Source: Neelides folsomi (lineage: Eukaryota > Arthropoda > Collembola > Neelipleona > Neelidae). Taken from it: 64,000 nucleotides of DNA. The translations under genes and the position numbers were made by a program. The stretch is taken from contig JAQGBZ010000030.1 in NCBI GenBank assembly GCA_034687125.1, positions 186,001 to 250,000 on the forward strand, read 5' to 3'. Of the stretch, positions 1 through 64,000 are shown one piece after another; within the stretch, counting starts at the first letter, position 1; each line of letters starts with the position of its first letter. The notes beneath the pieces were generated by a model. It made no database searches and had not been told where the DNA came from. It was given only the letters and a program-made list of their open reading frames with translations.

Positions 1-524
1 TGCATTTTTATATTGTAATTAATTCCTAGTAGAGTGTCTAAAAGTTGTGGCAATGTGACACTAAACCTTTTGTTAATTTATATTGAGCCAAAATTTTCTA
101 AAAGTTAAAAAATTTTTCCAATTCATACAAAATAATAAAAAAGCATAATTCAATCTAACATGAAAGAATCAAATTATTTTATACAGAGTTCTCATGCATA
201 AAAACATCGTTTTCGACAGGTCTGTGTTTTGAAAAGAAAAGTTTATTTTGAATAAATTCAATAACTCGCAAAAGTAAATTTGAAATGAAATGATCTATGG
301 CCTCACTTACACGTTACGGGTATGAAAAAGTAAATTTTTATTACATAAACTTTAACTTTAATGTTATAATAATAAATGGCTATAATTACAATTAAAAAGT
401 ATTATACTAATATAGAAGAATTTATATTTAACATTGTAATCTAAAGATAAATTACCAAAAATATTTTATATACTGATAGAATAAAAAACAATATTAAAGT
501 ACAAAAAGTAATTTAATTAAATAT
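1..524. other. upstream region of KIFAP3
   Basis: Very AT-rich sequence with no open frame of note. It should hold the promoter and 5'UTR of the kinesin-associated protein gene that starts at 525, but I see no specific core-promoter motif that I would defend. Confidence 0.4.
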
Positions 525-3500
525 ATGGTTAGAACCCCTGCTGTGACAAGAGCATTTAAAGTAAATCGATTTGAAGCTCATCCGACCAAGAAGGAATTAA
601 TCATAAGGGGAGAAGTTGTTGCCACATTCGTCAATAAAACCACTGAAAGATTCATCGCACAAGAAACGAGGGTGAGGAGAGAAGAAACTTCAACTTCTAA
701 ATCAACTTATGTGATTTTAAAATATTTGACCTTTATGTATCAAGAAAGTTAATTTTTATTTTTTAATTTAAGGCGATCTGTGTTTCTGTTTTTAGGATTT
801 TTACAAATCGGTGAAACTCGAGGGGTTGGGCAAAGGATCAGATGTGATCAGTATTGTGGACGATATATTAAAAGCCTTTCCGTATTTAGAAGAAGCAATT
901 TTGAGAGATAGCGAAATTGTTGTTAGTTTAATTGAAGAACTCAAATTGAGAACGTTTGAACGGAACGGAGCGCTTTCTCCATTTAAAACCAATGCGTTCG
1001 ATGAGGAAGATGATTTTCTTTCCCCTTTTGAATTACAATTACCAGATTACGTTGAAGACAATTTAGATTTTAACGACGCAGAGACTGATGGTAAAGAAGA
1101 CATTTCATTAGGAAATTTAGAAAATTATGTCGAGTTGCTCTACGAAGAAATTCCTGAGAAAGCCAAAGGAGCAAAACTCATATCAAAATTGATAAGATAT
1201 CCCGAAAACCTCTCACTCGTTTCCCATCATGGTAAATATTTAATAAATATGATTTCCTTGAAATTAATTATCTTTTATCATTCATTATTCAAGATACTAA
1301 CATACCAAGAGTGAATAATCCAACGTTTATATTTTAAATTTTTTTTTGAATTTATACTTTATTTTATTTTTTTCAGAAACGGCTCTTAATGCAATTTTTA
1401 GAACTCTCCGAGAAGATTTTAGGAAATCAATTGTTCTTACTACTTATATTTTAGAAGTTTGTAATTCTTATGCTAAATTCGAAGAATACCATGATATTCT
1501 CATTATTAATAAAATTCGGAGTGTGGCTCTCGACATCATTGAATTTGAATGTGGACGCTATCAAAAATGGTGCTCAGAAGTGGAAAATAAACGTGACATT
1601 GCAGAAGTGGACGTCGCTACATTGAAGCAAAAACATGACTCTCAGAAAGCAAATTCAAAATTGGAGGAATTAACGTTAAAACAAAATCGACTTTTAAAAA
1701 GTAAATTCTCTTTCTTAACAATAATTGAAGTTTTAAGGTACAGTTTAAAAATAATTTCTGTTAACTTTTGACTTTGACCTTTGGTGTTTTATATTTAGAA
1801 AGTAAAAGGCAATTTAAATGATAATTTTGAAAATAATTTTTTATTCATTTCCAGTGGCATTCGATTTATTATCCAATTTATGCCAAGATCTTGAATATCT
1901 CGTTGAGATGTTGAACAAAGGAATGGTGCGATGGTTAGTTGAATCTTTGGATCGAAATGATCAAGATGTCATTAAGAGCTCTGCATCATTGCTCACGAAT
2001 ATGGCCAACTACAAAGAAGTATTGGTTGAACTGTGTCAACTTCCCATTGCTCCAAGACTCGCCAAGATTCTAGAAACCAATCACTCCTATGACGTTACTG
2101 TGATGCTTCTCAAATTGATCTTCAATTTATCTTTTGATACCAAAATAAGGCATAGAATGATAAAAGCCGGACTTTTGACTCATATTGAAACATTTTTAAG
2201 TAAGTTAAAATCACTACAAATTACATATTGTACATACAATAAGACAATAAAACACCCATTAAATAATTTAATATAATAATATACCATATAAGTAGGTATG
2301 TGTATTACATTTTAATATTCAGATATTGTGTAACTCATTTAATAATTGCAATTTAAAATATATTTAAAATCGTTTTTAGATAATCAAGGACTCGAAGATG
2401 ATTGTATAAGCATATTGTACAATTTTTCAACTGATAATAGAATACGCCCTAAAATGACTTCACAGATTTTAATTTCTGCAGTAAGTACTTAAACCTGTAG
2501 CATTAGTGTTAAGACTTTTAAAATAACTAAACTTGTGTTCATGCATTAGTTAATTAGCTTTTATTACATAGTTCATGCAAGTTATATTTGAGAGATCAAG
2601 CGGATTAATTGGAGTTGAACTTGGTGCTTTGGCTCTCAACCTCTCTGCACATAAACGTTGTGCGGCACAAATGATGGTAGACAACGGTTTGAGTCTCCTT
2701 CTCAGACAAGCCTTTCAAAACGAAGACATAATTACAATGAAAGTGATCCGAAACCTCGCAAAACACGAGGGCCCTACAAAAAGCCAATTCATTGAATTCA
2801 CTGTTGACTTGGCCAAGGCCTTGACGCAAGCGACAGCAGAAGAATTTGTTATTGAATGTTTGGGAACTTTGGGGAATTTAACTATAGTTGAACTCGACTT
2901 TCAAAAACTTCTTATTCAATTTAACCTCATTCATTGGCTAAGAAGACGGATTGAACTGGCAGAAACGAAAATTGGAACGCCATCAAGGCCAAAAACAGGG
3001 AAAAGCCGCGGAAGTTCTCCAAGGAGTCCTTTAACAGGTGAGGACTTAAAAAGTCTTAAAATTCTCTAAATAACTTTATTTCAATATATAAAATAATAAA
3101 TTATAATATACTCAACTTATATTAAAGTTGAATATATAAATAAAAGTTGAATAATAACTTAATAACACCGACACCGACAGAGATTTGAATAAGAACACTT
3201 ACATAAATCAAACTTTACAATTACTTGAAAAGAAACATTTTATTGGCTTTTGGCTTATTGGAGTGGTTTTTGCTGTTTTGTATTACAAAACTTAAACTTT
3301 TTATTAAGTATTTACATTGTAAGTATTTTAAATATATTTTGTCAGGAAATCGATTGGATGAGAGACATGAAAGTAATTTACACGAAGATAGCATGATCCT
3401 TGATGTGATCGTCTTCATTGGCACCTGCTCGGGCGATGCGGACTGCGGCGAGCTGCTGATCAAAGAAGGAATTATTCAACAGATCATCCGCTTATTACCT

Positions 3501-4974
3501 CGAATCGGAGACTCTGATGAAGAAATTGATATCCACATTCAAATAATTTATTTATTCTACAAGCTCTGCACACAAGGAAAAACTCGAGCTTATTTGATGG
3601 AACAAACCAAAATTCCTGAACTTTTCCTTGATCTCATGGAAAGTCCGATCCCACAAATTCATAGGACTTGCTGTGCAGCCTTAGATTTTCTTGCGGTGAG
3701 AAACGGATTTTTAAAATCTTTCTTTTCGTTGAATATGAAGCCATACATACTTGAGATATTTCCCATATGGTTAATACATAAATGAATTCTATTGAATATT
3801 TAATTTTGTATTGAATGGCGTTCCTTTTACGTCAACTTTGGATAATTTAAAAGTTTTCCTCAACTTTTATTTTGCGAATTTGCAAATGTGCTTTTCCTTT
3901 ACTAACGATAAGTAAATATTATTTAAAAGATATGACTCGTATATAATGCCGTTTGAGCTGGTCTTTTTTGTGAAAGTTTTTTCACTTAAGTCTACTGCGT
4001 GGTAAATGAACTCTTCGCCTTTCTACTACAAAACAATTTTCTCTCACCTCCAAGAGTATTTTGACCCTTATAAGGTCAATAAATATACAAAATAGTTTTT
4101 AAAAGTTGTATATTACAATACGGTACAGTACAATGCAAGTGCGTATTCATATTATTAAGAATTTCAAAGATTTTTTTATAATACATCAAACAAAAAAATT
4201 AACTTGCTCCTTTCTCGGTCTACAAACTTAATAAAAAAGAATCACTTAATAAAATAATAATGAACGATTTCATATAAAGGACTCATATTGAGAACTATTG
4301 TATTTAAAAATGCGAATTACTATTTAATTAACTTTTATTAGAAACTACTCAACTGAAATATTAAATGTTAAAAATAAATATCCAATCATGTATTTTAGGA
4401 GTACAATGAATCTTGGAGAGAACGAGTCAAAATTCGAAAATTCACTCTTCACAATGAGACATGGCTAGAGATGAACGAACGCGGGTCTGAAGATCCCGAG
4501 AGACCCCAAATGATTCCAAACGGTGATGTTGAGACTCCGCTGTCAGGAGAAGAAACTGATGTCTATGATGAAGAGTCGAGATACGAAGATGACTCTTCCG
4601 ATACCCTCATTTCAGAGTCAGATTCCGAAGAGGGGTCGGCAATTGAAGATGATCCAAGGCCATTTGACAGTCGATTTGAGAATGTTCGAGAAACCAAAAG
4701 CATCTTTGATCAATTCAAGCATCAATATGAACAGGAGATGGAGGCAAAAGAACGGTGGGAATTTGGAATCAGTGAGGATGGATCCGAGGACGAAGATGAA
4801 GATGATTTGAACTACGACTATGAAGACGCCATGTATGACCACCATAGGAGTGAAACAAGGAACAAATCGAGATCGAAGAAGAGACGAGCAACTACTGGAG
4901 TTATTCCATCTAATCAAAGTCCAGATACCCTTCAAATCCACAATCCCTTGAGTCCAAAAGTCAATTGGTATTAA
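525..4974 (+). CDS. KIFAP3: kinesin-associated protein 3 (KAP3), non-motor subunit of kinesin-2
   Basis: KAP3 is the armadillo-repeat subunit that joins the two kinesin-2 motor chains and links the motor to cargo in intraflagellar and axonal transport. The model has eight exons: 525-671, 796-1231, 1377-1700, 1855-2199, 2380-2480, 2572-3037, 3346-3695 and 4399-4974. All phases close, giving 914 residues against about 790 in human. Recognisable blocks are the N-terminal stretch with HPTKKELIIRGEVVATF, the YVELLYEEIP motif, LLKLIFNLSFDTKIR, IRNLAKHEGPTK, FVIECLGTLGNLTI and, opening the last exon, EYNESW..LHNETWLEM. All have human counterparts in the same order. The extra length comes from a Ser/Pro/Arg-rich insert at about residues 587-608 and a very acidic tail (about 749-875) followed by a basic RSKKRR cluster at 881-886. 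The start is the first ATG aligning with the family N-terminus. An AATAAA at 5003 could be the poly(A) signal. Confidence 0.93.
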
Positions 4975-7900
4975 ATAAATTTAAAATATTGGTTGAAGTT
5001 CGAATAAAATAAAATATGTATTGTAAGGAAGTTCGAATAAACTGAAAGGATAAATAAATTAAAAAGAAGTTTTTTTAAATTAAATCGATTTTCTAAAAAA
5101 ATATCTAAAAAATTTGGCTGAATTTTGACTAAAATATTCATAATTCATACTGGAAAAGCATTACATTCTTTTTTATTTATAAACTCTAGGTAAAATGAAA
5201 CTGGAGTTATTGAGATTCAAACTTGTAAAGGAGTTTTGAAATATTATATTACATTTTATACACACATAAAAAGTTTGTAATATTATACCGCTTTAAACAT
5301 TGTTGATCTTTTATCAAGTCATTTTTATGAATTATTTCAAAGGTGAGTTCTGTACATTTAAGATCTTTTCATTCATTGATTTCATCATCATGTCGCTATA
5401 CGGAATCTAATATGATATTGTGCAGACATCCTTTATATTCAATTCAGTTAGTTGACATTTATACTCTAATACATTTATACATTAATACTTAAATATACTT
5501 TAAACCTATCAGTAGTTGTTGAATTTGTTGAAAAGAGTGCTTCATATGTATGAGTTTTTTTTACAATATTCAAAAGCTATCTTTCATTGAATAAAAGATT
5601 TGAGGATGAAATTGAGAATTCTTAATACACCCAAGTTGACACAACATGGGGTTGTTCTTTGATCTTGTCTATATTTCATAATTATACTGATTTATGATGT
5701 TCTTATTATATCTATCAAGTATCAACCATATCTTATTCGTTTCGTACACAGATCCATTTTGCATCTCATATACCCTTTTGCGTTGTTGTTTTTGATACTT
5801 GATCTATCTAAAAAGTAATACAATTTATTGAGATTCTAATTCTTACATTAGAAACATAGTCATTGTTTACTGCTTATTTTCTATCAATCTAATAACTTGT
5901 TTTGATAAAATATTTTGATTATTAGAATTTATATAGAATTTATTTCAACCAAATATAATTTGAGATAAATAAATACTAATGCACACATAAAATTTTGAAA
6001 TCTCTGACTTTTTTAATTTCATATTTTTTAATTGGGTTCGAATTGAAAAACTTTGAAATTGGCAAAAAAATAATTGACAATAATTTGCTAGATAAACTAT
6101 TAAACAAAAGGCAGAATATTCACTCACCATCAGAAAACAAAAAGTATATATAATTATCGTCGATTGATGTGGAAATTTATAGTATATTAAGTTTGATCTC
6201 CTTTTCAATTCCTATGTCTGAGAATTTTAAAATGGGAAATCGTGAAATCTGACCTGCCTATTCAAAGATCAAATATGCACAATTTCAATTCAATCTGCTC
6301 GCTCGCCGTTTCCGTTCTCTAGGATGAATTCACATTTCCAAAAAAGAGAAACATACCCTCAAAAGTTAAATTTCAAGCTAAATTTTCTAGCAATTTCATC
6401 TTACTTCTGACTGATGCTATAAAGGAGTTAATTAAAAAAGAATTATAATCATTAAACTTTAAGATGTACTTCGAATCCCTATTGAATACTTTTCGATTTT
6501 TATTGAAATGATAGTAATTTCAATTTCAGAATGAATCTAAAAATGTGCTTACCAATTTTTTTTAAAATTTATACTTGGGTATGTATACTTATAAGTTATA
6601 ATACATTATTAGGGATGTGTAGAATGATTGAATACTTAGTTCTTTGAAATATTGATCAATAAGCTAAAAATATTCTTCATCTTTATATAATTCACAAAAC
6701 TCGATCTCGACCAGATTGATCAATTTTAATTTTGTGTCCAAAAATACACAACATGTTTACATTACATTTATAAATTATATACAATTTAAATCTAAAGAAC
6801 TTTAAAAACAACCTATACTTTCAGGGGAATAAAATATATATTATATACAATATTCTGAATCGGGTTATTATAAATAAAAAAAACCTCCTATATTATAAGT
6901 ATGACGGCAGCAACAGGCATTGATGGAAAGATTTTCGGTCAAGGGTATGAAATTGACTGGAAATGATAGATTGCACATTTGGTCTCTATATAGAATGTAG
7001 AGATAAATTAGTATATGGTGCATTTATCCCAAATTGCAGGTTAGCTTAATTTTTTGTCATTATTTGATTTAGACTCCACAAGTGACAATTGTCATTACTA
7101 ATATCAAAAATCCCAAACTACAGATATAAATAAGTAGTTGATATATCTGTAGGTACATTATTGGAATGGACTTTGATCTCAATGTCTATCAATGTCTCTC
7201 ACATGAAATCATATTTGATAGTTATTTTAATGGAAAGCTATTAATTTTATTAAAGTTATAATATTTTATTAAGATTGTCTAAAGATTGGACAATCTTTAT
7301 AAAAAATAAGGACGATTGAAATGATTTGAAGAGTTTGGATTTTTATAGTATTTTAATAGGTTTGTATTTTACTACTCTTTTATAATTCGATAATTTTTAC
7401 GATAACGATAGTTTTAATCGTCTTCCTCAGCAATTTCACACGAGTATATTTTGACACTATTTGAATATATATTTAATGTATAATAATCTCTTTTGATATT
7501 GGAGTCTGTAAATGGAATGTATGGGAAATGAATAATGGCATGTTATGGGCTATGGATAAAGGCCATAATAAAGGGAGATGAATACTTATAAAAACTGTAT
7601 TGGAAAATATATTTTATGTATGTACTAGATATGTATATATTCTCCCATATAATAATTTTTATACAATCCCAAGTACTTGTATATAATTTGGAATTCACGT
7701 ATGAATACTCGTACAGTAAGTGATGATAAGAAAACGCTCATTTAAAGAGAGTTGACTCGCCTGCGTAAATGTAACCAGTCCTTGTTTTTCACGGCCAGAG
7801 TCTGGTGAGCATTCAACGTGTCTAGAAGCCCAAAGATCCATTTAATTTCTTCATTTTCTCCTCTTTGCCCAAATCAACTCCACGTTTAATTACCCTTCTT

Positions 7901-8009
7901 CATTATGGAACTCACAATTTATTTTTTTTAAAGTGTAAAGAAGAGTTATTACAAATTGTCCCAATATGATTGATTCAAATAAGGCATGGTTTTCTCAGCC
8001 TAGATCATT
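4975..8009. other. intergenic region between KIFAP3 and the Torso-like gene
   Basis: About 3 kb of AT-rich sequence with only short chance frames. The first 50 bases hold AATAAA signals for KIFAP3. The last few hundred bases should contain the promoter of the receptor gene. A pyrimidine tract ending in TTTCTCAG (AG at 7997-7998) lies 12 bases before the receptor ATG and resembles a splice acceptor. Confidence 0.5.
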
Positions 8010-11000
8010 ATGAATATGGGAAAGGAGTTGAAATCAAAACTGTCCACGTTTGATTTTTACACTTTATTTACATTTATTTTTGCAAGTATATTATGCGTAG
8101 CTGCGGGTTTGGAATCTGATAATGAAAAAAGTAGTGGAAACAATTTGGATAATTTTAGTGAAAAGTATTTTCAGCTTTTGATGCAAGCAAAATGCAAAGC
8201 TAAATGTCACACGGTAAGCAAAGTTTAGAATTCCCTATATACCAACATATTTAGTTACATTCTAACCTTATATAGTATTTCTGGGATTCACATTAAAGTA
8301 ATTAATTAAAGTACCTAATTACATTATTTGTTTTCTTCTTTCCGACGAATTGATGTACACACTATGCACAGATAAAAATAATTACATATCTATAAATGCT
8401 ATATCTGTATGTACCTTAATGAAACAGGTTGCCATTAAGCCAAATTAATATGTCTGGTGCAAATAAAGTATTCAGACTGAAATTATATACAGTACAATAC
8501 AATATCATACTTTTTTAGCCATATGTACAATAAAATACAATACAATACAGAAGATCTATCTGTATTACATACAGATAGATCTTCACAGGAACGGTTCAAA
8601 CTGGTTCAAATTGATAAAAATCTTTTATGGTATATTTAGTATATATATATCAAAATCAAAAAGTATAAGATTCTTTAAATTCAATATACTCCGCCTACGC
8701 GTTAAGCCTCAATTAAATCTATGATATTTAAACTGTATTCTGTATTAATTATTTGTCTATTTTGTAGCAATATGATACGCTTCCAAGGAAGGCCAATAAC
8801 AAGATACTTTTTGTAAGAGCCGATTGTGCAACAGATTCTTGTCGAAATTGCACTCAAGACTTTAAGGTAAAATTCATTTACCTTTAGCTTACAAAATGTC
8901 CCAAGGGATAAAAGGAGTCGAACATACATAGACCTTACAGATACTTATCTTAGGACCCATTCAATTGAACATTATTTAGAAAATGTAAATACCTACAAGA
9001 TTTAAACAAAAATTAATTTTACCTATAAAAGTTACAAATAATTTTATCAACAAACATTTGTCGTAAATATGTTACCATTATGCAAAACAATTTTTTCCAG
9101 TGCTTGGAGGACCCCAATCATTTACAGGAATGTGAAGATAAATTGAATGAAAGACTTGAAGAGTGCGAGGAATTGATTTTATGGAATCAGAAACCGAAGT
9201 CAATGAAAAATGACAATGTGAGTTTTTTCACAGGCTTTCCATCTCCTTCACCAATTTTTTGGTGTTCGCTCCAAGAAAAGGAAAAGCATATCAGTGTGAG
9301 TTTCTACATTGATTACACAACTCAAGAATCACCTCAAAAGATCGCCGACTATAAGTAAGATTTGTTATAAATAAAAATTCTCTTTTGTAATAATATTATG
9401 TCTAAGTCTTCTAGGTACAGATTTATTTGTAATTTATTTATGCTAAATTGCATTGTATTACATAATGCACATATACTACTCTATTGTAAAAATAATAAAT
9501 GGGTAATATCTTAAAGATAAGGAATTTAATTTAAAGAGAATAACACTCCAACAACCTAATGTTAACATTAACATTAGAGACTGATCGATGGTTAGAACAA
9601 TGTATAGGTATCCTACTATACAGGCAAATGATTTTATAAATATCAAATACTGAGTATTGGATTTCTTACGTAATATTATTCACATGTAATTTCATGTTAC
9701 AGAGTGTATACTTACCTAAGTATTCGTATGTATCTATTTAAATTAATCCTTTTTACCATATAAGGCTAATACTGCTAATTATAGTTTTCCTTTCCAATTA
9801 AACTCTTTAAGACTCTAACTCGATTCTATTAGCAATTGTAAGTAAGAATAGTAAGCTTAAATGTACTCACACAGATAGAATTGATCGAACCTTAATAAGA
9901 ACTTTGTTGTGCTTTTTAGTATCGATTATGTTCCGCGGTTTTTTATTGTGGAAACTGAGACTGATGGTGTTTGGAATGGAGGAGATGTTTTCATGACTCA
10001 ATTCTGGACCTTTAATATACAAACGACTGTTCAAAAGATGTACAGAGTGAGAATAACCCCAGTTTCGCCAAAAGCTGTTTATAAGCCAACTCTCTCCATT
10101 CCTTTTCAATCTTATGGTAAAAATTTGGACATTTCTAAGTTTTATTGATCATGTTGATTATCTATGTAAGTAATTAGTGAACCTTTGATTTTTATTGTCA
10201 TATAATACATTTATTACAGAAATGAAGGATAGAATAGCCAAAGCTCCTATAAATCCTCATATCATAAAATACGTTTTCGATAGTTGGTCAAAAAACCCAA
10301 ATGCAATATTTGGTTTTGAAAGTGGATCTGGTTTAAATGCAACTTGTAAATCTCTAATTCATCTTTTATCCGATGAAGATATGTCAGTATATGAGCGGTC
10401 AAAGGTAAAATTAAAATTGTAACAATTTTAATTTTAAATAGTCATTAAGTAAATATTTAGTTATCTAATTATTTACAAAATTGCACGTTATGTTCTAAAT
10501 TTTAGATTGGGGACGCTTTGTGGGTTGAATTCAAAAATCTTAAATACGAAAAATTATATGGTGAGTAAATTGACTAAAAGTACTCTGGACTTTTTATCAA
10601 AGTAGCAGTTCGATTCATTCCGAATTTAATTAATCTTGGCAACAAAGAAAATGTCCCTTTACTTTATATGTATTATTATAGTCTATTCGGGGAGAGAAAA
10701 ACTCTGAGATTTCGCTTTTCCAAAATAATTCCAGTTACGAGTAAAATTAATGGTTGACAATAATTGTAGTATAGCATATACAAATTCTTTATTTGATTTA
10801 AAACTTTAATATAATTAATTTTTTATGCTCAATTAAACATGAAAGAATAAAAAGAGTTTCAATGTATTACTTATATTCTACTCAATATCGGAATCGTCGC
10901 TGCTAGAACGATCGGAGTCAAAATTGAAAATTACTGGCTCAATTATATTATGAAGTAAATTATCTATTTCCCAATATTTTGCTTCTTCCTTCCGGCTATG

Positions 11001-14000
11001 TTCAATTGCATTTTGCCAATTCTCTGGTGTGACGCGATCACATCCCTCTTATATTAAGTTAAAATAGACACTATTTTAGTTAAAAATGGAAGAGGAGTTT
11101 TTAAAATGAAAACTATTTAATTGAATTACTAAACTTTGATTGACTACGTTGTTATACCAAATACTCTAATTCGTAACTATGGATTTGAACTTTAAATCTC
11201 AGGGTTTTTCTCTCCCCGAATAGACTATAATTATCAATTAAATTCTGGATAAATCGAACTGCTACTTTGATAAAAAGTCCAGAGTATAATCAAAGCATTA
11301 TACAATTTATACATTTTTTATTATTAATTTTCACCTGTTACTTTTACTTATAAAAATTATTTTAGATGTGAGAATAATTGAAACGTATGCTCCACATGTT
11401 GAATTTGTGACCAACTTTCAATTCGTCGTTCCAAGATGTAAAGATCTGAGCCAATTCCGGGATCTCTGCAGTTATTATTTTTTTAAATTTTATCTTATAT
11501 AAATCTTTACTAAAATACAATTTTTGCTTACCTCATTAAAATACCTGATTAAATGTTTACTTATTGTAAGTTCAAACGCATGAAATATAATCTAGGATTT
11601 TAATTTTACTATACAATATATGGTATAGGTAACTATTAGTATATAACTGTATTTATATATTATTATGTATTCAGTATTCAGGGTTTTGTAAGAGTGAAAG
11701 TTTAAAAATAACTAAGTGTAAATTAACGCACCACTGATCATTTTGTTTTCACGTGATGTGGTCGAGTTGCATGGTCTCTCAATTCATCTCATAATTTCAT
11801 AATTACAGGAACGCCAGTTAACATCAGCTACATGCTAAATGATAAGGGATAGTTAAACGACCGAGAGCACTCTGCCAAACTTGTTGATGTTATTAGATAA
11901 AGTGACATAACGAATCAATGTCATGAAGTCTTTCTTAAAGCTAACAATGAAAATGTCCGAGCTAGAAGGATGTTATTTTACAGTTCATTAAAACGTTGTT
12001 TAGATAAGTTCCTTAGAACTCCTCTTCCTTAGATAAGTGCGTTTAGCATTTTTGATGATTTTAATGACTCTCCTTGAGTTCATTTACATTTACGAGATTA
12101 AAAGACTCGATGCGTAATGACTTTGTTGTGATTTTGCTTATTTATCCTTTTTTATTCTCTAGCTCAAGCTATTGTTAAAATGATACATCTAACATTTTAA
12201 ATCTTCAAGGATCAAGATCGATAAAAATCAAAATATTTATTATTTGAAGCTTCAAATTCTTGATCTTGATAATTTAAGTTTAAAATGTAATGGCTATTCA
12301 TCAACTCTTTAAACCAAATGTTACGAGTACTTTTAAAGCTAGTTCCATGATGAATTCGAGCTCTCACAATTCAAAATATTTATTAACCCTTTAAAAACTG
12401 TCCCTAGATAATAGTTTCTTTCACAGAGCACATTAGAATCACTTTTATTTCACAATCTATTAGAGTGTGAAATAAGAGTCGTAATAATTTTTGTCGTACC
12501 ATACCATACATGTTGTAAATAAGTATTATGTACAAAGTACAATAGATGTACAATAGATGTGTTTCATAAATGTTTCTTATATTTTATATGAATTTATTTA
12601 TATACCTGCAATAGTACAGTATATGTATGTATAGGTAGGCAAGATATAATATTACCTTTAACTTTATATTTTTTCATATATGAATCATTGATTCGCAGAA
12701 GGGGATTAGAGATTTTTAAAATTTATTCATAAAAGTGTTACCAACGTGAAATTTCAACAATATAAGCATACTAGCAGAATCAAACGGTTTTAAAATTAAC
12801 AATAATTGTAAAAAGCTTTATTGAACTATATATAATCGAAACGTTATTGCCAGAGCTGCTTTTATATTTAATGATTTCTTTTAAATTAATAATTTAAATA
12901 AAATAAACAAATTCTCTAATCTCCCTCTGCGAATCAACTATGGAATTGAAATCCCTATGGAATTGAAATTTAATATTTTTACATTATTATTAAAAATGAT
13001 GATTCTTATATTTATTTATTTTTAACTTTTTAAGATCCAGACAAACCATCGAATCTCGCCGTGTCAAATATTTCACATCGATCGTTCCTTCTAAATTGGA
13101 TTCAAGAGAATGAGAATTATGGGAATTTATCTCATCGTGTAGCAGTTTATTACAGACAAGAGTTTGTTATGGGATTTATGAAATCTGTCGTCATTTTATC
13201 CACTGACAAACTTTTCTTTAATCGTTCTATTGGAAGTTCCGAGTCTTCTATTGAAGTTCAATTCCCAATAGATAAATTTTATATCAATGAATCGTTGAAT
13301 CTCTATTTCATTGCCAGTCTTTTTGTTGAAAACTTACATGGGAAATCGGAGAAAGCTTTTATTGGATTTCACCATACATTTTTTGGTATGAAATAAAATT
13401 ACCTAAATAATATACTAAATATTGGTACAAAAATATTAATATAATCAATAAGTTAATAACTCGATGATTAATTTCCCTAAAGGCCCAAAGGAACCTACCA
13501 ATTTGGCTATCATAAACATTTCAGCAACTTCATTCATTCTCTCTTGGGAATTGCAGATTAATAATGGGAACAAAAGTTTGGATGAAGAATTACAAGAGAA
13601 TTATAAAGTCATGTCATTTAACGTAGTGGCGACTTACATAGAAGTTTTCTCTCAACTTACAAAATCCCATTCATCGCCCCAAAATTCAATTTCTAAAATA
13701 ATTTTTTTAAACACTTCCCTTTCAATTAATGTCAATTCCCTTGAAGTTTCCTTTCCTACTCAAGTCATAAAAATCATCGATACGAGTAGAATTTATAGCT
13801 TTGAAATTGGAATCATTACAAAAAGCCCAAAAGGATGTTCAAAACCATCGGCTTTCTCTTTTAATCATCAATTCAAAGGTATTTTTAAAAAATATTTATT
13901 ATGATCAAATCGAATGACTTAATTTTTTAATGTTTTAGGGTTATTGGATGAAAACAAACCAGAAAAAGCTTACAATCAGAACATGTCAATTTGGTTACCT

Positions 14001-17000
14001 TTGTCAATGATATTTCTAATGAGTCTGGTTCTCATTTTCATAACACTCTTTTTAATTTTTATGATGAAGGATTTGCAAAAGAAACGTGAGAGAAAGAAAA
14101 ATCGACGGAAATATTTTGAGGTTTTTCTAATTATATATATCAAAATGATTATATTATTATTTAATAAAATAATTATCTTATTTTTTTACCTATGTATATT
14201 ATGTTATGCCCCATGACAAAAATAAATACCATTATATTAAATTTAACATTTTCTTTATACAGTGTAAGTATTTGAATCATAATTATGATATTTAGTAGTT
14301 ACCCATTAATACATTTACATAAATATTTAAATTATGCCTTCATATGGTGGTTTATTAATGTTAGTACCTGTACCATATTGTATGTCAGATTTCTTATTTA
14401 CATAATTATCAAGATTGTATCATTTAAGGGTTTGGACAAGGAGTCAATTGAGTTCAATGTCCTAACGTTGGATAATCACAATTTGCAATGGGAAATAAAT
14501 TTGGAAGATCTCACTTTTGGAGAAAACATTGGAGAAGGAGCATTTGGAATTGTGAAAAAAGCTTTACTTCAGCGGAACGGTGAAAGAACAATGGTAGCCG
14601 TTAAAACCCTGCGACGTAATATTTTAATGTCATTTTACGATTAATATTAAAGTAAGTAATTTTTACTTAAATGTATTTGTATTTTAGCTATTATTTTAGT
14701 AGTTGAGCTTTAAAAGGTTTAGTTTTTACAAAATTTGAGGAAGATATTAATTTTAAGATGAATAGTAATTTTACAGTATAACCACAAGTACAATAAAGTA
14801 AACTGGAGTATGTCAGAGTCTCACCCTTCTTGGCAAAATATAAGTATCCTAAATAACTTTGGCAAATTCGCTACTTCAGATGGCGTCGGAGACAACAAAG
14901 ACTTTGGGCACTTTTGGGAAGAATTTGATATTCTCCAGAATCTCGACAGCCACAGGAACGTTGTGGCTCTTATGGGCGTTGTGAAAGGAAATGTTCCAGC
15001 ACTAGTTGTTGAATATTGCCCTGGAGGAGATTTGCAAAGTTTTTTGAGAAAGGTAAAAATCCTTTATAAACCTCCATTTATAATAAAATTACAATTCTCT
15101 AATAACACAATTTATCTACATCTTTATATTATTACATTAATTAGGCCCACAGGAAAACTGCAAAGTCCAAATCAGAAAATGGATCTCCACATACAGAAGC
15201 CGAAGATAATACTTCGCAAAACGGTACAAAAATACTTCAATTCCATTTTATACATTCCATTGCATACACAAGCTACTATTGCCAATTCGGCTCAATTTGC
15301 ATATACATGAACTCTTAAGTAGGGCTTAAAGTAAAAACCCGTTTTCAATTTAGTCTATGTAAGAATCTTATTACTAATGTTACGTTGTTATACAATACTA
15401 TTTGTATAATGTACCATACATGTCTAATACTGTATGTACATACTCTTATACTACTGTATGTAGCCGAGATGTTACATACGTTACATGTCCCGTATTATAT
15501 GTATTAAGTGCTTATACAGATAAAAACAAATAGCTTTTATCAAATCTTTGCGTTCTTCAAGACTTTTCCAAAGTTAGAGAAAGCATAATTGCATTTCCTC
15601 TTCTATATGGATCTATATATGGAATGATCTGTATAGTAAGTAAATATAAAGTTGTCGAAACCACATGGTTTCTTGATTGATCATTCACAAGATTCACAAC
15701 AGGTTTAAAGTTGTATGAAATCCCCAAATGAAGAAAACTTTTAATGCTCGAGAGAGGAAAAAAGGGCATTCAGGGAAAGTTGAAATTGTAATTGAAGGAA
15801 AGAAATTAACCAAGTGTTAAAGAAAAAATCCCTATGAGGTTTAAACCCGTCTTATCGATTCAAAATCTCAACAGGGGAAGACGTAAAAGCTAGACTCCCA
15901 ATGGTTACGAATCTCCTTTACTTCTTCGACCGGTCGGAAGACAATGATGAAATCCTCGTGACTGAACACGATTTGCTCTCTTTTGCTCGCCAAGTCTCTT
16001 GCGGAATGGTGAGTGGATACTTAAAACTATTAAATGCTCCCACTCATAAAAAACCTAAATTGACTTCCTCCCACTACTTCCCAAATATTGTTCCCAGTTT
16101 GGGCTTATCTTGGAGATTTTGTTGAAAGTGGAAAGTTCATTTAGTAATGAAATCGAATGAGATGGTTCGCAATCTCTTGTGATCTCATTTCATCAGATCT
16201 CAAGAGACGCGATTATGTATTACAATAAAAGCCATAATGTTTCCTAACCTTTCACGCAGTCTCTGCTTTACTCCTTAGGAATTCTTGGAGAAGAACAAAA
16301 TCGTTCATCGAGATTTAGCAGCTCGGAATGTTCTCATTGGAGTAAATGCCGTCCTCAAAATCGGCGATTTCGGCTTAAGCAGGGACATTTACGAGCAGAA
16401 CTTGTACAAAAAGAATTCAAAAGGAATGATTCCTATTAAATGGCTAGCGATTGAATCCTTACTCCAACAAATCTATACCACCAAATCAGACGTGTAAGCT
16501 AACCATAATGAGTTTTTTATTGGGCTAATATTTTACATCCGTTTAATTAACTTTACCCAATAGGTTAAAATAAACCGAATGAAAATTCCAATAGACTTCA
16601 TTTAATCAAAGATTTGTTGATCTAAGTAATAATGAATTAGTGTAATAAATCCATTGAAGGATTATAAACTGCAAACAAGTTGGGAATATAATGAAGATGA
16701 ACTATATGGTTAATTAACTTCCTCACTTCCTCTGCATTTCCTGTGGAAGTCAATCAATTCATTTTCCTTCCTTTTATACAATAACAAAAGGGAAGGTGGT
16801 CGGAGTGGGCGGATTTTGATTCATTAAATCATTCATTATTGATCCAAATGGAGAAAGTTAACGTAGGACGAGAAATTTGGCAAAGATTCCTTTCCCCAAT
16901 TCATTTTGGACTTCTTGTGGATTTGTAGCCTTTCAAGTTCGCAACCAATCTCACCACCAATGAATCCTCCACTCACCTCAATCTCTATTCAACAACCCAC

Positions 17001-18234
17001 GGTTGAGAACACCTTTTGAATTCACTCCCACCTCGTTAATTAAACATTCCCTTTTACGCTAATGAAGAAAACTCAATTTAATCTAAAGGAAAAAACAAAA
17101 GCCTTTATTAATTGTAAATGAACCTCAAAAAAGTATTAAAAATAGAATGAATTTTCATAGTACTGTTGGTCGATTGTGTAAACTTTGAATAAAAAACTTT
17201 AAAAGTTTTTTTCAGGAAATATTTTAAATTATCTTTTCGGTTATTTAGTATTAAATTACAATTCAAATTACATTTGAAGAAAATGTATTGTTCACGAAAT
17301 AAGATTAATAAAATGATGAATTTTTATATTTGAAAGAATAAATTAGGTAATCCAAAGATAAGTAAGCCTGCTTTCGTATGAAGTGTATTAAATGTAAGTT
17401 ATTTATTTATGGTCTTTTTTAGATCCTAAGGGTGTTTGTTTCTTGTCTTATTTGTTCCAAGAAAAATGATTTTTATGAAAGCTAAAAGAAAATACGCGGA
17501 TAAAAAAATTGACAAGTGACAAGGCGAAGGTCTTATCTGTGGAATGGATGACAATGACAAGAACACAAAGGAGTGTGTCAACGTCACGCCAATTTTCGTA
17601 GTTTGCTCTTTTCATTATATTTCTGCGGTATTTGCTGTCATGAAGTTATTCGGAAAACGATATCTTTCATTTTCATCTAATTCTCATATGGAATCAAAGT
17701 GGAGAGCTTTATAAATATTTACTTTTGTGTTTGTAAAAAGGATGGGCCGTGTTCAAATAGCCATTTCAATTATTTTGATTTAATTTTCTGCTTTTAGATG
17801 GTCTTTTGGAATTCTGTTGTGGGAAATTGTTACCTTTGGTGGTAAGATTCAAAACCACTAAATTTTTACAAAATTATGAAATTAACCATTATTAAGATAT
17901 GTCTTTTAATGTTAAAATGGAATTATATTACCTATATTAATTATATTATATAGGAAGCCCTTACCCTGGGATCGATAATGGGAATATTTTTGATCTGCTG
18001 AGTTCTGGTTATCGAATGCAGCGGCCCGATAACTGTTCTGATGAAATTTACGCTTTAATGAAAGAATGCTGGCACGAGGACCCAAAAGATAGACCAAATT
18101 TTCAGATCATTCACTGCAAATTGGACAAATTAATTGAGAAATCCTCCTTCGTTACGTACATCAGTATCATGCCTAATAGAGAAAGTTTTTATGAACCAGA
18201 TGAACGAGATGAAACTCTCAGCGAAACTATTTGA
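8010..18234 (+). CDS. tor: Torso-like receptor tyrosine kinase
   Basis: Single-pass receptor kinase. In insects Torso binds PTTH or Trunk and signals through Ras/ERK. Seventeen exons close to 1046 residues: 8010-8213, 8768-8866, 9101-9354, 9920-10116, 10220-10404, 10506-10560, 11366-11470, 13035-13385, 13483-13878, 13939-14120, 14429-14615, 14880-15052, 15145-15223, 15875-16008, 16279-16493, 17798-17841 and 17954-18234. Layout: hydrophobic signal at about 16-32, Cys-rich segment (Cys 62, 66, 88, 93, 96, 102, 112, 123), fibronectin-III-like domains up to 615, membrane helix at about 633-657, then a split kinase. The kinase has the Gly loop GEGAFG (711-716), Lys735, a short insert from about 797 to 850, HRDLAARN (Asp879), DFG (Asp897), an activation loop with the DIYEQNLY tyrosine pair, and [30 protein letters not shown]...Y and the RP-C-E kinase end all match fly Torso closely. 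The least certain borders are 11470, 13035 and 14615. Another small RTK family (for example Cad96Ca or FGFR-like) is possible but less likely. Confidence 0.82.
8550..8584. repeat. perfect 16-bp inverted repeat with 3-base loop
   Basis: GAAGATCTATCTGTAT is followed by TAC and then its exact reverse complement. It lies in intron 1 of the receptor gene, just after a run of TACAA-type short repeats. It could form a strong hairpin in the pre-mRNA or a cruciform in DNA. No function can be assigned. Confidence 0.85.
10581..11286. mobile_element. non-autonomous TIR transposon with TA target duplication
   Basis: The element starts TA|CTCTGGAC and ends GTCCAGAG|TA. The terminal inverted repeats extend imperfectly for about 110 bp on each side, down to the block with TCTATTCGGGGAGAGAAAAA. 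The body is about 702 bp and the flanking TA is duplicated, as in Tc1/mariner/pogo insertions. The centre keeps a transposase tail on the minus strand. It fills almost all of receptor intron 6 (10561-11365); without it that intron would be about 100 bp. Confidence 0.88.
10878..11042 (-). pseudogene. C-terminal fragment of a DDE-type transposase
   Basis: Minus-strand frame of 54 codons plus a TAG stop, inside the TIR element of receptor intron 6. It reads [15 protein letters not shown], then a charged stretch with YWEID, and ends in an acidic Asp/Ser tail (SSSDDSDIE). Helical ends of the type V-T-x-E-N-W-x-x-A-x-x-H are familiar from pogo/IS630-type transposases. A TAA lies just upstream and no catalytic core remains, so it is a relic kept by internal deletion. 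The family assignment is from memory and moderate. Confidence 0.65.
12688..12937. mobile_element. MITE-like inverted-repeat element
   Basis: The left end TTGATTCGCAGA and right end TCTGCGAATCAA are inverted copies, and the match continues imperfectly for about 27 bases through GGGATTAGAGA. The 250-bp unit lies in receptor intron 7 (11471-13034). I see no coding remnant and no clear target-site duplication, so its superfamily is unknown. Confidence 0.65.
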
Positions 18235-18597
18235 ACTCAGACTGCAACTTCTTCTTTTAACTTTTTCTTAAGACTATTTGAGTACTAATATATGGGTAAT
18301 ATTCTCCCAATGCTTACCTATTACTTATTACCTCATAAAACAAAATGTGCAAACATGGTACAGAGATAATCACTAATGGATAGTTACATATTAAATGATG
18401 TATGTATTAAATTTAATTAATATGGTAATTTATAAGTACTCTACTCATTTCATTAGATAATACTATTTACCCCGGATACTTGCAGTATACAAGTACCTGT
18501 ATTACATTATATTTTTACTACCTAATATTTTTACATAACATAGGTCGTTTACTTTACCATATTATACAATTTTAGGCATTTATGTATATAATTTCTA

Positions 18598-18861
18598 TAC
18601 AGTAAATTTATTAAAGAGCTTTACATTGGGAAAGTTAAAATGAATTGATTACTATGGATAATACTTAAATAAACAGAGAAACTTTATTTTATAAAAACAA
18701 GAATTAATTTAAGTGCTCGAATTGTGCACCGTTTCGTGATAAACACGTGGATTTCATTTTGATTTTTGGAAATTTGAATTTTTTGTTGATTTAAATATTA
18801 TCCATAGTAATTAATTCATTTTACCTTTCCCAATGTAAAGCTCTATAATAAATTTACTGTA
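18598..18861. mobile_element. mariner-like MITE with TA target duplication
   Basis: The body is 260 bp, begins CAGTAAATTTATTA and ends in its inverse, with TA on both sides (18598-18599 and 18860-18861). The inverted repeats are about 70 bp with few mismatches. CAGT ends and TA duplication are typical of Tc1/mariner elements. It lies about 360 bp past the receptor stop codon. The interior keeps a short transposase C-terminus on the minus strand. Confidence 0.87.
18704..18757 (-). pseudogene. transposase C-terminal remnant in the 18.6-kb MITE
   Basis: A minus-strand stretch ending MKSTCLSRNGAQFEHLN then TAA. The C-x(3)-NG-x-x-FEHL ending recalls the extreme C-terminus of many mariner/IS630-type transposases. 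Only the tail next to the terminal repeat is left, so the element must have moved with enzyme supplied elsewhere. The identification rests on a short motif. Confidence 0.5.
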
Positions 18862-19984
18862 TAGTAATCACCTAATCACTTTTTTAAACTTACTTGCAGA
18901 TGTCTATTCATATTTATTTTCACGACATGGTCGAAAATATCTGTACATATCTAATATATCTAATATATTTTAATGCTTAGTAGTTAAATAATTTAGGTTC
19001 AATAATTGTTCATTGCAACATATTTGATTGATTAATATTAACATTTGTATTGTTCATTTTGTAGGATACAGATAGATATAAAGGATTTTCATACATATTA
19101 TATTATTTACAATTTAATATTTTTATATGTTCTGGAAAATGCAGATACAAGTTAATGTGTATTAATTAAGGTACTGATACTTCATGAGTATTTAAAGTGT
19201 CTGACTAATTTCTTGACCAAACCAAACTTAACCTAAAATAATTATAATACAAGCTAATGATATTTTCTGTTTTTTAGACTGAATTGACTTGAATAAATAT
19301 TTAACCATTTTGTATATAAAACTAGTAAAAATACTCTAGTTCATTATGTATAAATTAAAAATATTGTAGGATGATACATTTCATGTAATTCTTGAAAAGT
19401 ATTTAGATGTGTATGTATATCTGTATATGTATTGGTACTTGTATTTAATACATAACTATATAGTCATATAAAATGCCTAGTTCCTAGCTTCTACATATTT
19501 GTAGGTACAGTGTGTATGTAGTATATGTAGTGTAGTAAAATTGTCTACTCAAAGATGAAGAAGTTGGTACATTTTGAATATACATCATGTCATAACTCTC
19601 TCACTTTCAGCACTTCCCTCCATTATCATTTATCATCCAGCCTCGGACCATTGTAAATTATTAAATAGAGAAAAGTAGTGAAATGGGTTTTCTCCAAATT
19701 TGAAAATCAAATATATAAGATGAACCAATATATGTATATTGTACACATAAGTATAAACTTTTTATATTACAACTATGTTTAGTATAGCAATGTCATTGAT
19801 TTTTATCCCATGCCCGAAATATAGCCCTGCCAGAATTATAGCCACTGGGTCATATTAAGAATTTAAAAGATAGCCCCTGCCCTAATTATAGCCCCCGCTA
19901 TATATGTTAAAAGCGCATTCAGTTGAATACCGAAACGCTCCTTGTCAAACTAGCTTATCCAAATAATCAAATTTGACAATCAAA

Positions 19985-21313
19985 ATGCCGAGAAGGCATT
20001 ATTCAATTGACTTTAAACTTAAAGCTTTAAAATACGCTGAAACACATTCGCAAAACAATACTGCTGATCATTTTAAAATTGCACCCAAACAAGCCAGAGA
20101 ATGGAAAAAGCTTCTACTTGGTAAGAACTTAATCAAAAAATCATTAATAACAATAAACAACTATACAATATTTTGTAAATGTTGTTTAATTTAATTTTGA
20201 TTTTAGAGACGTTATCAAAGCAAAATATAACAGCTAGCAAAATAAAAATTTGAATGGAGAAGGAAGCCGGTTTGTGAAGACTGAAAATGAAATTTATGAA
20301 TGGGTTGTCGAAAAAAGAAAAGATAAACGTGTCACTGCAAAAATTTACTTTGTGCTTTGAAATGTCAAGTTTTAAGCTTGCCCAACAAAAATATTTTCTT
20401 GACAATTAAAAATTATATATTTTTAATTGTCAAGGAAATATTTTAAGTCCCGATCATCTAATTCCCAATGTTGCTCAAAAACCCTTTGCCTCCGCTCAAA
20501 GGAATTAATTCAAAAGGAATTAAACATTCCAAAAAACGACAATTTACTTTGCAATTGATTTCCTTTAAAAAAATTTGATTTGGAATTAATAATTTTTTTA
20601 AATATTTAATTTAAATTTAAAACAATGTACTTCTTCTTGTGGTGGAACTTTTGCAGCAAACTCTCCATAATCGCTTCTATACTGGTGTCCAAGGTCCTTT
20701 TCAATTTTTTTTTCAATTTTACGTGATTCTTATTTAGGACAGCTACCGTTGTCACATTGACAAGAATGTTAAAAACCATTTTAAGGAGTTCAACAGTGTA
20801 ATGGGTGTAATTCCAGGCGGTTGCACTAAGTATGTGCCCAGACGTTTTATGGAATAAACCTTTTAAACTTCATTTAAAAGAATCATACGACAACTGGATA
20901 TCTGCAAATGAAAACAAAGAATATACAATTGGTGGTCGCCTCAAAGCTCCTCCATTATCATTATTAATCGAATGGGTCAAAGCTGCTTGGAAGTCATTGC
21001 CAGAAATTTTAATTAAAAATTCTTTTAATTTTGAACAATTACTACTAATGATGATTGTTCTGAAGACGATATGATTCACTGCTTTAAGCAAGATGGGAAG
21101 TGTTCAGAAGGAAGAAATCTACTTCGACAATTTCGCCATGATGGAAACAATAAGCCAATTGAACAAAATCACTAAGAAGATGATGACCAACATAATATGA
21201 ATGAGATTGTCATTTCTGAGAGTGAAGATGAAGCAGTTGAAAGTGGTGGAGTGTTTGAAGAGAGTGAGAATGACAGCGATTCAGAATCAGAAAATGAATG
21301 TAATAAAGAATAA
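19985..21313 (+). pseudogene. broken pogo/Tigger transposase with Brinker-type DNA-binding domain
   Basis: The frame opens MPRRHYSIDFKLKALKYAE and continues to ADHFKIAPKQAREWKK, a Brinker-like helix-turn-helix as in POGK/Tigger proteins. After a possible short intron (donor near 20119), RFVKTENEIYEWVVEKRKDK at about 20270-20330 matches the CENP-B-type second helix-turn-helix. Much of the catalytic core is missing. The frame returns at about 20738 with DSYRCHIDKNV (the second catalytic Asp region) and VIPGGCTK. After a shift it gives NKPFKLHLKESYDNW and LSLLIEWVKAAWKSLPE, then EDDMIHCFKQDGK in another frame and an acidic tail with one TAA. With at least two frame changes, internal stops and a deleted core, it cannot encode an active enzyme. 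Confidence 0.8.
20388..20444. repeat. 57-bp near-perfect palindrome inside the Tigger-like relic
   Basis: Two 26-base arms with one mismatch (20388-20413 and 20419-20444) surround a 5-base TATAT centre; each arm contains TTGACAATTAAAAA. It lies where the transposase core has been lost, so it may mark a deletion junction or a fold-back event. Confidence 0.85.
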
Positions 21314-21492
21314 ATCATAAGCATAAAGCTTAAATTATTTTATATTTAATAATATAAATAATTTTCACTTATTTATTTTTGCTAATGAGGAATTTTTAGC
21401 CCCTGCCCGAATTTAAGCCCTGCCCGAAATATAGCCCCTGATCCAACCTGATTTTTAATTTAAGCCCGGGGATAAAAATCGGTTCAATACGG

Positions 21493-24400
21493 TATATTAT
21501 ATTTATTAAAGATTGTATAGTAAAATGTACACTTTATGCATAAAATATTGGTACAACATACACAAAAAAGTCATGATCAGCATCTGCTTACTTAAAGTAA
21601 ATTGCATTCCTTTATGTTATACATTTATGCACACACCTTGTATTGGTAGAATATAGCATATACATATACAGTCTTTATAACAAGTTTATTTTTGTCGTTA
21701 ATATGTCAATAATATGTCGTTTATTTGTTACAAAAAGATGAAAGGTAAACAATAAATCTAAAAGTGTTTAGTGTAAACAATGTCAGTTATAATACAATGT
21801 CACTTTATCATTTCACTGAAGAAGAATTATACTGTATTTAATAACAATAAATAGTTAAATCAAAAAACCTCAGTCGTAAAAATGAAATGAATAACAATTC
21901 ACGAAATGGAAATTTTAGTGATTCGGAAAATATTCTTACTCCGATCCGAAATTAAGAATTTTAAAGGTGAGAAAAATGTATTGGAATATTTTGGCAAAGG
22001 AAGATCTTTAGAAATCCATAAAACGGCGATAAGTCAAAAATATGTGTTCACATTTCCTTCCTTCCGCTGATTTTTGAGGGAAAAAAGCAAACAACGTCTA
22101 GTTTGAAGGCCGTGAGAGCCATGGTCATGGCTAAATTCCAACTTTACAAGATTTCTAACTCTGCGGTGGAAGTCACTCAGAACGGAGGAGTAAGTGAAAA
22201 GGGCACGAATTCAATTACACCGTGGAAGGATCCAAAAACCGCCTCCTTTCCATCTTGGATTGTCCGGACTGTCAGGGTCCCACAGTTAACGAGCCATTCA
22301 CTCCTTCAGCCCATCATTATTTATCTCCTTCAATGGTCTCAGAGTGAGGTATTACTTGGGCACTATTCCATAAACTAGAATTAAGTGTCGGATGGGTCCC
22401 AATTCATCGGATAGGAAAAATCCTAGTATAATATAAACTTTTCAATTTTCTAAATCCTCAATTTCCTTTCCTTGTGTTCCGCTCAAAACATTCGGAGGAT
22501 TCTTCACCGTTTTCGGAAATGCGTGTTTATGGTTCTTCAAGGTTTCAATTCTTTGAATATTGGGTCATTGTAAATTTCAATTTGGGGACTCCCCAAGGTT
22601 CAAAGCTTAAAGGCTCCCGTCGCACTTTCCTGGATAGAAAAGGTGAAATGTCCTTTGAATCTTTTAACTTTTGCGTTTCCTCCTCCCAATCCCCTTCTAA
22701 TAATTTCAGTCTTTGACAAATTACTCTTTGAGAAAATGGAAGAATATATCTATTATTTATGAACTTGCGAGACCTCAAGACTGAGAGAAATCTATTATTC
22801 TGTCTGGGGTTTGAAGAGGTTTGGGACTTACGGATGATCTAGTGTGTCTTCGGATGAGAGATGAAGACCTCATTTTTCTTATAGATTAGAAGGTTAGAAG
22901 AATTTACATAAAATAACCCATAAGCTAACTTAACTTTATATTTTAATAGGGAATCTCGGAAGATTGAAAAGCCCCCCTTGATACAAAGTAGTATTAAGTG
23001 TATTATGTCTGTGACTGTAGTTTAGTTCCTCTTATTTACTATTAGTGCGTGTTTATTATTATAGGTATGCATATGGCCATATCGCCATATGGCTAATGTT
23101 AAATTTAATTTGTTTAGGAATTCTAACCACCCATGCTCAATACTAAACTAGAGCAAAATTTATGCAATTTGAAGAGTGGTGTCAAAGATGATATTTACAA
23201 AATAATATTATATATTATTTATGTGGATAAATAAATAAAATATTCAAGTTTTGACAATATCTTTACAAATGACATTTTAATGCAAGAAATGGGTATGATT
23301 TACCTAACAAGAGATTTAATCTTAATTGCTTTTAATTTTGACGAAAATGGACCTGTAAATTTTTTAATTAATGTTAATTAAAAATGTATTTGCTCTACAT
23401 TTCTATAATTTAATTTTAGTTTGTGAAAGACATTGGGTTTTTGAAACCAAAATTACTTAGGAGGTGACGCAACAGAGTCAATATGAAAGAAATAGGTTCA
23501 AAGGATTCAAAGATTCTTTTATAAGAGTGGGAGTGTGTTTGACATCTTTTTGAACCTCACAAATCCTTCTTAAAAAATTCACCGCTTCTTTTTCTCAAGT
23601 AGGCCTGACAGAAGCAGGATTTGGCTTTCGGTAGATAGCTTCGACAGTCTTCCTAATTTATTTTCCCAGTTCTAAAAAAGTAAACCAGGGAAAATGAAAT
23701 TATATGATGAGGAAGCATGGGAGATAAGCTTATATTAAACTCTTGCTTGTCGTTGGAAATGAGCGGAAATTTGGTTCGTTTGAGTTCTCATTTTCTTTTT
23801 TACGCTTCTCTGTGTAAAAAATATCGATTCGACTTCATTTCCTCTCTTGGTCTTCTTTTGTGGATAAGCAGGAACTCCTCGGACTCGGCGTGAAATGTAT
23901 CTCGTTGAGGAGAGCGGGAGAGGAATTTCACTCCGAAGGTAGTTGGCGTATGAGAGAGTGAGTCACTAGGCTAAGTCCCACTTCCCACCCGCTCAGAGTC
24001 ACAGTTCCAACCGAAACTTTGGCTCGGGAGCATCGAGATCCTCCAAGACTTCCAGAGAGCATTTCCCAGTGAATCAATACTACGGAAAACATGGCTGGAA
24101 TTCAAATCCACCCATTGTCTATTCAAGATAGGACAACCACGACGACGGAACTCCCATTGTTTGCCTCTCAGCCGCAAAGTTAAAGATCCCTAATGGAGAT
24201 AAGCGTCCAAGTTGAAGACGCTTTTGAATCTCCGCACTCGCCGCTGCGCCGCTACTTTGATCCATCAAGGAAAAAGCCCTATACTCCAAAATTCAATTAC
24301 GTAGCCCACACACATACCTGCAACGGTCTCTCATCAATATAGACTAATTTAGCTATATCTACTAGTATATGTATAGTACAGATCCAAAGAACAAAAGTTG

Positions 24401-24757
24401 TTTCTTTTAATTACAGACGTAATTACGTATAAATCGTATAGTGTATGATTAGTATACTTAATGTAGTGTTAAAGGTTAAATATCACTAAATATTTGGTAT
24501 CAAAGACTGAATTGAATTGGAATTAAACGACATAGATTCGCACATAGTTTCCCGCGGTCACGACTGGTGGTCCAACTGATGCAATTCCTTCAATTCTCTC
24601 TCGCACTCTGAAAGTGAGTCAAACTCGTGAACAAATCTTGGAGTGGGCGGGGTGAAAATAAATTCTCTTCCTTCTTTTCTCCCACACATATATTCTGAAA
24701 GGGACCAAATGTGAAGTGCCATTAAATGAGAGGAGTGTCGACAGGTTAAGGTGTGTA
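21493..24757. other. upstream region of the SLO2 channel gene
   Basis: AT-rich at first, then clearly richer in GC in patches at about 22.08-22.35, 23.6-24.3 and 24.55-24.75 kb. Open frames here (for example 22103-22378) show no recognisable protein and no consistent splice context. These patches are more likely promoter, 5'UTR exon or conserved regulatory DNA of the channel gene. No TATA box or initiator can be singled out. Confidence 0.4.
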
Positions 24758-27700
24758 ATGGATCCCGAGAGCTTTGAGGTCCCTCGGAGAGAACGACGGG
24801 AGAGGGAGAGCCATGAAGGGTCGGGCGGAGGAGACGACGATGAACGGCGTTCATTGTTCCTTCGGAAAAGTTCAACAGGGCTGAAGAGATTGCGGAAACC
24901 TCGATGCAGTCTGGCTGCTTTCTCAGAGCTCAGCTTGAGTCGTTCCTCATTCCGCTTTGAGCAAGATGACGACAGGTTTGTCTTTATGAAAGATTAGAAA
25001 ATAATTCTCCCATTTCCTCTTCCAAATTCTCCTCTTTCCAAAATTGTTTACTCAGACTATTCAAATAAATGAGGGCGTTTATTTACCATCTAGAGTAGAT
25101 CAAAGAGATATATTTTTTTCTTCATTAGAGCTTCAAAACTCTCTACAGAAATTTCTCAACTTCACCAGTTGTGATTCTTTGAACCTTTGCAATAATTGAA
25201 TTCACAAACTAATTTCCCTTAACCAAGACTTACGAGTGAGAAGTTGAGAACTTGGGGGATTTCATTACGTAATATTGCATATATTACTTGAATTACAGAT
25301 ATTTGAATTAAGAGATATTCCATACATTTGCATACGCATACTCAGCATTTACAAAAGGAATTAAAGCAATAAGAAGGAGAAAGCCGATGAAACATTAGGA
25401 AAGTTAAAGTTTGGTCCAAAGAGAATTATCTTATACGAATGTAGCGTGTGCTCCCGGCATCAGACATACATTTAATTCATCAAATAAGAAATATTATGTA
25501 GATAGAAATATTATCTAGATACAGATACAGATAATATGCATTAACATTAAAGAATAGATAAGGAAGCGAATGACTTCTATGCATTTATTCATGAAGAACT
25601 ATTTCAACAATTTACGAGGACCAGGAGGAGCATGTACAGACAGAAAAAGCTATTATGAGACTATTCATCATCAGCTTTTTTATTCCCTTTTCCATTTCGG
25701 GTGTTTGTATTATATTGGGAGTTGGGTTTCTCTCCTTGGCCAACTTCTCTTTTGTCTCTTGATGAGGGCTGAATTGAATTCATAAATGAAAACGACGTAA
25801 TTAGAAGGGTTTAATAAATAGAAAGCTCCGTTAATAAAAAAGAGTTTTTATATGAGTTCTATCATACAGATATAACCTTCCTACAGTGAGTTATTTCTAT
25901 TTGAGTGCGAGGAAGCAAAAGGAAACTCATAAAATCCTATGTATTGTATAGTGCTGTCGGTTCCTCCAATTTCCCTCCTTTCTCTCCCGAGTCCATAAAG
26001 GAGTTTTCGGATATTTGCGGATTAGTATAAAAGATTAGCATGCTGGGTTTATTGTGTAATATATAGAAGCGAGTGAATGAGAATCAGCGAGAGCGAAATC
26101 CTCATATTAATTTTGACCCGACTATAAGAGTAAATTGGAGAAAATTTGTATGAAAATGGAAATAAATCTCTAAATGTGATACAATACAAAATACCATACT
26201 CGCTATGAGATCGTTTATTAACTTTTTAAGCTTCTCATGTACACCAAATAAAGATAGCCGCATTGTCAAACTCCCATTGTGTAATTGCATTAACACAGAT
26301 AATAAGTCAATTCTAATATTCTTTCTTCTGTATAGAGTTCGAGTTGAGTATTACGTGAATGAGAACACAGTGAAGGAAAAACTCCATTTATACTTCTTCA
26401 AAAATCAACGCAGCAGCCTGATCATCCGAATAGCTCGATTCGCTCTGAAACTCTTCACATGTGTCCTCCACTTTCTGAGAGTGGTCAATAATGCAGACCC
26501 AACAGAAGCAGCATGGTGAGAGTTCATATTTACAGATAACTTCTTATCTCTTATCTCCTTCCCCATTAACCAACACGGATACTAAATTTCATTTTGTCGC
26601 GTTCAAATCAAGATGACCATATGTCGTATCTGTTGTAGAGTAGTATTGTAGCAGTACAAGTATGTCATAAATTCAATATGTGGATTTTGAACATGTGAGA
26701 TTTAATCAATTGAATATTTGGAACAGCTTTGGGTGCAAACCGGAAATCGACCCGAAGTACAAAGATTCCATGAACTTAACCGAGGAGGCTTTTCTCGAAC
26801 ACCCAGTCATAAATTGGCCTGCAATCATTTGGGTTGACAGGCCCTTGAAATTCTGGGTCCCTCACATTATCCTCGCCATTATTAGTCTGAGCGAGACAAT
26901 TCTACTTCTTTATCTTAATTACAAGGTTGGTAGCAAGTTCTCACTAATTTGCTTTCCGCACACTACTTTCACATTTATGGGCTCCTTTCCCCTCGGCTGC
27001 TATTTACCTCAATCTCAATAAATATTACAAATGAATGGAATGACTGTAAAGAATAATAAAGCACTTTAGGTTAAAAGGATTAATGATTCTTCCAAATTGT
27101 ACTATTAAAATAGTTCTTTAATGCACCTTATACTTTATTTAAATAATTGAATGCACAGGAATCATTTTTTTAACAAACTCTGTGACGTTGACGTTGACGT
27201 TGACTCTGACGTTAATAATAAGGAATTTTAAAGAATTCCCTTACACAGTTAATTTACTACATTGTACTGGCAATATACAGTATAATACTAACCATAAGTA
27301 CAAAGAAACAGACTGTATAGTTTATATTGTTATTCTCACATAAGGACATATATATATATAATATATTGTAATAGAAAACGAGCTATGTATACATAATAAT
27401 ATGTTATGTTTGTATTGTTTCCATTCTGTATGTATTTTGCTTTGTAATATTATTTTTTATGTTATTATGTTATAAACATAAAAATTTATTATAAGTATTT
27501 AATGTTCCAAGTTCTTGCCAAAATGTCCAGTGACCCACAATTACTTTTTTATCCTTTTCACAAAGGGATGAATAGCACATAAATATAACTACACTTTCAC
27601 CGCTTCCAACTCCCATTGACTTTGGGTTGATTCACAAGAAAATTATTTATTATTTACAACTGGCTTTGCACACAACTCCCCTGCCATTTCCCAAGAAGTA

Positions 27701-30700
27701 GGAGAATGAAAAGTAATGGGTTTGTATTTAATTATTAAAGTCCCTTGATTGTAGTTATCAAAGTTATTAAAATTGATCGGAGTGTGGATAATTGCTACCT
27801 TAATGAGGGTTCTTCGTGAGAACTAATCGCGGGTCTGTTGGTTTCAGGGGAACATTTTCCAGCAGCTGGTAACGAGGCGATTCGGCCTCGAGCTCGTCAC
27901 TACAGTCCCATTCATCCTGACCATTTTTTACAGCCCTCTTAGGAATTTGTTTGTTCCTGTCTTTCTCAATTGCTGGCTCGCAAAGTACGCTTTAGAAAAT
28001 ATGTTCAATGATCTCCACAGGGCCATGCAGCGGAGTCAATCCGCCCTTTCTCAGCAAGTAACAATTCTCATAGCTACAATACTCTGTCTTGTCTTCACAA
28101 GTATGTGTGGGGTAGAACACTTCCAAAGAGCTGGTAAATATTTTTTTAATAATATTACAAATAAGTCAAATAACCAAAAACCAATTTCCGTTTATGGCTT
28201 CAAAAACTCCAAAAATATGTATGATACCTTACATAGTATAATGGTACCTTATATATATGTATGGTATAAAGATTCGCTTACCGGTTTTACCAATTTTATA
28301 CACCTCAACCGCTCTCCGTATTTATAAACATGAGTAGTGGAAGGGTGTCAATCTGAGTGGAGCGTTTTGGGTTTAATAAATCTAAAAACGGTTATTATTT
28401 TCTACAGGGCACAGACGACTCAATCTTTTCCAATCCTTCTACTTTGTTGGTAAATTTCCATTTTATGCAATTTTCCAAAAAGACCAAGTGTGGAAAATGT
28501 GTGAAATGAGAAATGTTGTTTTCTAGTTGTTACATTTTCGACGGTCGGCTACGGCGACCTCGTTCCCGACATTTGGCCCTCACAGCTATTTATGGTGACG
28601 ATGATCTGCATCGCTCTTATAATGCTTCCAACCCAGTTCGAACAGCTTGCATTTACATGGATGGAGAGAAAGAAGCTCGGTGGGTCTTATTCTTCTCATC
28701 GAGCCCAACACGAGCGCCATGTCGTCGTCTGCAGCACGACTCTCCATGCGGATACCATTATGGACTTCCTCAACGAGTTCTATGCCCATCCTCTTCTCCA
28801 GGTACTCCAAACTTCACGTCATTCTTAAGGGCGTTGATGCGATTAAATATGCCAAAGTTCCCAAAGACTTGACAACCATATTACTCTTAGCGCTAGAGAA
28901 TTTTAAGAGGACTTTCACTTCCCTCAAAAATACTCAAAATCCTCTCAACTTTTACTCCTATATTTTGTATAAATAAATATGTAATATTGCAAGTTTTGAA
29001 AATTTTAATATACATATTGTATAGGTAGTAAGTATAGTAGAGCTGATTTACATACAATTATACCCTACAAACTTTTGTACATTATTAATGAAACGCCCAG
29101 AAGGAATTATGGGAGAGAAGCGTAGAGGACGCGGATGGATTTTGAGTAAAATTTTCAACGAAGGGTCTTTTCCCCATTCTTCACTTATTTACCTTTTTCA
29201 TTTGAGCCAGAGTTTCCACTTCCGACCTTTTCATCCCTTTCGCCAACTTATTAATGCTACGATAAAAGTGAAAATTGCTAGGAATTATTATTTATAAAAA
29301 CTTCGCTTCCACTTTCTTCCTTAAATCCCTTTAATGAATCATGGAGAGTTGGGGGACTAATTAGCGAATTGGTGAATGGGTTTATAGGATTACTTCGTGG
29401 TCCTGCTTTCGCCGATGGAGCTCGACACAACGATGCGGATGATTCTCCAAGTGCCAATTTGGGCCCAGCGTGTCATATACATCCAAGGCTCTTGCTTGAA
29501 AGATGGGGACCTTGGGAGAGCTCGAATGGGGGAAGCGGAAGCATGCTTCATTCTTGGGGCTCGAAGCTACGGGGATAAAACCGCCGCTGATGAACATACA
29601 ATTCTTCGATCTTGGGCCGTAAAGGATTTTGCTCCGATGATTCCCCAATACGTACAAATTTTGAGGCCTGAGAACAAACTCCATGTGAGGTTCGCGGAAC
29701 ATGTCGTTTGCGAGGACGAGTTCAAGTACGCTCTTCTCGCCAATAATTGCTTGTTTCCTGGAACGTCGACTCTCGTCACTCTTCTCCTTCACACGTCACG
29801 GGGACAGTGAGAACCATTTTTCTTAACTTTTGAAAGACCCTCTGGGGAATGGCAAGTTTTTAACCTCAATTCATCTCTCAATTTCATTTTATATAGAGAG
29901 GGAGAGACATCGAAAGAGGAATGGCAAAAACTTTACGGGAAATGCTCCGGCAATGAAATTTATCATATCCGGCTCGGAGACTCTCGGTTCTTTGGAGAGT
30001 ATGAGGGTATGTATTTAATACTCTTTAGACCTATCTGTATAAAAGACCAAATTGTTAAATTCGTTAAATCCTTCTTTTATACTTTAGTAATACAGATATT
30101 GTATAAGGGATGATTTAGGGCTTTTTTTGGAATGGTAGTAATTAGAGGATCTTAAATCAAAAGTTGTTCATTTCCTGCTGTGAAAAATTCTACTTTAGTT
30201 ATTTGCTCTAATTACAATCTTGGTACATATATTTAGCTAGACTGGCTCTGTTAGTTAACGAGAAAATTATCAAGTTGGGAAAGTTGGGAGACAAATTAGT
30301 AATTAGATTGAACAAGTCTTTTGAGCTTAACAAAGGTACCAGAATTAGTGAAAGTCGTTGGGAGTATTTTGAATACTTCATTAACGTGAAGTTGGGAATA
30401 TTGCAAAAGGAAGTATTAGAGAAAAGTTGTGGAATACAATAACTATATAATTTATATAAATATTACAAGGATCCAACAGACCAAGATTCCCATTATGAGT
30501 ACTTGAGAATAGTTATTCAACTCATAGCAAATTGTCATAGACTTAAATGCCAAAGTACATTCTATATTTAATCTCTAGAAAACTCTTGGTTCAATTTTCT
30601 ATCTAAACACATTGGATTTCATACATCTTTGTAAACTTTTACTTTTTCCTTCTCTCATAAGTTGGAAATAAAGGAAATAAGTACAAGACCCAAAGAAAAG

Positions 30701-33700
30701 TTTTTCACCCATATTTGGCAAGTTTTCGATTTTAAAAAATCAATATCTTTCTCATTTTTTAAATCCCTCAAAAAACTAACAAAACTTTTCTGGTAAATTA
30801 TGAGTTATTGCCATTTCCCCCGAGTATCAAAAATGTACATAAAAGTAAATTAAAATTTAATAATCTTGGGATGAAAGTGACGCAATATGATTATAAAATT
30901 ATTTACGATTTAATGAACATTATAAATTATAACTAACTTTGGGTCGAATAATTAATAATTGAAGGTTTACTAAATTGAGGTGAATTGGTCGAGGAAATTA
31001 TTAATGGCAAAGTGTAATAAATCTCTTAATGGGTGTGGCAGGTAAAAGCTTCACATACGCTTCTTTTCATTCCCATCGTAAATTTGGTGTGTGCCTTGTC
31101 GGGGTCCGACCAGCCCAACTGCCCGAATTCTACGAAGATACAATTCTTCTCAACCCAGGGCCAAGACACATTATGAGAAAATCTGATCTCTGCTTTTACC
31201 TCAGCATCACAAAGGAAGAACACTCGGCCTTTGTGACAGAAAACACCAATTCTCCAACTACAAACAATCCCCCCACGAATACGACCTCCGATGTGAACGA
31301 AGAGCCAGAAGAGTCAGACAGCCACCAACATGATCCTCACCAGTCCCAACATCACCCAACTCCCAAAGTTAATGTCGATGTAGAAACCGGCTCTCAGGAC
31401 CAGATCCACGGAAATAATTCAATTACAATCAATGATAGAGAAAGTGAGGAACACCGGCCAGGGTCTGGTCCTGGTTTTCATACAACCCAGACGAGCACGA
31501 CGATTCAAATAGCAGTGGACAGAATTGAAGATGAAAGGAAAATGTCAATTGGGGTGACTGGAGGGCTTTTGAACCCCAATAGCCCAAATCTGAATCTCCT
31601 TGCCCTTCCCACAACTTCGGATCAGCGATCGAGTGAGATTTGGGACTTTTTTTGGCTTTGCATTCAATGCGGCTTTTACCATTTGCCTTGAAATCATGGG
31701 CAGATGAATCAGAACGATTTGTGCGTAGCTTTGCTTAATATTGCCGTTTGCTTAAAATTCATGCTTTGATCTCGAATGTTATAAATTCTCTATCCTTCAT
31801 ATTTATATTTTAGTCATTTATGCAGAATCTCAATTTCGAGCATTAGTATTCTTCTCTAACAATACTGGCTTTATTTCTTATTTGGTATTATCTTCTTATA
31901 AATCTCTGTCTGTACCTACCTATTTACATTAGGATTAGATTATGTATGTTGATAAATTCTTATAGCCTTTTTTGTTTTATTGAACAAATATTGTCCAATC
32001 AATATTCTCATTGGAATGGAATTACATTTTCGAAATAAATGCGTGCTCCAGTTTAAGATTTAAATAATGTTAGTTCAATATTACCTTCAATGATTTTTGA
32101 ATATTTTTGATCATACATACCTATAAGATATGGTAGATTGATTGATCATCTATATATTTGGAATTTAATATGAAGTCGTAAGACTTGTCGAAATTTTGTG
32201 AGAAAATTCCTGTTTTTAAAATATTATATTTCATTTTTGCTATATTCACTCACTCAATATGAAAGGAACACTAGATTGACTTTTCTTTCACCACATATCT
32301 TAACTTAATCTCGTTTTCTTCAATAAACCATTTACTATTTTATTTCATGCCTCAATTCCTTCCCACAGTGAAATGTTATGATCTTATCGATTTCTTGAAA
32401 TATTTCGCATTGGAATTTTTCAAATTCACTTTTACGATCTTCTTGATAACAAAAAATTGTATTTATTTATTATGGCGCCCACATCCCCCATTCAATAAAT
32501 ACAAACAAACCTTCGAGTAGAGATATAACATTTTACATTCATGCCATAGTTTATTTCATTCCATAGTAAAAAAAATGTGATCTGGAAACCGGAATATGGA
32601 TTTGCCAATATGACAAATCTTCAAAACTTCTTATACCATATACACAAAAATTCAAATATATAATAATATGTAATACGGTGTAAATTTTTATTTTAAAAAT
32701 AATGTGGAAATTTCTTTCGCAGTATTTATATTTGGTAATGCTCTTCAGGGGTGGTGCGCTTTATTCAACATTTGCAATTTTTTATATGAATAATGTGTTT
32801 TAAAAACAGAATGAAAATGTTTATTTTTTATAAGCTCTTAAAATGCAAGGCTTCGAAAGAATAAAAGCAGCAGGATAAAAAGATTGCACAGTTGGGAGCC
32901 TAAAGGCTCAAAATGAATCGCTGTCATTTCGCACAAACTGCTTTCTCTTCAAATCTCCTAACGCACATGTCGATCTTGCAGAAAGTAATTGTAAAAGCAC
33001 GTTGAGATTGAAGATAACACTTTAACTTTACATATAGAATAATGAAAAGTTGGAGCTGATCGAATGTGAGTATGAAGTGCTGAGCTGAATTGTGAGAGCT
33101 GGTGCCAAAATAAATTAGTTTATTGATCACGGACGAGAATGCCAATTAGCTTACTTTTTTGACTCCCCTCTAATTTTCTCTTCTTCACGTTCATCCAGAC
33201 AGTCGCCGGCCAAGCATCCTCCCTGTGCCTGAGTCTTTTCCATCTCACCCTGGGATCGATCCTAACCAGCCAGGCGGAATGAGCAATAACGAGAAAATTC
33301 TCTCATCTTCAGATGGAGGTGGGACGAGCGACGAGGCGGAGGACGAAGTGCCTTGGATGGGCATGGGCCCTTCAGAGAAAGTTGCACAGGTCATCAAGGG
33401 ATTTCCACCTGTCGCGCCCTACATTGGAGTCACGCCCACCCTCTGCTACCTCTTGAGGGAAAAGAAGCCTTTATGCTGTCTCCAACTCGCCCAGGTTCAC
33501 TTTTAAAGATCAATATAAAAGTTGTATGAAATTCGACTTTATTTTTATTTATGTCGACCCTACTTGACATAAATAAATTGCCAAATAAATGGAATATACA
33601 GATATGCCATATTATGTGTAGTATATGCTTAAGCTTAAACTTAATAAATATTGACACTGAAGTAGACGGTGCTTAAGAGAGCTCCCCATGAAGTTCAAAG

Positions 33701-36700
33701 TTCAAATGGTCAATATCCAAAACTACACAGCAATGCATTAGTATGTATAAAAGGAAAGAAAAAAGTGTCCTCATGGGAGGAACCATAGATCGTAAGAAGA
33801 GATGAAGAGATCCCCACTTCCTCGTTTTTAAAGCTCTACACTTGTAAACAGGAAAGCAAACATGTTTGTGTATTAAAAGGAAAACCATAAAATTGGAACC
33901 ATCTTTTCGCACCGTTCTAAAATATTTATTCCCCAAAATTGATTCTGCCCTTTTCTATCCCAAGCAAAGCTCGAGTCAATGTGACCAATTTTTTCATCAA
34001 AGGATCCGCTATCCCATACACTTGCAATATTAATCAAATTTCCTTCGTTATTTTTTCAATCTTCTTGTATGGGAAAGGTAAAGAAAGGAGTAAACCCCAC
34101 TCACAGATTTAATGGGTTCTTAAATCATTGACATGCGTGTGTCCTATGTTGTAGAAAAATAAAGCAAAAATATAAGCATTGAATATATACAAGTACAGTA
34201 AGTACTCTACTTATAACTATTACTTTATTACAACTCATGCATAGCTAAAATGTATTTTAATAACCTTATAATGAATTTTATTCGCGATTTAATATGCCCG
34301 ACTTGATGAGGATAAATTATTTAAATAAATACAAGCTTATTAATTATTAAAATAAAAGTCAAAATAACTGAATTAAAAGAAACTGGAACTCAATATTTGA
34401 AAAATATTGTGTTTGAACTGTAAAAAACCACGAAGACTATAAAGTAGAAAGTAACTTGGTTTTTATAAAGTATGGTATAATGAAAATAATACATTGTAGA
34501 AAGCAATAGAGCTTTGACCTAATTTGAACTACAGAACGTATTTATGAACTCAATTTCCACACCGAGACTTTATTTTGAGTGTATAAAATGAATTAGACTC
34601 ACATGAGTTGTCCCTAGGAAAATTGGATAGAAAATGTCAACATATTTAATTCAAATGTGCTATAGGCTTGTGAGCATTGTGCAAACAGAACGGCGTACGA
34701 CTACAATTGGCAGAACAGTACAATAATCCTTGCGGCTGACTACGCTTCAAGCGCAATCTACAACTTCATCGTCCCTCTCCGTGCTCATTTTCGACCAAAG
34801 GGCAAATTGAGCCCCATCATTCTCCTTCTGGACCAGAGACCAGACATGGCCTTTCTTGATGCTGTTTCCCACTTCCCAATGATATATTGGTTTCAAGGGA
34901 GCATCAATTGTATGGATGACCTTCTAAGGGCCGGAATCACTTTGGCTGAGAGCGTTGTCGTGGTCAACAAGGAACATTCCAACTCGGCTGAGGAAGACAC
35001 GCTCTCAGATTGCAACACCATTGTCGCAGTGCAGACAATGTTCCGATTCTTTCCACTTATTAAAATCGTAACAGAGCTGTCTCAGTCAAGGTTCGTGGAG
35101 ACATCTTAATAAATTCTTATTTTATTGGAAAAGCTGTCTATGAAGGTTCTATTCACAGTAACATGAGGTTCATGCAATTTCGGGCTCATGATGCGTACGC
35201 TTTACATCTCTCTCGAATGGAAAAGGTACGTTTTTATTTATTATATAACTTGCTTTTAATTATTATTATCTAACTTAATTATTTGTAACTTATTATTTTG
35301 AAGCAATGACTTTTCAAGGAAAAATAAGAAGTCAGAAAAAAGTTTCTATAGTTCATTCACGGTGAATTTGCGCTTGAGTTATACATTGGCCCATCATGTG
35401 CATTAATAAAAATTCTCATTTAGTTGGTAACAAAATTTAAATAATGCAGATGCAGGGGATATCCAATAACTCGAGCGCAAATTCACCGTGAATGAACTAT
35501 AGTTACAAAATTCATAGTATTCATAATACATCATTTTAATTTTAAAAAGAAGGATATTGAGTATGAATGGAAACATGAACTGAATACCTTATTATTTACT
35601 TAATATTGAGCTACTCTTAAATTCTCAATTTACTTGGTTGGAAAATAAATTATGTAAATTCATATTCATCGAGGCTTGAATGTAGTTCTTGGATAAATGA
35701 TTATTTTGAAAGATGTATTTTTGGTGAAATTGGTTTTGAGGTTCGGTTGATCCAACACGTATAGAAAAATCCCAACTCGTTATATTTAAATTCTAGTCAT
35801 AAATAAAAAGCATACTTTAACCCCTGGAAATGTTGAAATGATGTTTTTTGCAATACATTCATATAAATATATTTCAAATATTTCATACATATTTTTATGT
35901 AAAATTGCAGCGGGAGAAAGAACGTGGTTCTCACATCTCCTACATGTTTCGTCTCCCATTTGCCGCAGGGAGTGTTTTCTCCGCATCAATGCTCGATACA
36001 TTACTGTACCAGGCATTTGTGAAAGACTACTTGATCACTTTCGTGAGGCTTCTCTTAGGGATCGATCAAGCTCCTGGTTCCGGATTCCTCACTTCGGTAC
36101 GTCTATTCTTTGGGTTCTACCACTCATTTGGGAAATGGTGGAGTCTTGTTTGAAACCCATTATGTGTTAAAGGGACTTTCATTTCCCATTCCAAAGAGGT
36201 AGGAGGAAGTTAAACAAAGCTTATTGTCGCCGTCCCCATCTCCTCATTCATTTCAATCAATGACATCCTCAACACGCGTTGGGGCTTTTTATCTAAACCT
36301 TTGCTTTCCAAAACCTTTTTCGCTAATCTCTTCCTTTTTGTCCTCCCCCGATGGATTTTCTTTTTTAATTTTTATATGCCAAACATTTTCTTTTCAAAGT
36401 GCGGATGCAAGTCGAGAATTTGGAACAACAAAGCAATAAATTGTTATTGTGTACCTATATAAAAAATCAATATATGATATATTGGGAACGGATTCGGGTA
36501 GTAAATGGAGATATATTGACTATAGTTAATATCCGGAAGTATATAATAATTTATTGTTTGCAGATGCAACTAACTAAAGATGATCTCTGGATTCGTACAT
36601 ATGGTCGGCTGTATCAAAAACTGTGTTCTACAACTTGTGAGATTCCCATAGGTAATCAACCACTCGGCATCCGTTGATGAATTGTGAATGTTTCATGAAG

Positions 36701-37796
36701 CTTAATTGATTGAGTTAAACATTTACTAGGTATCTACCGCACTCAGAGCTCTCATTTGGAGAGCGACGAGAGCGACTATTACGACACGAACGACAATGCC
36801 TATGGAGCCGAGGCGGGCACTTCAACCTCTTTAGAGAGCTTACGGAAACGGAAAGGAGGCGGGAGTACTCCGGGGGGAGGTGAAACCAAAAACCCCTACT
36901 ATTCACATTGCTTCCGGGCCGCTTGTGGCTCTGATGCGAGCTCATTTACATCGGCCGCTTTAACCGTCACAGATGAGACCCGAGACTCCCACGCTCAGCT
37001 CATCGAGAGAGCCGAGATGACCAACCTCGTGAGATCGAGGATGGAGAGCAACAGACTTCCAATCTGCGAGCAAGAAGTGGTTGGGACCGAGAAGCGATCC
37101 ATCTCCTACGTCATCATCAACCCTTCCTGCGACCTCAAGATCAAGGAGGGAGACATCGTCTATGTGATACGTCCCAGTCCCTTCTCGGCCCACAAGACAT
37201 TTGAAAGACACAACTCGCGGAGGAAGTCGACACTGAACCAAGCGGCCGGGGCGGGAAATACAGAGGAGTTGCAGAAGGCCGCTTATGGGCTTTTCCAAGA
37301 AAAGAGAACTCCGCAACGTCGGCGGTCGTCCTCCGGCTCCGTCCCATTTACGAGTTTCATGGGTCATGGACACAGCGGCAGCGGAATGAATCGGGTAGGA
37401 ATGTCAAAGAGTAACTCACTCTCACTCCCAGACTCCCCAAGGCAGAGGAGCAACTCACTCCGAGTCGTCCCGGCCGATGACATTTTGCTGCGGAGGAGCA
37501 ACTCTTTGAGGCAAGGACTCGGCATGGGTCTCTCGGGGTCTGGAATGGTGGGGAGAAAGCATGGGTCACAGGACGAGATCGGGTTGCCGATCGTGACCAG
37601 ATCGCCTTTGCTGGCAACGACTTCTGCCCCTCCTTCCACCTCCCACCCCAGGCAGACAAGGATGACGATCAATGGCGGGATTAATTTTGAAGTCACGCCT
37701 CCCGACGACCATTTTGCCCAGCCGGGCATACAGACAGGGGTTGGAACGGGAGAAAGCCAATCTCAGAGCCCCACCCTACAAGGGACCATTGTGTGA
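24758..37796 (+). CDS. SLO2: SLO2/KCNT-type large-conductance potassium channel
   Basis: Tetrameric plasma-membrane K+ channel with six membrane helices and two cytosolic RCK domains, gated in relatives by Na+, Cl- or Ca2+. Fifteen exons: 24758-24975, 26336-26515, 26727-26925, 27848-28133, 28408-28449, 28527-28801, 29388-29806, 29897-30006, 31042-31632, 33199-33494, 34666-35090, 35159-35225, 35911-36096, 36564-36651 and 36730-37796, giving 1482 residues with every phase closing. Landmarks: [14 protein letters not shown] before S1, [20 protein letters not shown], filter TVGYGD at 314-319, [17 protein letters not shown] opening RCK1, [18 protein letters not shown], the SRRPSI linker motif, [10 protein letters not shown]-type block ([13 protein letters not shown]) and TPGSG-type APGSG in RCK2, and [16 protein letters not shown]. 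The first exon is joined by phase and gives [11 protein letters not shown]. The start is taken at the ATG at 24758 because the upstream in-frame opening codon is GTG. The C-terminal 350 residues are Ser/Arg-rich. Confidence 0.95.
27183..27212. promoter_or_regulatory. cluster of four TGACGT (CRE half-site) motifs
   Basis: TGACGT occurs at 27183, 27189, 27195 and 27207 in intron 3 of the channel gene. The first three are head-to-tail copies of a 6-bp unit. TGACGT is the half-site bound by CREB/ATF factors. It could be a regulatory cluster or simply a short tandem repeat; binding is inference. Confidence 0.4.
35349..35502. mobile_element. small MITE with 37-bp inverted repeats
   Basis: The left arm reads TATAGTTCATTCACGGTGAA and goes on through TTTGCGCTTGAGTTAT; the right arm is its inverse with one mismatch. 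The whole unit is about 154 bp in intron 12 of the channel gene (35226-35910). TATA at both borders fits a TA target duplication. No coding content. Confidence 0.82.
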
Positions 37797-38638
37797 TATC
37801 AATTACTAATTTATGATTTTTTACAATTAACTACAATTAACTGGTCTTATTCCATATTGAAGAGAGATTCATAAATTATTAATTTGGAAGAATTCCTATT
37901 AATAACCATATATTATTATTAGTAGAGCCAATTGTTAGATATGATCGTCCCTTAAAAATCACTATCGGAATTCTTGATACTAGAGTCAGAGTACAAGTAG
38001 TCATACGCTTATCAAACAGAGTAAAAACCCACAGGTATTTCGGTACATTTGCCTATATCGGTAGTTGTTTAAATATTAATAAAATTAATGTAAAATAGCT
38101 AGGAGGATGTTTAATTATTACATTACTAGCAAAATGTTTAAGTGTGGCTTAAATGAATGTTTTCAATAATTGTCTAATTATCTTAGGTATAAGCGATACC
38201 TTCCCTGTGCTAAAAAATTTGTGCCTTCAATCATTACTTATTAACATTTTGATCAATTAATAACTAAACTTTGATGAATTCATGTTTTGTGAAAGTACTT
38301 AAATAATTAATAAGAAAAAATTACTATCGGTGTGCATTTAACTCTCTACTAAATTATTTAAGTCTTCAGTGACTCTAGTAAATATATCTTACATACTAAC
38401 TATACACTAATATTATTTAACAACTTTAGTGTAATAAATACCTCATATTAACTCATATTTAAGTCATATAACATATAATATCTCTATATACATTAGTAGA
38501 TCAATCTAAAACACTTAATGCTATACTTTGAAATGAAACATTATGATTTTTGATACAGATAAAGTAATACTATTTACGATAATAAATAAGAATAATCAGA
38601 CGGATCCTCAACTCATGATAAACCATTTTGACATTTAT

Positions 38639-38742
38639 AAAAAATAACTCAGAGCTAACAGGCTTTATAGCAAAATGATAAACATTTGTTGTAACCAATT
38701 TTTGACGTTTGTTTCATCCTGTTATCCCTTGAGTTATTTTAA
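38639..38742. repeat. possible small inverted-repeat element
   Basis: AAAAATAACTCAGAGCTAACAGG at the left (38640-38662) pairs imperfectly with the inverse of CCTGTTATCCCTTGAGTTATTTT at the right (38718-38740). The unit is about 104 bp. Mismatches and the AT-rich context make chance a real alternative. Confidence 0.35.
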
Positions 38743-40273
38743 TTTACAGAATTTGATGTAATTAACATTTTAACATTTATTTATAAGTTATATAAATATT
38801 TTAAATTAATTGTGTATTAACATGTTAATATGATACAAAATATTCTAAAATACGTGATCAAACAGTTGCTTAAATTAACTTAAATATTCTGTATTGTAAT
38901 TATGTATACAGTAAATAGCATTGTACCGTTTTACAAACGAGAATCATAATCTTGATCTCAATTTCTCAATTCATAGTTAAATGTTTCGTGAATTGCATAC
39001 ACTAATTAAAATAATAATTAATTACATGTTTAAATAATATCGAATGACAGTAAACTTGTACCTAAATTTTGTGATTTTTCAAGCACTTTGTCTTGGACAT
39101 TGTAAGAATCTCGGACGTTTCTTGCGAAAATTGTGAGTTTGTTTAAATTAACAATTAACCGTAGTAGGTAAGAGCTTATTACGATGAGTCATTTTATTAA
39201 ATATAGATCGATAGGCAATTTAGACTACAGAAGCAGTGATCGATTCAAATTTTACGCAAATGCTTCATATACGAGCATTTATTAAATTCTCTCAGCATTT
39301 CCCAACTTTCTTCGATCCAATGACAAGAATTTTTTGCCAAATCCTTTGTTTATCAATGTTTATAATAAGTTCTATACTTACATATATGATAATTAACCAA
39401 TCTTAAGTTTTTTACGCATGAATAAAACGATTAACCTATAACATCACTGTTTTGATTCTGATTATTATTCCATTTGATTACTCATAAAAGTTCTTATTCA
39501 TTATCTTCTTTTTAAAAGGTTTAATTACAAATGCATTTATCTCGTTTCATTACACATAAATGATATATTACGACATTTATACACACATTGGTATTGAATA
39601 ATTACATTTTATCATTTCAGTTTCAACTTGGAGATTGTACGCCGCTCAACTCCTGTTCTTGACGGCTATATACCGAAACTATCATTGTCACTATCACCGT
39701 CCTTCATTTCTTTTGCGTTATAATTTATAAATTAATAAACATTTTTAAAAACTAAGAAAAAACGTTATTTGCCAATCATTGAAGCTATCCTCTATCTGTA
39801 ATTTGTAACTTTGAAAATTAAAAAAACTTGTTTGATGACATGATCAAGATCTTCACATGTATCAGTATTTACAGTAAATATCAGTTTATCAGTATTCAGA
39901 TCTCCACATATACTATAATCTTTTACTATACAGTATAATGAAGTAATTGGTTGATTAACAAATTTATTATGCATTACTCTTTAGGTCTATATTATTTTCT
40001 GACTATTCCAGAATAACTTGACCAAATAAAAAAAAATTGTTCCATATATCATATAAGCTTACATTTTTGCATAAAATGTGCTCAATGTACTAACGCTAAA
40101 CATTATCCAACTTATCATGCAAAATTGCATCAAGCATAAATTATATTGTTTGTCAGGCTTTATTTTATTTACAGAATTCATAATAAGTATCAAAAATGAT
40201 TTATAATGCATGTTTAAACATTTGAATATTTATATAAATACTATTTATTGAACAGAATTCACAGTTAAATAAA

Positions 40274-40344
40274 CTATGTATTAAACTACGTATTAAACTA
40301 TGTATTAAACTACGTATTAAACTATGTATTAAACTATGTATTTA
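40274..40344. repeat. 12-bp tandem repeat in alternating pairs
   Basis: Six head-to-tail copies of CTA(T/C)GTATTAAA. The first four alternate CTATG, CTACG, CTATG, CTACG, so the array has a 24-bp higher-order period; the last two are both the T form and the final copy is cut short. Confidence 0.9.
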
Positions 40345-41394
40345 TATAAAAGTTTATATTTAAATTATAAAACTTTTAGTAAGTTCTTAGAAGTCACATT
40401 TAAATTGTAAAACTATAAGTTATAAACGTGTTGCGCAATACCATCTACTTTTTATCACCGATAATAAATATAATTTATTGTTCCATATCATAGCTATAAA
40501 ATTTTAAACACAAATCCTTAAATAATTGACTTGAAGGGTTCCAAAATACCAACATACATACGTATAAAAATAGTTATTTAAACTTGTAAGTTTAACAAAA
40601 ATTGAGCACAGCTCACAAATTCTTATATTGAGGAAAAATTAATTGCATTCTCTTGTTTAATAGTTTTACTATATAATTGTTAATTGCGCGTACACTAAAA
40701 TGCATAGTAAGTTGGTTAATTTTATAAAAATCTAGTGATCGGTGGAAGTCTGATAATTTCTCTTCATTGATATAACAGTGAAGTCCTTAACAAGGTTGGT
40801 TTTTTCTCTGTCTCAAACTAGAATCTTACAATTAACTATATTATGTAATGTATTTACAAAATAATAAGCAAAGTGCCTTTATTCTTTTATATTCTATGTA
40901 TATACTGATTATATTACATTTTATGTATTGATCGAAAAGGAACTCTTTAGATTTCTTCTACAAGGTAAATAGACAGGAATGCATACGAGTATTTTGTGAC
41001 TATCGAAAGCCAGACTTTTTACTGCGTTCCATTGATGTGTATTGGATTGCAGTTCTCACACTTTCAGTTTGAATTTGCAGTCAACTTTCATTTTCTCTCA
41101 ATAACACATGTAGACTTTATAGCAAAAGTACAAAATATTAAATAGAAATCCATTTAAATAAGCAATCCAATTATTTCACTTATCAAAATATGGTTCCTCA
41201 GACCTTTAGTCATTTTAATCATGCATTTTCAATATTAAAATTCGAAAGTATTTTTTAGATTACAGTAAACCCCAAACTCTGAACTGAATTCGAGACAAGG
41301 TTGAAATAATATCAAAGTCGAAATTCTAATAATCTTTTGGAAGGCGATAAATAATTTGTAAAAATCGAAAGATAGTTTTCAAATTGAAGAGGCA

Positions 41395-42583
41395 ATGTCT
41401 TTCTGGGCTGGTGTTCACCTTCAGGATTTCTTATTCAAGGGGCTTAATGTGGATTCAGCCCAAGGTATGTTTAAACAATTGGGAATTGTGTAATATTATA
41501 AAATTTAATTGACTATCATTGTATTTTAAATAATTTGTAAAGATTTGCCAATATCATAATTTATTGTGTTTTATTTTAGGCATTGCTGGAATTTTTATTG
41601 GGTGATATATTAATTACAATCATAAGATAACTCTTTTAATAATTTAAAAAATAATTTAATTTACTTATTTTCGTTACATTTTTATTAATTATAATAATTG
41701 TCTATCTTTGAACAATTTAGGCTCTTAAGTACGGCGATTCTCTACGAAGGACTTCGAACACTTCGAGATGTTCTGATAACACGATTTGGACAAAGCCAGA
41801 AGCTACTTATTAATTCTCATCATTCATCGTTTTCTGGTAGGGAAGAAGATATTCCGATTCTTCCAAGAAGCTCGAAAAGACCTCCCAAAATTGAATCAAC
41901 TGTTCGATACAATAAAGCTGGAAAATCAAGGAATCAGTCGGATATTCAACATGACGAAGGAGAAACCGAAGAAGGATCCAAAACCAAACGGTTCGATCCT
42001 CAATCTCAACAAGGCACTCCATTGCTACTTCAAAATGAACAAGAAGCGAACATGAAGATTAGAAAATGGAAGAGTATAACTGACTTGGGACTATCCTCCA
42101 TCTTTCACATGATTTATGTTTTTATTGGATATACATTAATGAACGCTGTTATGACCTTTAATATTTACATTTTTATCGCTGTTATCTTGGGGTGAGTTCT
42201 CTCAATTTAAATTATTTTAAATAGCTATTAAATAATATTAACTTTGGATTTATGGGAATGATTTAAATATGACAGAGTCGGTATCGGATACTTATTGTTC
42301 AGTCCCTTCCGATTTGAGCAAGTTGACGTCAATACGAATAAAGACCAAAGCAGCAGTACCACCGAAAGCGATGATCTCCTTCCATCGACATCTTCAGCTC
42401 TTCTCGGTAAAATAGTTTCAATACAGAACTTAAAATTTGTTTTTAGATATTCAAACTATTTGCAAAATAACATTGAAGTAAAATAAATAATATAACAATA
42501 CTATTGTTTCAGGAGAAAGAAGAGAAGTTTCTACTGTCAGCCGTGTTGTGTTTGGTGCTCAAGTTCACTCTCAACCAACATGA
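41395..42583 (+). CDS. SLC31A: CTR/SLC31-family copper transporter
   Basis: CTR proteins form trimers that pass Cu(I) through a pore lined by Met residues. Five exons: 41395-41464, 41580-41601 (only 22 nt), 41721-42191, 42276-42406 and 42513-42583, giving 254 residues. Helix 1 (about 24-42) ends ILYEGL. Helix 2 (about 158-177) contains IGYTLMNAVMTFN with the pore MxxxM pair at Met171 and Met175. Helix 3 (about 178-196) has the packing motif GVGIG (Gly188, Gly192). The start MSFWAG aligns with the family position just before helix 1, and an in-frame stop lies at 41359, so the usual Met/His-rich ectodomain is not encoded here. In that respect it resembles CTR2. The loop between helices 1 and 2 is about 115 residues, much longer than usual, and there is no C-terminal HCH. 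An upstream 5' exon cannot be excluded. It converges with SNRPF. Confidence 0.88.
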
Positions 42584-43861
42584 CATTCGATACCGAAAAC
42601 AACATTTGAATTTGCGCCCTCGAAATCAACTGATATTCAACTTTAGTAATATTTTTCCTGAACCCGAAACGTAAAAGATCTGTTCCAGTTGGAATCTGAA
42701 CTTTGAACTCGATATCCTACTTGGTATTTATTTTCTAGAACTTTATTAGATTCAGACAGATAAGGATTACATGTAAAGTATGATTTTGATTGTATTCAGT
42801 ATTTTGATAGTATTTAATGTTAACTTAATCGAGAACTGAGAATTTTCGTTAATTTTGTTATTGTATTGGCTCAGTTTAAAGTTTTATTTAAATTTAATTA
42901 TTGAACTATAAGATATTAAATGTTTATAATACGTAAACCTATATGGATAGATTATCAGAACATTTTTAGACTTTTTATATTAGAATTAATGGTAAATTAG
43001 AGATAAATTATTATACCTACATACAAAATGGATACTACCATAGGACATACAGATATTTTAAATGTATTTTATTTTAGAGAAATGCAATAATTATAGACCA
43101 ACATAATGTATTTGTATACATGTAGGTAAATGACTTTATGCTTAGAATTAAGGGAAGGATATTTTAATTAAAAGAATGCTATAAAATGTTAAATATTATA
43201 TTAATATATTTAATATTTAAGGTGGTGAAAATACTTACTTTTAGATATAGCACGTATTTTGAGAATTTAACTTGGGCGCTAATAATTTTTGCAATGTATT
43301 CTAATTGCAAAATCACTAAATAATTGTCCTAAACAATGCTGATACGATATATAGATAATGGTACTTAACTAAATTAGTATTAAGTGGTTTTACGAGGCTA
43401 TTTACTAATACCATATATCTATACTTTTTAGTAATTTTAACTTTAAAACCTAAATGTTACCTATTTAATGAAATGGAATATGCAATGGATTCATTATATT
43501 ATAAGTTTTAATCTTTGTCATATAGAATTGAATTAATTGTTGTATTATGAATAAAATTGAATAAAATGCTAATAAATGTTACTGTTGTAAATAAATTTAA
43601 CATTTATTCATTCAATTAACTGAAATATTAAACTTATGATAACAACTTTATCATATTTTCAATAACAAAAGAAATAAGAAGGGAATTTAACTCAACTGAA
43701 ATTGATAAAGATTTTAGTTTAAATATAAAAATGATTTAGGAATATGTTCAAATATTTTGGCTTATTCAACATAAATTACATTTTATAAGCTTTACATTAT
43801 AATAACCTCACTAATTTTCAAGAGTAGTTTTATAAGAAAGAAAATGTTAATTGGGTAAATA
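42584..43861. other. convergent 3' region of the copper transporter and SNRPF
   Basis: AT-rich, no open frame. Plus-strand AATAAA signals near 43548-43575 could end a long 3'UTR of the transporter. For the minus-strand SNRPF gene a TTTATT at about 43601 is a possible signal. Confidence 0.4.
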
Positions 43862-44122
43862 TCATTGATCCATTATTGCTTCCGGTTCTTCTTCGTCAAC
43901 TTGCTGGACATACATGACATTGTTGCAGCGAATCAGCACTTCTCCTAAATTTCCGGTCAAACTCCCATTGACGAATTCTTCTGTGTGGGCCAATTGAAGG
44001 TTCATGTACCCATCAACAGAAACTAAGAATCCTTTGTACTCTTGTCCCCACTTGAGCTTAACCTTCACTGACTTCCCAGTTAATGAGTTGAGGAATGGTT
44101 TGGGATTAACGGGCATCTGCAT
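43862..44122 (-). CDS. SNRPF: small nuclear ribonucleoprotein F (Sm-F)
   Basis: Sm-F is one of seven proteins forming the ring on U1, U2, U4 and U5 snRNA in the spliceosome. The frame gives 86 residues, the same length as human Sm-F. It carries the Sm1 motif (KPVMVKLKWG-type, here [15 protein letters not shown]), [18 protein letters not shown], and the Sm2 motif [13 protein letters not shown], with an acidic C-terminus ([11 protein letters not shown]). The start is the ATG at 44122, giving [12 protein letters not shown]; the frame stays open a little further upstream but a splice acceptor (TTTAATAG) ends at 44130 on this strand, so a 5'UTR intron or a trans-splice site is likely there. UCHL5 starts 624 bp away in the opposite direction. 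Confidence 0.96.
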
Positions 44123-44746
44123 CTTGGCGCTATTAAACAAAAAAATTAAAAAATTATTCTTAATACTCGACCAATTGATTTTATTTAATTACATATAGAC
44201 TTTTAGAATATACGAATTGATTTAAAATAATTATTCATTAGGTATATTACGTAGTTTTTGACGAAACTGGAGAGCAAATGCAAAGTCAATCAAATCGGTA
44301 AATTTTCTATCGAACAGTAAATTGTGAAGATGCTTGTTGAAATTGCTTTTTAGTGCTTGAAACCGGCAGCGTCAAATCGAATATTCAAAAGTGGTGCTTC
44401 CAAATGAGAGTCTGCTATTGGAGGATCAAAGAAAACGCAATTGTTAGCTTCCTATATAAGGTTTAATTCTCCCTCGATGTTCGTGTATTGAAAAGTCATC
44501 ATTGGTTGGAGTCATTGGGAGAAAAATTGAAGTAAATTTTACAAGAATTGATCTTATTTGGAAAAATTCCTAGTCGAGGTACTTGATTTTAATCAAAAAC
44601 GGAAAAGGGTAAATGATCTACCTATATAAAATATTAGTACTATTGTTAAAATTATACTATTATAAAAATTATTAAACTGTTTTAATAAATAAGCAAATAA
44701 TAAATCTGAATTTCGGTTTTTTAGATTCTCAAACTCTGCATTTAAA
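44123..44746. promoter_or_regulatory. divergent promoter region SNRPF / UCHL5
   Basis: The start codons of SNRPF (minus) and UCHL5 (plus) are 624 bp apart, so both promoters must lie here unless one gene has a remote first exon. Acceptor-like TTTTTTAG ends at 44724, 22 nt before the UCHL5 ATG; the SNRPF side has one 7 nt before its ATG. No TATA box can be distinguished from the AT-rich background. Confidence 0.6.
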
Positions 44747-46272
44747 ATGGGTGAAGCTGAAGGTACTTGGTGTTTAATTGAAAGTGATCCTGGTGTTTTC
44801 ACAGAACTAATAAAGGACTTTGGTAAGATATTATTTTCAAACTTATCATTTATATTGTTTAAACACTAGTTTTATATAATTAATAAAGTGTTAAGGATTA
44901 TAAGTATTTAATAAATAAATATTTTCTAGGAGTGAATGGATTACAAGTTGAAGAGCTTTGGAGCCTTGATGCTGAACATTTCGACAAACTTAAGTAAGAC
45001 TTGATTTTTGTTAGAAAGGAGTTAAAAGTACATTTTTGCTGCTTTCAAACTCAAAGCATTTAATTAAACAACATTGCAAATAACATTTAGTGATATAGGT
45101 AATGATTAATGATACGTTTTTAATGGTTCAATTTATCATTTTTTAGACCAGTCCATGGCTTGATTTTCTTATTTAAATGGATCGGAACTACTCCTGGGGG
45201 AAGTAGCGGGGGAAGTATTGTTCAAGACGGAAGACTAGATAATATTTTCTTTGCTCGACAAGTCATTCAAAACGCTTGTGCCACTCAGGTATTTGAATGC
45301 CTTTTATGAACATTAAGAAAATAAAAAATCTGATTCTAAACTCAATTTTTCTTTTTAGGCAATAATTTCAATTTTGATGAACTTGAATCACTCTGACATG
45401 GAGCTCGGCTCCGTTTTAACGGAGTTTAAAGAATTTACTCGAGCTTTTGATCCATCGATGAAAGGATTAGCTCTCTCGAATTCTGAAATTATAAGAACCG
45501 TTCACAACTCTTTTGCTCGAAACGCGATTTTCGAATTTGATAACAAATCTGAAGCTAAGGACGATGAAGTGTATCACTTTATTGGATATATTCCAATTGA
45601 CGGCCGTCTCTATGAACTGGATGGACTTCAAGAAGGTCCAATTGACCTTGGCGCTATTCCAGGTTAATTCATTTAACAAAAATTAACTTTGTCTTTTCGA
45701 TGCTAATTTGTATAGATAATAATAAATGAAGATTATATAATTTCATTTTATGAATAGATGGAAAGGATTGGACCCAAATTGTTCGCCCAGTTCTTCAGGA
45801 GCGAATAAGCAAGTAAGTTTTTCTAAATGAGAACTAAATGTCTATTTTTCAAATTAAAGATATTATTGTGTTTATATATTATTAAAAGTATATTTAAAGT
45901 AAAGTGGTAAATACTATTAAATTTTAAATACACAGGTACAATGAAGGAGAAATTCACTTCAACTTGTTAGCTGTTGTCTCGGATCGTAAAACTCAATTGG
46001 AGAAGCAACTGCATGAAATGGAAGCGAATGGAAACGGAATGAGAGAAGCCTTGTCGGAGATCAAGCAAATGATTGAAGACGAGGAGTCGAAAAGACTGAG
46101 ATTTCGACTTGAAAACATTCGACGCAAGCATAACTATCTTCCACTCATTGTTCAATTCTTAAAAGAGTTGGCCCAACAGAAGCAACTCATTCCTTTGTAT
46201 GACAAAGCAAAAGAAAAGGCTAAAAAGGCATCTGAGCAAAAAAGAGCATCTAAGGCAAAGCCCGATGTTTAA
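44747..46272 (+). CDS. UCHL5: ubiquitin C-terminal hydrolase L5 (UCH37)
   Basis: Cysteine deubiquitinase that trims ubiquitin chains at the 26S proteasome through RPN13 and also joins the INO80 complex. Six exons: 44747-44822, 44930-44993, 45147-45288, 45359-45662, 45758-45812 and 45936-46272, giving 325 residues against 329 in human. The UCH domain runs from WCLIESDPGVFTELIKDFG with the catalytic triad Cys91 (NACATQ), His167 (VYHFIGY) and Asp182 (LYELDGLQEGPIDLG); the spacing equals human Cys88/His164/Asp179. The active-site crossover loop lies in between. The C-terminal ULD part has the conserved IENIRRKHNYLP-type block (LENIRRKHNYLPLIVQFLKELA) and a Lys-rich end that in relatives binds RPN13. 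A Gly/Ser-rich insertion (PGGSSGGS) sits in the WIGTT loop. It is divergent from SNRPF. Confidence 0.96.
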
Positions 46273-47852
46273 ATTAAAAATTACCAATTTCAATTCTAAC
46301 CAATTGTGAGAATTCAATATTCAAATTATTTGTACCCTGTTTGTTTCATAAGTAAGTACCTTTAATTATGATTTGTATTAATAATGTATTGATAGAATTA
46401 TTTAATTCTAGTATATAAGAAGTGCATTTAACAACATTACGATAAAGAAAGCTAAGCTATAATCTAACAAGCATGCTGATCAGTATATGAGTAAATTAAT
46501 AACATTTTAAAATTACGTTTTTTATTCTTTGATTAAATACGTTCATAATGTTACAATGAAACAGAGTCAAGCTGTTCCTTCTTATATAGAAAATTGTTAG
46601 GAGTGAATAGAAATTTCTGATTTGGAATGACATTATTAAATCTGAGATTATTCAAAGAGGTCCAGGTGAAGTGTTTTGAAAAAGAATTATTATTCAATCT
46701 CATGTCCATATTGAGTTTTCCCTTCCATTATGCAGAGTGTGATGGAAAAGGGGTGTATGGTTATTAGTTTCCTATAGTGAACATCCCACATAGTGAACGG
46801 TGATTTCAATATCTTAACATTTTCCTTTTCTTGACTATTAATTGAATCCTGTTGATATATAGGGAGCGGTTCTGTGCATTGATGCCTATGAGTTCCCATT
46901 CAATTTTATTCAGTTTCATAAGTTTAGAAGATGAAGATAAAGAAACTCCTATTGGAGTTCCGTAACCTCTGAGAAATCTTTAAGGATCCATTGGGATGAA
47001 AAAGCATAGGGGGTCTTTGAAGATTCCTCCACTTGTTTACACCATCTTTTGAGCCGGCAACCTCGAGACCCTCGAAGTGCTCCCAACCTCCTTGGAAGAA
47101 GTAAAGGGATCTTTTTTGAATGGGCCAAGTGGAGAATCCCACCCACCCATCCCTTCCATCCCGTGTAAACCAAGGATTCTCTCTCCTTCATCACTCTCAG
47201 TTTTAAATGAACTGTGAGCCATTCCGCAAAAAAATAAGATAAATTCATACTAGAGAACTTCTAATAACTTTCTGGTGTTAGGTCATCTCTTTTAACTTAA
47301 TACTCATCTACTATCAACTCACGTCCTTTAGCTCATCTCAGTTCTTGAGTGTTTGTGTGGATGCCTAACGTCATGTAGTGAATATTATTATATACACTCT
47401 TATCACTCCTACAAGTTAAACATTCGACAAACTCTGACTTGTGTGAGAGTGAGTCCAAATTACTAGCCTTTTTCATTGATGAACTTTCAGTTCTTATATC
47501 AAACTCTTTTATACATTTGGGAAGGAATCTCTCCATATAGGCAAATAGGGAGAGAACGGAAATAATGATGAACGGCGAAGCTTTTGCTCAGAGCTGATAA
47601 GACAAATCCTTTTTACATCTCTACATTAATATATATTCAATAGATACTTTCATTTGGTCTTAACTTATTAATTTATTTCTTGATTCAACATCAAATTAAA
47701 TATGATATTTATATAAAATTTAAAATGATGAAAAACGGTAAAACGCGTGATTTGTTTCTTCACTATTTGGAACTCTCCCTTGTGCAGTTGTGTAGTTGAG
47801 GAGTTTAATATTCACATAAGTGAGAAGTGTGGAAGTGAGACTGTGGGAGACA
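46273..47852. other. intergenic region between UCHL5 and laminin gamma-1
   Basis: About 1.6 kb with no supported gene. Open frames on the minus strand at 46.9-47.5 kb show no known domain and no splice logic. The last 100 bases should contain the laminin promoter and 5'UTR; AG-ending pyrimidine tracts occur near 47786. Confidence 0.45.
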
Positions 47853-50800
47853 ATGTGGGTCTTTAGATATTTGCTATGTGCTATATTTTTATTCTCGAGA
47901 AAAACTATGTCCCAAGTGGCGTTGCCTCCTGGTCATGAACGAGTGACTGACAACAATTGCTATGATGAGAACAGGAAAGCACAGGTAATTTGGTCAAACT
48001 ATTTAAAATTTTATAAAAAACGCTTTTAAAGTTTAATTACATAATAAAACATTAACCAAAAGAAGTATAGAATGCGATATATATCTCTCTTCTATTATCC
48101 TTGCATAATAAATAGTACGTGTATGATATGTATATATATATAAGAAAGCCTTATAAACTGGTGATTCCCAACTATTAAGGTACACTTATGAGGTATCCAC
48201 TAATTAGATATTTTGAATAAAAATGAAACGGAAAATTGATTAAAAATAATTCTAAATTAAAAAAACTAATTGTAACTGCTTTTTTAAAAAATGCATGTGT
48301 TAAATTGTCAAATGTAGAAATGCGCTCCTGAGTTCGTCAATGCAGCGTACAATCTTCGAGTTGAGGCAACAAACACGTGTGGAATGTACGGACCCCAAGA
48401 GTATTGCATTCAGCACAAGACCGTGCACGGGTTAGATCGAAATTGTCATTATTGTGATGCTCGTGCTCGTGGTCGATCCCATCCTCCAGAACACATGACA
48501 GATATCGACTTCGACAATAAACCCAACAGTCGATGGCAATCAGAAACACTCCATGAAGCCCTCAATTGGCCATCCGCGGAGCTTAAAGTCAATTTGACCC
48601 TCAGACTTGGAAAATCTTTTGAAATAACATACGTCCGAATTAAATTTGATCAATCGCCACGACCAGACAGTTGGGCAATTTACAAAAAAGTTAGAGAGGA
48701 CGGACCTTGGATTCCTTATCAATTTTACTCTTCTACATGTCGGGACTATTATGGTTTACCTGATCAAAATTACATTCATGGAGGAAGTGAAGATCGCCCT
48801 ATGTGCACCTCTGATCATCATGACATTGTTCCAATCTCGGGGGCTGAAATTGTTTTCTCTACCTTGGAAGGACGCCCATCGGCTGTTTTACATTTCGAAG
48901 ATTCGCCTCAATTACAAGATTGGGTAACGGCAACGGATATTCTTATTGTTTTAGATCGACCAAATACCTTCGGTGATGAGTTGTTTGGAGATGAGAGAGT
49001 CTCAAAGGCTTACTTTTACGCCATTTCCGATTTTGCAGTTGGTGGAGCGTGAGTTTAAAATTTTATATTTTTACATTGATTATAAAAATATTAGCTAATG
49101 GTGCATTACAATATTTTTTATAATTTAACTTTAGTTGCAAGTGCAATGGACATGCTTCTGAATGTGTTTGGAGTACTTCAGAATATCCAAATAATGAACG
49201 TTTTCTTGTTTGCCAATGTGAACACAATACTGGTGGGCCTGATTGCAATGAATGTCTCCCCTTTTACAATGATTTGCCATGGAAGAGAGCTCATTCGGAG
49301 AACGCTCATGAGTGCAAAGGTAAAAATGAAACTTTTATATAGTGATTTTTTCATATTTATTATATTTATTTATTAATTAACTGATGAACTTTATTAATGT
49401 GTTTTTTTAAATCTTTAGCTTGCAACTGCAATAATTTTTCAAATCGGTGCTTTTTTGATCAAAAATTATACGATGAAACCGGTCATGGTGGTCATTGTAT
49501 TGATTGTAGTGGAAATAGAGATGGACCGAATTGTGAAAAATGCAAATTGAACTTCTATCAAAGATCTGATGGATATTGTATTCCATGTCACTGCAATGAT
49601 ATCGGTAAAGTTTCTTAATTAATAACTCTCTTATAAAACCATCTTTAAAATTAATATTAAGTAATACTTCAATTCATCATATAGTGGAGTATTCCAGATC
49701 TGTAATCTGTAGTTTGAATTTATACCAACATAAAAACTAATTATAAATTGTTAAACTGACTTTAGGATCAAGAAGCTTACAATGTAACAGCGAAGGAAAA
49801 TGTCAATGTAAACCCGGTGTGTCCGGTGAAAAATGTGACCGCTGTCTTGCAAATTATTATGATTTTGGACAACCCGGTTGCAAAGGCTGTTCTTGTAATA
49901 CTCCAGGCAGTTTCAGGAATGAACCCAATTGCGACACCGTTACTGGAAAGTGCGAATGTAAAGAAAACGTCGAAGGACAGAAGTGCGACAAATGCAAACC
50001 CGGTTTCTTCAATTTGGACATTGTTAACAATTTCGGATGCACTCAATGTTTCTGTTATGGACATTCTTCCGTTTGTCGATCTGCCCCTGGTTATGGGCAA
50101 GGTATGATTTGTTTTTTGATGAGCTTAGTTTATTTATTTATTTAAATATGCTAAATTACCTCTTCAAAGTAGTCTAGACAATGCTGTAGTAGTAGACAAT
50201 GTAGTAGTAGACAATGCTGTTGACAATTTAGCCTGTAGTCAATTTCTCAACATTACCTAATGTTAAATGTTTATGTTGTGTAGTCTCATTAGTCTTCTAG
50301 ACCAGGTACAATTTTATTAGTTGTTGCTTCAAGATCTGTATTAGTAATTGTTGTTCACCATACATTTAGAATATATCTGTTTATCTATCTCACCTTTAAC
50401 CTTTCTCTGCTACTAATTGAATCATTTGAACAAAGACGCTTGACTTTGTCACTAAAATTAGAGTACATTAAATCGCTCATTAACGACGTATTTTTAGTTT
50501 TGTTGGAAAGCATTTTTGCTCGTGGAAGCGAACGTTGGACGGCCGAAGAAGGTCAAAGAGGGCCAGTGACGATTCAATACAATTCCGCCACACAGAACAT
50601 TGAAGTTAAATCTTCTGGAAGAGAAGGAGTTTACTTCCTTGCTCCGGGTAAAAATTTTCTACTTATCGTTAATTTTAATCAAAATTAAAATCCAAATTTT
50701 TTATTATATTATCTGTAGTTAAACGCTTTTATGCAAACCGATATTAATTTTTTTAAATTTGTCAGATCGATTTTTGGGCGACCAGCGAGGAAGTTATAAC

Positions 50801-53800
50801 CAGGACCTTAACTTTACATTGAGGATTGGAGAACACAGTCCAAAACCATCAGCGGAAGATCTAATTCTTGAAGGAGCCGGTCTTAAAATATCAAGACCAA
50901 TATTTGGACAGGGAAATACATTGCCGTCAATTCAAGACAAAGAATTTACTTTCCGACTCCATGAACATCCCGACATTGGATGGAATCCGAAATTACAAGC
51001 TCGAGATTTCATGAGCATCCTTGCCAATCTAACAGCTATCAAAATTCGAGGAACTTATGCTTTCAACGGTTATATTTTTATATATCATTTAATTTTTTCA
51101 TGCATTCATTTGAGTTGTTAGTTTAGTAACTTAATAATTTCATTTCATTTTAGGCGTTGGATTTTTGGACAATGTGAAATTAATGACTGCTCGACGAGGA
51201 ACCGCAGGTGGACCAGCACCATGGATTGAAATGTGCACTTGCCCTGAAGGTTACATTGGTCAATTTTGCGAATCTTGTACTCCGGGATTTACTCATGAAC
51301 CAAAGAATGGCGGACCGTTTGCAAGATGTGTTCCATGCTCGTGTAATGGCCATGCCGAAGATTGCGATCCTGAATCTGGACAATGCATTTGTATTCACAA
51401 CACTGGAGGAGAAAATTGTGAGAGATGTGCAAGAGGATTTTATGGAAATAGTTTGAAAGGAACAGATGAGGATTGTAAACCATGTCCTTGTCCAAACCAA
51501 GGAGCCTGTATTCAACTTCAAGATGAAACAATTGTATGTCTTGAATGTCCAACTGGATATGCTGGACCTCAATGTGAATTTTGTGGAGATGGATTTTATG
51601 GAGATCCAATGGGGCACCTCGGAGAGCCAACTGAATGCCAACCTTGTGAATGTAATGGAAACATTGATCCAAATGCAGTTGGAAATTGTAACAGGACCAC
51701 TGGAGAATGCATAAAGTGTATTTATAACACCGGAGGACCAAAGTAAGATTTTCTTATTATTTTTTTATATCTTTAAGAATCATGGCTGGATTTTTTTAAA
51801 TTGTGTTTTTATTATTTATGTAGATGCGATAGTTGTGTTGCTGGATATTATGGAGATGCGTTAGCTTTACCCAAAGGAGATTGCAAATTCTGTGAATGTA
51901 ATGAAGTCGGAACATTTCCAACACACGATGGGAAATTTGTTTGTGAGCAGCCAACTGGTCAATGTGCATGTAAAGACAATGTTTTGGGACGACAGTGCGA
52001 CACGTGTAGAGAAGGCCATTATGATATCGCAAGCGGTTTCGGATGCAAAGAATGTTTATGCGACGGTGTTGGGGCATTAAATATCTCATGTAATGTCAGA
52101 ACAGGAAATTGTAATTGTAGAGTTGGGGTTGTTGGTCTGAGGTGAGTTAATTTTTAATATTAAAATTTATTATAAATTCACTTTCTCATTTTGATCATAA
52201 ATCTTGTACAAATACTGTAATTAATACATTGGATTAAGACATTATAATTATCATTGTAGATGTAATGAGTGCGCTCCAAATCATTATGGATTCTCGAATG
52301 ACGGGTGTGAAACTTGTGAATGTGATCATATTGGGTCGCTTTCTCTTCAATGTGACCCTGAAGGCCAATGCCCGGTAATTGAAAATTAACTATACTTTAA
52401 TTTATGTAGAAAATAATCAAAAAATCATTATTTTCTTAAATGGAATTATAATTTATGAAGTGTCGAGAAAACGTGGAAGGACGAGCTTGTGATCGATGTA
52501 AAGAAAACAAATTCAATAGACAAGCTGGTTGTGTTGATTGTCCCGCATGTTACAATCTCATTCAAGAAGCCGTGAATAGCCAAAGAAAGAAATTAAGAGA
52601 CATGGAAAAAGTTCTTGAGGAAATTGCGAATACTCCAACAGTAATTGATGATAGTGAATTTGAAGCAAAACTTGATGAAGTTCAAGCAAGAGTTGAGAGT
52701 TTATGGATTGACAGCAAGTCAGCAACTGGAGAAGATAAAAGCTTATTGGATAAACTCAAAGAGTTAAATGATAAAATTAAAACAATCGACGAGACATTTA
52801 AACAGACAAAGTAAGCAGATTTTAATTTTCCAATTAAGTAATATAAGCTTATTAACTAAAAATTACATAACTAAAAGTTTCTCTGATTTTTAACCATTTT
52901 TTATATTCAAAAAATTCTAAAAATGATTTGTGAACATTTTTAGAATATCGATGGAACAAGGACGAATCAATGCCGAATGGAGCGCAGACAATCTAACTCT
53001 TGCAGAAGGAAGTGTCGAAATGGCACAAGAAGCTTTAAGAAACGCTCAAAGATTCCTTGACTCTGATGGAAAAGACGCTTACGAAAAGGCCCAAGAAAAA
53101 TCAAAAGAATATGGCCATCAAAGTCATCTTATGAGCGAATTGGCCAAACAAGCCCGGCGTCTTGCAGATGACAGAGAAGATGAAATGAAAGAAATGGAGA
53201 AAATTGCAATGACTGCTTTTAATACTTCACTAGAAGCTCTCAATTTAGCTAAAGGAGCCCACGAACAACAACGAAATATCAGCGACGACGTTCGAAAACT
53301 CCAACAATCAACTCAATCCATTGAAGATGAAACAAATGTAATTCACCGACGTGCAGAGGAAGCCCTCCGAGTAGCTAAAGAAGCCCATAACAATGCATTG
53401 AACCATTTCCAAGATGCTTCCAACCAGGCACTTCCTTCTATTGACTTAAAGGCAATTAAAGAACAAGCTCAAAAAGCTAAGGCTGAAGCAGAAAAACTTA
53501 AAACTTCTGTCGAAGTTTTGATCGCAGGTCGGGAGAAGCTTTTAAAAGAATCTCAAGAAGAGGCAATGCACGCCAAGGAGATGCTCAGGAATGCGAACAA
53601 CTATCAACAAAGAGCTGATGAGCTTCTGGCGGATCTTGATAAGGCCAAAGCATCTGCTGATGAGTCAAGAAATCAGTCAGAGAATGTGTTTAAAGAAGCC
53701 CAGAAGATACACGACACTCTTCAAGGTATTCGTTATTGCAATTAAAGTCCCAAGTCCTTATTCTTACTTTGTAACTACTAAGTAAGTAAATCTCATTCCC

Positions 53801-54757
53801 CTTATCGCCCAGATAGCGGAAACATTTAATCCAAATCATCGTTTCATTTTACCAGACTTCAACAGGAATGTGGAAGAGAGCAAAGTGAACGCGAAGGCGG
53901 CTAAGGAAAGAATCCCCGAAATCCAAGACCTCATACAAGAATCAGAGACTCAGACTCGTGAGAACCAACGTGCACTTGCTGGAGCCAAAGTAGCGGCCTC
54001 AAAAGCATTACTAGATGCCGACGAAGCAAGATCAATTGCTGAGAAAGCTTCAGAAGTAAATCTTAGAAATTTTTATAGACAAACACAAAAAAGATTATTG
54101 TTTAATTACACTTAAATGGAATTATTTTTATTTAAGGATGCCGATAAAATACGTGGCGAATGTGGAGAAACGAAAGCTCGGGCAAATAAATTAAGAGACG
54201 GTGCTCTTACTCTTAATACAAGAGTCGCAGACACGTTCAGCAAGCTTACTGAAGTTGAGGAAAAAATTGGTGAGGAGGATAAGCAAGTGAGGGGAGCTCT
54301 TGAGAAGGCTTCAGAGGCTCAATCAACTGCAAAAGATGCTCACGAGAAGGTCGAAAAGGCACTCAACACAGTTCGAGATATCGCCATCACTCTGAAGAAT
54401 CTTGATAACATAAGTAAGCTATTTGTTTCGTATGATAATGCCAGGAGGCTTCTGATGTTCCAAATCAAATACCTAATACTGACTTAACTGACTTTTGACC
54501 TTTTTAATTAACTAGATGAAGAGGGGCTCGATAACTTGGAGCAAAAAATATCTGAAGTGGAAGAGGAGCTGAGAAAGGCCGGGTTGGATGAGAAAATTGA
54601 GACTCTTCGGACAGCGAGAAATAAACAGATCCTTTGGATTAAGAACTACGAGGACGAGCTTGAGATGCTGCGGAAAGAGGTCGAGAATGTTCAAGAAATT
54701 CAAAACTCACTGCCTCCAGCTGACAGATGTTGGAAACGGACTCGACTGGAACCATAA
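47853..54757 (+). CDS. LAMC1: laminin subunit gamma-1 (LanB2 type)
   Basis: Secreted basement-membrane protein, the gamma chain of the laminin heterotrimer. Fifteen exons: 47853-47984, 48318-49048, 49135-49319, 49419-49604, 49766-50101, 50498-50647, 50766-51068, 51154-51742, 51824-52141, 52260-52374, 52461-52810, 52944-53725, 53856-54055, 54137-54413 and 54516-54757. They give 1631 residues, close to human (1609) and fly (about 1640). Order: signal peptide (about 1-22), LamN domain with ATNTCG and [10 protein letters not shown] (to about 287), a first run of LE modules beginning [10 protein letters not shown], the LamB (IV) domain with [15 protein letters not shown] and IKIRGTY, a second run of LE modules including the [17 protein letters not shown] module, the conserved nidogen-binding type, and a long coiled coil from about 1045 to the end. 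The final CWKRTRLEP holds the conserved inter-chain Cys and a C-x(6)-Glu. AATAAA at 55057 may be the poly(A) signal. Confidence 0.96.
50171..50225. repeat. short tandem repeat in laminin intron 5
   Basis: Two and a half imperfect copies of a unit containing GTAGTAGTAGACAATG. It looks like replication slippage in the 396-bp intron. Confidence 0.7.
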
Positions 54758-57700
54758 ACCCTTTAATAGTTTTTTTAGACAACTTTAACTGCCATTTATG
54801 AACAATTTTAATTATTTAAAATTTAACATTAACATATTTTAACTATTAGTAATATTTATCCTATATGTTAAAGTGCCAAAATATTGTAAGTATGAATGAA
54901 TTCATTTTAAAGATAATCTCCGGTGAACTAATATTATAAAAAACTGACATAAAAAGGACACACCTTTAAGGAAATTACAAAGATAAGTGGTGTTTTAAAT
55001 TGAGCGAATGACGGTGACGTTGGCTGATAAATAATGAAATTCACCTTAAGTAATCTAATAAAGTTTCATTACAGAATGTGGACGTGGATGTAATCATAAT
55101 ATTAATTAGTATAAATAAGGCTTCTATAGCCCAACAATGTATAAATAATATCTCATTTGTATAAATCTCTTACAGTTCATTCATTCATTTATTGGTATTT
55201 GGTGTTTTATCATGGGAAGAGTTGCAATTAAAATTTCTAGCCTTCATTTGCTCCCTTTCATAGGATTGGATAGGAGGTAAACGAGTTTGGTGGTTGAATT
55301 GCACATGTAAATGCATTCTTGATTGGGGAGAGGCTGGGGGGATAATTGGGCAGGCGTGTATAGGCTTCCCCAAGATTGGATCTCTGTTGAGATAGGGCCA
55401 ACTAATGAATTTGTAATAAAACAAGAGATTGATTATTATTGGGTAATTCCTTTGAATTGGAGGTAATAAACCTGGAATGAGTCAGGTTTTCCTTTTAGAG
55501 CCAGCCCTCCTTCCCTGCCTAATTTGTGTCAATAAAACGTAATGGAGATGTTGATGCCGCAATTTGGTCTTTAGTCGTCCTCTTGTTCGCTCCTTGTTCA
55601 AGTTGTTGATGGCCCCGTGATGGTGATGATGATGATGAGGCCCAGGGTGTTTGTATATACAGTATGTAAGGGGTCGTCGAGGTCCTCATATAGTTATTGC
55701 TCCTCTCTTCATTCATGGACCCAGATGGGACTTAAGATTGGTGTCCCAGGGAGCAAGTGCGTGGTTGTGCCGGATTTATTTCCACCCTTAACGTGTGTCT
55801 AATAGCCGAGCCGAGGACAATAAAATGGATAGGAATAGAGAGATCTCACAATCGGAGGAGCCTACCAAAATTTGTTATGCCCAATGGATCGTGAATACTT
55901 TGGGAAGGGAGTGTATGAAAGAGGCACATTTCCTCTAATGGACCACAATTTCGGCAGGCAGAAGAGATAAATTTTCCCCTTTTACAACAGTCTACCATCC
56001 ATAATTGCATTACTTATGTGGCAGAGAGAGAACCGGATCCTTTTTCTGCATTTGCGGAAATGGTTTAACTTAATTTATTGCCAGCTCCGCTCTCTTTTAT
56101 AAGCTAATGTGTAAGCGGCGAAGAGCGCTTAAGGCCCCATTCGCTTTCTCCATATATTTTATATACCAACTCTTTGCATTTCCTAACGATTCCTTCACTC
56201 GTATGCTCCGATGGAGAAACCAACTTTCGAGAACCGCTTTTACCCCGAAAACTTTTAGCGGATATAAATCTCTCCTTTTCATACCCGGAATTTCCCCAAA
56301 AGCCCGAGTTTAAGCAAGTTTAGTTTCCTTCACTCCCCTTCCTCTTCGCCTCCCGTCCCCTCTTGAAGGCCTAATATATGCCGTCATGAAATTCATCCTC
56401 TTTCCTACCACCACAAAGAGGCACAAAGAGGAGAAGAGCTTTAATGTTCCTATTTCCTTCACTACCTCCCTTCAAAAGACTCCATGGCCCATTTTTACAG
56501 TCATTCGATACTCCGCTCGGGCAATTGAAAGTCCAATTCCGGTGTCTGGAACAACATTCTGCAATGAATCCAACGACAACTGTGATACACACATTATTTA
56601 TGCAACTATCCCAACTTTATTGCTCTTACAAATACAACAAAATCCCCAAATTGTCAACCTAAACTTTATTCCTCTCAATTTTATTCTCAAAGTTGGAAAA
56701 GTTCATGAACTCGCGGTTATTTACTTAAATTCCCATCATTTGTTAAGAAAACTTGACAAAATCTCCTATTGAGGAAACGAGAATTTGAACAAAATAAGAA
56801 ACTGTAAATAAATCAGGATGAAATATGTTAAATCATTTTCTTATAATATTACAATAATTTTCTCATACATTATATCAGAATTATATGAGTAGTTGAGCAG
56901 TTATATTAAATGGATTTGATTTGTTGGTATTTTATGGCGTATTTAGGAAATTGAGTAGTTTGGAGTTGGAGAACTCCGGAAGGATGAGGATTGTTGAAGG
57001 GTGAAAAGTTAAAGAAGAAAAAGGATCTTTTTTATCCAAAGAATACCGAGTGATTTGAAAGCTATGTATAGGGCTCATAATGGAAAAGACTCATTCGAAG
57101 TTCTCTTGTGATGGCCGACGTCAATCTTTTGGTAAAGTGGGCAGTTGAAGCCCCGCGCTCGAGTTGATCCGATTAAGAGATTTCCTCCCGATTGTTGTGA
57201 GTTGTGAGGAGAATCATCATCCTATCAACGAGTGACATTATGTGAATAAGCTTTTATTAGCCCTTCCAATGTGTGTGTTTGGGAGTCGGGCGCGTGAAGT
57301 CAGATTCTTTTCCCATCACCCAACCTCGTTGAAATGGTGATTGACGGTTCAAAGACCGCCTTTTGATCCCATTTCTCATCTCGTCATTTCACCCCGGTCT
57401 TCTCCCTCAAAAACCCATTCAAGTCTCTATAAATATTACATCAAGTTCCTCCCCTCCCGTTATGAGCATAAAGTAATTTATATAATTTCAAGTCTCCACA
57501 TTTCCCGCACTTAATCTCTAATCCGCTTCCCTTGAAAGCCAAACTAAGCTTCCTCACACTCGACACTTCTAAACGGGGGTTTGCCTTTAAATTCTCAGGA
57601 AAGGAACTGAAAAAAATGAGTTTCCTATATAGGGATCACCAGGATCAGAGATTATAGACTATTGAGAGACCTTCTATGACATGGGTTCAAAATGGGTCGC

Positions 57701-58167
57701 TCGTCAACTTTTAACACTTTGACTCTTTTCAGATCATGTTTTGTCATATGGAACGGTTCAAATTGGTTCCATTGTCCGGGCAAGTCACCGCACTCTTCGA
57801 CTCCCTTTGTTGGTAAATTTGTTTTCCGTCCTCGTCCAATTTCAAATCAATAAATTCATGAATGGGATCATTCACTTTACTCAACTTCATACATTCTCCG
57901 ATTTTCCTCCCTCGAAAACAAGTTGAAAAAATACATAACTTGGGGAAAATGAAAATATGCTGTAAGCCCTATTCAATTTCCCATGGGAAAATAACGGCAA
58001 ATGATGACAAATCGCAAGATGGAATTTCGGGCAGAATTTCGTACAGGACTTACGTCACAGATTGAAAAATTAGGAAAGTCAATACATATGTAAATAGGAA
58101 TTATGACTCCTTTGGGGAACTCCATCCGTTCTGGTGTTCATCGAGGGAGAAAGGACATTTTTACTCG
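54758..58167. other. non-coding flank downstream of laminin gamma-1
   Basis: No supported gene. Base composition is mixed, with GC-richer patches from about 55.2 kb on, including a GATGATGATGATGAT run at 55619-55636. The short open frames show no known domain. The patches could be regulatory DNA of a neighbour beyond the window. Confidence 0.4.
55057..55062 (+). terminator. poly(A) signal AATAAA, probably of laminin gamma-1
   Basis: The canonical hexamer lies 300 bp after the stop codon, in TCTAATAAAGTTTC. It is the clearest candidate downstream of this gene; actual cleavage was not observed. Confidence 0.4.
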
Positions 58168-58433
58168 TTGGGACGCGTTGGAACGTATGGAAAGTCTAAT
58201 AGGATCCTCCACAGCCCAATGTGCAATGTGGTGGAAAGGGACTTGAATGATGATGATGATGGGGGCGAGGTGGAATTGGAGATGAAGATGGATCATGATG
58301 TTGACGGTGTGTCTGGCGAAGAACGGCGGTCGGACATGGACAATATAAAAGGGTTGCGGCTGACCATTAAGAGTTTGTTCCGGAGGGATCCAAAGGACGA
58401 CGACTATTGGAATTGGGAGTTTGATTACAAGAG
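58168..58433 (+). CDS. possible coding exon, unrecognised protein
   Basis: An open frame with protein-like composition: a Cys/Asn-rich start, an acidic Asp/Glu/Met-rich stretch with a GATGATGATGAT run, then IKGLRLTIKSLFRRDPK and DDDYWNWEFDYKR just before a GT (58434). The last part looks like a folded segment, and the surrounding DNA is less AT-rich than introns here. No upstream acceptor or partner exon was found and no family is recognised. It may be a first or internal exon of a gene extending past the window, or chance. Confidence 0.22.
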
Positions 58434-59318
58434 GTTTTTCCTCTCTGTATTTATAAATATCACAAGGATTCTTCCCTCGATAATTTCGATCCTTATATAT
58501 TAAATACGGGCTAATATATATCTATGTGAGATATAAATATATATAAAAGGATGATGTGGGGATTAATGAAAATGTCAACGCAATCATCAATCAATTTCCC
58601 TCCCCTTTTCCACAAAATTCAACATTTTTTTCATGGTTGGCTTCCTCGTATAATTGCCCCTTCTCACTCGGCCCCTACACCCTTAACTCTTTTGCCTTTT
58701 TTAAAAAAGACCCTTCGATCCGCTACTCATTTTTTCCACTTTCAAAAGAATGGAGAAGTTTATTGAGGAAGGATATATCCAACAGTCAAGTTCATCTCCA
58801 AATCGACTCCTTAATGCCTTTATGCTACACAAGCCCTCCCGGCAGAGACTAATGGATAAAGTCTTCGTGAAAAAACTCTTGGATCCGCTTCATTAGGTAG
58901 CCCTTTCAAATTTCAATTCCGTCACAAATCCTAAACCTCGCCAACCCACCGACCACGGAAAGCAAAGAGAGATTTAATGAAAAAAATTTCTTATTTAATC
59001 GCCGTTTTCTAATAGTGTTAGCATTCAGGATCCGTATTCCTCTCCCATCGTCTTTCATCCTAAACCCATGTGCAAATACTAAATTGTTTTTTTTCAAATT
59101 CAGGATTTTAACTTTACTAAATGGGGATATTTGCTAAAATTGATTTATGTATACTTAATTTAATAATGATAAGGGAATTCTAATATGATACAAATTAATT
59201 GTTAAATAACGAACTGTTCAACGAACCAATATTGTAAAAATGTTTTTAAAACAAAAGGAGAAGAACTCAGATCATCAAGGGAAGGGGAACTTACCACTTA
59301 AACTTACAATTAACGATG

Positions 59319-59365
59319 TCAGGGTTCGATGTCAGGGTTTTCAGTGTTCAGGGTTTACAGGATTT
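59319..59365. repeat. three spaced copies of a TCAGGGTT-like motif
   Basis: GTCAGGGTTC, GTCAGGGTTT and TTCAGGGTTT follow each other within 45 bases, with diverged spacers. A small degenerate tandem repeat; too few copies to call telomere-like. Confidence 0.5.
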
Positions 59366-59414
59366 GGGATTCGGAGTTTAATGTCAGATGATTTTTTTAT
59401 CATTGTTCTGTTAA

Positions 59415-59545
59415 CACAAAGGGGCCTGTGTTTAGCGAGTAATAAGGTCAAACGTTTTTCGCAAATAGCGAGAACCGAACTCTAGACTTTAAATTCAGAG
59501 TCGACTCTAATTCAACGCAGACACCCGCCAGCCACAAGGCCCCTT
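59415..59545 (-). mobile_element. candidate tRNA-derived SINE or tRNA-like repeat
   Basis: Read on the minus strand it starts GGGGCCTTGTGGCTGGCGGG and contains TGGCTGGCGGG (59534-59524), similar to a polymerase III A box. GAGTTCGGTTCTC (59482-59470), similar to a B box, follows 43 nt later. The two ends form a short inverted repeat, AAGGGGCC..TGTG against CACAAGGCCCCTT. No clean cloverleaf can be drawn, so a working tRNA is unlikely. A tRNA-derived SINE head fits better. Confidence 0.38.
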
Positions 59546-62500
59546 CTAATTTAACTCATAAATTAAGTTTATGTTACGGGCGCGAGGTTTAAAATAAATT
59601 GAATTTGCAACTCGAACTTATTTTTTTGTTATAAAGGCACTAATGTTGCATTTTTTGACAAGTCGTGCTTGAAATGGTAAATACGTAATTTATAAAAATC
59701 TGACTAAAAGTGATAGCAAATTATGGACAAAGAATATTGAGAAGATGAGCAACCCCACGAATGTTGAAATTATTTAAGTGGAAGGGTCATTTTTGGTGAG
59801 AATTTATCATTTGTTTGACAATTGTGAAAATGAAAGGGCAAGTGAGAGTTTCATTTTAGAAGGGAGTCAAGTGGGAAGTTGTGTGAGCTATATGAGAAAT
59901 ATGAATATCCCGAGTTGTCTCCTTATGAATAACTTTATAATGATGGGGATGATTATGACCCACGGATGATGGTGCAATAAAATATAAATGAAATGAAGAG
60001 TGAGAGTTTATTAATGATGTTCGTACAATAGGAAGGTTCTCCATCGGAGTCTCCTCTTTATTAACTGCCTTACACTTTAATTCCCTCTCTAGCTACCTAT
60101 GTTCTCATCCTATGTTACCAACAGCCCCTTCATTAGGCATTCGACATGACACATTAGGCGTGTTCCCAGACAGAGAGAAGTCAATTGACGTTCCCATCAA
60201 ATTCCCATCCTTCCCATACACATACTTAACTTATATATTTATTTCTCTTGGCTTCTATTAAAGTCTATCGTACCTTATTTTTTATAACCATTATGGTGAC
60301 ACTTTTGCTACCTTTAGGAAACGACTATTTAAATGATCATCTTAACTATACCCTACTATTAACTACACTCATTAACTACTCAGATTAAATTATTCTCAAA
60401 ATATTTATTCGGCTAGATTCCGCTAGATTCATATTTAGTAGATTCATATTCAGCTGGTCAAATGAGTGAATTTTGGTATAATGAAATTGGACAGAGCGGA
60501 AAAATTTATGGGAATCAAGGCGTCGAACAGTTTGGTCTATATAGCTCAAATCTCCTTAAAGAGGCGTTGACCACTCACATCTCGTTTTTGAAGAACCATT
60601 TGAGAAGAGCCTTTGTGAGCATAGGTCAATAATTAAGACGGCGATGGGTTGAGATGAGCTAATCAAGGCACATTCCAAATTCTTCCTCGCCTCCTTGAAA
60701 ATAAAAAGAAATTGTACGTTTTCACCTTACAAATTGTTTCAAGACTCTTCTTTGCTAACTAGCCATGTTAAGAGATGATTATGGATCTCTTTGTTTTATG
60801 GAACCATTTCTTCTCTCAAGTCTCTATTCTTTGTATCTACATAGTATCTGTATGTATACAATATACAATATGTATACAATATTTTATGTAGTTATATGCT
60901 TGAATGTAATGCCGGGTATGAACTTCACCAGTGTGGGTTTTAACATTCAAAAGTGTATTAAACTCCTTCTAAACTTCTATCCGTGGTCATACAAAGAAAT
61001 ACAATCTGATGTGTGTTTTAACCTTCAGGAATTAGTCGGAGTACTACTCCAAGATATATCTTTATGAGTTATGGGCTAGACTTGGGCCTTTTTCAATGAA
61101 GTCTATGGTTATAATATGGGTTGTTATTAGTGAGTCGTTAAATGTGATGAACACTCCTCTCTGCGAATCTCCCCATAATCAGTAAATCCACATTGTGGTC
61201 TTACTCTGTTGAGGGGGTAAATAAGAGTTTGGGGCAAAGTTGGAGCAGATTGCTCCTTCAACTCATTGTTCATCGTTAGAGGCCCATTTACTTCTCAAAT
61301 GTTCTCAAAGTGTTGGAGGGTTTGGAAGGAAAAAAGTGGAAGTATTAATTGTGATAACAATGTGTGTGCGAATCCTGGTCTTGCCCGGCACATGTCGTCT
61401 CTTTCCAACGATGATTCCAATAGCATTATTTTCCAAAGGGCCCTCAATTTTCGACTCTGTGGGAAAGAGCATAAAATTGGAGGCTGAGGAAGGAGGATGA
61501 GAAGGGGCGAATAGATTTACGAGCTTTTGTAATCAGCATTTTCTACGTTGGATAATTCTAATTAGAAGCTCAACCACCCCTTTAGCCGTCCCTCCTCTTT
61601 ATGGCAAATAAATTGTGGGGAGGCTGAGATGCTCCATAGGGATGTTTAAAAGCACAATTTACAATTTTTGAATTCTTGGTCGGCGATTATAAGTCCAAGT
61701 GAGATCGGATTTCTCAGATCGTCGTCTCATCGGGTTTGTAAAGTGAGGATGAATGCCATGTGTAGGTTCTTCTCAATTACAATGGCAGGATGGGGGTAGA
61801 AGGACTCCTGGGGGCGAGTTCGGGCCCTATCAAAACCTTACTGTTTCATCCGAAATTGTAATTAAGACCACCAGTGGACATCGGCGGTACCCTCCACCTT
61901 GCGAAGAGACTCAAGATATTATGGATAAGATGCGAGGAGGGGCGTCCCCCCTGAGCTCGACATGCATACGATTACCGAGATCACCTTCCCCCTCACTGTG
62001 CCAAAACCGGCGCTTCATCTCGGCACTCACCTCCTTAAATTATACAATTATTCTCCCCCTTCTGTTTCAACCTCTCGAAATTTCGTAAATGAGGAGACAT
62101 GAAGGGAATTCCTAACTCTGGAAGTCTCGCAGGGCTCCAAGGCGTAAAACCAACAATTTATTGCTCAAACGAGACTCCTCGTGTATCTTTAACAGAGAGG
62201 ATTTAAGAGAAACCGATCCTATAATCTCCAAGATACCACCACGCTATGAACACCTTTTATATTACAGAAATGATAATATTCAGTTACTTCGCTGCTTGAC
62301 CCTTGGAACATTATTATATTAGTGAATTGATCAACTCGGAGTTCAGAGATCATTTTTAGATATATTTAATAATATAAAGATATGTGGAGTTCCACTCCCT
62401 TGTTTTAGATTTTTATTTACTCTCCTCCCGGAACAAGACATCAACAGCTGGCTTGTAATAAGAAGGGGAATATTTACACCAAACTCACGTTCAATCTCTA

Positions 62501-64000
62501 ACCATATCCTTTTTCACCTTTATCGGGAATTAGCTAGGAACTTGGATCGAGTTTAATAAGATTTGAAGAAGAGTTTATTAGATGACTATCTTCACCTCAC
62601 AGAGAGAATAAAGAACCGCACGAGTTGTTTTCTTTTTTAGGATATTTAGACTTTTTAATTACTTAGAGTCGTTTACCCTTAAAAGTTCATTCAATTAATT
62701 GAGAAGGTTGAAAAGCTTGAATTAAAGAAATCTCCTAATTGCAATTGAAGAGCAATTGCATGAAGGCAGCAAGCAGAGCAAATTACTTGAATAATCTCTC
62801 ATCGGGATTCATATCCTCTCCGATGTAAGATGAGCCGATTAGGACCAACTTGAGAAACATGAACAATCAACAAAAAGAACGGATCTTAAATTATGAATTA
62901 CAGATGATTTGGCTACCATTTATTAAACAGCTTATAACTATTTCTTATAATGAGCATAACCTAACTAAGAGCTCTTAAGTCCTAATTGCTACTACCATGC
63001 TTGGTAATATACCTTTTATTCTATCTGTATACGTTTATAACAATATATAAATATTTGTACTTTATATCACCTTAAACATTTTATTCATTTTATATATCCT
63101 GTTATTAAAAATAACATACAAATACTTTTACCAACTCCGAATCGTGAGCTATCATGATATCAGCAAAGTATCCAAGTGTGGCTCATCTGAACACTCCAAG
63201 GCTTGCAATTTATATTGAAGCTTCATACATTTTTATGGATCTATTCATTAAGCGCAAGTTAAAAACTTAGCGGGTGTAAGCGATGCATAGAAGCTATTAA
63301 TTATTCATTTGCAAAGGCAACAGACCGGGGAATTGAGGTAAAATAAGCATGGGATTGAAGGGATCGGAGTTTTATAAAGGATGTGAAATGAATTTAGCGA
63401 AGAGCCGACTAATATCCTAATGTTCTCGTTTGACCACTTTGTTAGCCTCTTTCATACAAAATAATATTATACACTTTGTTAAGGTTCTGATAGTATATTC
63501 ATCATATGTTCAAAATAATGAAAATGAATAACTGGTCATTTGATTTCTTCCTCTCATTCGAATTCAAGATAAGAAGGAAATAAAACTTTATTCTCCGACA
63601 TCGTTTAGCATCAGGTTCTCTTAAGTTAGTATACTAAAACTTAAGCATATTCTTTCATTCTTATACTTTGTAACGTTATTACCTATTGTTATATGATTTT
63701 GTTAAATGCATTATTAAAGGTTAGAGAGATCACACACCTTGGAAAATGGAAATATTCGTCTCGATTGTAAATTTTAAGTTTTTCTCTTTTTTAAAGCTAT
63801 ATTAATTACCTAATTAGGTAAATAAATATAATCTAAAAATCATTTTGCTTTCGGTTTTTAACCTTGAGACTTTGGTAAAGGATGTGATGAAAGTTAACTC
63901 TAAAATAATATAAACCTAAATAGATATTAAAAACAATGACATTCAACAATGACAAAGGTGTTGACAGTAATTATTATTTGACAATTTTGATATAAAAACT
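59546..64000. other. non-coding right end of the window
   Basis: About 4.5 kb with no supported gene. A frame at 61753-62088 has reasonable length and GC content but no recognisable domain and no matching splice partners. The rest is AT-rich spacer with GC-richer patches. Confidence 0.4.

Follow-up and report, generated by a model that had tools for sequence, protein, structure and literature searches.

Seven genes were recognised in the window (the whole stretch of 64,000 nucleotides of Neelides folsomi DNA analysed here), and open reading frames, Pfam and comparison with the PDB indeed located all of them where the original prediction had put them. The kinesin-II associated protein gene KAP3 (KIFAP3) lies on the forward strand at 525..4974; several exons were seen, two of which match Pfam KAP (2e-17 and 1.1e-34), and the top PDB match was kinesin-associated protein 3 (2.6e-28). 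A KAP profile search of the 75.1 Mb genome returned 6 matches, 5 of them above the Pfam cut-off and all at positions 186811-190533 of the same contig, C30 (window 811-4533), no other KAP locus being found genome-wide. A receptor-type tyrosine kinase gene occupies 13034..18234 on the forward strand, in line with its open reading frames and a Pfam PK_Tyr_Ser-Thr match (5.1e-16). Its FN3-like repeats were labelled by eye, the stretch 13034-13393 returning no Pfam family, and 15838-16122 gave no kinase match. Among the best 60 of 256 matches, FGFR1, ABL1, RET and MER were about equally close to this kinase, so that no single human orthologue is indicated. The KCNT (SLO2) potassium channel gene (26671..37796, forward strand) carries Slo-like_RCK on one exon (7.2e-25), its exon at 27827-28324 matching no Pfam family; KCNT1 was closer (5.3e-42) than the best BK channel (5.5e-07) and was also matched by the C-terminus (8.4e-09).

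The remaining window genes comprise a CTR copper transporter of the SLC31A family (41698..42195, forward strand; Pfam Ctr, 4.2e-16), an Sm protein F (SNRPF)-like gene on the reverse strand (43862..44188; Pfam LSM, 4e-22, with the SNRPF name assigned by eye), a predicted deubiquitinase, UCHL5 (UCH37), and a laminin gamma chain, LAMC. The UCHL5 gene (45359..46272, forward strand) was seen as two exons other than the one bearing the catalytic cysteine; it matched Pfam Peptidase_C12 (5.2e-30) and was closer to UCHL5 (2.3e-42) than to BAP1 (1.8e-17), L3 or L1. LAMC (48318..54757, forward strand) matched Pfam Laminin_N (5.2e-74) and was the top one of 14 Laminin_N matches in the genome, with LAMC1 (3e-80) ahead of netrin-1 (5.3e-60).

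Contig C30 is 368,762 bases long, of which 300,000 were read (C30:1-300000). Outside the window it carries NOTCH, RABGAP1, FNBP1/TRIP10, PPP1R10, SLC39A7, RPS28 and BARHL, some of these names being given by eye. The name SLC39A7 was based on a Pfam Zip match and a general likeness, a PDB search for it returning 0 hits. An EcKL-like exon scored 0.0033, under the Pfam cut-off, a long coiled-coil gene at C30:39-48k gave a weak Fez1 match, and a homeobox gene at C30:161.9-162.7k is presumably Bari-like, a family of this name being known in arthropods. The genome is small and AT-rich. A search for four units of TTAGG gave 48 overlapping matches on 17 contigs, counted irrespective of their placement relative to contig ends, and 0 for the control; such telomere-type arrays suggest an arthropod.

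Co-regulation could in principle hold such genes together by selection. No support was found for this explanation and a common pathway was not apparent; moreover, both strands are in use, unrelated genes and a transposase-like fragment intervene between the linked genes, and the human copies are widely separated, lying megabases apart. We therefore regard it as highly improbable. A conserved block or operon-like unit was likewise not favoured, because no shared function is apparent. Linkage is claimed here at the scale of the chromosome only.

In human, KIFAP3, RABGAP1L, LAMC1, UCHL5 and KCNT2 are located at 1q24-q31. The original prediction had read the window as ancient linkage preserved on human 1q and a paralogous 9q arm. 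This reading was partly supported. Its direction was right, but its frame was too narrow, covering only 4 of the 16 families scored outside the window (P 0.017 for one draw and 0.099 for any copy, at a 6.5% share). KCNT1 is inside the published bounds of the 1/6/9/19 (MHC) paralogon, but KCNT2 (1q31) and two of the key genes of the prediction, UCHL5 (1q31) and SLC31A (9q32), as generally placed, are just beyond them. These bounds are 6p21.3, 9q33-q34, 1q21-q25/1p11-p32 and 19p13.1-p13.4 (PMC1309616); the same source places PPP1R10 and SLC39A7 in the class I and extended class II regions of the human MHC. NOTCH belongs to the framework genes of this paralogon (PMC10751288), and its human copies are at 9q34.3, 1p12, 19p13.12 and 6p21.32 (PMC11120892). 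More of the outside-window families come into frame once 6p21 and 19p13 are added, and the four-way 1/6/9/19 paralogon is therefore a better frame than 1q alone. The families that C30 has in common with it are NOTCH, PPP1R10, SLC39A7, FNBP1/TRIP10, RABGAP1, BARHL, LAMC, KCNT, KIFAP3 and RPS28. For the six matching families with several copies, 15 of 16 human copies fall inside the published bounds at their generally given positions, the exception being KCNT2. Among papers naming at least three of KIFAP3, LAMC1, UCHL5 and KCNT2, no title concerned synteny; a search for cytobands found a single paper on KIFAP3, UCHL5 and RABGAP1L, which gives no position for KIFAP3, and nothing on FNBP1 at 9q34 with BARHL1.

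Enrichment was evaluated on 23 families from C30:1-300000, 7 in the window and 16 outside, using a gene list that was drawn up partly by eye, is incomplete and may favour well-known families. The kinase and an astacin were retained and scored as misses, and VPS13 was scored as VPS13D (UBA by eye). Unscored were a Kazal protein, the EcKL-like gene, the homeobox gene, the coiled-coil gene at C30:39-48k, the transposase-like fragment and uncharacterised frames near C30:17-18k, 29k, 58-60k, 63-67k and 250-294k. Human positions came mostly from general knowledge, as did the 12% share assigned to the paralogon; published sources were used for NOTCH (PMC11120892) and for placing PPP1R10 and SLC39A7 in the MHC (PMC1309616). 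Two sets of bounds were applied, the published ones (PMC1309616) and wide ones drawn by ourselves to include 1q21-q32 and 9q32; P was calculated in two forms, with one draw per family or with any copy, and corrected for 17 groups.

Within the wide bounds, 12 of the 23 families belonged to the paralogon (P=3.3e-6 for one draw and 1.9e-4 for any copy, at the 12% share), the one-draw value being 5.7e-5 after correction. The corrected values became 0.010 and 0.26 at a 20% share, and 0.079 and 1.0 at 25%; single-copy families alone gave 6/14 (0.065, corrected). The published bounds reduced the count to 10/23, because UCHL5 and SLC31A are just outside them (P=1.6e-4 and 4.2e-3); after correction, one draw gave 2.7e-3 and any copy 0.072, which misses the 0.05 level, and a 20% share gave 0.15 and 1.0. 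The window alone, with published bounds, contributed 3 of 7 (P=0.042 and 0.072). The families outside it, with 6p21 and 19p13 included, contributed 7 of 16 (P=1.5e-3 for one draw and 0.024 for any copy, or 0.026 and 0.41 after correction).

Chance may account for such counts, since one contig was compared post hoc with large human regions and multi-copy families raise the number of matches. The corrected any-copy values, for the published bounds and for the families outside the window, are in line with this explanation. At least 4 of the 7 window families on any one human arm had a probability of 2.9e-3 in a simulation using rough arm sizes from general knowledge, yet possible windows are many and their choice was left uncorrected. 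By contrast, the corrected one-draw values for all 23 families at the 12% share argue against chance under both sets of bounds, as does the published norm of retained linkage on scaffolds of the centipede Strigamia maritima, where 37 of 62 scaffolds showed enrichment for chordate linkage groups; on those scaffolds, 57% of the genes with human orthologues were in a conserved context (PMC4244043). Taken together, we consider chance unlikely. The paralogon enrichment of 10 to 12 of the 23 families makes inherited linkage the likeliest reading; the identities of the genes and their presence together on one contig are observed directly, and from them we infer common descent of that linkage.

The inherited linkage may itself be composite, at least two ancestral linkage groups having been joined in this lineage so that the 1q/9q and 6p21/19p13 genes met by fusion rather than through a single origin. 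The supposed proto-MHC chromosome has been argued to be composite, Nakatani and others splitting it into several proto-vertebrate chromosomes (PMC8302630). In line with this, 11 (wide bounds) or 13 (published bounds) of the 23 scored families are elsewhere in the human genome, several of them on 8q and 20 at their generally given positions. Against fusion, the NOTCH copies cover 1p, 6p, 9q and 19p (PMC11120892). The FNBP1/TRIP10, RALGDS, tenascin and CACNA1 families, as generally placed, also link chromosome 1 with 9q34 and 19p13 or 6p21. We view fusion as a serious possibility, at somewhat under even chances. That the 6p21 (PPP1R10, SLC39A7, NOTCH), 1q24-q31, 9q32-q34 and 19p13 families came from one early animal chromosome reaching 1q31 and 9q32 is a more tentative proposal, which we consider less likely than not.

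The framework genes of the pre-MHC region are notch, pbx, rxr and brd. Here, NOTCH is on C30 and a BET match on C285, the contigs being unplaced on chromosomes. Five paralogon markers besides NOTCH, BET being one of them, were searched genome-wide and gave no match on C30. RasGEF matches were located on C5, C7, C12, C33, C217 and C250, and ARPC5 on C125; PBX had no match on any contig, a silent search not being proof of absence, and the ABL actin-binding domain had none in the genome search. C30 differs from the proposed pre-MHC region in that BET and RasGEF genes are on other contigs, PBX is without a match, and inspection by eye of the 300 kb that were read revealed no MHC, proteasome or complement gene.

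C30 probably represents a chromosome fragment whose gene content was largely inherited from the bilaterian ancestor, the likeliest reading, albeit short of proof here. An ancestral bilaterian chromosome would have passed to the arthropod lineage with much of its gene content, and the vertebrate genome duplications would have copied it into parts of human 1, 6p21, 9q and 19p13. Genes may have been shuffled inside the chromosome while seldom leaving it, which would place old members near one another in mixed order with newcomers between them. Shared gene function would be unnecessary, and the source could be a single ancestral group or a fusion of two. Enrichment of arthropod scaffolds or map segments for a chordate linkage group, as on C30, was reported in Strigamia and in Limulus (PMC4066314), both of which retain ancestral linkage. 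Unlike those studies, the present one concerns a single contig of a 75.1 Mb genome, compared below chromosome scale with human positions taken mostly from general knowledge. Linkage retained across phyla with rearranged order is similarly a feature of the chordate linkage groups that Simakov and others described (2020; PMC7269912). The principle of surviving linkage is thus already well known, and C30 is a new instance of it.

C30 provides a data point on the persistence of chromosomes in a small, AT-rich arthropod genome. It also bears on the debate as to whether the pre-MHC region was originally one chromosome; if the orthologues are linked in other invertebrates too, this would argue against several proto-vertebrate chromosomes for that part of the proto-MHC.

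The seven genes named or implied in the original prediction were all found where it placed them, in C30:186001-250000 within an assembly of 75.1 Mb and 840 contigs. Comparison searches set UCHL5, KCNT and laminin gamma each nearer to its named family than to the next family, and all six KAP matches genome-wide fell at the window locus (five over the cut-off), the single KAP locus found. Pfam returned a family of the expected kind for eight of ten window stretches and no match for two. The kinase is without a clear single human counterpart, and SNRPF was named by eye from an LSM domain. Two adjacent inverted-repeat arm pairs (window 10581-10712 and 11194-11286; complementarity 93% and 95%) together span about 0.7 kb and resemble a foldback element or a small element with inverted repeats. 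A long hairpin (18591-18868; 125-nt arms, 81% complementary, 28-nt gap) lies directly past the kinase gene, and a tandem repeat (40270-40342; 12-bp unit, 6.1 copies, 93% matches) precedes the CTR gene.

On the whole contig, JAQGBZ010000030.1 (C30), 300,000 of 368,762 bases were read, open frames being listed either directly or with the help of a codon-usage score for which exons of the window had served as training set. PDB matches identified PPP1R10 (PP1-binding segment, 1.5e-8), FNBP1/CIP4 (1.8e-21 and 1.4e-20) and RABGAP1/1L (1.4e-18, with DUF3694), and NOTCH was recognized by its LNR and NOD domains. Searches also supported RPS28, an aldo-keto reductase, NAPRT, an astacin, a GDPD protein (GPCPD1 by eye), a band 3 cytoplasmic domain that by eye looks like SLC4 of the bicarbonate type, and a ZIP transporter, which we take to be SLC39A7. 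Matches to an M28 peptidase (0.001) and an importin-11-like protein (0.00011; its second exon gave nothing useful) were under the cut-off, as were two of three VPS13 searches, the third being over it. ZGPAT, with a CCCH finger under the cut-off, and CPQ were named by eye; RPS28 and the ZGPAT-like gene stand head to head (C30:95594-98042). Two NK-type homeobox genes lie about 100 kb apart, at C30:161993-162683 (Bari-like by eye) and C30:262776-266882 (BARHL by eye), the search confirming the homeodomain only. Methionine-rich frames with repeated Kazal-type stretches occur at C30:1880-3301 (one checked, Kazal confirmed). TTAGG arrays, with 48 overlapping matches spread over 17 contigs against none for the control, together with an EcKL-like exon whose match was under the cut-off, suggest an arthropod; between RABGAP1 and the EcKL-like gene, open frames resemble by eye a pogo/Tigger-type transposase (C30:181233-181946).

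Linkage was assessed against the paralogon of human chromosomes 1, 6, 9 and 19, with wide bounds of our own, chosen post hoc with the contig already seen (1p12-p22/1q21-q32, 6p21, 9q32-q34 or 19p13). Twelve of 23 families have a human copy inside (PPP1R10, SLC39A7, FNBP1/FNBP1L/TRIP10, RPS28, NOTCH, RABGAP1, KIFAP3, KCNT, SLC31A, UCHL5, LAMC, BARHL) and 11 lie outside (GPCPD1, AKR1, CPQ, NAPRT, ZGPAT, VPS13D, SLC4, SNRPF, IPO11, kinase, astacin). With an assumed genome share of 12%, P was 3.3e-6 for one draw per family and 1.9e-4 for any copy (5.7e-5 and 3.3e-3 after a 17-group correction), and for the window alone (5/7) 4.2e-4 and 1.1e-3; a 20% share gave 6.0e-4 and 0.015 for all 23 families (corrected, 0.010 and 0.26).

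The original prediction had joined KIFAP3, KCNT, UCHL5 and LAMC as on human 1q, with SLC31A on a paralogous 9q. KIFAP3, KCNT (through KCNT1) and LAMC stay within published bounds; UCHL5 (1q31) and SLC31A (9q32) fall outside them and were scored as misses. With these bounds, given as 6p21.3, 9q33-q34, 1q21-q25/1p11-p32 and 19p13.1-p13.4 (PMC1309616), 10 of 23 families were inside (one draw, 1.6e-4; any copy, 4.2e-3; corrected, 2.7e-3 and 0.072), and the window alone (3/7) gave 0.042 and 0.072; a 20% share gave 8.9e-3 and 0.10 for the 23 families. Outside the window, either set of bounds gave 7/16 (1.5e-3 and 0.024; corrected, 0.026 and 0.41), and the predicted 1q/9q frame 4/16 (0.017 and 0.099, 6.5% share). 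The strength of the case thus varies with bounds, share and model; in our judgement, the one-draw model is apter for ohnologues, because these were copied together. Human positions are backed by print for NOTCH1-4 (PMC11120892) and, as regards a place in the MHC region, for PPP1R10 and SLC39A7 (PMC1309616, with PMC8248358 in agreement); all others were taken as background knowledge. Five further paralogon families were searched in the genome and none matched C30: BET, RasGEF and ARPC5 matched other contigs, and the searches for PBX and the ABL actin-binding domain gave no match. Such absences from C30 say little either way, since it accounts for 0.5% of the assembled sequence and the contigs have no chromosomal placement.

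Arthropod-chordate macrosynteny is already in print for Strigamia (PMC4244043), whose authors report no obvious trace in Diptera save local clusters, and for Limulus (PMC4066314); in scallop, chordate linkage groups are described as present as units, with CLGB in three parts (PMC7269912). A dissenting view of the proto-MHC chromosome has also appeared (PMC8302630). In line with these macrosynteny precedents, the C30 linkage is most likely a fresh instance of a known pattern, and its advance over the original prediction is the link to 6p21 and 19p13 through NOTCH, PPP1R10, SLC39A7, FNBP1/TRIP10 and RPS28.
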